In this document: positions 1 to 44,461 of the stretch, in pieces
Layout: every line of letters begins with the position of its first letter
Position numbering within the stretch: position 1 is the stretch's first letter
Origin: a virus
Direction: 5' to 3' (one strand)
Virus record (IMG/VR): IMGVR_UViG_3300033153_002359
Location: 1 to 44,461 of that record
DNA: 44,461 bases
Made by a program: the position numbers and the translations under genes
The notes under the pieces: generated by a model
Database searches by the model: none
What the model was told of the DNA's origin: nothing
The model's input: only the letters and a program-made list of their open reading frames with translations

Positions 1-114
1 AGCACAATGCAAACCAGAAGCGAGTACGCCAAGGCTCTGGAAGATTACAAAGAATATGCCAAACAATACAAAGACGGCGGAAGGGTACAGCTAACCCATG
101 AGGACGCATTAAAG
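1..114. repeat. Terminal direct repeat, left copy
   Basis: These 114 bases are identical to the last 114 of the window (44348-44461). They lie inside the tape measure reading frame, which continues exactly across the join. That position argues for an assembly overlap of a circular or circularly permuted genome, not a physical chromosome end. Confidence 0.95.
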
Positions 115-681
115 AATAAGATTGGCCTGACCAAAGAAATTGGCGAAGCAATCCTTGAGTTGAAGAAAAAGCATGTAGAAGAGTTGAAAAAAGAGAAAGA
201 GCAGATTGAAAAGAACAAGGCGAACTACGTAGAATGGCAGAAGACCATGAGAGACCAACTCCAGGAAACAGCAGAAGGAGCAAAGGGCCTGAGCAAGGAG
301 CTGGTAGACGTAGAGTCACAATACAACTCATGGAGTCGTGCCGCTGTAAGTGATGTCCAAGACGTAGCGGACGAAGTGCAAAAGCTAAAAGATTTAATGT
401 CAGACCTGCCAAGTATTGACGTTGGTGGTGGCATTGAGGGAAGGGCAACAGGTGGTAATGTAAATGCTGGACAGCCTTACATTGTCGGTGAACAAGGGCA
501 TGAGCTATTTGTCCCAAGCCAATCAGGGACAATCATACCAAACAACCAACTAGGCTCAACAGACACTGTAAACCTTAACCTGTCGCTTGATGGTGGGAAG
601 GTCATACCGCTGAACGGGTCAAGGGATGCGGTTGATATGCTAATCTATGAAATGGAAAAAAAACAGAGGAAAGCGTCTTGA
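1..681 (+). CDS. Tail tape measure protein, C-terminal part
   Basis: This is the carboxyl end of the tape measure protein that begins at 42770; the true start is not in this segment. Joined through the 114-base overlap the protein has about 752 residues. The segment holds a long charged coiled coil (Lys/Glu-rich, roughly the first 130 residues) followed by the usual glycine-rich end of tape measures, with the pattern GG-x-PYIVGE-x-G-x-ELF-x-P and then GTIIPNNQ. Tape measures set tail length and pass into the host at ejection. The stop TGA overlaps the TTG start of the next gene by four bases. Confidence 0.88.
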   Translation, partial: STMQTRSEYAKALEDYKEYAKQYKDGGRVQLTHEDALKNKIGLTKEIGEAILELKKKHVEELKKEKEQIEKNKANYVEWQKTMRDQLQETAEGAKGLSKELVDVESQYNSWSRAAVSDVQDVADEVQKLKDLMSDLPSIDVGGGIEGRATGGNVNAGQPYIVGEQGHELFVPSQSGTIIPNNQLGSTDTVNLNLSLDGGKVIPLNGSRDAVDMLIYEMEKKQRKAS

Positions 682-1055
682 TTACTCTTGGAGCAATAAC
701 CCTGAATGAGTCGCTTTACCTGGAAGGAATTGACAACGCTCAAAACATAGCCGTATCACAAGCAAGAACATTAGGCGGGTCTTTGATTGTCCAAACAATG
801 CAGATGGACGGTGGGCGAACCTTTACACTTGGCACGGTCAGGGCTGATGGCTCAATTACAGGTATGTGGTGTCAGCAGCAAATAGACGCTATCAAAGCCC
901 TTGAGCTGATTGGTGGTGCTGTCACCCTTGTTTATAGAGATAGGGGATCTTTTAATGTAATGATTTCAGGAACAAATTTCGTGCAGCTATATCAACGCGA
1001 ACCAGTTAATATTTATAAAAAATACACAGGCTCAATCACTTTAATAGAGGTTTAA
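678..1055 (+). CDS. Minor tail protein downstream of tape measure
   Basis: A 125-residue protein read from a TTG start that overlaps the tape measure stop (TTGA). A weak AGAGGAAAG ribosome site lies just upstream. Beta-rich sequence with no transmembrane segment or catalytic motif. The position directly after the tape measure is that of distal-tail or tail-tip proteins of siphophages, and it is translationally coupled to its neighbours. I do not recognise a named family, so the role is inferred from order. Fairly sure it is a real virion gene. Confidence 0.7.
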   Translation: MITLGAITLNESLYLEGIDNAQNIAVSQARTLGGSLIVQTMQMDGGRTFTLGTVRADGSITGMWCQQQIDAIKALELIGGAVTLVYRDRGSFNVMISGTNFVQLYQREPVNIYKKYTGSITLIEV

Positions 1056-1056
1056 C

Positions 1057-2070
1057 ATGTTAGATGCAGATATAAAAACATACCACGCCAGCGAAGTGTC
1101 GGCTGCAAGCACAAACGGTGGGCGCAGAGGCACCACACAGGTCATCTCCGGCGTTGTAAACAATGTATGGCCTCATGTTCCAAAAGCTGAGAGAACAGCA
1201 GGCGCGACGTTATACCGCAAGCTTTTTACATTGGCTTCTGACGACGACGACGGCACGTTGATAGACGCTGCTGAGTATCTTGATAACCCAACAGACGGCG
1301 ATGACCATATTGTTGCCTTTGAGGCTACGCAGATAGATACCCAAGCAGATATTACGGGGTCAGAAAGGAAATACGGTTCTGCTCTTGTGAGTACAGATAT
1401 TGCAAGTGCTGTTTCTACATTTGATGTGACCGTGGAGCATGTAGATTACGCAACTGGCACAAATGCTATTTTTAAAGTTGGCGATACTGTCAGATTGACT
1501 GATAAAGTTACACCGGATGCCGTGGCGGGCAATGAAGAGTTGCTTACTATTACTGTTGTTTCAAATGTGTCTACTGTTGTAACTGTTACAGTATCGGAGA
1601 CTATTGCAAACGCTTACACAGTCGCCAGTGGTAGCCGTGTTAGCTCTTTGATAAGCTACAGCGATATCGAATGTTCTGTTGATAGCTACGTAGTCACAAC
1701 GGCTGGAGATGGGACGTTTGACGATACCCTTTACCCGATTGTTTGCGATAATATCGGTACTGTTGAGGATGCGCTTACTTTTACTTTTACCGATGCAACT
1801 CATTTTACCTGTGTTGGTTCTTCTGGGATCAATTACGGTTCAGGCGATACATCAACCAACTTCTCCCCGACTAACGGCGATGTATCAAAGCCTTATTTTA
1901 CGTTAGACTATAACGCATGGGTTGATACATGGGCAAATGGCGACACTTTAGCATGCGATATCCACGAAGCTAGTTTTGCTTTTTGGTTAAAAAGGACTGT
2001 CCCGGCAGGTTGTGCCAGCCTTGCAAATAACAAACTGACAACCGTGACCACCGGAGAATCTGACATTTAA
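1057..2070 (+). CDS. Putative tail tip or baseplate-type structural protein
   Basis: A 337-residue protein. The first 65 residues resemble a recurrent phage structural family with the pattern NGGRRG, a WP-x-V-x-x-AER element and YRKLF. The rest is Thr/Ser/Val-rich and beta-like, as in virion surface proteins. It starts one base after the preceding stop and its TAA overlaps the next ATG (TAATG). Function is inferred from position between the tape measure and the hub protein; it could be a tail-tip collar or fibre adaptor. Confidence 0.65.
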   Translation: MLDADIKTYHASEVSAASTNGGRRGTTQVISGVVNNVWPHVPKAERTAGATLYRKLFTLASDDDDGTLIDAAEYLDNPTDGDDHIVAFEATQIDTQADITGSERKYGSALVSTDIASAVSTFDVTVEHVDYATGTNAIFKVGDTVRLTDKVTPDAVAGNEELLTITVVSNVSTVVTVTVSETIANAYTVASGSRVSSLISYSDIECSVDSYVVTTAGDGTFDDTLYPIVCDNIGTVEDALTFTFTDATHFTCVGSSGINYGSGDTSTNFSPTNGDVSKPYFTLDYNAWVDTWANGDTLACDIHEASFAFWLKRTVPAGCASLANNKLTTVTTGESDI

Positions 2071-2858
2071 TGTCATCTCTTACCGTAAACATTGCGAATC
2101 CATCCGCACCAGAAGCCCTTGACCTCCTGCAAATTGAGCAGGAAGACTGGGGCGAAGGTGTTGGGTATGTTTCAAAGGTCATGGCAATGTCACTTATTAT
2201 CAATATGTTTATGGACGTGTCGCAGGAAATCCAAACTCCTGTTTGTGGGATTGAAGAAGATGGGACAATGCAGGTAATTGTCAACGTATATCCATTACAA
2301 AGAGATTTAAACTATAAGCTGCTTGCAAGTTACGGCTCTTTATCAAGTAAAACTGTTGATGTGTTTGATTACCAGGAATTGCTTATTTTCAACGGCACCA
2401 GTTCAGGATCGTTGAGATATCATAGTCTTGATATTAAAAGCGCAGAATGGGAAGGTGATGTTTTTGGCGATGGCGGGGACGTTATAACACCAAGTTTTGA
2501 TATTGACGGCGATAATGTAACAGTAGGATCAAATATTAATGGCGTGTTGTTGGTCGAGTATACAGTCGAAAGACATCAATATACACTCTCTGTAGCCCCA
2601 CGCGACGATGCAGAAAAGTCAAAATATTCTGCAACTGTTTATGGTTTGTATGAGGGTGGTTTGTCATATAGAGAGTTAACCCAGGCACCAGGAGCAGATG
2701 AGTATAATATAGAGATTGGCTGCAGTGGTAGCATTGATCTTGTGAGCATCCAGGGGCGTGAAGATAAGCCTTACGAACCACCGACAGCCGAACCAAAAGA
2801 CAGGCAGATAGTAGTTGATTACTGCAGCCAGGTTGTTATCTCGGACACCATAACATGA
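2070..2858 (+). CDS. Virion protein, tandem paralog 1
   Basis: A 262-residue protein, first of three adjacent related genes. All three share an N-terminal pattern (short LTV-x-x-x-x-P strand, then an IEQE element near residue 22-28), a later V-x-VYP-x-x-x-DLNY motif and a LLVEYT-like strand. This copy has DLNYKL and VLLVEYTVE. No known domain is recognised. Beta-rich composition and location in the tail operon suggest a structural or host-contact role. The TGA stop overlaps the start of paralog 2 (ATGA). Confidence 0.65.
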   Translation: MSSLTVNIANPSAPEALDLLQIEQEDWGEGVGYVSKVMAMSLIINMFMDVSQEIQTPVCGIEEDGTMQVIVNVYPLQRDLNYKLLASYGSLSSKTVDVFDYQELLIFNGTSSGSLRYHSLDIKSAEWEGDVFGDGGDVITPSFDIDGDNVTVGSNINGVLLVEYTVERHQYTLSVAPRDDAEKSKYSATVYGLYEGGLSYRELTQAPGADEYNIEIGCSGSIDLVSIQGREDKPYEPPTAEPKDRQIVVDYCSQVVISDTIT

Positions 2859-3709
2859 CAACTCTCAATATATCATTATCAGAGCCAGCCGTATCGAGAA
2901 GGATATGGGTCAATATCGAGCAGGAAGAAGCAGAGGAGAGTTCTACAAGTTTCAGCGATATTATAACAATGGGAAGTTATGCACAGTCCGGCGTGACTGC
3001 AACGTTGCACAATACAAGTTGCGGGATTGATATTAGCGAGGATTCTATAGCAATACCCCTAACGGTGTTTGTTTGGCCATCATTGCTTGATCTCAATTAC
3101 AATATAAAAGGTGTTGAATCTGGAATAGTAGTTTCAAATAAAACCAGAGTTGACATAGTAAAAGAACACTCAATAACGGTGACAAGTAGCGCCATATTTG
3201 CTTTTGATTATCTGATAGAAAACCTTGAGTTTGAATGGGAAACACCATGCTATAATTCATATGGTGAGGAAGTTGAAGAACCGACATATACTGTTGTAGA
3301 TAATAAGATTGTATTTGACGCAAGTATCTTCGGGGTTGCAAGGGTAAAATACACAGCAGTTGGCTATTCGCATACGGTAACTTTAATTTATGAAAACACA
3401 CCAGAGAGTATCAACAACTTAAAAGATCAAATGATTGGGGAGAGTATTGGTGCTAGTGTAGAGAGTGGTGTTTCAATGACCATCTCTTCCGTAACGGTTA
3501 TTGTGTCATACGTTGAAAACGGAATATTGCAGGAAATACCATTCGGCCTTGAAATACCTGAATCTATCGAAAAGTGTCTACCACAGTGCCGGGATGGCAG
3601 TCTTGTGGGTAGTTCCATCCTCATAAGCCCTGACACTGAATACTGGACAGATGTATATTACAACGATTGTGACGGGTCTATCCTTGATATAAATGAGAGG
3701 ACTGTATGA
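2855..3709 (+). CDS. Virion protein, tandem paralog 2
   Basis: A 284-residue protein, second of the tandem set. It shares the NIEQEEAEE segment near the N-terminus, LTVFVWP followed by DLNY, and VARVKYT in the middle with its neighbours, although overall identity is low. It is beta-rich with several cysteines in the last 50 residues. Start and stop overlap the neighbours by four bases (ATGA), so the three genes look like one translationally coupled cluster. Probable tail-tip component; exact role unknown. Confidence 0.65.
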   Translation: MTTLNISLSEPAVSRRIWVNIEQEEAEESSTSFSDIITMGSYAQSGVTATLHNTSCGIDISEDSIAIPLTVFVWPSLLDLNYNIKGVESGIVVSNKTRVDIVKEHSITVTSSAIFAFDYLIENLEFEWETPCYNSYGEEVEEPTYTVVDNKIVFDASIFGVARVKYTAVGYSHTVTLIYENTPESINNLKDQMIGESIGASVESGVSMTISSVTVIVSYVENGILQEIPFGLEIPESIEKCLPQCRDGSLVGSSILISPDTEYWTDVYYNDCDGSILDINERTV

Positions 3710-5526
3710 GTGAATCGCTAACTGTCACACTCTCAAACCAAAGGGTAACGGGATCATATTGGGTAAGTGTGGAGCAAGCACAGCCTGAATCCGAAACAGC
3801 TAAAGCTGAACAAGTAGCTGAGGCATTAGATTATATTTTTAACATTACCCCATGCGTGACCCCTGATGAATCGTATAGTGGTGGCGAAAACCTTGAGCCT
3901 GTACCAGCCGAAGAAACAGAGTCTGGCAAACTTTCTGCTATGGAGAGTATTTTAGCTGAAATCTTCGGGGTTAAATCATGCGATGACCCTATATTTTTGA
4001 ACGGTAGCTATACGACAAAAGTAAATGTTTACCGCTCACATGTAGGGCTTGATTATATTGTCAAAATAACAAACGGAGTTGTCGGGGCAACCGAGACAAT
4101 CAGAAGCACAATAAGCGTTGTTTTACAAGTTGACGGGGACACAGCCGCACTTGATATCCCGATGGTTGCTGATAATCCTATTGTTTCCTGCAGTGCTGAA
4201 ATAGCGGATTATGACGGTAGTACAATCTTGTTCAAAGACGAAGTGCAAGCGGTGCTACTAACCTATATTTGCGAGTATGATGAGGTTTCTGTGACCGTGG
4301 AAGGTGCAGGCGGTGGAGATGCTAAAGATTGTTTTGTATTTGTTGTATATCAAGGACTGAGTGATAGCGTAGAGTTAGAAAAACCAGAAGTAGAATGCTA
4401 CAATACGTCATGGGTTGTTGGTGACAATGTAGAAGTCGGTGGTGGTGAACCGTGGGATGGTGAAAGCCCTAAGTGTTTCCAGACCAACACTGTCACATGG
4501 CGTTGTAACTGCAGCGAGACAATAGACCATGAGTATGATTATTATACAGAGGTAAACTGCCCGGAAGGGTGGGCTGAGGGTATGACCGACGCTGGCCGAA
4601 CTTCAACAGAAAAATACATGGATTGCGGTGAGCGTGACTATTGGGGGACAAGTGAATTTTACGAAGACTCATGTTGCCAAGTAGGAACGTCCCCTGTTAG
4701 TTGCCAAGTCAGATATCAAACATGGTTTGGTGGTGCTGGTGAAGCCTCTGAACTCGATATGTATAGAGGGCAACCATATACAACGTTAATCCCAATTAAG
4801 CCAGAGAGCGGTTGCGGGCGCATAATCACAACGCAAAGAGTAACAACAAGATGCTGTGATACCGTTACACTCTTGGAATGGGATGAAAGCCAGTCTGGTG
4901 AAGTGTTAACAGAAAGCGGTGTGCTAGTTGTATGCACTGGCGGGATTGGCCCTTATACATGGGATATTCTCGGTGATCGTGATATTGTATTTCGCAACGG
5001 GAAGCAAGTTATTATAACAGACCGATCTTACACATGGGTATATGATGACGGTAATGCCTGTGGTCGCGCCACGATTAGATGTACAGACAACTGTGATCAA
5101 GATGCTGAGGGTTATGTTAGGGCAACTTTAGGTGAGTGGGCGTTAAAGTGGGATATTGAAGATCCACCGGGTTCATGGCAATGTGATATTGTACCATACC
5201 CAACTCCTCCACAGAACTGTCAGTTTAACTATTGCAGCGGTGGCGGGTACGGTGACACATGCAGCAATACAGTTGTTTCAAGTGTTTACAAATGGTACAC
5301 TTCGAGCGTTTGGGTGTGTTTTATAGATGCAGACCCGTGGGAGTACTCATGCGGTCAGAACTACCCATATAGTTGCGAGCCTGATGAGCCAGGAACACCA
5401 GGGTGTCGAAACAGTAGCTGCACAGGCGCACCAAGATACTTCTCTTGCGGGTCATGGATTATGGAATGGAAAAAATACATCTGGATATGTCCGGGTGAGG
5501 ATGTGGGAGACATAGTTTACGTATGA
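3706..5526 (+). CDS. Cysteine-rich virion protein, tandem paralog 3 with extension
   Basis: A 606-residue protein. Residues 1-250 match paralogs 1 and 2 (WVSVEQA near the start, KVNVYRS then LDY, AVLLTYI). Residues 255-606 form an extension with about 26 cysteines, many in pairs (CNC, CC, CTDNC), and an Ig-like motif with CTGGIGPYTW. About 32 cysteines in one phage virion protein is unusual and suggests disulphide-stapled or metal-bound small modules exposed on the particle. A receptor-binding role is plausible but unproven. Its last codons overlap the next start. Confidence 0.65.
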   Translation: MSESLTVTLSNQRVTGSYWVSVEQAQPESETAKAEQVAEALDYIFNITPCVTPDESYSGGENLEPVPAEETESGKLSAMESILAEIFGVKSCDDPIFLNGSYTTKVNVYRSHVGLDYIVKITNGVVGATETIRSTISVVLQVDGDTAALDIPMVADNPIVSCSAEIADYDGSTILFKDEVQAVLLTYICEYDEVSVTVEGAGGGDAKDCFVFVVYQGLSDSVELEKPEVECYNTSWVVGDNVEVGGGEPWDGESPKCFQTNTVTWRCNCSETIDHEYDYYTEVNCPEGWAEGMTDAGRTSTEKYMDCGERDYWGTSEFYEDSCCQVGTSPVSCQVRYQTWFGGAGEASELDMYRGQPYTTLIPIKPESGCGRIITTQRVTTRCCDTVTLLEWDESQSGEVLTESGVLVVCTGGIGPYTWDILGDRDIVFRNGKQVIITDRSYTWVYDDGNACGRATIRCTDNCDQDAEGYVRATLGEWALKWDIEDPPGSWQCDIVPYPTPPQNCQFNYCSGGGYGDTCSNTVVSSVYKWYTSSVWVCFIDADPWEYSCGQNYPYSCEPDEPGTPGCRNSSCTGAPRYFSCGSWIMEWKKYIWICPGEDVGDIVYV

Positions 5527-5906
5527 ACCAACTAACAGACATTTTTGATCTTAAAACATTACAAAACGCATTGGCAGTAATGACGATACTAGAGCGCGAC
5601 GGTGTAGAGTTCTCTGACCAGCGCGACACATTGAAGTCTATAATTGTTTCACATGCCAACCTTATGTTAAAGAAGAGGGTTGAGGCATATAAAGAAACAC
5701 AAAAAAGCAACACTGCCTACTTCGATAAAGCCCCATTATGCCCTTCGTGTTCATCTAAACTTGCATTAAAATCAATTAGAACCCCCGAGGGTATCGGTAA
5801 TGTAAATGGGTATAAGTCTCATTTTATCTGTGATTCCTGTTTGCATGAAGAGTATTCAATATTATCTGTAGAATCACAACTTGTTAAATTGGGAGTACAA
5901 ATGTAA
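5523..5906 (+). CDS. Small protein with C-terminal zinc ribbon
   Basis: A 127-residue protein. The first 70 residues are helical. Residues 74-110 carry CPSC and CDSC separated by about 30 residues, a four-cysteine zinc ribbon. The start overlaps the preceding gene by four bases and its TAA overlaps the next ATG. It sits among tail genes, so it may help tail-tip assembly, but nothing in the sequence proves this. Confidence 0.6.
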   Translation: MNQLTDIFDLKTLQNALAVMTILERDGVEFSDQRDTLKSIIVSHANLMLKKRVEAYKETQKSNTAYFDKAPLCPSCSSKLALKSIRTPEGIGNVNGYKSHFICDSCLHEEYSILSVESQLVKLGVQM

Positions 5907-8527
5907 TGGCACTTTCAGGCTGGGCTGCAAAAAAGACTCTACTCATCATAGTGCCGTCTCAGTCTTCGGCTTTATCTGACTTCCCCATATTGATTAACCT
6001 GTCCGCGTCTAGTGGGACAACAAGTTTTGATTGCTCCGTTGTTTTTGATGAACTTGGAACAAACAGCAAGAAGATAGCTGTTGAAGATGTAGCCACTGGG
6101 AACGAGTGCTATGTAGAAATCGAAAATTGGGAGTCTGACAATGCACAGCTCCACGTTAAAGTACCAACAATATTAACGTCCGGGGCAAGACAGCTCAAAT
6201 TGTACTATGATTCCACCCACGCGGACAACACCACATACATCGGCGATGCTGGTTCGTCTGTTGGGCAAAATGTCTGGGATAGCAACTTTGTTGCTGTGTA
6301 TCATTTATGCCAAGATCCATCTGTAGGCGGAGCTTGTGTTTTAGACTCTACAAGTAACGGTAACGACGGTACGCCAAATGGGACAATGACCACTGCTGAT
6401 CTTGTAGATGGTTTGGTTGGCAAAGGTCTTGATTTCGACGGGGTTAATGACTATATCGCTGTCCCTCATTCTACGGAAATGAATAGTAACGATCAAACTG
6501 TGGAATGTTTATTTCTGTCTAACTCTGGGACTATCTCAGATAGCAAGGGTCTTGTATTTAAAGCTCCAAGCACTTCTGCAACAAGAGAATTTGGTTTGCA
6601 AGTATCACATACCACTGGCTATGTCGGTGGCACTATCAGCAGCGGATCAGCAACAGAAACAGTTGATACTGCTGGGATATGTGATGGTGATTACCATATA
6701 GTCGCTCTTGTTAAAGCATATGACGCTGGTGGTGATACTTTCAGCATATATGAGGATGGTGCTGTCGCGGACTCTGCTACTGTTGCATATAACGGGTATC
6801 AATCCACAAACGAAATTGTAATAGGTAAACTCTCTTCCTCGTCAACCGCTGATAGGTTTTTTAATCACATAATCGGCGAAGTTAGGGTGTCAGACACTGA
6901 CCGATCAGCAGACTGGATTGAAGTTACAAATCTGTCTTTAACTGATGGATTACTCTCTTTCAGCAGCCCCTACCTACAATCAGAGATTGACCAAGCATAC
7001 GGCGACTTAACAACAAATAATCTTGCTCTGGAAAATATGCCATATGCTCTGTTGTTTCCTCTACAGAAAGAGAATATTTTATATTATTCGATTAAATTAG
7101 GCACTATACTAAACCAATATTACGGCGACGCCGATGTTGTAACGCAGGTAATAAATCAATATTATAGCGACTCTCCAGAAATTCAAAAGCAAATTGTAAT
7201 GTTGTATGAGGATATGTTGACTTTAACTAAAGCAACGGAAATGCCATACAACATCCTTGACGACTTACAGAAAACTCTCACCATGCCGTATGCTTTGGCG
7301 GGTGACGCTTTGTTGAAACTTCTTGACCAACATTACGGCCTATTAACAAACAACCTGCTACAAGCAAGTCTAGCTCAAATTTACATGCTGCAGCACGGGA
7401 ACACATTGTCGTCTGTTGATGTTTCTGCTGTTGTGTCAAACGGTGTGACGCCTGACGGGGAGCCGATTACAAACAAGACCGGAGATTTAACCGTAAATTC
7501 TCATCATGTGGATATAGAGTATTCCATTGATTCCTTTGTGTGTAGTGCGGAAATCCACCTGGCAGACGAAAGCGAATATGCCCAAATAAGACAGGGCGAT
7601 AATTTACTCATCACCATAAACGGCGAGACCCACACTTTAATCGTTGAAACAACGCCACGGCGGATGAGGGCAGGAATAGCAAACAGCAACTATATTGTCA
7701 CTGCTGTTTCTCCTGCAATCAGACTATCAGCTCCTTGGTGCGATACGTTCACTTGTTCTTTTGCTGACGATACAGCACAAAATATCTTCGAGGCACTCGC
7801 AGACCCATTGACCGTTGATTGGCAGATTGTAAACTTTCCCATCTCCGGGCTGCAGGCAAATGACGACGATAAAATCTCAATCATGCGATTAATCACACAA
7901 TCAGCAGGGGCGATTATACAATCAGACCCCGACGGCGGATTAAGAGTTGTGTATAAATATCCTGATGCGGTTAATACTTGGCCAGACGTAACCGCGGCTT
8001 ACTTCCTGACAGATTCAATAAACTTTATATCACAAGATGAAACGCCACTACATAACGATGGCACGAATAAATATGTGGTTAGCAACACAACAACGCCACA
8101 AGACAGGGTTTGGGCTGAACAGGCAGACTTTGACGTTTTAGCTTTTGAAGTGCCGTGGAAAGGTTCAACAATGACCCTTGACCACACCGGGAGCGATGAC
8201 GTCGGTGAAATTGAGTATATGGGTATTGTAGAAGAAACAATCATCGAACAAGTTGAGTTCGTTGCTGGATTCTCCAGAAGTGAACGACCAATATACGACT
8301 TGATTGTTGATTGGATTGAGGAAGACTTAGGAACTGTTGATTATCTTGAAGACGGGACACTTGAAGCGTTGACAAAAGACGGTACAACGGAAGGCTATTC
8401 ACTCGCAGATATCACCTACACTACAAAATACCATTTGTGGAAAGTAGATAACAGTGCAGAGTTAAACGTGCAATATATATTGAGGGTCGAAGGTTATGAG
8501 CAAGATACTAGCCAGTCTAGTTGTTAG
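5906..8527 (+). CDS. Tail hub fused to DUF2341/LamG receptor-binding module
   Basis: An 873-residue protein. Residues 1-110 resemble DUF2341 (WAAKKTLLI start, then QLKLYYDSTHAD). Residues 125-340 form a concanavalin A/LamG-like domain, with VAVYHL, a GLDFDGVNDYI segment and IGEVRVSDTDRSADWI. A middle section of about 130 residues has short repeats containing QYYGD, QYYSD and QHYGL. The C-terminal 360 residues read like a tail hub protein with a cell-puncturing or baseplate fold. LamG domains bind glycans, so the protein probably joins hub and receptor binding. The last 32 bases overlap the next gene. Confidence 0.75.
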   Translation: MALSGWAAKKTLLIIVPSQSSALSDFPILINLSASSGTTSFDCSVVFDELGTNSKKIAVEDVATGNECYVEIENWESDNAQLHVKVPTILTSGARQLKLYYDSTHADNTTYIGDAGSSVGQNVWDSNFVAVYHLCQDPSVGGACVLDSTSNGNDGTPNGTMTTADLVDGLVGKGLDFDGVNDYIAVPHSTEMNSNDQTVECLFLSNSGTISDSKGLVFKAPSTSATREFGLQVSHTTGYVGGTISSGSATETVDTAGICDGDYHIVALVKAYDAGGDTFSIYEDGAVADSATVAYNGYQSTNEIVIGKLSSSSTADRFFNHIIGEVRVSDTDRSADWIEVTNLSLTDGLLSFSSPYLQSEIDQAYGDLTTNNLALENMPYALLFPLQKENILYYSIKLGTILNQYYGDADVVTQVINQYYSDSPEIQKQIVMLYEDMLTLTKATEMPYNILDDLQKTLTMPYALAGDALLKLLDQHYGLLTNNLLQASLAQIYMLQHGNTLSSVDVSAVVSNGVTPDGEPITNKTGDLTVNSHHVDIEYSIDSFVCSAEIHLADESEYAQIRQGDNLLITINGETHTLIVETTPRRMRAGIANSNYIVTAVSPAIRLSAPWCDTFTCSFADDTAQNIFEALADPLTVDWQIVNFPISGLQANDDDKISIMRLITQSAGAIIQSDPDGGLRVVYKYPDAVNTWPDVTAAYFLTDSINFISQDETPLHNDGTNKYVVSNTTTPQDRVWAEQADFDVLAFEVPWKGSTMTLDHTGSDDVGEIEYMGIVEETIIEQVEFVAGFSRSERPIYDLIVDWIEEDLGTVDYLEDGTLEALTKDGTTEGYSLADITYTTKYHLWKVDNSAELNVQYILRVEGYEQDTSQSSC

Positions 8528-9008
8528 CCGTGAGGAAGGTGCTTATGGTGCCATATCCATTGAGCTTGACAGCGAGAACAATTTAGACTCTTCCGGTGAG
8601 CAAGGGAATACTAGTTTTGCCCCAGGTGATGAGATAAATTTTCTCATCCACCACGATAGCACAATACGAATTAGCCAAGTATCGGCAACAGATGGACAAA
8701 TTGTAACCCGTGGAGAGTTGGTTCAGGAGAGAACCGATAGTGTGACATTAGTAGACCAAAGCGACACCCATACACTGCAATACACCCCAACAGGTGCGAT
8801 AACAGAAACATGGTATGGTAATAATGCAACGCCAATTTTATTGAACGGTGAAAGGGTTGTGTATTCAAATTCTAGTATTTTGCCTGCATTGTGTGAATTA
8901 TCTTTTAATGTTACATTTAAGTCGTTTCGATTGTTAACGCCAGTTGTGGAACTTGACGACGGCGAAGTATATCATATAATTATTGTTGTTTATGTGGAGA
9001 GTGTATGA
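8496..9008 (+). CDS. Putative minor tail protein
   Basis: A 170-residue beta-rich protein beginning inside the end of the hub gene, with a GAAGG ribosome site before the ATG. It has no recognised motif. Overlapping ends on both sides (32 bases upstream, four downstream) place it in the tail-tip cluster. Probably a structural accessory of the hub; an independent function is not excluded. Confidence 0.6.
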   Translation: MSKILASLVVSREEGAYGAISIELDSENNLDSSGEQGNTSFAPGDEINFLIHHDSTIRISQVSATDGQIVTRGELVQERTDSVTLVDQSDTHTLQYTPTGAITETWYGNNATPILLNGERVVYSNSSILPALCELSFNVTFKSFRLLTPVVELDDGEVYHIIIVVYVESV

Positions 9009-9316
9009 TTTCCATTATCGTTGAAAGAACGCCAGCCGACAGTCAAGGTAGTGATATAGTAGAGAGCCTTATATCAGCAGAAGATCAGGCTATGCAGCTT
9101 GGTCGGATGCATATAGACACCAACTCATCTAATCGTATGATAGTTTCCGGCAGTATGCCTTTAAGTGTATATATGGAACCTGCAAAGCTGGCGCAAGTAA
9201 CTGACTTGCAGAAAGGGCAATATAACGCTAAGTTATTAAACTATTCAACGACAATAACAAGGGCAGGCGGTGACTTTTCAGCCACAACCTCAGTGATAAT
9301 GGAACGTGATGAATAG
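9005..9316 (+). CDS. Putative minor tail protein
   Basis: A 103-residue protein of unknown family, coupled by an ATGA overlap to the gene before and overlapping the next start. Sequence is soluble and beta/alpha mixed with no signal peptide. Assignment to the tail tip is by position only. Confidence 0.55.
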   Translation: MISIIVERTPADSQGSDIVESLISAEDQAMQLGRMHIDTNSSNRMIVSGSMPLSVYMEPAKLAQVTDLQKGQYNAKLLNYSTTITRAGGDFSATTSVIMERDE

Positions 9317-9539
9317 ACAAGCACTTAAAAATATACTCATTGTGCGAACTGAAAAACAGTATTGCACAGTTACAAAACCGCTTGTCGAAGGAATGTATCA
9401 AGTTAAAGATACGCAAGGGCGCATCTTAGATGTTGACTCCAGAAGTGTGTGGCAAGTTGGCGCTGGTGTTGTTGTGAAAGATGGTGAAATTATTGGGCAA
9501 TCGTCTAATATAATAACACAAAAAACATATCAGGTATAA
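9309..9539 (+). CDS. Small protein in tail cluster
   Basis: A protein of about 76 residues starting MNRQALKN, read from the ATG at 9309; a GTG at 9306 in the same frame would add one residue. The end of the previous gene overlaps it. Short beta strands (YQVKD, VWQVGAG, VVVKDGEII) suggest a small OB or SH3-like barrel. Function unknown. Confidence 0.55.
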   Translation: MNRQALKNILIVRTEKQYCTVTKPLVEGMYQVKDTQGRILDVDSRSVWQVGAGVVVKDGEIIGQSSNIITQKTYQV

Positions 9540-9542
9540 AAT

Positions 9543-10013
9543 ATGCTATTGAAGAATAAAACTACACGGTTAAGAAGAATATGGCACGCCGTGTTATATC
9601 GGAACAGAAAGCGAAGGCGAGGCCGTGGGGGAGAAGAACCAACACCAGGCCCAACACTCTCATTCTTAGCCTCATTCTATGATGGAGATAATAAGTTTAT
9701 CCTGCAAGTTCTTGGCACAGGCACACCCACAACACCCCATATTGCTGCGTTTTGGGCAAAAGGTGCTGATGGATTTCATCATGAGTTTGGAGCAGATAAA
9801 CATGTAATTTCTGGTGGCAGATACGTCGATGAAGATACAGTTTATGCTACTGATTCAGGAGATAATCTCCTCGACCCATTACCGGGAACTGTAGCGCAAC
9901 CTGCTGGGATAAATCTAATACCAGAAAGTGATGATACTAGTGAGTGGGGAGTGGTTGGCTCAGTTCTGACTCAAAACAAAACAGACTTAAAAGGTAATGC
10001 GAAACGGCGTTAA
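9543..10013 (+). CDS. Fibre-like structural protein, N-terminal part, probably frameshifted
   Basis: A 156-residue reading frame. It begins with a very basic stretch (RNRKRRRGRG) and continues with a fibre-like segment containing GINLIPESDDTSEWG, a phrase common in phage carbohydrate-binding or fibre proteins. The frame ends abruptly at 10013, while another frame takes over at once with matching character (10031-10783) and without a ribosome site. One missing base between 9998 and 10010 would join them. I read this as one gene of about 410 codons broken by a small indel, real or a sequencing error. Confidence 0.6.
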   Translation: MLLKNKTTRLRRIWHAVLYRNRKRRRGRGGEEPTPGPTLSFLASFYDGDNKFILQVLGTGTPTTPHIAAFWAKGADGFHHEFGADKHVISGGRYVDEDTVYATDSGDNLLDPLPGTVAQPAGINLIPESDDTSEWGVVGSVLTQNKTDLKGNAKRR

Positions 10014-10030
10014 TATCATCGCAGATCAGA

Positions 10031-10783
10031 TTGATGCTCGGATCTAGTTCCGAATGTACAGTGCAAATAGCGCCGAGTACAGGTGAGTATTATAATGCAA
10101 CTGCAGGTACTGTCCCAGAAATAGAAGTAATAGGTGATGGCGATAACTGGATATTATCATTCAGAAGTTCAACACTAGTTGAAAAGGTATGGATCAATCA
10201 AGCTATGAATTATGCGATACCGCCTGATGGGTCTGGTAGTGGTGTGGCTCAAGGTGGGATTGGGCTTATCCATGTTGAATTTCATCCCGATAAAACCATT
10301 GCTGAAGTCAGAAATCTACTCCCAATTTTCAGCAATGGTTCTTCTGAATTTACAGATGATTTAATACCTGAATGGGATGTAGCGAACTTGCCAACAGACT
10401 TCGGTGGTTTTTATATCGAGGCCGAGAGCGACGGTGATCAGTTTATCTTAGCAGACTTCCTTGAATTGCTTTCCGGGAACTTTGTCTTAACAGATCAGGC
10501 GTCAAACACAGTTTCAAAAGCTGCTGCATCTGGAGTAAATAAGATAGGTGGGGTTTATGGTGTTGGCAAGATGCAACTGATGGTCGGTGGTGACTGGAGT
10601 GCAGAAGTGAATTTCTCTGGTACTCTTTACTCTGCCCTTCTTAAATTCTGTCCTGGTGCTTTGTTTCCTGCCCGTGAGCGTGGCTTCAAAAGTTGGGCAG
10701 ATGGTACAAAAGCAGAGATAAAGGCTGAGATAACAGCGTTGGCAATAGGATTTGATTCAGGCTTTGATTCTGGATTTTACTAA
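10031..10783 (+). CDS. Fibre-like structural protein, C-terminal part
   Basis: A 250-residue frame that opens at a TTG with no convincing ribosome site; the frame is open back to 9998. It is beta-rich and acidic and ends in a repeated FDSG motif. It most likely continues the protein starting at 9543 after a small frame change. A tail fibre or tip decoration is the best guess from composition and place. Confidence 0.55.
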   Translation: MMLGSSSECTVQIAPSTGEYYNATAGTVPEIEVIGDGDNWILSFRSSTLVEKVWINQAMNYAIPPDGSGSGVAQGGIGLIHVEFHPDKTIAEVRNLLPIFSNGSSEFTDDLIPEWDVANLPTDFGGFYIEAESDGDQFILADFLELLSGNFVLTDQASNTVSKAAASGVNKIGGVYGVGKMQLMVGGDWSAEVNFSGTLYSALLKFCPGALFPARERGFKSWADGTKAEIKAEITALAIGFDSGFDSGFY

Positions 10784-10845
10784 TAGGAGTAATATAATAT
10801 GAGTGCAATACAAGATGCAATAGATACGGTGACGCCTTTGAGCAG

Positions 10846-11913
10846 GTGACAACTGTCCCTGAGAGTGCAATAGCTAAAGCCGCTTCGGTTCTTACTGGCT
10901 TTGACCGAGAAGATATGGATACTGGTGGTAAGCAGAATGGTATTATTCAATTCTGTATGGATGCTGCTTCTGGAGACGTACATCAGATTGGATCAGATGA
11001 GGCTGGTATCTACTCTCTACTTACAAGTCAAACAACCTTCGCTGATGGTACAGCTTTAGCAGATAGAACCATGATGATGTATCATGACTCAGGAGAGACT
11101 CAGTTCTCTTACTGGAGGCATGGGGAACTGATTGAAGTAACTACGGCAAAATTCATCCAAGTAGCTGCTGGATTTAATGGCTACATTGGCTTTGACTCAA
11201 ATGGTGATTTAGATGATTCAGTAACAGATGTTCGGGAGTTAATTATCCGCACACCCCTTGTTTCCTACTTGTACTTAAATGATACAGAGAGCGAGTTAGT
11301 TTGGTTTGCAGATGAGAGACATGGTATTGTCATGGATGGACAGACCCATTTACAGCAACATCAAAAGGATGGGTTCTTTATCTCAGGCGGATTGGATATC
11401 ACAGGCTTAACGGATAATGGAACTACCTTTACACAGGTTGCCTCTGGGGGTGCAGGTGATGAAGATATTAAGATGTTCTTCTCAGCTATCTCTACTGCCC
11501 CCAAAATGTACAAAGAAGGGGCTGCTGAAGAATGGAGGATAAGCGATGATGATGCCAACTTAGGTATCTTCCGTGATTCTAAATGCAGTTATAATCTAGA
11601 CACTGCTGGTACATGGTCTTTAGAAGAGATTAATTTTGATTATATAGTTATGATGTTTGTAGCCACTAATAATAAATTAGCTCCAATAGTTATGCTAGTA
11701 GGGCAGACATTACATGCTGATAGAACTATAGCCAGAGCTAATGCTCCTGCCGAGTTTCAAAGGATTAATGCTGCTGGATTACCTTCTCAAGAACTCCATG
11801 CTATAGCAGCAGTCATTATCCATGATGAAGCTGATGGCCAAATTGAAGTTGGTTCAGATGGTGAGATTTATGTGAGATGTACTAATGGATTTCCTGTTCA
11901 AATGTTTAGCTAA
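10846..11913 (+). CDS. Fibre-like structural protein, probably starts at 10799
   Basis: A 355-residue frame from a GTG. A better start is ATG 10799, which has TAGGAG upstream, but that frame stops after 16 codons at 10849. Adding one T in the CCTTTGAG run near 10837 gives a continuous protein (..DTVTPFEQVTTVPESA..), so this copy seems to carry a one-base deletion in a homopolymer. The body is a 3-5% aromatic, beta-rich protein with FDSNGD and DEADGQIEVGSDG segments typical of fibres. Function by position: host-range or tail-tip fibre. Confidence 0.6.
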   Translation: MTTVPESAIAKAASVLTGFDREDMDTGGKQNGIIQFCMDAASGDVHQIGSDEAGIYSLLTSQTTFADGTALADRTMMMYHDSGETQFSYWRHGELIEVTTAKFIQVAAGFNGYIGFDSNGDLDDSVTDVRELIIRTPLVSYLYLNDTESELVWFADERHGIVMDGQTHLQQHQKDGFFISGGLDITGLTDNGTTFTQVASGGAGDEDIKMFFSAISTAPKMYKEGAAEEWRISDDDANLGIFRDSKCSYNLDTAGTWSLEEINFDYIVMMFVATNNKLAPIVMLVGQTLHADRTIARANAPAEFQRINAAGLPSQELHAIAAVIIHDEADGQIEVGSDGEIYVRCTNGFPVQMFS

Positions 11914-11924
11914 GGAGGTTAGTA

Positions 11925-12113
11925 ATGGCAAATCAAAGTGAAGAACATAGACCAGATAGCCCTGAGATGAGCGCAAACACATTCGGTAAGCTGAGAGCAT
12001 ATTTAGGACATAGGAAATATAGCCAGCAATGGATCAGAAATGCTATCGGTACAGGTGCTGGTGGGCGTTCACGAATGGATATTGTTGAAGCATTAAGGGA
12101 GGCATTAGCATGA
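11925..12113 (+). CDS. Small protein of unknown function
   Basis: A 62-residue protein with a strong ribosome site (AAGGAGG, seven bases before the ATG). It has a helical, basic middle. It overlaps the next gene by four bases (ATGA). No family recognised. Confidence 0.6.
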   Translation: MANQSEEHRPDSPEMSANTFGKLRAYLGHRKYSQQWIRNAIGTGAGGRSRMDIVEALREALA

Positions 12114-12538
12114 GCAAGTACCAAATATTAATTGAGATGCCACATGATGAGGATCTGTCTTTACTTCCCCCAGATGCACAGTATGAAATACATATGCTTC
12201 AAGCATTATATCCGAACAGATTTGCCCCCGGTACGGTTACTGATTTAGACAGGAAGCTTCTATATTGTGTAGTGACTACGGAGTCTGGTGATCCTTTGAC
12301 ATTGATTGAAGGTATGATATTGGCCTACGAATTGGCTTGGAGCGTTGGCGGCTTCCAAGCTGCTTGGTCAGATGACAAGCTGATGGACATGGATACAGAT
12401 TTGGTATTCCCATTTCTTATCCAGCAGTATAATTATGAGTATGACGGTATAAATGAAGAACCAATATCTTCAACTCCAATCCCTAAATCTGCCGATGCAT
12501 TACCTAAATATCAGGGCTTGGCAACATGGGTGGCGTAA
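12110..12538 (+). CDS. Hypothetical phage protein
   Basis: A 142-residue acidic soluble protein, coupled to the genes on both sides. It contains LPPDAQYEIHMLQALYP near residue 20 and a hydrophobic centre. No catalytic motif seen. It lies between the fibre genes and the lysis region, where chaperones of fibre assembly sometimes lie, but that is only a guess. Confidence 0.5.
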   Translation: MSKYQILIEMPHDEDLSLLPPDAQYEIHMLQALYPNRFAPGTVTDLDRKLLYCVVTTESGDPLTLIEGMILAYELAWSVGGFQAAWSDDKLMDMDTDLVFPFLIQQYNYEYDGINEEPISSTPIPKSADALPKYQGLATWVA

Positions 12539-12969
12539 TGCTGATAAAACTTACTGAAAAATTATATTTTACAAGCGGCTACAAGCACCAAGTAAAATAC
12601 CCTTTCCATGTGTTTATCCCGGGACTTGTCAAATATGGTAATGTTGACTATGACTTTGTCCAACTAAGAAATGGTTATTTAGAGATATTTCCTGGGTTCG
12701 GGTGGGATGGCGCAAGTGGGCTTACCTTCGATACCATGTCATCATTTCGCGGAAGTCTTGTCCATGATGTTCTTTACCGATTAATCAGACAAGGGCTACT
12801 TCCAGTAGAAATAAAAGAACTTGCTGATGATATTTTGGAGTTTGTATGTGTAAATGATAAGATGTGGAAATGGAGAGCTGGTATGTGGCACTATGCTGTT
12901 GACAAGCACGGTGACGCTTCCGTTGATCCGCGAAATAAGATCAAAGTCAGAGTAACAAGAGGAGATTAG
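12538..12969 (+). CDS. DUF1353-like phage protein
   Basis: About 143 residues from the ATG at 12538, which overlaps the stop before it (TAATG); an upstream in-frame ATG at 12526 is possible. Family signature of DUF1353: FPGFGWDGASG around residue 60, then RGSLVHDVLYRLI, corresponding to the conserved WDGAS and HD-LY motifs. DUF1353 proteins are common in phage lysis and tail regions; their activity is not established here. It directly precedes the lipoprotein and membrane genes of the lysis cassette. Confidence 0.7.
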   Translation: MLIKLTEKLYFTSGYKHQVKYPFHVFIPGLVKYGNVDYDFVQLRNGYLEIFPGFGWDGASGLTFDTMSSFRGSLVHDVLYRLIRQGLLPVEIKELADDILEFVCVNDKMWKWRAGMWHYAVDKHGDASVDPRNKIKVRVTRGD

Positions 12970-12972
12970 AAA

Positions 12973-13410
12973 ATGAAAAAGATTTTAGTTATTATGTTGG
13001 CAATGGCAATGCTGTTTAATGTTGGCGCATGTGGTAAAGCCCCGTCCGTCTGTGATGGGATCGCGCCAGATCAATCACGATTGTGCAACATCGCAAACAA
13101 GAGTGGTGCGAGACTTGAGGACATAGGTAATATGTTGATCGTAGCAAACCTCGTTGCAATCGAAGGTCACGTCTATACCAAGGTTGAGGCGATTGTTGTT
13201 ATTAAAGTTATTCTTGCAGCTGTAGACGAAGGTTCAACTTATAACATTCTTTTGCTGCTTATCAAGGATAAGATTCAGGATAACCCTGGATTGCTTATTG
13301 TTGGTGAGATGTTTATGGCCAATCTTGCGATTCCTGATGTTATCAGCCCATATGATCAACGTTTGCTTAGTAGCTGGTTAAATAAGCAACTGGTACTTTT
13401 GGGTGCGTAG
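12973..13410 (+). CDS. Putative phage lipoprotein
   Basis: A 145-residue protein with a lipoprotein signal: basic MKK start, hydrophobic core of about 13 residues and a VGAC lipobox with the acceptor cysteine at residue 20. The mature part is helical with several hydrophobic stretches. Placed in the lysis region, it may act at the outer membrane as a spanin-like or superinfection protein. Good ribosome site (AGGAG). Confidence 0.6.
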   Translation: MKKILVIMLAMAMLFNVGACGKAPSVCDGIAPDQSRLCNIANKSGARLEDIGNMLIVANLVAIEGHVYTKVEAIVVIKVILAAVDEGSTYNILLLLIKDKIQDNPGLLIVGEMFMANLAIPDVISPYDQRLLSSWLNKQLVLLGA

Positions 13411-13570
13411 CTTCCTTATTCTTGCTATAATCTGCATGTTGCTCACTGGGTGTGGAAAGACACTCTCTTTTGGCAACATGCAGTATGATATTAAGCCAAC
13501 AGTTGGGTTTGTCATAGAAGAACACTATGAATATTTTGAATACGAAGAGATTCAGGATTATTTTAAGTAG
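13403..13570 (+). CDS. Small lipoprotein, Rz1-like candidate
   Basis: A 55-residue frame from GTG 13403, overlapping the end of the preceding gene. It has a hydrophobic signal (LILAIICMLLTGC) with a perfect LTGC lipobox and a 39-residue mature part rich in Tyr and Glu. Size, lipobox and lysis-region location resemble outer-membrane spanin subunits. No good ribosome site is visible, so coupling to the upstream gene is likely. Confidence 0.55.
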   Translation: MRSFLILAIICMLLTGCGKTLSFGNMQYDIKPTVGFVIEEHYEYFEYEEIQDYFK

Positions 13571-13620
13571 ATCCATGACAACATGGACAGTAAAGCCACA
13601 ACATCCATTGATGTGATAAA

Positions 13621-13719
13621 ATGATAGAAGAAACTGAAGTTGTAAAATGGTCTCGTTGGTCTTTAGCTGTATGCCTTGTTTGTTATATGTGTGTGGGGTT
13701 CTGGCATGACATCGGATGA
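13621..13719 (+). CDS. Mini membrane protein in lysis region
   Basis: A 32-residue frame: a short acidic N-terminus followed by one hydrophobic helix (SLAVCLVCYMCVGFW). Its TGA lies inside the next gene, whose ATG at 13706 it overlaps. Single-helix mini proteins of this kind occur beside phage holins. The call rests on the hydrophobic segment and the overlap only. Confidence 0.4.
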   Translation: MIEETEVVKWSRWSLAVCLVCYMCVGFWHDIG

Positions 13720-14017
13720 AATTAAACAGGTTGTTCGTGAAGCCCTCAAAGACCACCACAATGAATTCTATATACCAAACGAGCGACACTACTTAGACCA
13801 TAAACACATGGAACAATGTATCAAATTCCGTGAGGAGTGGACAAAGAACCATGAGTTTATTTCTGATATAAGAAACTCTAGGGAAGAACGGAGTGATAAC
13901 CACAAGTTTATTTCCGATGTGCGCGCTTCCGGTAAAAAGGTTAGGACAACTTCTTTAATTATAATTGTGTCATCAGTTCTGGGTTGGATAATCACTACAT
14001 TGTTTAAAGGTGGATGA
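13706..14017 (+). CDS. Coiled-coil membrane protein, holin or spanin candidate
   Basis: About 103 residues from ATG 13706 (MTSDEIKQ). Residues 1-75 are charged and helical; a single transmembrane helix lies at the C-terminus (SLIIIVSSVLGWIITTLF). This tail-anchored plan matches many small lysis-region proteins of marine phages annotated as holin-like. It overlaps the mini membrane gene upstream and the peptidase-like gene downstream (ATGA). Confidence 0.55.
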   Translation: MTSDEIKQVVREALKDHHNEFYIPNERHYLDHKHMEQCIKFREEWTKNHEFISDIRNSREERSDNHKFISDVRASGKKVRTTSLIIIVSSVLGWIITTLFKGG

Positions 14018-14019
14018 TA

Positions 14020-14346
14020 ATGAAAATTGATATTGCACAATTAGAGTTTGTCCACATTAAACTTAGAAATTTACTTGTCTGGACTGAACTTCAAACAGGA
14101 TTTGAGTTTACTGGAACAAGTTTATTTCGGATGAATGATAAGGGAGTACATGGGACACTACCTCTTCGCGGAACAGACTATAGGATGCGAAATAAGCATG
14201 TTGGTGAGGCTATCGCTAAAATGATTAACGATGTGTGGAAGTATGATTCTAAACGCCCTGAGAAGGTCTGTGCTTACTTACATGGTAAAGGCAGTAATAT
14301 GCATTTGCATTTACAAATACATCCTAATACAATTATGGATTTATAA
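14020..14346 (+). CDS. Putative M15-like peptidase (endolysin candidate)
   Basis: About 108 residues; ATG 14020 is preferred over 14014 because AGGTGG lies six bases upstream. Two histidine clusters could bind zinc: VHGTLPLRGTD (His and Asp) and HLHLQIH near the end. The layout H-x(6-8)-D followed by H-x-H is that of small LAS/M15 D,D- or L,D-peptidases used as phage endolysins. It is the only peptidoglycan-hydrolase candidate in the lysis region, which strengthens the inference. Family placement is from motifs only. Confidence 0.5.
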   Translation: MKIDIAQLEFVHIKLRNLLVWTELQTGFEFTGTSLFRMNDKGVHGTLPLRGTDYRMRNKHVGEAIAKMINDVWKYDSKRPEKVCAYLHGKGSNMHLHLQIHPNTIMDL

Positions 14347-14531
14347 TGGAATGCTGCACACAATGTGGTCATGACAAAGATAAATGTACTTGTAAAAAGA
14401 AAGCTAATTGCCCTCCTATTAATCCAACATTTGATTGTAAAGTATGTTCAATCTGTGCAATAGGGTACTCAGGGTTAGTTTGTCCAAATGAGCATAACCA
14501 TACAAAACCTGTTGCCTGGTTATCATATTGA
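14346..14531 (+). CDS. Cysteine-rich mini protein
   Basis: A 61-residue protein with ten cysteines, arranged as CC-x2-C, C-x-C, C-x7-C and C-x2-C pairs, so a small zinc-binding or redox fold. Its ATG overlaps the preceding stop (ATAATGG), and its TGA overlaps the next TTG start. Confidence 0.5.
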   Translation: MECCTQCGHDKDKCTCKKKANCPPINPTFDCKVCSICAIGYSGLVCPNEHNHTKPVAWLSY

Positions 14532-14701
14532 AAGTCGTCACAATTCACAGGTCGGAACGTCATCTTACTTGCTTTAAAAATAATATCAAATGTGTAACTT
14601 ATCTTAAATGCTGGTATCCTTCCAGCTTACACAGAAAAGATCCAGAGAAAGTGCGTTGTGTTGGTTATGTGCCTGAAAGGATTGATATTGGGGAATATTA
14701 G
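14528..14701 (+). CDS. Small hypothetical protein, TTG start
   Basis: A 57-residue frame whose TTG start overlaps the previous TGA by four bases (TTGA), the same arrangement as at 678. Basic, with four cysteines. It closes the late operon just before the first attI-like element. Reality rests on the overlap and an open frame with matching codon use. Confidence 0.4.
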   Translation: MKVVTIHRSERHLTCFKNNIKCVTYLKCWYPSSLHRKDPEKVRCVGYVPERIDIGEY

Positions 14702-14724
14702 CTTTCCACTTATTACCACCTTAC

Positions 14725-14788
14725 ATTTTCCATGATATCAAGAAATCCAGCAGCGGTCATGGAAAGTTTCCCATGTATTTACAATGTT
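14725..14788 (+). repeat. attI-like element, copy 1 (head of array 1)
   Basis: A 64-base sequence repeated perfectly at 19797-19860 and, inverted with a changed middle, at 32285-32350. It contains an inverted repeat (TTTCCATGA / TCATGGAAA) and ends ACAATGTT; the final GTT is the recombination core from which cassette 1 (TTGTAT..) begins. It is not an attC: there is no pairing inverse core. Every array in the genome starts at such a copy, as an attI would. Confidence 0.75.
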
Positions 14789-14800
14789 GTATGGCGTGAA

Positions 14801-15025
14801 TTACATTTGCTGAACAACAACATCATGCCACCCTAGTTTCTGTTCATAAGCCTGTTTCAAAGCCTCTGGTATTTTGTCAATGTTCCCGGACTTAATCTCC
14901 ATTTCAACGGTCTCGGTATTTGCAATAAAAGCACCATCACCACCTAAATCACATGCCTTCATAAAGTCATTAGCTTGTTTGCTAATCGCAGGTTTTAACC
15001 CACCGATAAGATATTTCATTTTCAT
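14801..15025 (-). CDS. Cassette 1 gene, unknown function
   Basis: A 74-residue soluble protein, second gene of cassette 1; its start overlaps the upstream gene by four bases (ATGA). It begins MKMKYLIGGLKPAI and is helical. No family recognised. It is the last gene before the attI-like end, so it would be the most recently gained cassette of array 1 if integration occurs there. Confidence 0.55.
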   Translation of the reverse strand: MKMKYLIGGLKPAISKQANDFMKACDLGGDGAFIANTETVEMEIKSGNIDKIPEALKQAYEQKLGWHDVVVQQM

Positions 15026-15261
15026 TTCAACATCCTCAGAAATGACCTTTTAAATCTTCCAAAATTATATATCGAGGTGGCATTTCTCCAACTAATCCAC
15101 ATATCAACCCCACGACAGTACGAAAACGCAACCCCATACTCTCCCCACTTTCGGTCATCCAAAACAACGGGGAGCCTAATGCAAAACCCAAAACTAGACT
15201 TTGCGAATATTGGTTTAAATTCTAAATAAGTAAAAGTCTCTCCTGCTATCATTCCAATCAT
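15022..15261 (-). CDS. Cassette 1 gene, unknown function
   Basis: A 79-residue basic, aromatic-rich protein, first gene of cassette 1. The ATG lies 24 bases inside the cassette from its attC. Two in-frame ATGs (residues 1 and 4) are possible starts. It has no recognised domain and is coupled to the 74-residue gene. Confidence 0.5.
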   Translation of the reverse strand: MIGMIAGETFTYLEFKPIFAKSSFGFCIRLPVVLDDRKWGEYGVAFSYCRGVDMWISWRNATSIYNFGRFKRSFLRMLK

Positions 15262-15284
15262 GGTATAAAATCCTCGGCACTGTC

Positions 15285-15408
15285 ATACAACAATTCATTC
15301 AACGCTGACCCACGAGAACGTGCGTTTTATTAGTCAAACTGAACTGTCTTTATTTATTCAAAGCCCACACCATGCTGGCTGGTGGGCAGGTTAATTCCGG
15401 CGTTATGT
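15285..15408 (+). repeat. attC-like site A (cassette 1)
   Basis: Inverse core ATACAAC, core GTTATGT. The inner arms pair (TTCAACGCTGACCC against TTAACCTGCCC) once three bases C, G, A on the left arm are left out, like extrahelical bases of integron attC sites. The inverse core is the exact complement of the cassette start GTTGTAT at 14786. Confidence 0.85.
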
Positions 15409-15550
15409 GTAAAATAAAAAAGACGGTACTTGCATTGCAACAAGTCTATGCAAACCACCTAGTAGCCACCTACGGGGGATAGCTTTTCCCCTATCTTAGT
15501 GTTTTTCAGGGTTCTCCGAACTAATCCGGCCACCGCCAAACTTTTATGTA

Positions 15551-15769
15551 TTACTTAATTTCAAGTTGTCGTCCATGTCCAGTGTCGTGTGGGTGTTTAA
15601 CTTGGAGTGGTTCGTAAGATACACACGCCACAACATTATCATTACCCACACCGTCGCCCCATACCAATATTTTGCCGGGGCATGTTGGAAAGTCTAGGCA
15701 ACAGCTATCACACAAATGTAAATCGCTACTGGTATCAAAATCTTCAATTCTCATATGTTTTTGCGCCAT
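15551..15769 (-). CDS. Cassette 2 gene, zinc-finger-like protein
   Basis: A 72-residue protein with CDSCC and a further cysteine pair (C at about 29 and 49) plus GNDNVVACVSYEP, a small zinc-ribbon pattern seen in phage accessory proteins. The ATG is only six bases from the attC core with no ribosome site; translation could be coupled to a 26-codon GTG frame in attC B that has AAGGAGG before it. Bases 15409-15550 downstream hold no convincing gene. Confidence 0.55.
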   Translation of the reverse strand: MAQKHMRIEDFDTSSDLHLCDSCCLDFPTCPGKILVWGDGVGNDNVVACVSYEPLQVKHPHDTGHGRQLEIK

Positions 15770-15774
15770 AAATC

Positions 15775-15900
15775 ACATAACAATGCGTTCAACGCCGATC
15801 CGCTCAACGTGCGATTTTTGGGCGTGTGCACTGCCTCCTTAGTTTTAGTTAATATTACGTGCCAAACTGGTTGGCGGTCGGGTTAACTTTAGCGTTAGGT
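15775..15900 (+). repeat. attC-like site B (cassette 2)
   Basis: Inverse core ACATAAC, core GTTAGGT. Arms TTCAACGCCGATCCGC and TTAACCCGACCGC pair except for three extra left-arm bases. The eight-base CACATAAC complements the cassette 2 start GTTATGTG (15402). The layout closely follows the class 1 aadA1 attC (AACAAT-x-CGTTCAA ... TTAACT-x-x-AGCGTTAG). Confidence 0.87.
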
Positions 15901-16041
15901 GTAGTCCCAGTCTTTCTTTAATAATTTATCAACCTCATTAACAGAGTATTCTAAAGTTGCCCCGACAGCGAAGTACCACCCTGTAAAGAATCCCACAGCA
16001 AACACAACAATAGCCGCACACAGCAAAATGAATATAAACAT
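15895..16041 (-). CDS. Cassette 3 small membrane protein
   Basis: A 48-residue protein: MFIFILLCAAIVVFAVGFFTGWYFAV start forms one membrane helix, followed by a charged C-tail. The TAA stop is made by the recombination core itself (complement of GTTAGGT), so the reading frame ends exactly at the cassette boundary. Second gene of cassette 3. Confidence 0.6.
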   Translation of the reverse strand: MFIFILLCAAIVVFAVGFFTGWYFAVGATLEYSVNEVDKLLKKDWDYT

Positions 16042-16062
16042 AGTCTCACCATTGTAAGTGGT

Positions 16063-16278
16063 TCATGTTTCGCTGACAACCTCAGCCCATGGTAACGCCT
16101 TGTCTCCGTATTCTACTGAATGAGCGTCTAAATATGTAACAACCGCCATCAGTAAAGAATTAAAAACAGCAACGTCAAACTCCCTTGTTCTCACACAGTT
16201 ATATACAGCCTGTGTTGTCTCCATACACACAGTTGGTGGCGTTAGATTACTACCTAAAGTTATAACATTATCTGCCAT
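16063..16278 (-). CDS. Cassette 3 gene, unknown function
   Basis: A 71-residue protein read from ATG 16278 (MADNVITL); a GTG at 16284 inside the core would add two residues. The core sequence GTTAGGTG supplies an AGGTG ribosome-site-like motif. Helical, with two cysteines; unrecognised family. Confidence 0.55.
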   Translation of the reverse strand: MADNVITLGSNLTPPTVCMETTQAVYNCVRTREFDVAVFNSLLMAVVTYLDAHSVEYGDKALPWAEVVSET

Positions 16279-16282
16279 GGAC

Positions 16283-16402
16283 ACCTAACAATCTCATAGA
16301 AATGACGCCAAACACACGCCTTTTCTTATCAATCGTTCTCCGAGTTTAATTTATTTTATCCAAGCTCCAGTTGGCTTGGCGCATCTCATTAAAGCGTTAT
16401 GT
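16283..16402 (+). repeat. attC-like site C (cassette 3)
   Basis: Inverse core ACCTAAC, core GTTATGT. ACACCTAAC is a nine-base exact complement of the cassette start GTTAGGTGT. Arms contain GAAATGACGCC and GAGATGCGCC, a subfamily also seen at sites N and Q. Confidence 0.83.
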
Positions 16403-16403
16403 G

Positions 16404-16781
16404 TCAAACTTGCCACTTTGCTATCTCTTGAGCCGTGCGCTTAGTTTGCTCATGCTCCTCACCGTACCCTGACAGTTGTTTATTAAAAAATTCGATATCC
16501 TTGTCAGCTCTGAGTAAGGCATCTCGGTAATAATCTTCCACCCAACTGTGATCTAAAACGCTCATACATTGACTCGTTCCATTTTCAAGCGGATTTTTTT
16601 CTATTGGGCTTACAATGCAATCAATATCAAGACCTCTATCTTTTGCTAAACGATGTACTCTTTTGGCTTCGGCATTATTTGTAAATAAAACCCGATCGCC
16701 ATTTTTCAAATTCTCAATCATTGAGTTGGTTCTTCCAGAGCATCGTGATGATTGAAAATAAATATTTGTTACTGCTTTCAT
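16404..16781 (-). CDS. Cassette 4 gene, possible nucleotide-binding protein
   Basis: A 125-residue protein from ATG 16781 (MKAVTNIYF); the open frame continues upstream into attC D. It has SSRCSGRTNSMI near residue 11-22, reminiscent of a P-loop, then GDRVLFTNNAEAKRVHRLA, like a nucleotide-binding fold, and a C-terminal helical region. No full family match recalled. The stop lies at the cassette boundary. Confidence 0.55.
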   Translation of the reverse strand: MKAVTNIYFQSSRCSGRTNSMIENLKNGDRVLFTNNAEAKRVHRLAKDRGLDIDCIVSPIEKNPLENGTSQCMSVLDHSWVEDYYRDALLRADKDIEFFNKQLSGYGEEHEQTKRTAQEIAKWQV

Positions 16782-16815
16782 TGCTTGTCCTATCCCAAAA
16801 AAAGTCAATGAAATC

Positions 16816-16939
16816 ACATAACAAGGCAATAAACCGTGACACGCGAGAACGTGCGTTCTTTTGGCGTTGCCTTGTCCCTCTCAGTTTTAGTTAAAGCACG
16901 CAGTTTATGGTAGGCGTGCAGGTTATCTCAGCGTTAAGC
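16816..16939 (+). repeat. attC-like site D (end of array 1)
   Basis: Inverse core ACATAAC, core GTTAAGC. Left arm ATAAACCGTGACACGC pairs with ATAACCTGCACGC after three extra bases. The inverse core complements the cassette 4 start GTTATGT. The core is followed by phage genes, so this is the attI-distal end of array 1. Confidence 0.84.
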
Positions 16940-17001
16940 TATTACACCCACGCATCAAGTCCATTCTTCATGTTCTTTAATCTTTTTCTTATACAGCACG
17001 A

Positions 17002-17322
17002 TCATTTTATCCCCATATCCTCTAAAATCTCATCAAGAGTAGAGACAATGCGGTAATGTCCTTTGAATGATTGTTCTAATTCGATCTGGCAGGCTTTTTT
17101 CTTGGAGTCCAACACTTTGCCTGTCTTGGCACTTACGCATTCAAGAGACTTAATCTCGAACCAAAACGTCAAGCCTTTATGCCCCACAATGATGTCATCA
17201 TGGTCAAGCTCAACTGACATTCCAAGTTTTCTTAACTGCTTAACGATCTCAGGCTGGTTGGCATCGACCTTCTTCGCGTATCTGTGTTTAGACAATTTCC
17301 AATACTCCCTGTCGGTACGCAT
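17002..17322 (-). CDS. PD-(D/E)XK-like nuclease
   Basis: About 106 residues from ATG 17322 (MRTDREYWK); the longer frame to 17400 has no better start. Core LDHDDIIVGHKGLTFWFEIKS fits the D-x(n)-E-x-K active site of VRR-NUC or resolvase-type nucleases. It overlaps the HNH-type nuclease upstream, as nin-region recombination genes of lambdoid phages do. A role in recombination or branch resolution is inferred. The downstream gap to attC D (16940-17001) has only a 16-codon frame. Confidence 0.6.
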   Translation of the reverse strand: MRTDREYWKLSKHRYAKKVDANQPEIVKQLRKLGMSVELDHDDIIVGHKGLTFWFEIKSLECVSAKTGKVLDSKKKACQIELEQSFKGHYRIVSTLDEILEDMGIK

Positions 17323-17548
17323 CTTCAAGCGTGTCGAGAATATACCGAGTTTGAGGCCATTCTTTTGCGTCTCTATGCAATTCAGAATGACACGACACAC
17401 ACATGGGCATTGTTGCTAAATCGCTTGCCTTGCCACCCATGCTCCCCATTCTGTCAACTGCAATAATATGATGAGGTATGGTTTCAGGATTACCACAATG
17501 GCAACACGATAATGTGCGAACAAATGCAAGATATTTTTTATTTTTCAC
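17288..17548 (-). CDS. YbcO/DUF968-like HNH nuclease
   Basis: About 86 residues from GTG 17548, which overlaps the preceding TGA (GTGA). Cysteine/histidine frame: SCCHCGNP, HHIIAVD, then MCVSCHSELHRD, the zinc and metal-binding signature of small phage HNH nucleases such as YbcO. These sit in nin regions and act in recombination or DNA processing. It lies between a mini zinc protein and a PD-(D/E)XK nuclease in one operon. Confidence 0.65.
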   Translation of the reverse strand: MKNKKYLAFVRTLSCCHCGNPETIPHHIIAVDRMGSMGGKASDLATMPMCVSCHSELHRDAKEWPQTRYILDTLEDAYRQGVLEIV

Positions 17549-17649
17549 GCCCAAACCCCGATAGCATCAGACTTAACTTCTTTCCCGAGACAATCACCCA
17601 TGAAAAGATTATCACCACATTCTCTGAGTTTACAAAGTTTATTTTTCAT
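17545..17649 (-). CDS. Mini protein with cysteines
   Basis: A 34-residue frame with three cysteines (KLCKLREC and GDC). Both ends overlap neighbours by four bases (ATGA upstream, GTGA downstream), the strongest argument that it is translated. It resembles the tiny zinc proteins found between phage recombination genes. Function unknown. Confidence 0.45.
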   Translation of the reverse strand: MKNKLCKLRECGDNLFMGDCLGKEVKSDAIGVWA

Positions 17650-18176
17650 ATTTTATATCCGAGTTCTCTTAATTGAACAAAGTTTACTGCTTGATGGTTG
17701 CAAGTCCACTTAGGGCAACATTTTTCAAACTCACATCTTGCTAGGGCTGCGGATATTTTATCAGCGTGGTATCCTAAACTTGTGTGCTGGTTGTGTAAAT
17801 TTATAAAAGCGCGCCATTTACCCTCACGGCGTACCCACCCTACCCCGACAAAACCAGACTTATTGTCTTTTGGTATTTTCTTCATGTTCTGCATGTTGCA
17901 AGCGTGTGTTACATGCCTAATGTTAGACCACTTATTGCTTTTAGTTTTCTTGTGATCCATTACATATTCAGGGAAATAGCCCTCAACATAAAGATGCGCG
18001 AGTCGATGGGCTAGGTACGTCTTGCCGTCGATGCCGATCTGCCGATACCCCTCCGCGTTTAGACATCCAGCGACTTTGCCAATGTGTACGTTGGACGTTG
18101 GACGCACCAACCATGTAAAAGCACCAGTTTTAGGGTCGTATTTTAGTAAGTCTTTGAGTCTTGCTTGAGTAAGCAT
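17646..18176 (-). CDS. HNH homing endonuclease with AP2-like domain
   Basis: A 176-residue protein. The N-terminus (MLTQARLKDLLKYDPKTGAFTW) is typical of phage HNH endonucleases; the catalytic region is VMDHKK ... HVTHACNMQN around residues 80-105 (H, N, N). An AP2-like DNA-binding segment follows (GFVGVGWVRREGKW ... SLGYHADKISAALAR). It is a clear paralog of the gene at 26426. These free-standing selfish endonucleases spread between phage genomes. It overlaps the mini gene downstream. Confidence 0.85.
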   Translation of the reverse strand: MLTQARLKDLLKYDPKTGAFTWLVRPTSNVHIGKVAGCLNAEGYRQIGIDGKTYLAHRLAHLYVEGYFPEYVMDHKKTKSNKWSNIRHVTHACNMQNMKKIPKDNKSGFVGVGWVRREGKWRAFINLHNQHTSLGYHADKISAALARCEFEKCCPKWTCNHQAVNFVQLRELGYKI

Positions 18177-18212
18177 AATAAACCTCCGTTTAAGGTTTCG
18201 TTAAAGAAGGGA

Positions 18213-18263
18213 GGTGGCAAGCAAGTAACGAGCTTGCGGTTCGGATTCGATGTCCTAGCCACT
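18213..18263 (-). other. Structured three-stem element upstream of HNH gene
   Basis: On the minus strand AGTGGC pairs with GCCAC(C) around a 3-bp hairpin with a seven-base loop (GGA/TCC) and a 6-bp hairpin (GCAAGC/GCTTGC). It lies 36 bases before the HNH start. An element of the same plan but different sequence sits before the HNH remnant (19238-19290), so the structure seems conserved by compensating changes. Confidence 0.4.
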
Positions 18264-18281
18264 CAAAATATTTTAACAAAT

Positions 18282-18845
18282 TTACACTACAGTCGCAAGA
18301 GGTTGGCCATACAAATTGCCTACATAGCCACCAACTTGCTTATTGTATCCTAGGCAATCGCATTTAAACGCCAGATCAAGACAATTCATGTACCTACTGC
18401 ATTGTCCATCACTGTGGCACACTCCATCTATGCGGTTCTGGTAAGCCTTATATTTTCTACAGAGGTAATATTCTCGATTATATTCGTTGTGATATTGCAC
18501 CTTATTAAACTTCTTTATGTAAGCATCATCTCTTCTGCTATTAGATGCAGATTGCTTACACTGTTTGCTGTAGTATTTTCTGGCGTCGCTTAACCCTCTT
18601 GCAAACTCTTTTCCACAACCACAGGCGCATGTGATGATTTCTTTAGCTCGGAGCTTGGCAGCGCATTTAGAGCAACGCCTGGCATCACCATTCTTTAATC
18701 TCGACAGCATGACAGTTTGCTTATGTCCACACTTACAGATACACTTGCACATCGTCGATCCTGTATGCCGATAAGGCTTGGCATGGCCTATTATTTCCCA
18801 ATCGTTAAAAATGTTACCTATTTCGTATTGTAGTCGTTTTTTCAT
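18282..18845 (-). CDS. Zinc-ribbon-rich putative DNA-binding protein
   Basis: A 187-residue basic protein. Cysteine groups CKCICKCG and CSKC (residues 33-62) then CACGCGKEF with YYSKQC (residues 74-95), and CRKYKAYQNRIDGVC ... CDCLG at the end. The second group is the zinc finger common in phage HNH-associated proteins. No HNH triad is visible, so it may be a DNA-binding accessory or a decayed endonuclease. It is coupled to the XRE gene upstream (four-base overlap). Confidence 0.55.
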   Translation of the reverse strand: MKKRLQYEIGNIFNDWEIIGHAKPYRHTGSTMCKCICKCGHKQTVMLSRLKNGDARRCSKCAAKLRAKEIITCACGCGKEFARGLSDARKYYSKQCKQSASNSRRDDAYIKKFNKVQYHNEYNREYYLCRKYKAYQNRIDGVCHSDGQCSRYMNCLDLAFKCDCLGYNKQVGGYVGNLYGQPLATVV

Positions 18846-19117
18846 TTATATGCCTGTCTGATTCTATGGTTTATATCGGCGTGTTTCCCATCAGCCATAA
18901 CTTCAACAAACTGCATCAAACGCATGGCTGGAGTTGAAGGTAGCCTTTTGCCCTGCTCCCATTTTGCTATTGTGCTTTTTTCAACAAAGAATAAATCACC
19001 AAACTCCTCTTGATTCAGACAGAGCTTGTCACGAATGGATTTTATTTCAAGAGGGGAATATGAGAAGAACCCTTGCTTTAGGACGGTGGACACTAGTTTT
19101 GTAGTTGCCATTGTCAT
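18842..19117 (-). CDS. XRE-family transcription regulator
   Basis: A 91-residue protein with a helix-turn-helix of the Cro/CI type: RDKLCLNQEEFGDLFFVEKSTIAKWEQGKRLPS spans residues 30-60. The arrangement of a leading variable 25 residues and the WEQGKR-P motif fits the YgiT/MqsA-type or phage nin-region HTH proteins. It starts in an ATGA overlap with the HNH remnant. It probably controls local phage transcription. Confidence 0.75.
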   Translation of the reverse strand: MTMATTKLVSTVLKQGFFSYSPLEIKSIRDKLCLNQEEFGDLFFVEKSTIAKWEQGKRLPSTPAMRLMQFVEVMADGKHADINHRIRQAYK

Positions 19118-19197
19118 ACCTTATACCCCAGCCACATTTCAACGCCACTGGCAGGGTTGTATTTTAGTACTTCTTGGAGTCTTTTTTGAGTCAACAT
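19114..19197 (-). pseudogene. Internally deleted remnant of HNH-AP2 endonuclease
   Basis: A 27-codon frame: it begins MLTQKRLQEVLKYNPASG, matching the first residues of the two intact HNH paralogs (MLTQ-RLK-LLKYDP-TG), and ends LGYKV, matching their last residues (LGYNV, LGYKI). The whole catalytic and AP2 part has been deleted in frame. Its TGA still overlaps the XRE start. Confidence 0.7.
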
Positions 19198-19237
19198 CTT
19201 TGAATCCTCCAAACAGGATAAACGCTTTAATGAATCC

Positions 19238-19290
19238 AGTGGCAGACGAGGTGCGTTTGGGAACCTCGTCAGGTAATGAGCCTTGCCACT
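19238..19290 (-). other. Structured three-stem element upstream of HNH remnant
   Basis: Minus strand: AGTGGCA pairs with TGCCACT; inside are AGG/CCT with a seven-base loop and ACGAGGT/ACCTCGT with a ten-base loop. Forty bases before the remnant start. Same layout as 18213-18263. The rest of 19198-19338 holds no supported gene. Confidence 0.42.
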
Positions 19291-19338
19291 TTCTAAGACT
19301 TAATACTACACTATTGGCAGGAGTAATCAAGAAGAACT

Positions 19339-19794
19339 TTACAAATCTTCCAAGGGTTGTTCGTCTGGAAACCGCAAATCGACTCGACCAGAATAATTTT
19401 TCCTCACTCCTTCAAGATAGCGTGTAAATTGCTCAGAACTAAATAATGACGTAACAGGGAAAAATAACATTGCTTCCAGTTTATGCTCGTAAGGGAGTAT
19501 GTCAATATGTCTAGCGCACAGGTCATTGTACTCTTCGTCAACACCACGAATAATGTTCAACCCTATATGCAATTTACATAAACATTTAACCTCTGTTTCG
19601 TGATACTCTTTTTCCTTCTTCGCCACCTCTGAGTACCATGCGTGGCTTATGGCGTTTTGCGGTAATGTTCTGGATTTGACATACTTCTTTATATCGCAGA
19701 CATAATTGCAATCTAGTTCCAGCGTTGCGGTAAGGATAGCGGTAATATTTTCTATTGCCTGGTGGTCACGTATGATAATTCGCTGTTTTTTCAT
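19339..19794 (-). CDS. ninB: NinB-like recombination protein
   Basis: A 151-residue protein. The segment KSRTLPQNAISHAWYSEVAKK (residues 41-61) is the characteristic NinB pattern (R-S/T-L-x-QNA ... W). NinB binds single-stranded DNA and helps phage recombination. The ATG lies two bases after the attI-like copy 2 on the transcribed strand, so array 2 feeds straight into this gene. The other members of the downstream cluster (HNH, YbcO-like, PD-(D/E)XK) also fit a nin-like module. Confidence 0.72.
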   Translation of the reverse strand: MKKQRIIIRDHQAIENITAILTATLELDCNYVCDIKKYVKSRTLPQNAISHAWYSEVAKKEKEYHETEVKCLCKLHIGLNIIRGVDEEYNDLCARHIDILPYEHKLEAMLFFPVTSLFSSEQFTRYLEGVRKNYSGRVDLRFPDEQPLEDL

Positions 19795-19796
19795 AT

Positions 19797-19860
19797 ATTT
19801 TCCATGATATCAAGAAATCCAGCAGCGGTCATGGAAAGTTTCCCATGTATTTACAATGTT
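19797..19860 (+). repeat. attI-like element, copy 2 (head of array 2)
   Basis: Identical over 64 bases to copy 1. It ends ACAATGTT, and the cassette 5 start follows (TTAGGTG). It separates the ninB start from the cassette array, so the second array is inserted between two phage operon segments. Confidence 0.76.
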
Positions 19861-20017
19861 AGGTGTCTAAAGCATTATTAAGGCGTTTCGCTTCTGCCAC
19901 CGCCCTTGCTTTGTTTTTGTGCCGAGAAACCATCTTTGATATGGTTATCCCATTCTGGTTTAACAAGGCCACGCCCCATCCATTTATGTACATTGCTTCG
20001 TATCGCTCCACAATCAC
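19859..20017 (-). CDS. Cassette 5 gene, small basic protein
   Basis: A 52-residue frame from GTG 20017, overlapping the upstream TGA by four bases. Sequence VERYEAMYINGWGVALLNQNGI followed by a basic Ala-rich helix. TAA is formed by the cassette boundary core. A competing longer frame (19878-20075) on the same strand lacks this fit at both ends, so I prefer this one. Confidence 0.5.
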   Translation of the reverse strand: MIVERYEAMYINGWGVALLNQNGITISKMVSRHKNKARAVAEAKRLNNALDT

Positions 20018-20187
20018 AACTCCTCAAAAACGAAATTATCATGGCCACATTTTTCGCACATAATGTTGTCAGCATTTACAGCACGATTATCAAGCCATGA
20101 GTCTTGCAGAGAATATTCATGGTATTGTATTTCTCCGCACTCTTCACATTCAAATTGTATTGCCCTTTCAGCTTCAACAGTCATCAT
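20014..20187 (-). CDS. Cassette 5 zinc-ribbon protein
   Basis: About 57 residues from the tandem ATGs at 20187/20184 (MMTVEAERAIQF). CEECGEIQYH and CEKCGHDNF make a four-cysteine zinc ribbon. The core GTTAGGTGAG supplies AGGTGAG as ribosome site. The open frame extends upstream into attC E (CLNLLLGE). Confidence 0.58.
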   Translation of the reverse strand: MMTVEAERAIQFECEECGEIQYHEYSLQDSWLDNRAVNADNIMCEKCGHDNFVFEEL

Positions 20188-20190
20188 CTC

Positions 20191-20311
20191 ACCTAACAAT
20201 AAATTCAAGCAGACCTGCTACTCGCGCTATTTATCGTGCTATTTGTTAATTATTTAACCCAATAAGCTTATGTGCCATGGGTTGGCAGGCAGCTTAATTA
20301 GGGCGTTATAT
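20191..20311 (+). repeat. attC-like site E (cassette 5)
   Basis: Inverse core ACCTAAC, core GTTATAT. CACCTAAC complements the cassette 5 start GTTAGGTG exactly. Arms TTCAAGCAGACCTGC and TTAAGCTGCCTGC pair with extra left-arm bases. Confidence 0.84.
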
Positions 20312-20587
20312 GCCAGAAGGTTCATTTGGCAAACACCACCATAAATTTCCATTTTTAATAGCTGTTTCAATATTCCAGCCATTAATTTTAAAATCTAAAG
20401 AAAAGTGGTATTTATTAAAAACAAAAGACCCATAAGAATCGTACCCGCCAAATAAATAATATTCATCAGCTACTTTTGGGGGTTCAAGTTCAAACCGTTT
20501 CCAATCACATATAACAAAACGTTCAACGCCGACCTGCGAGAACGTGCTTTCTGTCGGGGCTGTTTCTGTTCCTTTGTTTTCGGTCAT
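20306..20587 (-). CDS. Cassette 6 gene whose N-terminus is encoded in attC F
   Basis: A 93-residue protein. The ATG at 20587 has AAGGAAAG upstream and lies in the loop of attC F; about 26 residues (to VERFVICDW) come from the attC right up to and across the inverse core. No in-frame start exists within the cassette proper. The remainder is aromatic-rich (YYLFGGYDSYGSF). Its TAA is made by the core GTTATAT. Function unknown. Confidence 0.6.
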   Translation of the reverse strand: MTENKGTETAPTESTFSQVGVERFVICDWKRFELEPPKVADEYYLFGGYDSYGSFVFNKYHFSLDFKINGWNIETAIKNGNLWWCLPNEPSGI

Positions 20588-20634
20588 ATTCTTTCCTTAT
20601 CTGGTAGGCAGGCGGGTTAACTCAAGCGTTATGC
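20509..20634 (+). repeat. attC-like site F (cassette 6)
   Basis: Inverse core ATATAAC, core GTTATGC. Left arm TTCAACGCCGACCTGC pairs with TTAACCCGCCTGC after removing C, G and A. CATATAAC complements the cassette start GTTATATG. The site contains a start codon and ribosome site for the minus-strand gene. Confidence 0.86.
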
Positions 20635-20835
20635 CCCAAATTCTCTAATTCGTAAATCAAGGACAGTTTCATCAACTTCTATCCAATAAAAAAAGTCATT
20701 CGGTGTAACAATGGCTAATCTTTTTGCCTTTTTGGCCTTATTATCACCATGCTTGGAAACTGCTGTTAAATATTTTTCATGGAGCTTAGCGTAAGGGCTA
20801 CCAGCGATACCACCCCAATTTATCTTATTTGCCAT
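20629..20835 (-). CDS. Cassette 7 gene, small basic protein
   Basis: About 68 residues from ATG 20835 (MANKINWGG), with GGAGG a little far upstream; an alternative ATG at 20859 is supplied by the recombination core GTTATG. Basic middle (KHGDNKAKKAKR). TAA formed by the boundary core. Family not recognised. Confidence 0.55.
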   Translation of the reverse strand: MANKINWGGIAGSPYAKLHEKYLTAVSKHGDNKAKKAKRLAIVTPNDFFYWIEVDETVLDLRIREFGA

Positions 20836-20855
20836 TATTTTCCGTGCCTCCAAAG

Positions 20856-20975
20856 GCATAACCAGTCATTACAAGGGAATAAAACCTCGTGCTTTCCGTT
20901 GCTCTGGCTAGTTTTGTGTTTAATTTAATCTTGATAAATCCAGTTGGTTTTATCCCCTGAATTTAAGCGTTATGT
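20856..20975 (+). repeat. attC-like site G (cassette 7)
   Basis: Inverse core GCATAAC, core GTTATGT. Arms TTACAAGGGAATAAAACC and TTCAGGGGATAAAACC pair with two extra left-arm bases. GGCATAAC complements the cassette start GTTATGCC. Belongs with site H to an ATAAAACC subfamily. Confidence 0.82.
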
Positions 20976-21266
20976 GGTAATTAACTTCACCAGTGTGTCT
21001 CTGTATGCAGTTAGGTAAAACTTTTGATCTTTAATTAAATCCCCATTTTCCATCTCAATGGTAAGCTCTGTTTTATCATACCCAGCAGGAACAAGCTGAG
21101 AAGCAACTGAGATTAGTTTGTTAAATTTAATTGGATCTATAAACTTATCAATATCCCCATTGTCATCATCACCCATCTCTTCATTTATCAATTCAGATTC
21201 AGACCAGTGGACAAACACTTTTTTTATTACCATGCCATTAGGCATTGTAATCTTTTCATCACTCAT
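20970..21266 (-). CDS. Cassette 8 gene, acidic protein of unknown function
   Basis: About 98 residues from ATG 21266 (MSDEKITM); the core-derived ATG at 21278 is in the same frame. Acidic centre (EEMGDDDNGDIDKF) and mixed alpha/beta ending. TAA lies on the cassette boundary. The frame stays open back through attC H. Confidence 0.55.
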   Translation of the reverse strand: MSDEKITMPNGMVIKKVFVHWSESELINEEMGDDDNGDIDKFIDPIKFNKLISVASQLVPAGYDKTELTIEMENGDLIKDQKFYLTAYRDTLVKLITT

Positions 21267-21274
21267 AGTTTTCC

Positions 21275-21395
21275 ACATAACAATACGTTCCAGCGGAATA
21301 AAACCTCGCGCTTCCTTTCGTATTGCCTCCTTTTTAGTTTAATTTATCTTTGCTTAGTTCAAGTTGGTTTTATCCTCTGATCTAAGTCGTTAGCT
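21275..21395 (+). repeat. attC-like site H (cassette 8)
   Basis: Inverse core ACATAAC, core GTTAGCT; CCACATAAC complements the cassette 8 start GTTATGTGG. Arms share GGAATAAAACC / GGATAAAACC. Carries AAGGAGG on the minus strand. Confidence 0.82.
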
Positions 21396-21583
21396 TACTC
21401 ACCCAAAACAGAATAAAGCTCTGCCAATTTAGGGCTTATTTTGTAAGTTGCCTTTAGCGAATACTGTCCTCTCCCTGTCGTTGTGTCTATTGCTATAAAA
21501 GCGTCTTCAAGCTCTTTTCGCAAAACATATCGTTCATCGTCATCTAAAACAATTTGTTGTGTCTTCTTAGTTATTTTAATCAT
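21395..21583 (-). CDS. Cassette 9 gene, small unknown protein
   Basis: A 62-residue protein from ATG 21583 (MIKITKKTQQ), preceded by GAGGAG placed at the end of the upstream gene. Hydrophilic alpha/beta. It is the second gene of cassette 9, and its stop lies five bases inside the boundary. Confidence 0.55.
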   Translation of the reverse strand: MIKITKKTQQIVLDDDERYVLRKELEDAFIAIDTTTGRGQYSLKATYKISPKLAELYSVLGE

Positions 21584-21584
21584 G

Positions 21585-21791
21585 CTAAAATTCCTCCTCA
21601 TAAATACAGCTTTTACATTGAGCCAATCTATTCCCCATCCCCTTGTCGATTAGAGTCAGTGGGTACTCACCACACTCGGGGCAAACTAATTCTGGAGATA
21701 CTGGTTTGGTGGTTGCAATTACTTTTTTAGCTCTATCACAACCCATCATTCTATCACAAAACTCCACTAATTTTATACCTTCCGCACTCAT
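21585..21791 (-). CDS. Cassette 9 zinc-ribbon protein
   Basis: A 68-residue protein: VCPECGEYP and QCKSC near residues 36-63 form a C2-C2 zinc ribbon; CDRMMGC earlier adds two cysteines. First gene of cassette 9, starting 23 bases from the attC I inverse core. Probably nucleic-acid or protein binding. Confidence 0.58.
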   Translation of the reverse strand: MSAEGIKLVEFCDRMMGCDRAKKVIATTKPVSPELVCPECGEYPLTLIDKGMGNRLAQCKSCIYEEEF

Positions 21792-21814
21792 GTAATTTTC
21801 TCGCTAGATCGACC

Positions 21815-21939
21815 CGCTAACAAGGTCACTCAACGCCGACCCACGAGCTCGTCCGATTTTTAGGAGCTCCAACGAGCTCACAGTTTGTTTTAGTTTCTGA
21901 GCTCCATCCTTGGTGGGCGGGTTAGCTCAGGCGTTGGGT
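21815..21939 (+). repeat. attC-like site I (cassette 9)
   Basis: Inverse core CGCTAAC, core GTTGGGT. Left arm ACTCAACGCCGACCCAC pairs with CTAACCCGCCCAC after extra bases. GCTAAC complements the cassette start GTTAGC. On the minus strand a 25-codon GTG frame starts in its loop (21881 to 21804). Confidence 0.83.
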
Positions 21940-21947
21940 GGCGCGAA

Positions 21948-22253
21948 TTACCAACTTGCATGGACTTCATGAACTGACTCAATTCCATCATATTCATCAA
22001 ACTCAAAATCAATACCGTCTGGTATTTCAACTATCCGCAATTCGGCCAAAGAAGCTGTGCTTTCTTTAAGCCCAACTTTCTCAACTGCTGCGATCAATCG
22101 TTCGTCATAACGGTAGGCCATATAATCATTGCTCTCTATTCCCATGTCTTCATTTTCCATGAATCCATGACCGTCCCAATCAATTCCAAGTTCTTTAAAT
22201 ACAGCCTTGGTTAATCCAAAGCCCCCGAAACATTTATTAAGTAAAATCTTCAT
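21948..22253 (-). CDS. Cassette 10 gene, widespread phage hypothetical family
   Basis: A 101-residue protein from ATG 22253 (MKILLNKCFGGFGLT) with GGAGG nine bases upstream. It belongs to a common bacterial and phage family starting K-I-x-I/L-N-x-CYGGFGLS and ending VEIPD ... EYDGIE ... W; all parts are present. The function of the family is not known to me. This is a good example of a phage-type gene carried as a cassette. Confidence 0.72.
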   Translation of the reverse strand: MKILLNKCFGGFGLTKAVFKELGIDWDGHGFMENEDMGIESNDYMAYRYDERLIAAVEKVGLKESTASLAELRIVEIPDGIDFEFDEYDGIESVHEVHASW

Positions 22254-22277
22254 GATGTTAACCTCCGTGGCGCAGCA

Positions 22278-22400
22278 TCCCAACAAGTCAATTAAGCGCG
22301 ACTTGCGAGCAGCTGCGATTTTTCGGTGGTTTATCAGCCACCTTTATTCTGTTTTAGCTGCTTGCCATTCTGGTTGGCGTGAAATTAAATTGAGTATTGG
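22278..22400 (+). repeat. attC-like site J, degenerate right core
   Basis: Inverse core TCCCAAC matches the cassette start GTTGGGT in six of seven positions. The right arm is decayed: the expected GTTRRRY core reads GTATTGG, and the end of the next gene lies in it. Cassettes 10 and 11 are probably fused in practice. Confidence 0.6.
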
Positions 22401-22741
22401 CAGAACATAAACTTGTCTGCCTCAACCCTAACGCAAATTGTCCCGGCGAAACTGTCTCCGCTCATGCCTCCGTCAGTTGTTTGGTTTATGTAAACATGGG
22501 TCATGTTTTTAAAGTCTTCGTCAAGCAATGTCCCAACTGGCATATCAACAAAACAAAAGTCATAGTTCCCACCTTCTTCATCAAGGTAGCCCTCAAGCTC
22601 TTCTACAAAGGCGTCACCCTTTAATTCTTTGATTTTGTCAATTACTTCTTGCCTGTTATTCGCTTGGGAATCATAAAACTCGTCCATAGCCTCAAACGCT
22701 TCCTGAGCTTCTTGGTCTGTCACTTGGTCACATCTTTCCAT
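22385..22741 (-). CDS. Cassette 11 gene, acidic protein of unknown function
   Basis: A 118-residue acidic protein with GAGGG before its ATG. Segments EAMDEFYDSQAN and LEGYLDEEGGNYDFCFVDMPVG; no recognised family. Its stop at 22385 lies inside the decayed right half of attC J, so the gene end was fused to the site. Confidence 0.55.
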   Translation of the reverse strand: MERCDQVTDQEAQEAFEAMDEFYDSQANNRQEVIDKIKELKGDAFVEELEGYLDEEGGNYDFCFVDMPVGTLLDEDFKNMTHVYINQTTDGGMSGDSFAGTICVRVEADKFMFCQYSI

Positions 22742-22779
22742 GTAATACCCTCACGGTATAAAGTTTTTAGGCACAAGCC

Positions 22780-22914
22780 ACCCAACAATTCGTTCAAGCA
22801 GACCTCAAACACGCGACATTTCTCGAAATTGCTGTGGTTATTAGTTTATTGTAATTTCTTCTTTTTTGCCTACTTTCCAGTGTGTCTGAGGCGGCTTAAC
22901 TTTCAACGTTCTAT
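22780..22914 (+). repeat. attC-like site K (cassette 11)
   Basis: Inverse core ACCCAAC, core GTTCTAT. Left arm TTCAAGCAGACCTCAAACAC pairs with TTAAGCCGCCTCAGACAC, two substitutions and two extra bases. Longest of the sites at about 135 bases. Confidence 0.83.
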
Positions 22915-23126
22915 TCATTGAGATTCGATATTAAATCTTCTAATAATCCATGATCAAAAATTAACTCAAGGGCAATTAAGTGGGCAATGTGGCCTTTTGT
23001 TTCTTTTCGGCCTTCCACCCCACCTTCAATCTTTCCAACCATCGGCTGGGTCATACCCAACAAGTCAGCCATTTGTTTTTGAGTAACGCCAAGCTGTTGC
23101 CTGGCCTCTTTGATTGTGGAAGCCAC
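22911..23126 (-). CDS. Cassette 12 XRE-family repressor
   Basis: A 71-residue protein from GTG 23126. HTH at residues 3-35 (STIKEARQQLGVTQKQMADLLGMTQPMVGKIE), a compact Cro/CI-type fold. Its TAG is made by the boundary core GTTCTAT. It is the second gene of a two-gene unit behind a strong promoter with a palindromic operator (23438-23449), so autoregulation is likely. Confidence 0.78.
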   Translation of the reverse strand: MASTIKEARQQLGVTQKQMADLLGMTQPMVGKIEGGVEGRKETKGHIAHLIALELIFDHGLLEDLISNLNE

Positions 23127-23128
23127 TA

Positions 23129-23374
23129 TTAAGCATCAATCCAAAAATAGTAGAGATCCGTTGAAATGTCATTTGATCCATGATTAGCCATAATCTCAGC
23201 ACAAGCCATAAAATCATCATCTGAAATGGTATCTGTATCAATATCATTATTTGCACAATACAAGCACAAGTTGTCAAAATAGTATCCAATGTCTCTATTT
23301 CTGTTGTGCAATTTAATTGCTGAGTCATTGTCTTGATTGTTTGAGAAGTTTAATTTTTCGCTTAAAATTTTCAT
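23129..23374 (-). CDS. Cassette 12 gene paired with XRE repressor
   Basis: An 81-residue acidic protein with GGAGAAAG upstream. Sequence rich in Asn/Asp, with DTDTISDDDFMACAEIM and a C-terminal LYYFWIDA. Two bases separate it from the repressor start. The pairing of a small protein with an XRE regulator recalls toxin-antitoxin modules, but no toxin fold is recognised. Confidence 0.58.
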   Translation of the reverse strand: MKILSEKLNFSNNQDNDSAIKLHNRNRDIGYYFDNLCLYCANNDIDTDTISDDDFMACAEIMANHGSNDISTDLYYFWIDA

Positions 23375-23422
23375 TGTCTTTCTCCGTTTAGGTTTGCCTG
23401 TTTCCCTCTTGTTTATATATAC

Positions 23423-23451
23423 ACTATATATCCATTGGACATAGATGTCAA
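23423..23451 (-). promoter_or_regulatory. Promoter and operator of cassette 12 genes
   Basis: On the minus strand TTGACA (23451-23446), a 17-base spacer and TATAGT (23428-23423). The perfect palindrome GACATAGATGTC (23438-23449) overlaps the -35 box, and a TATATA-CAC-TATATA repeat covers the -10. This is the expected architecture of an XRE-controlled promoter. It would also drive array 2 and the nin-like genes downstream. Confidence 0.72.
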
Positions 23452-23496
23452 TAGGGTCAGGCCATAAAATTAAAGAAAGTTGAAATAAAACACGGA

Positions 23497-23540
23497 ATAG
23501 AACAAATCACTCAACCCGACGCAAACCACGCGCGTTCAGT
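23497..23540 (+). repeat. attC-like site L, truncated (end of array 2)
   Basis: Inverse core ATAGAAC complements the cassette 12 start GTTCTAT. Only the left arm (CTCAACCCGACGC) remains before phage gene 23546-24013 begins; the right half and core are missing. Cassette 12 would therefore be immobile. Confidence 0.62.
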
Positions 23541-23545
23541 TCCTC

Positions 23546-24013
23546 TCATGGTTCAAACCGAGTAATTTTATATAAATGCCCCAAAATTAAATCAGCAAGT
23601 TCAAACTTCTTGATAAGCATAGAATCACTCATTCCATCGTGCAAATATCCACCCATAGCGTCTAGTTTTGGAATTATAGGCTCAAGTAGGGAAATCTTTT
23701 CAACGTCCCTCACCTTGTTTAAAAGGTCTTCACAGGCTTGACGGCTCATTGCGAGCATCACCGTTAATCCGGTTGTATCGTTTAAGCCTGCGTCTTCCAG
23801 GACACCAACCCACTCTTGCAAGCAATACATGGCACGCCCTAAATCCTTCTCGCTGGCTTTCCATTCCTTTATTGCATGGGCGCAAAGTTCGTCTGCTTCA
23901 AACAAGTCTTTTTTAAATGCTGGCGATACGTTTGGGAAGTCTTGGTAACTGGTGACAAGGCCGCTGCGGATCGCTGAAAGTATTGTCAGTGATTGGGTCG
24001 TGGCTTTAGACAT
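23546..24013 (-). CDS. Early phage protein of unknown function
   Basis: A 155-residue, mostly helical acidic protein following the hairpins after the annealing-protein gene. It has a long helix (AHAIKEWKASEKDLGRAMYCLQEW). It is the last fixed phage gene before array 2, and its stop touches the truncated attC L. No family recognised. Confidence 0.6.
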   Translation of the reverse strand: MSKATTQSLTILSAIRSGLVTSYQDFPNVSPAFKKDLFEADELCAHAIKEWKASEKDLGRAMYCLQEWVGVLEDAGLNDTTGLTVMLAMSRQACEDLLNKVRDVEKISLLEPIIPKLDAMGGYLHDGMSDSMLIKKFELADLILGHLYKITRFEP

Positions 24014-24032
24014 AATTTATCCTTAATAAAAT

Positions 24033-24106
24033 GCCCGTTATTTGTAGGCATGGGAACGGGCAAAACCTATGTCACTGACACAAATGGGGGGTGCCAGTGA
24101 CATAGG
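24033..24106 (-). terminator. Tandem hairpins in the leftward early operon
   Basis: Two strong inverted repeats on the transcribed strand just after the 24110 stop: a 12-bp stem CCTATGTCACTG/CAGTGACATAGG (24066-24106) followed by TTTTG, and a 7-bp stem GCCCGTT/AACGGGC (24033-24061) followed by ATTTTATT. They could terminate or attenuate transcription, or protect the upstream mRNA. Confidence 0.6.
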
Positions 24107-24109
24107 AAT

Positions 24110-24922
24110 CTATTTGATCGCGGCCTGGTAAACATCGCAGGTGTTGTGGCAATCTGCTAGTTTACAGTCTGCGACAGGAGCATCTTTATCCGACTGTGGG
24201 CATTTAATGAATTGTGGCTTTTGGAATGATTTTATAAGTTGCTCAATATAATTTTCAAACCATTTAAAATCAGTATCACTCAACACCTTTGCTTTTTGCA
24301 AGTGAGCATCACGCCACTCGGTTAATGCGGCTGCGGTTTCAAAAACATCAACTTTCTCAATAAAGTCAGCTTTGGTTAACTTCGGTGGTTGCTCTGGTGG
24401 CGTGGAATCTCCGTTCTGCTCATTGCCTTTACCATTATCACCGTCATCATTATTCTCACCATGCAAGTCCTCTTTGCACCACAAATCAAGGGCTATGCCG
24501 AATCTCATACCAGCGTTGCGGATAGCGTCACCTATGGCCTCCTTAATGGCATTCCCACCCTTCTTCCCATCGGCACTGCCATACCCAAGACGTGTCACTC
24601 CACACACTGTCAACTTGATCCAAAGACCACCATCAGCCCCAAACTTTGGTAATGAGTTATCATCTAGTGCCATTGGCTCCCACGACCAATCGAGATCAGC
24701 GTCAAGGAGTCTGTCCGTTGCAGCTGCATGGCCAACATAGTCAAGATGCACAACGTCAGGGTGGTGCCATCCTCCACAGATTGCACATCGGATACCCTTT
24801 CTAAAATCCTTTTTAACCGTGTCCGTTTGGGTTTTGCTAGGCTTTGGAAGTTTCCCAATTAGTTTTGGGTCAAACTCTTCGCGTAGTTTTTCCAACCCTT
24901 TGGTTTTGTCTTTGGCGTCCAT
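24110..24922 (-). CDS. Rad52-like single-strand annealing protein
   Basis: A 270-residue protein. Residues 40-155 carry the phage Rad52/Sak-type pattern: YVGHAAATDRLL, DWSWEP, LWIKLTVCGVTRLGYGSADGKKGGNAIKEAIGDAIRNAGMRF split over residues 60-145. A CAICGGWHH group precedes it. The C-terminus has an acidic linker (NNDDGDNGKGNEQNG) and a cysteine-rich end (CPQSDKDAPVADCKLADC), possibly a zinc site. Such proteins anneal homologous ends in phage recombination and replication. Neighbour of a coiled-coil protein in the early operon. Confidence 0.78.
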   Translation of the reverse strand: MDAKDKTKGLEKLREEFDPKLIGKLPKPSKTQTDTVKKDFRKGIRCAICGGWHHPDVVHLDYVGHAAATDRLLDADLDWSWEPMALDDNSLPKFGADGGLWIKLTVCGVTRLGYGSADGKKGGNAIKEAIGDAIRNAGMRFGIALDLWCKEDLHGENNDDGDNGKGNEQNGDSTPPEQPPKLTKADFIEKVDVFETAAALTEWRDAHLQKAKVLSDTDFKWFENYIEQLIKSFQKPQFIKCPQSDKDAPVADCKLADCHNTCDVYQAAIK

Positions 24923-24940
24923 GTTTATTTATCTCCTTTA

Positions 24941-26053
24941 CTATTTAAAAAACAAATTTGGTACAGTTCCATCTTTAATCTTGCCAAGGATCTCACTTGC
25001 CAGGACAGCAGCAGGCTTTTCACTTCGCAAAATTTCAACAATAGTCTCGAGAGTTTCCTTCTCTCTTTTACCTGCTTCTTTAGCAAGCTTCTTGACCTGT
25101 GCTTTTTCAGCCTTTTCGGTTTTGATACGCTCCTTCTTTTCAAGAGCCTCCTGTTCGGACTTGCGTTTCTCTTCGGCTTTCTCTGCTTCGATCCGTTCTT
25201 GCTCTGCTAACTTCTCAGCCTCAACACGCTCCTCTTCTGCAACCTTCTCAGCTTTCAGCCGTTTAAGTTCTTCTTCGGCTTCGCGCTTCTCACGTTCAAT
25301 CTTATCCTTGTCAGCTTGGAGTGTGTCTTTTTCAGCTTGCAACTTATCGGCTTCTTCTTTCAGTTCAGCACGTTCTTCATCAATACGCTTCTGCTCAATG
25401 GCACGTTCTTTTGCAAGCAACTCATCTTTGGCTTCACGCTCTACTCGCTCTTCCTCTGCCAATCTCTCAGCATTTTCGTTTTCAACTTGCATCTTGTGGA
25501 GATTCTCAAGTTGCATCCCAACATTAACAATGACATTCTTTGCAGACTCGATCATGTCACCAGCCCATTCACAATCGTCAGCTTTCAGGTGTTCGATAGC
25601 TTCGTACACCTCAGATGACGGCTTACCGATTAACCGTGATGAATAGGCGTTGATCCACGCAATTTTCGTGGTGGTCTTGTCAATGGCCTCCTGCTTGGCC
25701 TTGGCCTCTGCTTCCAGACGTTTCTTTTCAATGTCGTCAAAGTCAGTCTTTGCCTGCTTCCAGGCGTTTTCATGCTCCTGTAAATCTGCAAGCATTGTAT
25801 TCTTGGCAGTATCGCAGGTCTTCCCTGCAACAAGGAAGGGCTTTTTAAACTCTTTGTGTTCCTTGGTGATCTCCCCTCTTGACTCACGACAAACACGGAT
25901 AGCCTTTACAACAAGCTCGTAAGAGTCTTTATCACCTAGGTCTACTGGAATGTCAACAAGTGGGTACTCGTCTTTGATTGCCTGTATTTTAACCGGGTCA
26001 ACCGAAAATACAACCTTTGGTATTGCTGGAATTGTTGTTATTAAATCTTTCAT
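24941..26053 (-). CDS. Long coiled-coil early protein (DUF1351-like)
   Basis: A 370-residue protein. Residues 1-110 form a globular head (PVKIQAIKDEYPLVDIPVDLG, then KEHKEFKKPFLVAGK), with a charged coiled coil of roughly 160 residues (repeats of EEERVEAEKLAEQ type), and a short end domain. The head resembles DUF1351-type proteins found next to phage recombinases and exonucleases. The Ser-rich antisense frame over it is a shadow. It is adjacent to the annealing protein, with which it may work. Confidence 0.65.
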   Translation of the reverse strand: MKDLITTIPAIPKVVFSVDPVKIQAIKDEYPLVDIPVDLGDKDSYELVVKAIRVCRESRGEITKEHKEFKKPFLVAGKTCDTAKNTMLADLQEHENAWKQAKTDFDDIEKKRLEAEAKAKQEAIDKTTTKIAWINAYSSRLIGKPSSEVYEAIEHLKADDCEWAGDMIESAKNVIVNVGMQLENLHKMQVENENAERLAEEERVEREAKDELLAKERAIEQKRIDEERAELKEEADKLQAEKDTLQADKDKIEREKREAEEELKRLKAEKVAEEERVEAEKLAEQERIEAEKAEEKRKSEQEALEKKERIKTEKAEKAQVKKLAKEAGKREKETLETIVEILRSEKPAAVLASEILGKIKDGTVPNLFFK

Positions 26054-26230
26054 CTACCATCTCCTTTCTTGTTCTTGTAATTGTTGCGAGTAAGTTTCGG
26101 TGTCCATAGCCGCATCAGGCTCCCAATCCCCCAATTCATCAAGGAAGACATAGCCAATGAAAATAACAGTCAATACGAACAGCAAGCAGCATGACCATTC
26201 GAGTATCTTTTTTTCTGTTTTTTCTTTCAT
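26054..26230 (-). CDS. Small membrane protein in early operon
   Basis: About 58 residues from ATG 26230, chosen because GGAGG lies eight bases upstream. One transmembrane helix (CCLLFVLTVIFIGYVFL) followed by an acidic tail. Overlaps the preceding gene by four bases. Role unknown; such proteins often modify host membrane functions. Confidence 0.55.
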   Translation of the reverse strand: MKEKTEKKILEWSCCLLFVLTVIFIGYVFLDELGDWEPDAAMDTETYSQQLQEQERRW

Positions 26231-26433
26231 TTTGCCAACCTCCGCTGTATCGGGGACTCGCATCGGGCAATCTCACAAATATCGTTATTACGCCAATACA
26301 CTGGATTCATCGGAAGTGGATACGCTCTATTTGATAATTTCGTATAAAAATACAATCTATCAAACTCATACATCTCAACAGTATGATGGATTAGATAACC
26401 GTCGTCTGTTAACGTTGCGTTTAGATTACACAT
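26227..26433 (-). CDS. Small early protein of unknown function
   Basis: A 68-residue protein. Overlaps both neighbours (HNH gene by eight bases, membrane gene by four), supporting translation. Begins MCNLNATLTDDGYLIHH and includes YEFDRLYFYTKLSN. Unrecognised. Confidence 0.5.
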   Translation of the reverse strand: MCNLNATLTDDGYLIHHTVEMYEFDRLYFYTKLSNRAYPLPMNPVYWRNNDICEIARCESPIQRRLAK

Positions 26434-26959
26434 TATACCCTAACCCCCTAAGTTTTACGAAGTTAACGCCTTGGTGATTACAAATCCAATCAGGGCAACA
26501 TGCCTCATAATAGCATCTTGCTAATGCAGCTGATATTGTGTCTGAGTGGTAGCCAAGGTGGATATACTTCCTGCCGATCATGATGTGAGTACGATACTTG
26601 CCATGGCCCCTATGCCACGAAACCCCGATAAAACCCGAAGTGTTACAGCTGTTAAGCTTTTGATTCTGCATGTTGCAGCTCTGAGTCACGTGTCGCAACT
26701 TCTCCCACCGATTATCGTCTTTATCACCGTGTTTGTGATCCACTTGATATTCTGGGAAGTAGCCTTCAATGTAGAGAAAGGCTAACCGATGTGCCCTGTA
26801 TTGCTTGCCGTCTACGCGGATCTGACGATATCCATGTGGGTCTAGACAACCAGCCTCATCACCAACTTCGACACGGGGACTGTTGGCCACCAACCATGTA
26901 AAAATGCCAGTTTCAGGGTCGTATTTAAGTAATTCTTTTAGTCGTTTTTGCGTTAGCAC
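26426..26959 (-). CDS. HNH homing endonuclease with AP2-like domain
   Basis: A 177-residue protein, paralog of 17646-18176: MLTQKRLKELLKYDPETGIFTW start, QVDHKHGDKDDNRWEKLRH with SCNMQN catalytic part, then GFIGVSWHRGHGKYR and SLG-type AP2 strand region (HLGYHSDTISAALAR). The end NHQGVNFVKLRGLGYNV matches its paralog. It sits in the early operon, overlapping its neighbour by eight bases. Confidence 0.85.
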   Translation of the reverse strand: MLTQKRLKELLKYDPETGIFTWLVANSPRVEVGDEAGCLDPHGYRQIRVDGKQYRAHRLAFLYIEGYFPEYQVDHKHGDKDDNRWEKLRHVTQSCNMQNQKLNSCNTSGFIGVSWHRGHGKYRTHIMIGRKYIHLGYHSDTISAALARCYYEACCPDWICNHQGVNFVKLRGLGYNV

Positions 26960-26960
26960 A

Positions 26961-27254
26961 TTAATCTCCGTCAGGTAATGGTGTTATTCCAAATCTGTAA
27001 ATTAGCGTTCTTACACTCTCCTCAACCTCTTTAAATAAAGCGTCGTGCCAAGCTCCCCCAACCATTACATTATGGTCGTCGCTAACTGTGAATTTACAAT
27101 CCTCGGAATAGAGATGAATAATCAACTCGTCAACATCCCATTCAGTAGTAAACTTGCACTCAAACTGACAGGGCATAGAAATACCGAATGCTGTTACCTG
27201 GTCTATTTCTGCGTGGAATGAGTCTGATGTAATTAACGTGTATTTTGTTTTCAT
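26961..27254 (-). CDS. First gene of leftward early operon, unknown
   Basis: A 97-residue protein with a strong AAGGAG before the ATG. Beta-rich first half (YTLITSDSFHAEID), then SVRTLIYRFG. It starts the operon opposite the rightward replication genes. One base separates it from the HNH gene. No family recognised. Confidence 0.58.
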   Translation of the reverse strand: MKTKYTLITSDSFHAEIDQVTAFGISMPCQFECKFTTEWDVDELIIHLYSEDCKFTVSDDHNVMVGGAWHDALFKEVEESVRTLIYRFGITPLPDGD

Positions 27255-27403
27255 TGAGTCTCCTTTTTTGTTTTCCTGTCTATACTTTTACCACGCTGAA
27301 ATGTATTGTCAATGTATTTGTTTATTTTTATCTTGCGTTTTATTATTGCTCGTGTATATTGAAAGTAATGATTCAATTATTAATTTAAACCAAGAGGGAC
27401 ATT
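27255..27403. promoter_or_regulatory. Divergent early promoter region
   Basis: AT-rich gap between the leftward and rightward early operons. Rightward candidate: TTGCGT (27333-27338), 16-base spacer, TATATT (27355-27360). Leftward candidate: TTGACA complement at 27307-27312, but no good -10 at normal spacing, so this one is weak. No operator repeats stand out. Confidence 0.45.
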
Positions 27404-27580
27404 ATGGAAATAAAAGACGGACGTGGCGATCACATGAGCGAACTTAAACTTGAAAACATGGGGAAGATAAAAGAATTTTTCTCTGTGAATAAAAACGCCA
27501 CTAAAAAAGAGTGTGCCGAGTGTACTGGGCTATCTTACACCACAATTCTTAAACTCATAAAAGAGATAGAAAATGAATAG
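27404..27580 (+). CDS. Small helix-turn-helix protein
   Basis: A 58-residue protein with GAGGG before its ATG. Residues 30-57 (NATKKECAECTGLSYTTILKLIKEI) form a helix-turn-helix of the winged or replication-initiator type. It overlaps the next gene by eight bases and starts the rightward early operon. Probably a DNA-binding regulator or initiator accessory. Confidence 0.6.
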   Translation: MEIKDGRGDHMSELKLENMGKIKEFFSVNKNATKKECAECTGLSYTTILKLIKEIENE

Positions 27581-28220
27581 GAAGCAATTCACTTTTTTTG
27601 CTTCCTATTTAGATGCTGTTGAAGATTTGCCAGTGGAGCAGAGGGGGATATTTTTTGATGCTGTAATAATGTATTCTCTTCGTGACATTGATCCTGAGTT
27701 TGACCATGACAATATTGTTGCAAAGGCTGTCTTTACAGCAATAAAGCCAGTTCTTGACCAAAGTAAGTTTAGAGCAAAGGCAGGACAAAAGGGCGGAGCT
27801 AGTAAAGCAAAACCTAAGCAAACCGGAAGCAAAAAGAAAGCAAAACCTAAGCAAACCGGAAGCTATAGGAAAGGAAAGGAAAGGAAAGGAGTGGAAGGGA
27901 GTGGAGTAGGAAAGGACAAAACAAAGGCCATCCGGCCTGATAATTTCACAGAACAAGAATTTGACGATCTTCTTTCTCACAGAAAAGCAATGAAAGCACC
28001 TCTTACCAAATTGGCTTTGGCTGGTCTTGTTTCTCAGTTTGAAAAATCAGGCTTGCCAGTGGCTGAGTGTATTGAGAAAATGGCAAATAGGGGATGGCGC
28101 GGATTTGAGGCTGAATGGGTTAAAAAAAATGATAAGCCTAATGGTGATAAGAAAACCTTTGCCCAAATAAGAAGCGAAAACAATAAACAGGCTTGCAGAG
28201 AATTTGCGGAGGATAGTTAA
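27573..28220 (+). CDS. DUF6291-like putative replication organizer
   Basis: A 215-residue protein. The N-terminal 75 residues match the phage family with FFDAVIMYS, then AVFTAIKPVLDQSKFRAKAGQKGG. A Lys/Gln linker follows that contains a tandem duplicated unit AKPKQTGS, typical of this family. The C-terminal part may load or bind helicase. It is followed directly by a DUF6475-like gene, as in many phage replication modules. Confidence 0.7.
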   Translation: MNRKQFTFFASYLDAVEDLPVEQRGIFFDAVIMYSLRDIDPEFDHDNIVAKAVFTAIKPVLDQSKFRAKAGQKGGASKAKPKQTGSKKKAKPKQTGSYRKGKERKGVEGSGVGKDKTKAIRPDNFTEQEFDDLLSHRKAMKAPLTKLALAGLVSQFEKSGLPVAECIEKMANRGWRGFEAEWVKKNDKPNGDKKTFAQIRSENNKQACREFAEDS

Positions 28221-28841
28221 ATGGACGAGTCACATAAACAAGAATTTGCAGCAATGATGTATGCTTTTGGTGATGTTTATGAAGTTGATTTCAGTAAGAT
28301 CATGCTTGGTATGTGGTTTGATGCTCTTGGTGAATATGATATAAATCAAATAGCAGGGTCTATAAAGCGATTCATGCAGAACCCGGATCCAACATACGGG
28401 AAGCCAAAGCCTAATGATCTTATTAGACTTATCACTGGCACATCTTCAGACTCCTCGGCAATCGCCTGGACAAAGTTTGACAAAGCTTTGCGAATGGTCG
28501 GAGTTTATTCGTCTGTTTGTTTTGATGATCCAATTATTCACAAAGTAATTCGTGACATGGGTGGTTGGATTTCGTTTGAAGGAAAAGACGATGACGAGTG
28601 GCCCTTTATTTCAAATGACTTTAAGGCTCGATATAAAGCTTATAAGACGAAAAAAGACACTGATGGTGGCGGTGGGTATCTAGTTGGTGTTGTCGAGGCA
28701 ACAAATAGGCGGCAAGGGTTTAGTTTCGACCTTCCATTGTTGATTGGTGATAAGGAAAAGGCAAAAAATGTTTTAGAACTGGTAGGTGAGCAACCGTTTT
28801 TGGTTACAAGTAGTGAAAACTTACAGATAGGTATAAAATGA
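28221..28841 (+). CDS. DUF6475-like replication-associated protein
   Basis: A 206-residue protein. Pattern of the family: MWFDALGEYDINQI, FMQNPDPTYGKPKPNDLIRLI, AWTKFDKALRMVGVYSSVCFDDPIIH then DMGGW and WPFISNDFKARYKAY. These proteins accompany phage replication initiators, and a helicase-loader role is suspected. It begins one base after the previous stop and overlaps the following zinc-finger gene by four bases. Confidence 0.72.
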   Translation: MDESHKQEFAAMMYAFGDVYEVDFSKIMLGMWFDALGEYDINQIAGSIKRFMQNPDPTYGKPKPNDLIRLITGTSSDSSAIAWTKFDKALRMVGVYSSVCFDDPIIHKVIRDMGGWISFEGKDDDEWPFISNDFKARYKAYKTKKDTDGGGGYLVGVVEATNRRQGFSFDLPLLIGDKEKAKNVLELVGEQPFLVTSSENLQIGIK

Positions 28842-29047
28842 AAATCAGCAGACAATTAAAATGGCAACGCAAGAAAAAGGCTGACGGTAAATGCTCGATC
28901 TGTGGAGAACCAAGAGTAACAGGATCGCATTGTGAGAAGCACGCAAAATATAACCGCGACTTGGCAAGAAACAGATACCGAATGAAGCACGGGATTCCGG
29001 TTGACGCGCCAGTTGGAAAGTGTGGGCGAAACAGGTATTGTTCTTAA
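28838..29047 (+). CDS. Small zinc-finger protein
   Basis: A 69-residue basic protein: CSICGEPRVTGSHCEKH is a C2-CH zinc knuckle followed by a basic helix (YNRDLARNRYRMKHG) and CGRNRYC. Such proteins are common at the end of phage replication operons. attC Q begins one base after its stop, so this is the fixed gene upstream of array 3. Confidence 0.62.
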   Translation: MKISRQLKWQRKKKADGKCSICGEPRVTGSHCEKHAKYNRDLARNRYRMKHGIPVDAPVGKCGRNRYCS

Positions 29048-29166
29048 TTGTAACGCCCGCAATGAGATGCCCTAAACAACGCAGTTTAGGATAAGATAAA
29101 TTAAACAAGCAAGCGATCAGAAAGGAGTGAATTGGGTTTAGGGTCATTTCTATAAGATTGTTATGC
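29048..29166 (-). repeat. attC-like site Q (far end of array 3)
   Basis: Minus-strand orientation: inverse core GCATAAC, core GTTACAA. Arms share ATAGAAATGACCCTAAAC and ATGAGATGCCCTAAAC with two extra bases. It adjoins the last replication gene, hence the attI-distal end of the array. Confidence 0.78.
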
Positions 29167-29185
29167 TGGGTTATAGGTATGGATT

Positions 29186-29449
29186 ATGGGAATACAATCA
29201 ACCATTGGTATAGATCGAGATGATGCTATTTGCAGGATAAGGCTAATTGGTTGTCTGGTAAGTGAAAAAGCGTACAGAAGACTTGAAGATGCTTGTTTTG
29301 AGCCAAATATGAGAATAGAAACATTTGTAGACGATGGACTGGATTTTAGTCTATCTGGCTTGGATGAATGGACTTGCACTATGTTAGAAAACAAAATGGG
29401 TGAGCCATTCTATAGATTTTCAATGTATGACAACTACAATGTAAGCTAA
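29186..29449 (+). CDS. Cassette 17 gene, unknown function
   Basis: An 87-residue protein (MGIQSTIGIDRDDAICR). Its TAA is formed by the core AGCTAAC at the cassette boundary. Alpha/beta soluble protein with three cysteines. No recognised family. Confidence 0.55.
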   Translation: MGIQSTIGIDRDDAICRIRLIGCLVSEKAYRRLEDACFEPNMRIETFVDDGLDFSLSGLDEWTCTMLENKMGEPFYRFSMYDNYNVS

Positions 29450-29577
29450 CGCATTAGTTCACCTGCCCCAAGGGAATGAGGAGTAAATTATGGAAACAGG
29501 ATTTGAGGATGAAACAGACTTTATTGAAACCAAAAAAAGTGCGCCCCTTGGGGTCAGCGTGAAACGCCTTGTTATGT
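29444..29577 (-). repeat. attC-like site P (cassette 17/16 junction)
   Basis: Minus strand: inverse core ACATAAC, core GTTAGCT. Left arm TTTCACGCTGACCCC pairs perfectly with TTCACCTGCCCC after removal of T, G and A. The start and first 28 residues of the cassette 16 gene lie inside it. Confidence 0.83.
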
Positions 29578-29879
29578 GGTTTTTGGGCAATATAGTTATT
29601 TGGATACTTGCTTATTTTTGGCTGGCAAACGGCAATGAATACGCAGAGAATTACAGCATGTTTATTGTTTGGATTCACTTCTTGTGTTCGCTGGCAGTTT
29701 TTAGCAAGGAAACTAGAAAGAAGCTACAAGATAAAGGCCCAAGCGTGAATATGAATTTTAACTTAGTCGTAGATTGTATTTATGGCTTTGTGCTGGCTAC
29801 TTTTGGGTTTTATCTGCTTGCAGGACTGTATATTGTTGGTAGTAAATTCCAAAATGAAGCCTACACGATGGACACCTAA
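29490..29879 (+). CDS. Cassette 16 multi-pass membrane protein
   Basis: A 129-residue protein with about four membrane helices (VMWFLGNIVIWILAYFWL; FIVWIHFLCSLA; YGFVLATFGFYLLAGLYIVG). GAGGAG precedes the ATG at 29490. The first 28 residues are encoded by attC P, up to the inverse core in RLVMW. The end reads MDT with TAA made by the core ACCTAAC. Possibly a membrane-active accessory such as superinfection exclusion, by analogy only. Confidence 0.6.
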   Translation: METGFEDETDFIETKKSAPLGVSVKRLVMWFLGNIVIWILAYFWLANGNEYAENYSMFIVWIHFLCSLAVFSKETRKKLQDKGPSVNMNFNLVVDCIYGFVLATFGFYLLAGLYIVGSKFQNEAYTMDT

Positions 29880-29997
29880 CGCTTGAGGTAAGCCGCCCGC
29901 CCACAAATAAACTAAGGAGTTTCCAAAATGGAAATAACTGAAAGTAACACCAATAAATCGCGCGTGCTCGCGGGTCTGCTTGACCGATTTGTTCTAT
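29874..29997 (-). repeat. attC-like site O (cassette 15)
   Basis: Minus strand: inverse core ATAGAAC, core GTTAGGT; GCTTGAGGTAAGCCGCCCGC arm pairs with GTCAAGCAGACCCGC-type arm. CCATAGAAC complements the cassette 15 start core (30755-30761). Closely similar to site M. Confidence 0.85.
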
Positions 29998-30068
29998 GGA
30001 AACAGCAGTTTCAACGGGCATTAATTAAGTGTTGTACCTATGACCTTGAGGTTTATCATGGGGGTTGA
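29928..30068 (+). CDS. attC-encoded leader peptide before methyltransferase (cassette 15)
   Basis: A 46-codon frame starting in the loop of attC O with AAGGAG seven bases upstream. It crosses the arm and core of the attC (NKSRVLAGLLDRFVLW) and ends overlapping the methyltransferase ATG at 30058. A closely related frame of 38 codons exists in attC M. Either a real small peptide or a translational coupling leader. Confidence 0.45.
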   Translation: MEITESNTNKSRVLAGLLDRFVLWKQQFQRALIKCCTYDLEVYHGG

Positions 30069-30711
30069 ATTGTTTAATATGGACTGTATGGAGCTTATGG
30101 CTAACACTGCCGATAATGCTTTTGATCTGGCTATTGTTGATCCACCGTATGGTATTGGCGAATGTGGGAAAACAAATAAGAGCCGTGGAAAGCTTGCTGT
30201 TGCAAAAGATTATAAACCATTTCACGGTGAAGATTTAGAGCCACCAACAGCGGAATATATAAAAGAGCTGCAGCGGGTTAGTGTGAACCAAATAATTTGG
30301 GGTGCTAACCACTTTATGCAAAGCATTAATCTTGGTTCTAGTTGCTGGATTGTGTGGGACAAGGACAATGGGGCAAATGACTTTGCTGATTGTGAGCTTG
30401 CGTATACCAGTTTTAAAACCGCTGTAAGAATGTTTAGGTTTACTTGGAATGGCATGATTCAGGGGAACATGAAGAACAAAGAGCAACGGATACACCCCAC
30501 TCAAAAACCTGTTGCCTTGTACAAATGGCTTCTCCATAATTATGCAAAGAAAGGTGATTCTATTTTAGACACCCACCTTGGAAGCGGATCAAGCGCGATA
30601 GCAGCGCATTATTTTGGCTGTGACTTCTTTGGTTGTGAACTTGACAAGGACTATTTTGAAGCAACACAAAAGCGATTTAAAAAGGAAACAGCTCAGTTAT
30701 CTTTATTTTAA
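30058..30711 (+). CDS. DNA methyltransferase (cassette 15)
   Basis: A 217-residue enzyme from ATG 30058, which has GAGG six bases upstream. Motif IV DPPYG at residues 28-32 precedes HPTQKP and the SAM-binding motif DTHLGSGSSAIA near the C-terminus: the beta-type order of N6-adenine or N4-cytosine methyltransferases. Likely an orphan enzyme that shields phage DNA from host restriction. Its flanks are nearly identical to those of the other methyltransferase cassette. Confidence 0.85.
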   Translation: MGVELFNMDCMELMANTADNAFDLAIVDPPYGIGECGKTNKSRGKLAVAKDYKPFHGEDLEPPTAEYIKELQRVSVNQIIWGANHFMQSINLGSSCWIVWDKDNGANDFADCELAYTSFKTAVRMFRFTWNGMIQGNMKNKEQRIHPTQKPVALYKWLLHNYAKKGDSILDTHLGSGSSAIAAHYFGCDFFGCELDKDYFEATQKRFKKETAQLSLF

Positions 30712-30754
30712 AATGACATAGAGCTGGCCCGAACCAACTAGGCAAGACGTTTCC

Positions 30755-30875
30755 ATAGAACGCCCGGAATGAGATGCACCAAACGAATAAACTGTTTGGT
30801 AAGATTAAATTAAACACTGGAGGATGATACGAGGAGTGGCCGTAGTTTGGTGTCATTTCTAGCGTATTGTTAGCC
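30755..30875 (-). repeat. attC-like site N (cassette 14)
   Basis: Minus strand: inverse core GGCTAAC, core GTTCTAT; arms CTAGAAATGACACCAAAC and ATGAGATGCACCAAAC. GGCTAAC complements the cassette 14 start core (31353-31359). Loop holds GGAGG and a 12-codon frame. Confidence 0.83.
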
Positions 30876-30898
30876 ACGATGATGGCGAGGAGGTAAAA

Positions 30899-31210
30899 AT
30901 GGAATGCGAAAAAGAATGTAATAATTTTGTGATTTGCAGATTTAGCGATGAGGGAAAACAAAAAAAACATTGTAATTTCTTTCTCCCTAAGAATGATAAC
31001 AATGATCAAATTGCAGAAGATTTATACATTAAGAATTATAAAGGGTTCTCTGCGACTTCTGTTGTTGACGCTCATAAAAAGGGATTCATTTCAGGCGTTA
31101 ATTCGGCAAACAGAAGAGCAGCAGAGTTGCAAGAGAAACTTGAACAACTCAAGCAACACGCTGTTTGTGATTGTGAAGGTTGCAGAGCTATAGACAATAT
31201 TGAACTGTAA
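30899..31210 (+). CDS. Cassette 14 gene, coiled-coil protein with cysteines
   Basis: A 103-residue protein with AGGAGG eight bases upstream. CEKECNNFVIC near the N-terminus, a helix with coiled-coil character (NSANRRAAELQEKLEQLKQH) and CDCEGC at the end. A zinc site is likely. Family not recognised. Confidence 0.58.
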   Translation: MECEKECNNFVICRFSDEGKQKKHCNFFLPKNDNNDQIAEDLYIKNYKGFSATSVVDAHKKGFISGVNSANRRAAELQEKLEQLKQHAVCDCEGCRAIDNIEL

Positions 31211-31220
31211 TTGTTTTTTT

Positions 31221-31344
31221 ATAGCGTACTACTCATTGCAGGTGCAGAGTTCAAAAACATACCTACCTAGGCCGTTCGATTCGGTGGAGGATAAACTGGT
31301 GAAGTGAAGGTGGGGAAGATTCAGGTTCGAGTCCTGGATGCTAT
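31221..31344 (+). tRNA. tRNA-like element, oversized (cassette 14)
   Basis: Pairing ends ATAGCGT and ATGCTAT form a 7-bp acceptor-like stem. ACTC/GAGT with a 12-base loop resembles a D-arm, and TCAGG-TTCGAGT-CCTGG is a good T-arm. The middle is about 70 bases, with a 7-bp stem CCTACCT/AGGTGGG and no clear anticodon arm; no CCA is encoded. At 124 bases it is too long for an ordinary tRNA; an insertion, a decayed tRNA or another structured RNA are possible. Confidence 0.35.
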
Positions 31345-31352
31345 ATTTTAAA

Positions 31353-31475
31353 GGCTAACGCTTGAGGTAAGCTGCCCGCCCACAAATAAACTAGAAACTA
31401 AAACGGAGTAAAAGACTATGATAAACCACAATAAATCGCACGTTCTCGCGGGTCTGCTTGACCGACTTGTTCTAT
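31353..31475 (-). repeat. attC-like site M (cassette 13)
   Basis: Minus strand: inverse core ATAGAAC, core GTTAGCC. Arms GTCAAGCAGACCCGC and GTAAGCTGCCCGC pair with extra C and A. CCATAGAAC is a nine-base complement of the cassette 13 start at 32281-32287. Confidence 0.86.
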
Positions 31476-31534
31476 GGAAACAGGCTTTTCAACGGGCATT
31501 AATTAAGTTGCCGGAGGCTTGCCAATGCAGTTAA
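31418..31534 (+). CDS. attC-encoded leader peptide before methyltransferase (cassette 13)
   Basis: A 38-codon frame with ACGGAG upstream, starting in the attC M loop. NKSHVLAGLLDRLVLWKQ and FQRALIK closely match the peptide in attC O. It ends ten bases past the methyltransferase ATG, so the two are translationally overlapped. Confidence 0.45.
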   Translation: MINHNKSHVLAGLLDRLVLWKQAFQRALIKLPEACQCS

Positions 31535-32250
31535 TTAATGGCGATTGCCTTGAGGAAATGAAGAATATACCAGACGGTAGTATTGATATGGTGCTTGCTG
31601 ATCCGCCATACGGGACAACGGCTTGTAAGTGGGATAGTATTATTGATCTTGATAAAATGTGGGTTGAATTGAAACGACTTATTAAGCCTAACGGCGCAAT
31701 AGTAATGACAGCAAGCCAACCTTTCACCACATCGTTAATATCAAGCAATATGAATATGTTTAAATATTGCTGGGTTTGGGACAAAGTTAGGGGTACTGGT
31801 TTTCAGGTGGCAAAATACAGACCAATGATGAGGACTGAGGACGTTGTTGTCTTTGGAACTGGTCGAGTTAATTACTACCCGCAGATGATAAAAAGAGATA
31901 AGGTCAAGAAAAGCAAATGCTATTCTAGCTCTGACAGCAACCCTCTAAAATACAATGATGGAGTAGAAAGGGTTTATACTCACAAGAATCCTGTGAATAT
32001 AATCGTTTCTAGTAACGCCTCACAAAAAGGGAAACTACACCCAACCCAAAAGACAATTGGCCTTATGGAGTATCTTGTAAAAACCTACACAAACGAAGGG
32101 GACAATGTTCTTGATTTTTGCGCTGGCAGCTTTACCACTGGTGAGGCGTGTCTTAATTTGAACCGTGAATTTATAGGCATTGAGAAAGACAAAACCTATT
32201 TTGATATTGGCACGGAAAGACTTAATAGGGTTTTAAATGAACGGCGGTAA
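31525..32250 (+). CDS. DNA methyltransferase (cassette 13)
   Basis: A 241-residue enzyme from ATG 31525 with GGAGG upstream. DPPYG at residues 26-30, HPTQKT and DFCAGSFTTGEA near the C-terminus: beta-type N6A/N4C DNA methyltransferase. It differs strongly from the cassette 15 enzyme in the middle (target recognition) region, so the two may protect different sites. First cassette next to the attI-like element of array 3. Confidence 0.86.
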   Translation: MQLINGDCLEEMKNIPDGSIDMVLADPPYGTTACKWDSIIDLDKMWVELKRLIKPNGAIVMTASQPFTTSLISSNMNMFKYCWVWDKVRGTGFQVAKYRPMMRTEDVVVFGTGRVNYYPQMIKRDKVKKSKCYSSSDSNPLKYNDGVERVYTHKNPVNIIVSSNASQKGKLHPTQKTIGLMEYLVKTYTNEGDNVLDFCAGSFTTGEACLNLNREFIGIEKDKTYFDIGTERLNRVLNERR

Positions 32251-32284
32251 TTGCCCGAACCAACTTGGCAAGACGTTTCCATAG

Positions 32285-32350
32285 AACATTGTAAATACAT
32301 GGGAAACTTTCCACATATTACCAATCACTGTGCTTGATATCATGGAAAAT
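32285..32350 (-). repeat. attI-like element, copy 3 (head of array 3)
   Basis: Reverse complement matches copies 1 and 2 over both ends (TTTTCCATGATATCAAG and GGAAAGTTTCCCATGTATTT with ACAATGTT), but about 19 bases of the middle differ. It ends at the GTT where cassette 13 begins on the minus strand. It lies directly before the late promoter. Confidence 0.75.
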
Positions 32351-32361
32351 ACGTTAAGGTT

Positions 32362-32390
32362 TTGACAAATGGTTGATTTTAGGATATTAT
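32362..32390 (+). promoter_or_regulatory. Late operon promoter
   Basis: TTGACA (32362-32367), 17-base spacer, TATTAT (32385-32390): near-consensus sigma70 promoter 28 bases before the terminase small subunit start. It is the obvious driver of the structural and lysis operon. Confidence 0.78.
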
Positions 32391-32418
32391 TCTGTTTTGC
32401 AATTATCCAAGGGGTTGT

Positions 32419-32769
32419 ATGCCACGTCCACGGAAAGAAATAGATTATAAAATTCTTGAAGAATTGTGTAAAATACACTGTACAGGTGAAGAATGTGCAG
32501 CAATTTTACATATTGATTACGACACACTTAACTCTGTGTTAAAACGTGATAAAAAAGGTGGATTTTCGGAGTATTTTAAAAGGCACTCCGCAGATGGTAA
32601 AGCATCACTTAGACGGAGGCAATTCCAATCTGCTGTTGACGATGGAAACGTCCCAATGATGATATGGCTTGGAAAGCAACATCTTGGGCAGTTAGACAAA
32701 CCAGAAGAGCCACGCGACAAGGACGAAACATTCAACGTCAACATCACTGTACGGGATAAAGTAGACTGA
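32419..32769 (+). CDS. terS: Terminase small subunit-like protein
   Basis: A 116-residue protein with AAGGGG upstream. N-terminal helix-turn-helix (KILEELCKIHCTGEECAAILHIDYDTLNSVLKRD), then SLRRRQFQSA and PMMIWLGKQHLGQ, the pattern of phage small terminase subunits that recognise DNA for packaging. One-base overlap with the large subunit. Confidence 0.78.
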   Translation: MPRPRKEIDYKILEELCKIHCTGEECAAILHIDYDTLNSVLKRDKKGGFSEYFKRHSADGKASLRRRQFQSAVDDGNVPMMIWLGKQHLGQLDKPEEPRDKDETFNVNITVRDKVD

Positions 32770-34031
32770 TGGATATTGACCTAGAACTATCTTATCAGCA
32801 AGGGGAGATGGTGCGGATGGATGATGCACTTGTTCCATTTCCGCTTTTCGTAGCGGGGTATGGCGCAGGCAAGTCAACTGTTCTTGTCTTTAATGCCATT
32901 CGTGATGTTCTTTTATTCACAGGCTGCAAGATCGGAGTTTACGCTCCAACACATGACCTTCTGTCTTTAAATCTAGTCCCTGCTATGGTTGCGCTTCTTG
33001 AAAGCATGGGTATCCCATACACACACAACAAACAAGCACACATAATTAATCTTGCAGGCAATAGACAGCTTATAATGCGGTCAATGGACAACCCTGCCCG
33101 TATTGTTGCATATGAAGTTTATCGTTCTCATGTTGACGAAGCTGATCTGATGAACACGGCGAAGAAAGGGCAAGAGGCGTGGGACAGAATCATAGCACGT
33201 AATCGGCAGAAGCATCCCGACCATAAAAAACATTTCAATATGGTTTCGGCTTATTCAACGCCAGAGTCGTATAAATTCACATACCAACGATGGAAGAAAA
33301 ATCCCGGTAAAGGGTATAAATACGTTACAGCTCCAACGCGTTCTAACTGGACACTCGACGACTCTTTTATTGAGAACTTAGAGGATTCATACACCCCGCA
33401 ACAACAAAAAGCATATCTCGAAGGAATCTGGACAAATATCACCACGGGGTCTGTTTATTCTTATTACGACAGAGATAAGCACAACACTGATAGAACTGTG
33501 ATGAAAGGCGATGTGCTGCATATAGGCCAGGACTTTAACTATGGCGGCTCGTGTGGCGCTGTTTACGTCAAGAACGACGATACCTTGCTTATGGTTGATG
33601 AGTTCGCAGCACAAGACACTGAACAGGTTGTTGATTTTGTGAAAGGTAAGTACAAGGACAACAGGTGTGTATTTTATCCAGATGCAACAGGTAACAAGAA
33701 CAATTCAAATGCGTCAATTTCGGACATTGCTATTCTGCGAGGAGCAGGGTTTCAAGTAAGGGCCAACAAAACAAATCCTCGAATTACAGACCGGATAAAC
33801 TCTGTTCAAAGGTTGCTTTATAATAACCGATATTTTATAAACGAATCAACATGCCCCAATTCTGCAAGCGCAATGGAAGAACATGCTTTCTCTGAAACAA
33901 CCGGGTTGCCTGAGAAATTCGCTACGCCTGCCTCGATAGATGACAGAATGGATAGTGCTGGATATTGTCCCGCTTTTTTATTCCCGATCCGTAAAAATAA
34001 AATCACAACCTCAAAAGTCATGGGTTTTTAA
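32769..34031 (+). CDS. terL: Terminase large subunit
   Basis: A 420-residue packaging motor. Walker A GYGAGKST at residues 30-37, Walker B HVDEAD at 121-126, nuclease-domain motifs GQDFN (about 250) and YPDATG (about 300). It pumps DNA into the prohead and cuts it. The circular permutation of the sequence would fit headful packaging. Confidence 0.92.
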   Translation: MDIDLELSYQQGEMVRMDDALVPFPLFVAGYGAGKSTVLVFNAIRDVLLFTGCKIGVYAPTHDLLSLNLVPAMVALLESMGIPYTHNKQAHIINLAGNRQLIMRSMDNPARIVAYEVYRSHVDEADLMNTAKKGQEAWDRIIARNRQKHPDHKKHFNMVSAYSTPESYKFTYQRWKKNPGKGYKYVTAPTRSNWTLDDSFIENLEDSYTPQQQKAYLEGIWTNITTGSVYSYYDRDKHNTDRTVMKGDVLHIGQDFNYGGSCGAVYVKNDDTLLMVDEFAAQDTEQVVDFVKGKYKDNRCVFYPDATGNKNNSNASISDIAILRGAGFQVRANKTNPRITDRINSVQRLLYNNRYFINESTCPNSASAMEEHAFSETTGLPEKFATPASIDDRMDSAGYCPAFLFPIRKNKITTSKVMGF

Positions 34032-34032
34032 T

Positions 34033-35376
34033 ATGTCCGTAACAAATCAGCATTCACAATATTCAGCGAGTTTAGCAGAATGGGCAAAAGCAAGGGCATT
34101 TGCAAAGTCGGAGAAAGATGTACATGCCGGAGGGGAGTTGTACGTATCTCGCTTAACAGGCCAAACAGATGACGAATATGCTGCATATAAAGAGCGCGGC
34201 TCCGTTGCGATGTTCTTTAAGAAAACCATATCAACATACCGTGGTATGGTAACGCGTAAGGAGATTAATGTTTCAGAGTCTGACAGCGTTACCGATTATT
34301 TAACAAACGTTACAGGAAGCGGTGATACCCTTTCTCAATATGTCTATGACACGGTTGGGGAGTTCTTTACGACTGGAAGGTGTGGAACGCTCATAGATTT
34401 AAAAGAAGGATTAACAGCCAAAGACCCACAGTTTCTTTTCTACAGTGCCGAGGCTATTATAAATTGGCGTGAGGAGGTTATTGACGGTGCAAAACAGTTG
34501 TCAATGGTCGTGTTAGTCGAGCAGGTAGGCACAAATACAGAAGATGAGTTTAACACTGAAACCGAGAACCAATATAGAGTTTTAGACATACTTGATGGTG
34601 CGTATCGTGTCCGTTTATTTGATGCAAATGGGAGCATTAAGCAAAACAAGTCAGGCGATACTGAAATATTTCCGTTGATGAATAACAAAAAAATAAAGAA
34701 TATCCCTTTCGTGATCCACGGTGGTGTTGCTGTTAAACCGCCTTTTCTGACCGAAATATTAGATTTGAACCTACACCACTACCAAACTTCAACAGATTAT
34801 GCAGGGTTCCTTCGGTATGCAGCTAACCCTCTTTTATGGTCTGCTGGTGCTGACGAAGAGATAAAGAAGGTCGGTTTCGGAACTTCTCATAATATTCCAG
34901 ATGCAAATGGTAAGGTTGAGTTTGCACAGATCGACGGTACAATATTGCCAATCCCGGCGCAGTTAAAAGCTTGGGAAGAACAGATGAGCGTCTTGGCTGT
35001 AAATATGGTCATTGAAGATATTGGTGGAAAAACAGCAACACAGGTTTCAACAGACTCGGGGAATCAAACAGCAAGCCTTGCTGGGACAGTTAAAATGCTA
35101 TCTGTTGAGTTTACAAAAATACTTGGGTGGGCTTGTGATTGGCTTGGAAAGCCTGTTGGTGCTGTTGTTGAGTTGAATACCGACTTTATCAGCAAGCAGA
35201 TGGCTCCAGAAATGATACGTGAGATTAGGCAGTCATGGTTTGATGGCGCGATCAGCTATGAAACGATGTGGCTAAATTTACAGCAAGGTGAGATTGCTAA
35301 CCCACATAAGAGCGCGGAAGAAGAGCAAGCTGATATTGAGACGTCAACACCGCCTGGAATGCAAGGTGACGAATGA
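34033..35376 (+). CDS. Portal protein (DUF4055-like)
   Basis: A 447-residue protein from ATG 34033, chosen over an upstream in-frame codon inside terL. Features of the DUF4055 portal family: ARAFAKSEKDVHAGGELYVSRLTGQT, the RGM motif region (TYRGMVTRK), GRCGTLID and LNLHHYQTSTDY. The portal ring is the DNA channel of the capsid. It follows terL and precedes the minor head gene as usual. Confidence 0.87.
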   Translation: MSVTNQHSQYSASLAEWAKARAFAKSEKDVHAGGELYVSRLTGQTDDEYAAYKERGSVAMFFKKTISTYRGMVTRKEINVSESDSVTDYLTNVTGSGDTLSQYVYDTVGEFFTTGRCGTLIDLKEGLTAKDPQFLFYSAEAIINWREEVIDGAKQLSMVVLVEQVGTNTEDEFNTETENQYRVLDILDGAYRVRLFDANGSIKQNKSGDTEIFPLMNNKKIKNIPFVIHGGVAVKPPFLTEILDLNLHHYQTSTDYAGFLRYAANPLLWSAGADEEIKKVGFGTSHNIPDANGKVEFAQIDGTILPIPAQLKAWEEQMSVLAVNMVIEDIGGKTATQVSTDSGNQTASLAGTVKMLSVEFTKILGWACDWLGKPVGAVVELNTDFISKQMAPEMIREIRQSWFDGAISYETMWLNLQQGEIANPHKSAEEEQADIETSTPPGMQGDE

Positions 35377-35768
35377 TGAATGAGGATGTTAGAGCAAAGG
35401 GAATATGCGACAAATGCCACAAAGAATATCTATATGAGTATGGATGTGTTTGCCAGAACGACTTGAAACGGGTTGAAAAGAACTACCACCAAGCCAAACA
35501 CGACGAGGGTAAGGCAAGGTTTGACCTAATTGATCCTATTTTTGAGGAAGATTTAGCAAAGGTAATGACTCACGGAGCGTTACAGTACGGTGAGGGAACA
35601 TGGGCAACAGTACCAAACGCTACTGCTCGCTATCACGGGGCAATACGAAGACACCTAAATGCAATCAAGAAAGGCGAACTTATTGACCCAGACTCGAACC
35701 TACCACATATTGCCCATGTATCTGCTAACGCTATGTTCCTTTCTTATTTACTGAGAGATAATGAATGA
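35373..35768 (+). CDS. dATP/dGTP diphosphohydrolase-like protein (DUF5664)
   Basis: A 131-residue protein. N-terminal zinc ribbon (CDKCHKEYLYEYGCVC) and then the family pattern DEGKARFDLIDP, HGALQYGEGTW, RYHGAIRRHLNAIKKGE, D-x-DSNLPHIAHVSANAMF. Members of this family (relatives of MazZ) act on purine deoxynucleotides, in some phages linked to modified DNA bases. Its place inside the head operon, overlapping the portal and minor head genes, is unusual. No purine-modifying synthase (PurZ) is present. Confidence 0.72.
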   Translation: MMNEDVRAKGICDKCHKEYLYEYGCVCQNDLKRVEKNYHQAKHDEGKARFDLIDPIFEEDLAKVMTHGALQYGEGTWATVPNATARYHGAIRRHLNAIKKGELIDPDSNLPHIAHVSANAMFLSYLLRDNE

Positions 35769-36481
35769 CCGTTGATGCTTACGAAAACAAAATACTCAGA
35801 CTTGTAACAAGATTAGAGTCTTTCTCCAAAAGTGTTGGTCACGATCTTGGCAAGATACTAAACGACAGGTTTAAACGTCTTGCTGCTGAGGTTGCCACTG
35901 GTGATACTTCAACTCTAAAGAACGTTGCAGCAATCGAGCGTGAATTTACCGAGATCCTCCAGAACGTCAACGCAGATCAAACCATTGCAATAAACAAAGC
36001 AATCGAGACAGGGGCCGTAGCTGGTTACGGTGCTGAGAGCGCGGGTCTTGCTTTAGCTGGTGAGGCTGTAAAGGCCAAGGTATTAAACGAGAAGCGGTTG
36101 ATTACGAAAGCATGGGATCATATTTTGCAAGAGCAATCAATATCTGTAGATGAGTTCTGGAGCAAATACATAAACACATCAAGCCAACGAGTAAAAGCTA
36201 TCCCACGACTCGCTTATCAACAGGGCTGGTCGATTACAAAGACAGTAAGCAAGTTGCGACAGCTCACAGGCACAGATAAAAACTCAGCTTTAGCAGTTGC
36301 ACGGACTACGGTTTTGAGTGCGTCTAATGTTGCCCGTGCTGATGTTATTAGCCAGACTGATGTTGAGTGGGAAATATACAAAGCAACACTTGATAGTAGG
36401 ACAACTACAGAGTGTAGACGGCTAGACGGGAGCAAGCACAAGGTTGGACATGGCCCTATGCCTGGAATCCACGTATCCTGA
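35765..36481 (+). CDS. Minor head protein (SPP1 gp7/Mu F-like), interrupted by TGA
   Basis: A 238-residue frame. ARTTVLSASNVARADV, then ATLDSRTTTECRRLDG ... GPMPGIHVS is the C-terminal signature of SPP1 gp7/Mu F proteins, which normally continues with a conserved CRS. Here the codon for that Cys is TGA (36479-36481), and the same frame runs on to 36757 with a normal family ending. So a 330-codon gene is broken by one in-frame TGA; a point mutation, sequencing error or recoding are possible. Confidence 0.82.
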   Translation: MTVDAYENKILRLVTRLESFSKSVGHDLGKILNDRFKRLAAEVATGDTSTLKNVAAIEREFTEILQNVNADQTIAINKAIETGAVAGYGAESAGLALAGEAVKAKVLNEKRLITKAWDHILQEQSISVDEFWSKYINTSSQRVKAIPRLAYQQGWSITKTVSKLRQLTGTDKNSALAVARTTVLSASNVARADVISQTDVEWEIYKATLDSRTTTECRRLDGSKHKVGHGPMPGIHVS

Positions 36482-36511
36482 CGGAGTGTACGGCTTGGAG
36501 TTCCAAGCGAC

Positions 36512-36757
36512 ATGACGCCAGCAGAGTTTAAAAAAGGGCTTGAAACGTCATCCCGGGGGCTAGACGGCAAAACAAAGATTATCCCATACACTGACTATGG
36601 CTCGTGGCTCAAGACACAGAGCAAAGAGTTCCAGGAGTCTGTAATTGGTAAAAAAAGAACAGCCCTCCTGCGAAGCGGAAAGATTACTTTCAGTAAAATG
36701 TATACACAGAACGGGAAGTATATAACAGTGAAAGATTTGGAAATGAAGTATAAATAA
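36512..36757 (+). CDS. Minor head protein, C-terminal part after TGA
   Basis: 81 codons in the same frame as 35765-36481, from the first ATG after the TGA; the frame is open from 36482 (RSVRLGVPSD). Contains W-x-K-x-QSKEFQESVIGKKRTALLRSG and ITVKDL, the usual end of gp7-like proteins. No good ribosome site precedes 36512, so it is more likely a part than a separate gene. Confidence 0.6.
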   Translation: MTPAEFKKGLETSSRGLDGKTKIIPYTDYGSWLKTQSKEFQESVIGKKRTALLRSGKITFSKMYTQNGKYITVKDLEMKYK

Positions 36758-36769
36758 GAACATGGTACG

Positions 36770-36935
36770 CATTGTGGGAGTCTAGAATTTCACAATGAAG
36801 AGAAAAGAGTTCGCACCTCTCCATATAACCTCACTACCTATGACAATGTATGCAGCATTTGACTTGGTAGTGAGGCCAATAATGCGAGAATATAAATACA
36901 ACAATTACGGTGGCTTATTTAACAGTCGCCACCGT
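36770..36935 (+). ncRNA. Triple stem-loop region between minor head and scaffold genes
   Basis: Three successive perfect inverted repeats: CATTGTG/CACAATG (36770-36797), CCTCACTACC/GGTAGTGAGG (36829-36875) and ACGGTGGC/GCCACCGT (36907-36935). A weak 55-codon frame (36795-36962) overlaps but lacks a ribosome site. The region may be a structured mRNA processing or control element. Confidence 0.5.
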
Positions 36936-36963
36936 GTAGATAAAACCACCAAGGAGAAATAAA

Positions 36964-37623
36964 ATGGCAGATAAGGTGTATACAAAAGAAGAGTTTGATG
37001 CAGAAGTCGTAGGGCTTGTGAATAAGAAGAAAGAGCTTGAGAGTAAACTGAAAGCAGCTAATACCACAATCAAGGCTAATGAGGGTATTGATATTGAATT
37101 GCTGCAGGGCCACTCAAAAGAACTTGCCAAACTCAAAGAATCGAACCTGACAGACGCTGAGCGTCTTGAGTCAGAAGACAAGACCCGTAAGTTACGCCAA
37201 ACAGAAGCAGACCAAAAGATTCTTGATTTGACTGCTGAGAATGCCAAGATTCTGAAAAACAACGCTGTATCGGAGCTGATTAATGGCCTTGGCTCCACTA
37301 AGGACGGGTTGCTTGTATCGGCTAAACGTGAGATTGCAGACCGTGTGACACCAAAAGAAGGTGGCGGCTATTTATTTGACGGTAAACCGATGAGTGAAGG
37401 GGCAAAGGAATGGCGCGAAGATGCCGGACAAGTGTTCTTTAACCCGGTTAACTCAGGTGGTGGCGGTCAGGGTTCAGGCGGTGGTAGTGTCAACCTGAGT
37501 GAATACACCAATCCAGACGGCTCCCTGAATAACACTAAGATGGGAAGTTTGCGGAAAGGAACACCAGAGGACAAGGTGAAAGCTGATACAATTACAAAGG
37601 CTCACGGTGCTAAGAGTAAATAA
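36964..37623 (+). CDS. Scaffold protein
   Basis: A 219-residue protein with AAGGAG upstream. Long charged coiled coil (residues 5-105, NKKKELESKLKAA and similar), Gly-rich hinge (NSGGGGQGSGGGS) and a basic C-terminus. Position between the minor head and major capsid genes is that of the scaffolding protein, which shapes the prohead. Confidence 0.8.
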   Translation: MADKVYTKEEFDAEVVGLVNKKKELESKLKAANTTIKANEGIDIELLQGHSKELAKLKESNLTDAERLESEDKTRKLRQTEADQKILDLTAENAKILKNNAVSELINGLGSTKDGLLVSAKREIADRVTPKEGGGYLFDGKPMSEGAKEWREDAGQVFFNPVNSGGGGQGSGGGSVNLSEYTNPDGSLNNTKMGSLRKGTPEDKVKADTITKAHGAKSK

Positions 37624-37778
37624 TTGACAAGCACGTTACCTTATGGTAACACTTGTACTTACATAAGCGAAAGGCTAAGCTGATCGCTGCAAAACAACCA
37701 AATGAGTTCTGAGGGCCAAGCCTGTCAGAACGTTACGCTTAAGGCGCATCTAGTTAATTCTAGGTGCGCCTTTTTTTA
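37624..37778 (+). ncRNA. Structured RNA with terminator before the capsid gene
   Basis: TTGACA (37624) with a weak -10 (TAACAC, 17-base spacing) is followed by stems TAAGCG/CGCTTA (37664/37736), AGCGA/TCGCT (37666/37684) and GTTCTGA/TCAGAAC (37706/37725), a possible loop-loop contact AGGCT/AGCCT, and a strong terminator: AGGCGCATCTAG/CTAGGTGCGCCT (37742-37771) plus T7. The first two stems exclude each other, so a switch is possible. Either a small RNA or a capsid mRNA leader. Confidence 0.55.
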
Positions 37779-37805
37779 TGCTTTTTACAATAATGGAGAA
37801 ATACA

Positions 37806-38816
37806 ATGGCTACAGTAACACTTTCAGAAGTCTATGAACCAACCACCTTCGATCAGCTCACGAATGAGACTGCTATCGAACTTAATGCCTATATCAACTC
37901 TGGTGTAATGACCGAGTACCCACTGCTCACTACAATGGCTAACCAAGGTGGTAAGGTTGGTGAAATGCCGTTCTACACCCCTATTTCCACAGCGGCAGAG
38001 CCTAATCATACCAACGATGACAACACAGACACTTCAACTCCAAAAAATATGACCAAAGGGTTGCAGACTTGGCGGCTTGCTAAGTTACATGACTCATGGT
38101 CTACAATGGACTTTGCCCGTGAACTTGCCCTTGCAGACCCACTTACTGCCATTGCTTCACAAGTAAATAAGTTCTGGGCTATCCAGACAGAGAAACGTCT
38201 TATCCAAACCACTATTGGTATTCTTGCTGACAACGTTGCCAATGACTCTGGTGATATGGTTAACGATATTTATTCCGATATTGCCACCCCTGCTGATGCA
38301 AATATTATTTCAGCAGAGGCTATCCTTGACGCAAAGCAGACCGCTGGAGATCATCAAGCGATGTTCACAAATATTGCGATGCACAGCGTAACTTTCAATA
38401 ACCTACTCAAGCAGAATCTGATTGACTATATCCCTAATTCTGTGGGTGTTGTGAATATCGCAACATATCTGGGCCTTACTGTAACCGTTGACGATTCTCT
38501 CCCTGTTGTGGCTGGTTCTAACTCTTCATCTTATACAACCGTGATGTTTGCTCAAGGCGCGTTTGGTTTCGGTAATGGTCGTGCGTTAGTACCATCCGAA
38601 ATGGAGCGCATTGCCGGGTCTGGTAATGGTGGCGGTGAGGATATTATCCACAGCCGCATTAACCCAATCATTCACCCCCAAGGCTTTGCTTGTACTGGAA
38701 CCCCTGCTGATGCGGAAGCACTGACATGGGCTGAACTTGCAGCCGCTGCCACTTGGAACCGTGTAGCCAGCGACCGTAAAAACGTCGGGATGGCGTTCCT
38801 CACCCACAACAACTAA
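37806..38816 (+). CDS. Major capsid protein
   Basis: A 336-residue protein, TGGAGA upstream. N-terminus MATVTLSEVYEPTTFDQ, then TRGL-like LQTWRLAKLHDSWSTMDFARELALADP and C-terminal HPQGFACTG, the plan of HK97-fold capsid proteins of siphophages with DUF4055 portals. It lies after the scaffold, as expected. Only one capsid candidate is present. Confidence 0.86.
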   Translation: MATVTLSEVYEPTTFDQLTNETAIELNAYINSGVMTEYPLLTTMANQGGKVGEMPFYTPISTAAEPNHTNDDNTDTSTPKNMTKGLQTWRLAKLHDSWSTMDFARELALADPLTAIASQVNKFWAIQTEKRLIQTTIGILADNVANDSGDMVNDIYSDIATPADANIISAEAILDAKQTAGDHQAMFTNIAMHSVTFNNLLKQNLIDYIPNSVGVVNIATYLGLTVTVDDSLPVVAGSNSSSYTTVMFAQGAFGFGNGRALVPSEMERIAGSGNGGGEDIIHSRINPIIHPQGFACTGTPADAEALTWAELAAAATWNRVASDRKNVGMAFLTHNN

Positions 38817-38826
38817 TCTTCCCCCT

Positions 38827-38871
38827 GCCCACCTAGGTTTGCGCCTTTCACGCACTCCTGCCTAGGTGGGC
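38827..38871 (+). terminator. Hairpin after major capsid gene
   Basis: Perfect 11-bp stem GCCCACCTAGG/CCTAGGTGGGC with a 23-base loop, then TATTTTAT. Possible partial terminator or mRNA stabiliser following the capsid gene. Confidence 0.55.
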
Positions 38872-38892
38872 TATTTTATAAGGTGACATAAG

Positions 38893-39042
38893 ATGGCAGA
38901 AGAAGAGTATCAAGGTAATCCACCCCTCCATGTTCTTAATATGGAATGCCGACTATCAAAGGTTCCGAAATCGGTAGAGGCAAAGATTGTGAAGCCAGTT
39001 GCAAAAAAGACTAAACGCAAGACGAAGAGGAAAACTAAATAA
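38893..39042 (+). CDS. Small lysine-rich head protein
   Basis: A 49-residue protein whose last 20 residues are mostly Lys/Arg/Thr (KKTKRKTKRKTK). AGGTG upstream. Its TAA overlaps the next ATG (TAATG). Basic mini proteins at this place may be capsid cement or DNA-binding factors. Confidence 0.5.
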   Translation: MAEEEYQGNPPLHVLNMECRLSKVPKSVEAKIVKPVAKKTKRKTKRKTK

Positions 39043-39605
39043 TGGATTTAACAGGACTTGCCAGCGGTAAGAATGGCACACGACATATAAACAAAATGAT
39101 CCCGTCCGAGGGAACGCCAGTAAACGGTGTTGCTTCCCAGGGTCTTTTAACTATTGCAGAGCCAGTAACAAACGGCGACACAATGACAATCGGGGCAACT
39201 GTTTACACATTTGTAACAGGTGCAACCACAGCAGCAGGTGAGATTGGCATTGGAGCTAGTGAAGCAGCGACTAAACTTGCTATTCCACTTGCAATCAACG
39301 GCGGTGACACTTTTAACACTGCAAATGCTTCGGCCTCTGTCCCTGCGGCTTTTACTGGTGACGGCATTGTCATCACGGCTTTAGTCGGTGGCGTTGCTGG
39401 TGACTTGATTGCAACTACGGAAACCTTTACCCATAATGACAACATTCTTGATGCTGTTACATTAGGCACGGAAACTGCTGGTGTAGATGGAACTGTTGGT
39501 GTTTCTGGTGAGTGTCTCATGGATGCAAGCTATTTGTACTACTGTGTTGCAGTAAATACAATCGCAGACGCTAACTGGGTTCGCGCAAGTGTGGCGAGTT
39601 TCTGA
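39042..39605 (+). CDS. Capsid decoration or head accessory protein
   Basis: A 187-residue Ala/Thr/Gly-rich protein. GDTMTIGATVYTFVTGATTAAGEIGIGAS matches a repeat domain common in phage head decoration or stabilisation proteins. It follows the capsid gene directly and precedes the neck genes. Confidence 0.65.
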   Translation: MDLTGLASGKNGTRHINKMIPSEGTPVNGVASQGLLTIAEPVTNGDTMTIGATVYTFVTGATTAAGEIGIGASEAATKLAIPLAINGGDTFNTANASASVPAAFTGDGIVITALVGGVAGDLIATTETFTHNDNILDAVTLGTETAGVDGTVGVSGECLMDASYLYYCVAVNTIADANWVRASVASF

Positions 39606-40024
39606 TGGCTGTAACTAATCTCATAACAATATCAGAATCTGATACGTATAACGCGCTTTCTTCTGATTGGGTTGCATTAGCTGACCCAATCAAGACGGCT
39701 CATATCTTCAACGCCTCGGTTTATATGCAAGCTAACTGGGCTTGTACTGATGTTGAATGGGACGACACTTCTACTCTCGATGATGACCTCAAGAGGTGTT
39801 GCTCTTATTACGCTGATGCTGACCGCATTGGCGTTTTAAGTGCCCCTGTCGCTACTACTGTAAAACACGGGAATATCACAGAGGAGACAAAGAAGTTGGG
39901 AACATTGTTAAAAACAACCAAGTGGGCAGAGGGTGGTTCTACTTCTGGCGATCCACTTGAGTCTATTAATAGCTTGATGTCTTTGTATTGTACCTCATTA
40001 GCAGGACGGTTAATTCGTGTCTAG
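39605..40024 (+). CDS. Head-tail connector (adaptor), DnaT-like fold
   Basis: A 139-residue protein; ALKRCCSYYADADR-like and LDDDLKRCCSYY segments fit the adaptor family annotated as DnaT-like or head completion. It sits between head and stopper genes, overlapping the next gene by eight bases. Confidence 0.7.
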   Translation: MAVTNLITISESDTYNALSSDWVALADPIKTAHIFNASVYMQANWACTDVEWDDTSTLDDDLKRCCSYYADADRIGVLSAPVATTVKHGNITEETKKLGTLLKTTKWAEGGSTSGDPLESINSLMSLYCTSLAGRLIRV

Positions 40025-40385
40025 CCACGGCGTTGATTTCAGCGAACTTGCCCAGGAGCTTGTTGCAGAGTTCAGCGAGGAACTAGGGACAGCTACGCTA
40101 AAGCACTTAACAGGTGACACTTATAGTGCAGACACAGGCGGTAGAACACCAGCCTATACAGACTATACAACACTGATGGTATTTGATGAGATCGAAACCA
40201 CAGGAGATGGTGTTTACGAAAAAGAGCACCAACTATGTATTATTGCTGGTGATGATATCGCAGTCACACCAGACAACGGTGACTTGATCCAAAAGCAGTC
40301 AGGGTCACAACACAAGATTGTTGCAGTAATAGTTGACCAATACGAAGCAGCTTACTTTATCCATATCCAGCGTAAACCGTTATGA
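40017..40385 (+). CDS. Putative head-tail stopper
   Basis: A 122-residue protein starting at GTG 40017. Beta-rich C-terminal half (HQLCIIAGDD ... IVAVIVDQYEAAYFIHIQRK) as in stopper proteins. Position between adaptor and tail completion gene supports the call. Overlaps both neighbours. Confidence 0.65.
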   Translation: MSSHGVDFSELAQELVAEFSEELGTATLKHLTGDTYSADTGGRTPAYTDYTTLMVFDEIETTGDGVYEKEHQLCIIAGDDIAVTPDNGDLIQKQSGSQHKIVAVIVDQYEAAYFIHIQRKPL

Positions 40386-40786
40386 GTTCAACTTTTATCA
40401 AAGAGATAGGTGTGGAACTGGACGCAATCAAGGACGACTTAAACAGAGCAATGTCAAACACTCTTGTTGATGCGCATAGCTTTGTGACATCACGAAGCGC
40501 GGTTGATACTGGTAGATATAGGGCGGCATGGAATATTTCAAAAGACGCGCCCGACAATTCAGTCCCGGCAAAGAAGAAACGACCAGCAGGACACCAGAGA
40601 GGCGTTGACCTTTATGGGATGAAAGGGAAGCAAAGAATTTTATTCAATATTATGAGAAACAAGTCAATAATCCTTTCTAATAATGTCGAATATGCCCAAG
40701 ATGTTGATGCTAGATACGGTGACACAATTAGAGCAAAAACAAGAATGAAAGCAGGATTAAGACACAGACTGAGGTTAATCAAATGA
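40382..40786 (+). CDS. Tail completion/neck protein (HK97 gp10-like)
   Basis: A 134-residue basic protein. RSAVDTGRYRAAWNIS is the conserved V-DTG-x-x-x-x-x-W motif of gp10-like proteins, followed by SNNVEYAQDVDARYG. It joins the head neck to the tail. Confidence 0.78.
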   Translation: MSSTFIKEIGVELDAIKDDLNRAMSNTLVDAHSFVTSRSAVDTGRYRAAWNISKDAPDNSVPAKKKRPAGHQRGVDLYGMKGKQRILFNIMRNKSIILSNNVEYAQDVDARYGDTIRAKTRMKAGLRHRLRLIK

Positions 40787-41193
40787 TCGACTTTACATCC
40801 ACCCGTCGAACAATAGAGATGTACCTTGATTCTAATTTTACCACCGTGCCGATTGTCTTTGAAAATGTCGGAGTCCCAGAAGATGCAGACGAATTTATAG
40901 CTGTTAGAGATGCCGCCACAGACTCACAGCAAATGGAGTTAGGCGGTGATGTTGTCAGAAAGGATGGTGTGCTACTGATTGATATTTACACCCCACTCGA
41001 TAATGGCACAAACAGAAGCCGGGTTTTAGCAGATGAACTCGCAGCATTAATTGAATTACAACAGATTTCAGACGTTGCCTTTCGTGAGTCCGAGCTTCAC
41101 ACAGTCGGGCCAGTCGGTGACGCTGAGTATTTTCACCAAGTTTTACAAACACCTTATTCAGTATTCTACGGGCAAAATGAAGCCCTTTGCTAA
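40783..41193 (+). CDS. Tail terminator (DUF4128-like)
   Basis: A 136-residue protein of the tail terminator type: an N-terminal helix, EFIAVRDA strand, GGDVVRKDGVLLIDIYTPLDNG, and a C-terminal strand QTPYSVFY. The DUF4128 family caps the tail tube in such phages. It lies right before the tail tube gene. Confidence 0.72.
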   Translation: MIDFTSTRRTIEMYLDSNFTTVPIVFENVGVPEDADEFIAVRDAATDSQQMELGGDVVRKDGVLLIDIYTPLDNGTNRSRVLADELAALIELQQISDVAFRESELHTVGPVGDAEYFHQVLQTPYSVFYGQNEALC

Positions 41194-41214
41194 TTAATAA
41201 TATGGAGAAATAAA

Positions 41215-41979
41215 ATGGCTACAAAATCAACGTCCGTATCTTTCGTGGTTGCCCAAAACAGCGCGATTGTCCTGAACCCAACGGAAGCAACAGAAATGAC
41301 CGTACGTGGTTTGCAGGGCATGGGTCTTTGTCTTGGATTTACAATGTCCGAGATTACAGTCTCAGAAATGGGTAAGAAGATTGCAACCAAGGTCTTCTCT
41401 GGTGGTGAGTATGAAGTAACTTCCATTGAATACAACTTCATCCCCGGCGACCCTTCTCTTGAAGTGTTCCAGCAAGCTGCATTGAACGCAACCAACATTA
41501 CAGATATTAGATTGTACGTTAAAACTGGCTGCGACTTCTCAGCACCTGACCTTATCAGTGATACAGCTTCAGGTCTTCGTGTTGGAACGTTTGGAGACCC
41601 TAGCGTTGACTCACCCAACGGTTTATGGACAGGCTCCCTGTCTTATTCTCCTGCTGGTGCGTTTGCACTGTTCATTGCCCATACTGGAGCAGACGGTACA
41701 ACCCTGAGCTATGTGGCTTCAACCCGTACACTGTCCGATTCAGCAAGTGGCTTTGTCACTAACGGTTTCGAGGTGGGCGACACTTGCATCCTTGACGACG
41801 CAGACAGCATGGTTCCTAAATATGTAAAGATTACATCCGTTGCGGCTGGTGCGATTGTGTTCACTGATGCTGTTGGTGATGTTGCAGATATTGGCGACTT
41901 CTCAGGCGCAACAGCCACAAAGCTACACGGCGCAACTCCAATGGTTGCTGATACCGAATGGAGCACAACCTGCGATTAA
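41215..41979 (+). CDS. Major tail tube protein
   Basis: A 254-residue protein, TGGAGA upstream. Beta-rich, with MGKKIATKVFSGGEYEVTSIEYNFIPGD in the tube domain and an Ig-like C-terminal part (residues 150-250). Location after the terminator and before the chaperones identifies the tube protein. Confidence 0.8.
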   Translation: MATKSTSVSFVVAQNSAIVLNPTEATEMTVRGLQGMGLCLGFTMSEITVSEMGKKIATKVFSGGEYEVTSIEYNFIPGDPSLEVFQQAALNATNITDIRLYVKTGCDFSAPDLISDTASGLRVGTFGDPSVDSPNGLWTGSLSYSPAGAFALFIAHTGADGTTLSYVASTRTLSDSASGFVTNGFEVGDTCILDDADSMVPKYVKITSVAAGAIVFTDAVGDVADIGDFSGATATKLHGATPMVADTEWSTTCD

Positions 41980-42004
41980 TACTTTTACCCCTGAACCTGA
42001 GTTT

Positions 42005-42049
42005 CCTTGGTGGGAATTTAGGGGACGGGGAATTTTAACTCCACCAAGG
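42005..42049 (+). terminator. Hairpin after tail tube gene
   Basis: Perfect 9-bp stem CCTTGGTGG/CCACCAAGG with a 27-base G-rich loop between the tube and chaperone genes. No T-run follows; probably an mRNA structure that tunes expression of the abundant tube gene. Confidence 0.45.
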
Positions 42050-42057
42050 ACACTGAA

Positions 42058-42450
42058 ATGAGATTGACAAGTAAGAAAACAAAGCGATTTGAAGTACCAA
42101 ACGACCCGGACGGCTCTTATATTAATATTGTCCATTTAAAGGATAATGTTGTGGAAGAGATTAAGTCACGGACAAGCGAAACAAAGCTAGTAGGTGATGA
42201 CATTGTGGTCGAGGTTAATGGCTATGCTCAAAAGACAGAACTGGTAAAAGCCTGTTTAGTTGGCTGGGGTAGTTTCTTCGACGAATCAGGGAAGGAGCTT
42301 AAATTTACGCCTTTAAATGTTTCCAAGAGTGCAGAATTTAGCATTGTTGTAGGTGAAGAGAAAACAGACTTCTACGCATGGATTGACAAGTGCCGCGAAG
42401 AGCTTGCTGGTGAAGTTGAAGCAGAGACCGAGAAAGCACTGGTAAACTGA
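42058..42450 (+). CDS. Tail assembly chaperone (G-like)
   Basis: A 130-residue protein between tube and tape measure, the usual place of the G-type chaperone. Acidic end (EAETEKALVN). The overlapping minus-one frame continues as a second chaperone piece, so part of translation probably shifts frame to make a longer G-T type product. Confidence 0.75.
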   Translation: MRLTSKKTKRFEVPNDPDGSYINIVHLKDNVVEEIKSRTSETKLVGDDIVVEVNGYAQKTELVKACLVGWGSFFDESGKELKFTPLNVSKSAEFSIVVGEEKTDFYAWIDKCREELAGEVEAETEKALVN

Positions 42451-42770
42451 AAGCCCTAGCGATTTGGCACGGAACAGTAAGGCATAAATGTGGAACGTGT
42501 CGTGAATTATACGACAACAACCCTCCATGCCTTGCTTGTTACCCTGAACCGCATGATTATAACCAGGGCATTTATAGACTTTACCAAGAGTGTGACGGGC
42601 AATACATAACCGGGCCAAGTGGTGTTGTAGACCTTAATATCTTGGCAATAGCTTGGATTATGGACAGGATAGACATAGACGAAGAAGACAAACTTTGGGC
42701 AAGTAGGCAAGTAAGAATATTTAGCAGTTTGGTTGTGGACGCAATCAGAAAGAAAGCAGAGGAGAAGTAA
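42387..42770 (+). CDS. Minus-one frame extension of tail chaperone (T-like)
   Basis: Open minus-one frame between a TGA at 42384 and TAA at 42768 with no ATG/GTG/TTG start near its beginning. It encodes about 105 residues after 42450, with a zinc-like CGTC ... CLAC group and a helical end (VRIFSSLVVDAIRKKAEE). A slip near GAGAAAG (42430-42436) or GTAAAC would join it to the gene before. Its TAA overlaps the tape measure ATG. The layout is that of lambda G/GT. Confidence 0.7.
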
Positions 42771-44461
42771 TGGCACAGCTCGTAATTGAACTTAAAACCA
42801 AGGACGCAATCAAAAGCGTCAAGCTCCTTGAAAAGTCTTTCGATGGTGTCGATAAGAAGGTGAAGAAGACCACCAGGGAGACTGGCAAGCTCAACAAGTC
42901 TATGAAAGGGTTGTCATCCTCTGCAAAGCTCTTTGCCGGGGCAATGACAAGTGCCGCCGTTGCTTTCGGCGTTACGCAGTTAATCAAAATTGCAGACGCC
43001 TACACAAACATTGATTCCAAACTTAAACTTGTAACCACTTCCACCGAAGAACTAGCCTTTGTCCAAGCTGAGTTATTAAAAGTATCTCAGGAAACAGGTA
43101 CTGTTTACATCGACAACGCTCAATCCTTTGGAAAATTAGCACTCGCCACAAAAGGCATCGGTATTTCTACCAAAGAATATCTAAGTGTCAACGAAACCGT
43201 AAATAAATCACTAATTGTAGCGGGTGCGTCTGCTGCAGAAGCCGGAAGTTTCATGCTTCAATTTACACAATCCATGGGAGCTGGGGTAGTTGCCGGTGAT
43301 GAATTCCGTGCCATGAATGAGGCAAACGGTTATTTTATGACCAAGCTTGCGGAATCTATGGGCGTTGCTAGGGGTGAGTTAAAAAAACTTTCAGCGGATC
43401 AGAAAATTACAACAGAGGTTGTCAGAAAAGCCTTGCGGGATATGGCGAATTCCGTTGATGCTGATTTTGCCCAGATGGATAAAACAGTCGCCAGGTCTGT
43501 AAATGAGCTTAAAAATGCTTTTGGGAAATTAGTCGCTGACGCAAATACAGCAGAGGGCGCGACAGATAGTATAGCAGAGAATATCTCTGCTTTCGCAAAG
43601 GCTATCTTGAAAAACAAAGATGCAATCTTGGATTTTGTCGGGAATGTAATGGAAGGGTTGATACGGTTCGGTGGGGCTGTTGGTACAGTGTTTTATGCTG
43701 CTGAGACTGTCATCGCAGGGTTTATTGCTTTGCTTGCTCAAGCATGGAAGCCAATGGCGTATATCTCAGACACGTTGGGCATTACAGAAAACGCAGTATA
43801 TGAGCTAGAGGTAGCGGTTGAGGCAGCTACAGCGTCAATGAAAGACTTTGGTGCCAAGACCAAGAAAGCTTTTGATGTTCTCGTAAACGGGCTTGATGGT
43901 GATAAACCTGCGAAAGAGGTTAAAAAAGTAAATGATGCACTGTTAGATACTGACTACAGCAAGTCGCTTGCAGATTGGAAAGCATACGGCAAAGGCGTTG
44001 TAAAAGTCGTCGCTGATATGGCAAAAGATATCAAAGCGTTAAATCAGGAAATCTACGAAGATCAGAAATCTTTAACAGCAGAACTTAGAGACCTAGGCCG
44101 TGAGGGGATGACAGACGCGCAAGCATATACTGACCAAGCGCGAGAAATAAAAGAACTGCAACGCCTTGCTGAACAGGCTGGGAAAGCTGGTGGTGAAGGG
44201 TACAAAAAGCAGATCGAATATTTAAAAGAAGCCCAAAGACTTACACGCTCACTTTCTACCGCTGAGATTAAGCAGGAAATATCAGAAGACGACGTAAACA
44301 GGGCTAGGAAATTATACGAGTATGCAAAGCAACGTGTCAGATTTCACAGCACAATGCAAACCAGAAGCGAGTACGCCAAGGCTCTGGAAGATTACAAAGA
44401 ATATGCCAAACAATACAAAGACGGCGGAAGGGTACAGCTAACCCATGAGGACGCATTAAAG
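42770..44461 (+). CDS. Tail tape measure protein, N-terminal part
   Basis: At least 564 codons open to the window end, continuing at base 115 of the left side after the overlap. GAGGAG upstream. The N-terminal third fits the tape measure domain: FGVTQLIKIADAYTNIDSKLKLVT, ETGTVYIDNAQSFGKLA, then AGDEFRAMNEANGYFM and ALRDMANSVDADFAQMDKT. Two hydrophobic helices follow (GLIRFGGAVGTVFYAAETVIAGFIALLAQ). About 752 residues predict a short tail. Confidence 0.9.
   Translation, partial: MAQLVIELKTKDAIKSVKLLEKSFDGVDKKVKKTTRETGKLNKSMKGLSSSAKLFAGAMTSAAVAFGVTQLIKIADAYTNIDSKLKLVTTSTEELAFVQAELLKVSQETGTVYIDNAQSFGKLALATKGIGISTKEYLSVNETVNKSLIVAGASAAEAGSFMLQFTQSMGAGVVAGDEFRAMNEANGYFMTKLAESMGVARGELKKLSADQKITTEVVRKALRDMANSVDADFAQMDKTVARSVNELKNAFGKLVADANTAEGATDSIAENISAFAKAILKNKDAILDFVGNVMEGLIRFGGAVGTVFYAAETVIAGFIALLAQAWKPMAYISDTLGITENAVYELEVAVEAATASMKDFGAKTKKAFDVLVNGLDGDKPAKEVKKVNDALLDTDYSKSLADWKAYGKGVVKVVADMAKDIKALNQEIYEDQKSLTAELRDLGREGMTDAQAYTDQAREIKELQRLAEQAGKAGGEGYKKQIEYLKEAQRLTRSLSTAEIKQEISEDDVNRARKLYEYAKQRVRFHSTMQTRSEYAKALEDYKEYAKQYKDGGRVQLTHEDALK
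44348..44461. repeat. Terminal direct repeat, right copy
   Basis: Exact copy of bases 1-114, in frame within the tape measure gene, showing circular closure of the sequence. Confidence 0.95.

Follow-up and report, generated by a model that had tools for sequence, protein, structure and literature searches.

Several independent tests on the sequence support the presence of integron-type arrays of attC cassettes in the genome of a tailed phage that lacks an IntI gene. The window that we analyzed, the whole 44,461-base IMG/VR virus record, carries three such arrays, headed by copies of an attI-like repeat, and the cassette genes run in the inverted orientation relative to their attC sites. We consider it likely that this integrase-less phage has attI-like docking sites of its own, at which it gained inverted cassettes via host IntI.

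The record is classed as linear; because its opening 114 bases recur exactly at its end, a terminal overlap that falls within one tape-measure-like reading frame, it is a closed (circular) assembly of ∼44.35 kb and a complete tailed-phage genome. It encodes a terminase, a portal, and a major head protein, the terminase and portal having distant relatives (<40% identity) in siphovirus-type phages of gammaproteobacteria and others. Profile searches of the complete 44.3-kb genome found neither a tyrosine recombinase (PF00589) nor an integron integrase (TIGR02249), which bears out, now for a genome closed by the 114-nt overlap, the absence of IntI noted in an earlier reading of the sequence alone (the sequence-only reading). 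The genome is not a complete integron, which has intI in cis, and the phage, which has no recombinase gene, is probably virulent. Since the phage encodes no IntI, the enzyme would have to come from the host cell, the only remaining option that fits.

The attC sites were sought with a structure scan based on AAC/GTT cores, a stem score, and extra bases on one side only, which gave 15 sites in the window, 14 within the three arrays and one elsewhere, as against a mean of 0.45 in 20 dinucleotide shuffles. When scored with a PSSM derived from Vibrio, Shewanella, and class 1 attCs, ten array sites exceed the highest of 10 shuffles. The top seven matches of a covariance model built from 12 Vibrio/Shewanella attCs are all attCs of the window, all on the predicted strand, with weak E values (7e-4 to 0.6). 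The reciprocal test is stronger. With a covariance model whose training set was 15 window sites and nothing else, class 1 attCs score E values between 1e-10 and 1e-6 and most Vibrio attCs are matched too, the best at 4e-6; the strand is correct for these and for the Shewanella attCs that the model also recovers. A 16th, degenerate site (22278–22402) is matched by this window-site model (20.7 bits) and, in its left half, by the PSSM; the 17th is a truncated left half near 23497–23530, with its right half absent. The sites and the evidence for each are as follows.

15285–15408, plus strand: attC of cassette 1 (structure scan, PSSM, window-site covariance model)
15775–15900, plus: attC of cassette 2 (structure scan, PSSM, window-site covariance model)
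16283–16402, plus: attC of cassette 3 (structure scan, PSSM, both covariance models)
16816–16939, plus: attC of cassette 4, end of array 1 (structure scan, PSSM, both covariance models)
20191–20311, plus: attC of cassette 5 (structure scan, PSSM, both covariance models)
20509–20634, plus: attC of cassette 6, gene start inside (structure scan, window-site covariance model)
20856–20975, plus: attC of cassette 7 (structure scan, PSSM, both covariance models)
21275–21395, plus: attC of cassette 8 (structure scan, PSSM, both covariance models)
21815–21939, plus: attC of cassette 9 (structure scan, window-site covariance model)
22278–22402, plus: attC of cassette 10, degenerate R' (window-site covariance model, PSSM for left half)
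22780–22914, plus: attC of cassette 11 (structure scan, window-site covariance model)
23497–23530, plus: truncated attC left half, cassette 12 (8-nt own-core match to the cassette 12 start)
31353–31475, minus: attC of cassette 13, leader-peptide Shine-Dalgarno and ATG in gene sense (structure scan, PSSM, window-site covariance model)
30754–30877, minus: attC of cassette 14 (window-site covariance model)
29874–29997, minus: attC of cassette 15, leader-peptide Shine-Dalgarno and ATG in gene sense (structure scan, PSSM, window-site covariance model)
29444–29577, minus: attC of cassette 16, gene start inside (structure scan, PSSM, both covariance models)
29048–29166, minus: attC of cassette 17, end of array 3 (structure scan, both covariance models)

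The window sites have R''/R' cores, paired L arms, and extrahelical bases on the L'' side. With 16 attCs and one truncated site in three clusters, and no intI nearby, the arrays are CALINs (at least two clustered attCs, no intI nearby). The first bases of the cassettes complement their own inverse cores over a mean exact match of 6.6 nt, compared with 2.8 nt for swapped pairs (permutation p < 1e-5), and over 12 nt in both methyltransferase cassettes; by this match, the cassette ends would regenerate their own R box in the circle. The sequence-only reading had described 17 sites with a class 1/Vibrio-like layout, split into arrays of four, eight, and five cassettes whose starts, for most units, complement their own inverse cores, and had proposed an attC covariance model as a check. 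That check, run with custom-built models, has known attCs and window sites matching reciprocally. The coordinates, the split, the layout, and the complementarity all hold; 16 of the sites stand as attCs and one only as a truncated half, and the attI-like repeat and the inverted genes had been overlooked.

The attC arms are near-palindromic, and it is the extra bases and the model scores that decide the polarity call. Every one of the 14 scored array sites has its unpaired extra bases confined to a single side, which is the left for arrays 1 and 2 and the right for array 3. Applied to control integrons (a Vibrio phage, Shewanella M16-3, and the class 1 integron in P1), the extra-base rule gives the known array direction, in agreement with intI/attI position and gene direction. 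The bacterial attC covariance model prefers the assigned strand in 7/7 matches with E < 1, and the PSSM concurs. Together these results point to the polarity as assigned.

At the head of each array there is a ∼67-bp repeat resembling attI.

14722–14788, plus strand: attI-like site 1, head of array 1, a 67-nt repeat ending ATTTACAATG/TT (the slash marks the crossover point)
19794–19860, plus: attI-like site 2, head of array 2, 66/67 identical to site 1
32285–32352, minus: attI-like site 3, head of array 3, with two blocks identical to site 1

The final G/TT of the repeat is the first crossover point of its array in all three cases, coinciding in site 1 with the exact start of cassette 1, and the repeat body (accessory part) always faces away from the cassettes, the side and orientation expected of attI. 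The right end resembles Shewanella ACTAATAAAATG/TT, as quoted in PMC9892861, and class 1 CCTAAAACAAAG/TT. The body contains TTTCC(C)ATG-type motifs, direct and inverted, that are reminiscent of accessory binding sites in attI1 and may be their counterparts. Because the ∼20 nt between the blocks of 18–19 nt and 29 nt (∼48 nt) in copy 3 have diverged while the blocks themselves stay identical to site 1, the blocks appear to be under selection, which suggests that they are constrained, putative binding sites. In array 2 the sites decay with distance from the attI-like site, the distal ones being degenerate or truncated, as is expected if newer cassettes enter at attI; the distal sites are thus presumed to be the oldest. 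In the collections searched, the repeat matched no known attI beside an intI. Searches of viral contigs with a 28-mer, a 19-mer, and a gapped pattern gave no match; an exact 18-mer, which would miss diverged attIs, gave five chance matches in genome contigs, none beside an integron; and distant blastn gave only weak chance matches in phages and none in plasmids.

The best coding open reading frame (ORF) is antiparallel to the attC polarity, and directed toward the attI-like site, in 17/17 cassettes, with a weak coding signal in cassette 2.

14801–15261, minus strand: cassette 1, two overlapping small ORFs, antiparallel to attC
15551–15769, minus: cassette 2 ORF, weak coding signal
16063–16278, minus: cassette 3 ORF
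16404–16721, minus: cassette 4 ORF
20014–20187, minus: cassette 5 ORF, CxxC pairs, weak zinc-ribbon matches only
20306–20587, minus: cassette 6 ORF, start codon inside its own attC, TAA stop from core TTA
20629–20835, minus: cassette 7 ORF, stop in core
20970–21278, minus: cassette 8 ORF, start at R'', stop in core
21395–21791, minus: cassette 9, two ORFs
21948–22253, minus: cassette 10 ORF, phrog_16527 family (E 4e-18), relatives in Vibrio and Edwardsiella phages
22385–22741, minus: cassette 11 ORF
22911–23374, minus: cassette 12, HTH_3 gene (22911–23126, E 2e-8) and second ORF (23129–23374)
31525–32250, plus: cassette 13, N6/N4 DNA methyltransferase (PF01555, E 4e-28)
30899–31210, plus: cassette 14 ORF
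30058–30711, plus: cassette 15, N6/N4 DNA methyltransferase (PF01555, E 6e-18)
29490–29879, plus: cassette 16 ORF, start codon inside its own attC
29186–29449, plus: cassette 17 ORF

The gene strand is fixed by homology for the two N6/N4 methyltransferases, the HTH gene, and the phrog_16527 gene. In a canonical cassette the gene is parallel to attC with its stop near attC; here all are inverted, compared with 3/18 genes in a Vibrio array, a single array taken as baseline (Fisher p = 3e-7). For many of the genes the core TTA provides the TAA stop, and start codons are found near R''. Arrays 1 and 2 are in a leftward operon and array 3 is in a rightward operon, ahead of the terminase, in each case between operon genes running in the same direction. 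Because cassettes 13 and 15 have both ends in common but carry different methyltransferases, gene replacement inside cassettes by ordinary recombination may also occur.

Clusters of attC sites in phages, and the ability of IntI1 to recombine them, are already in the literature: clusters were described in H101, TJE1, and ctTUS972, sites from H101 and TJE1 recombine with IntI1, and bottom-strand recombination by IntI was demonstrated for the H101 attCs (Qi et al., 2023; PMC9892861). The window is an inverted variant, headed by attI-like sites. It resembles the H101, TJE1, and ctTUS972 CALINs in being a tailed phage with attC clusters, no IntI, and methyltransferase cassettes, and differs from the phage CALINs of PMC9892861 in having three arrays per genome, an attI-like site on each, and 17 cassettes that are all inverted. 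Gene direction relative to attC in phage arrays is not discussed in the main text of PMC9892861. By the same polarity rule, the arrays of Pseudoalteromonas phage H101 (four attCs on the plus strand, annotated genes on the minus) and of phage ctTUS972 (attCs minus, annotated genes plus) are inverted, and a methyltransferase frame in ctTUS972 opens on TTG inside an attC; the array of Tetrasphaera phage TJE1 is in the canonical orientation. Inversion also recurs in a GC-rich IMG/VR phage contig (L100) with terminase genes, which has attCs of both polarities, each facing opposite-strand genes. Class 1 and Vibrio chromosomal integrons share with the window the attC sequence and structure family, the G/TT cores, and an attI (attI-like in the window) at the head, but have intI in cis and genes running away from attI.

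These comparisons bear on whether the arrays are an ordinary CALIN, i.e. a piece of a host chromosomal integron gained by illegitimate or homologous recombination and not an active docking system. Host-derived phage CALINs are known, in the Shewanella prophage vB_SspM_M16-3 and in Vibrio phages, and, comparably to the attI-like heads in the window, the M16-3 CALIN is headed by an attI (that of the host) inside a phage with more than one array (PMC9892861). In contrast to the window, however, M16-3 has its own IntI, a host-type attI, and annotated genes in the canonical orientation, and the M16-3 and Vibrio phage arrays are canonical or mostly canonical. Given three separate arrays, each with an attI-like copy and set between operon genes of the same direction, and the inversion of every gene, which argues against simple sampling of a host array, we regard this origin as unlikely. 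Slightly less likely again is that the polarity has been misread, such that canonical cassettes carry an unusual attC recombined on the opposite strand, with the 67-bp repeat serving as a 3' boundary element instead of an attI. The attC arms are nearly symmetric and the genes would regain their usual orientation, but the one-sidedness of the extra bases, as in control attCs, the strand preference of the bacterial models, and the position of the repeat at the expected place of attI, with an attI-like G/TT end, argue against such a misreading. It is highly improbable that the repeats serve a modular phage operon as regulatory hairpins or terminators and are not recombination sites: they do lie between small genes and some contain ribosome-binding sites, but Rfam searches matched no family, and neither cassette-specific own-core complementarity nor reciprocal matches to class 1/Vibrio models are expected of terminators.

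On the reading that we favor, with phage-borne docking sites and host IntI, the three 67-bp attI-like sites would belong to the phage, set within or at the ends of operons, and circular gene cassettes would be inserted there by attI × attC recombination at G/TT, giving the arrays of four, eight, and five. IntI would be supplied in trans by the integron of the infected bacterium. As the genes face attI, each newly acquired cassette would extend the cluster downstream and be transcribed as part of the phage operon, making the integron Pc promoter unneeded; only inverted-gene cassettes would be expressed there, and selection would thereby filter the pool.

Some attC loops may, in addition, supply the ribosome-binding site and start codon of a gene or of a coupled leader peptide. 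The gene of cassettes 6 and 16 has its start within attC. Cassettes 13 and 15 have a leader peptide that opens in attC, preceded by a Shine-Dalgarno motif, and whose end overlaps the start of the gene. On the gene strand, 7/16 attC loops contain a strong Shine-Dalgarno motif, as against 3.0 expected from base-shuffled loops (p = 0.02); the figure is 1/16 on the other strand and 1/15 for Vibrio loops on the same strand. This modest excess is suggestive only, and the proposal that every attC is a translation starter is only partly supported by it.

Four terminase large subunit relatives (L001 and L104–L106, 59%–72% identity) have no attC in their sequence examined, and a search with the major head protein gave no relatives. 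The collections searched contained no relative near enough to compare an empty site and no close relative with cassette gain or loss, and blastn with the window attCs gave no match in phages and plasmids. As to the exchange of small genes with bacterial integrons that the sequence-only reading proposed, an exact 18-mer genome scan and plasmid blastn revealed no bacterial integron with the attI-like site, and plasmid blastn with the attCs revealed none with similar attCs.

If the favored reading is correct, phages keep cassette docking sites of their own and collect small genes with the integron enzyme of the bacterium, an orderly route by which virulent phages would acquire accessory genes; the DNA methyltransferases so gained could shield phage DNA from restriction. 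The origin of cassettes becomes testable: for one methyltransferase, the nearest relative (77% identical) belongs to an ordinary phage operon in which there is no attC. More tentatively, the arrays could represent a distinct phage integron platform, with its own attIs in operons and a separate, inverted, phage-adapted cassette pool, in which attC provides the start of translation and methyltransferases figure among the genes, passing from phage to phage via host IntI, a view that we find plausible without leaning toward it. The favored reading would itself reveal a second pool of cassettes, which surveys of bacterial integrons would miss or misread because its genes face the other way.

In Pseudoalteromonas phage H101 (L109:25919-27987), four attCs lie on the plus strand and the adjoining annotated genes on the minus strand, an opposition of strands that is absent from the published description of this phage (Qi et al., 2023; PMC9892861). 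A GC-rich phage contig (L100:6343-14497) carries attC-like sites in both polarities, the genes of each being on the opposite strand; one of them, at 77 bits, is very close to the window type, and no attI was identified in this contig. In an AT-rich phage contig encoding an endolysin and a serine recombinase, about nine units form a cassette-like array (L073:3640-8420); the ends of the units are complementary (e.g. TTAGTGGCA...TGCCACTAA), and several of the genes, a methyltransferase among them, have their start within the ~120-bp site.

The window genome is a closed circle in the assembly; positions 1-114 and 44348-44461 overlap exactly (114 nt), despite which the record is classed as linear. 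A short tandem-like repeat, AAGCAAACCGGAAGC (27804-27869), lies inside an ORF of the rightward operon. One gene is present in two diverged copies (17646-18176 and 26426-26959; about 70% DNA identity), the second matching HNH_3; they are probable homing-endonuclease paralogues.

Two window cassettes share nearly identical ends and enclose different methyltransferases:

Near-identical end, pair one: window 29874-30030 and 31355-31508
Near-identical end, pair two: window 30727-30761 and 32253-32287

These cassettes look as if the gene had been exchanged within the cassette shell.
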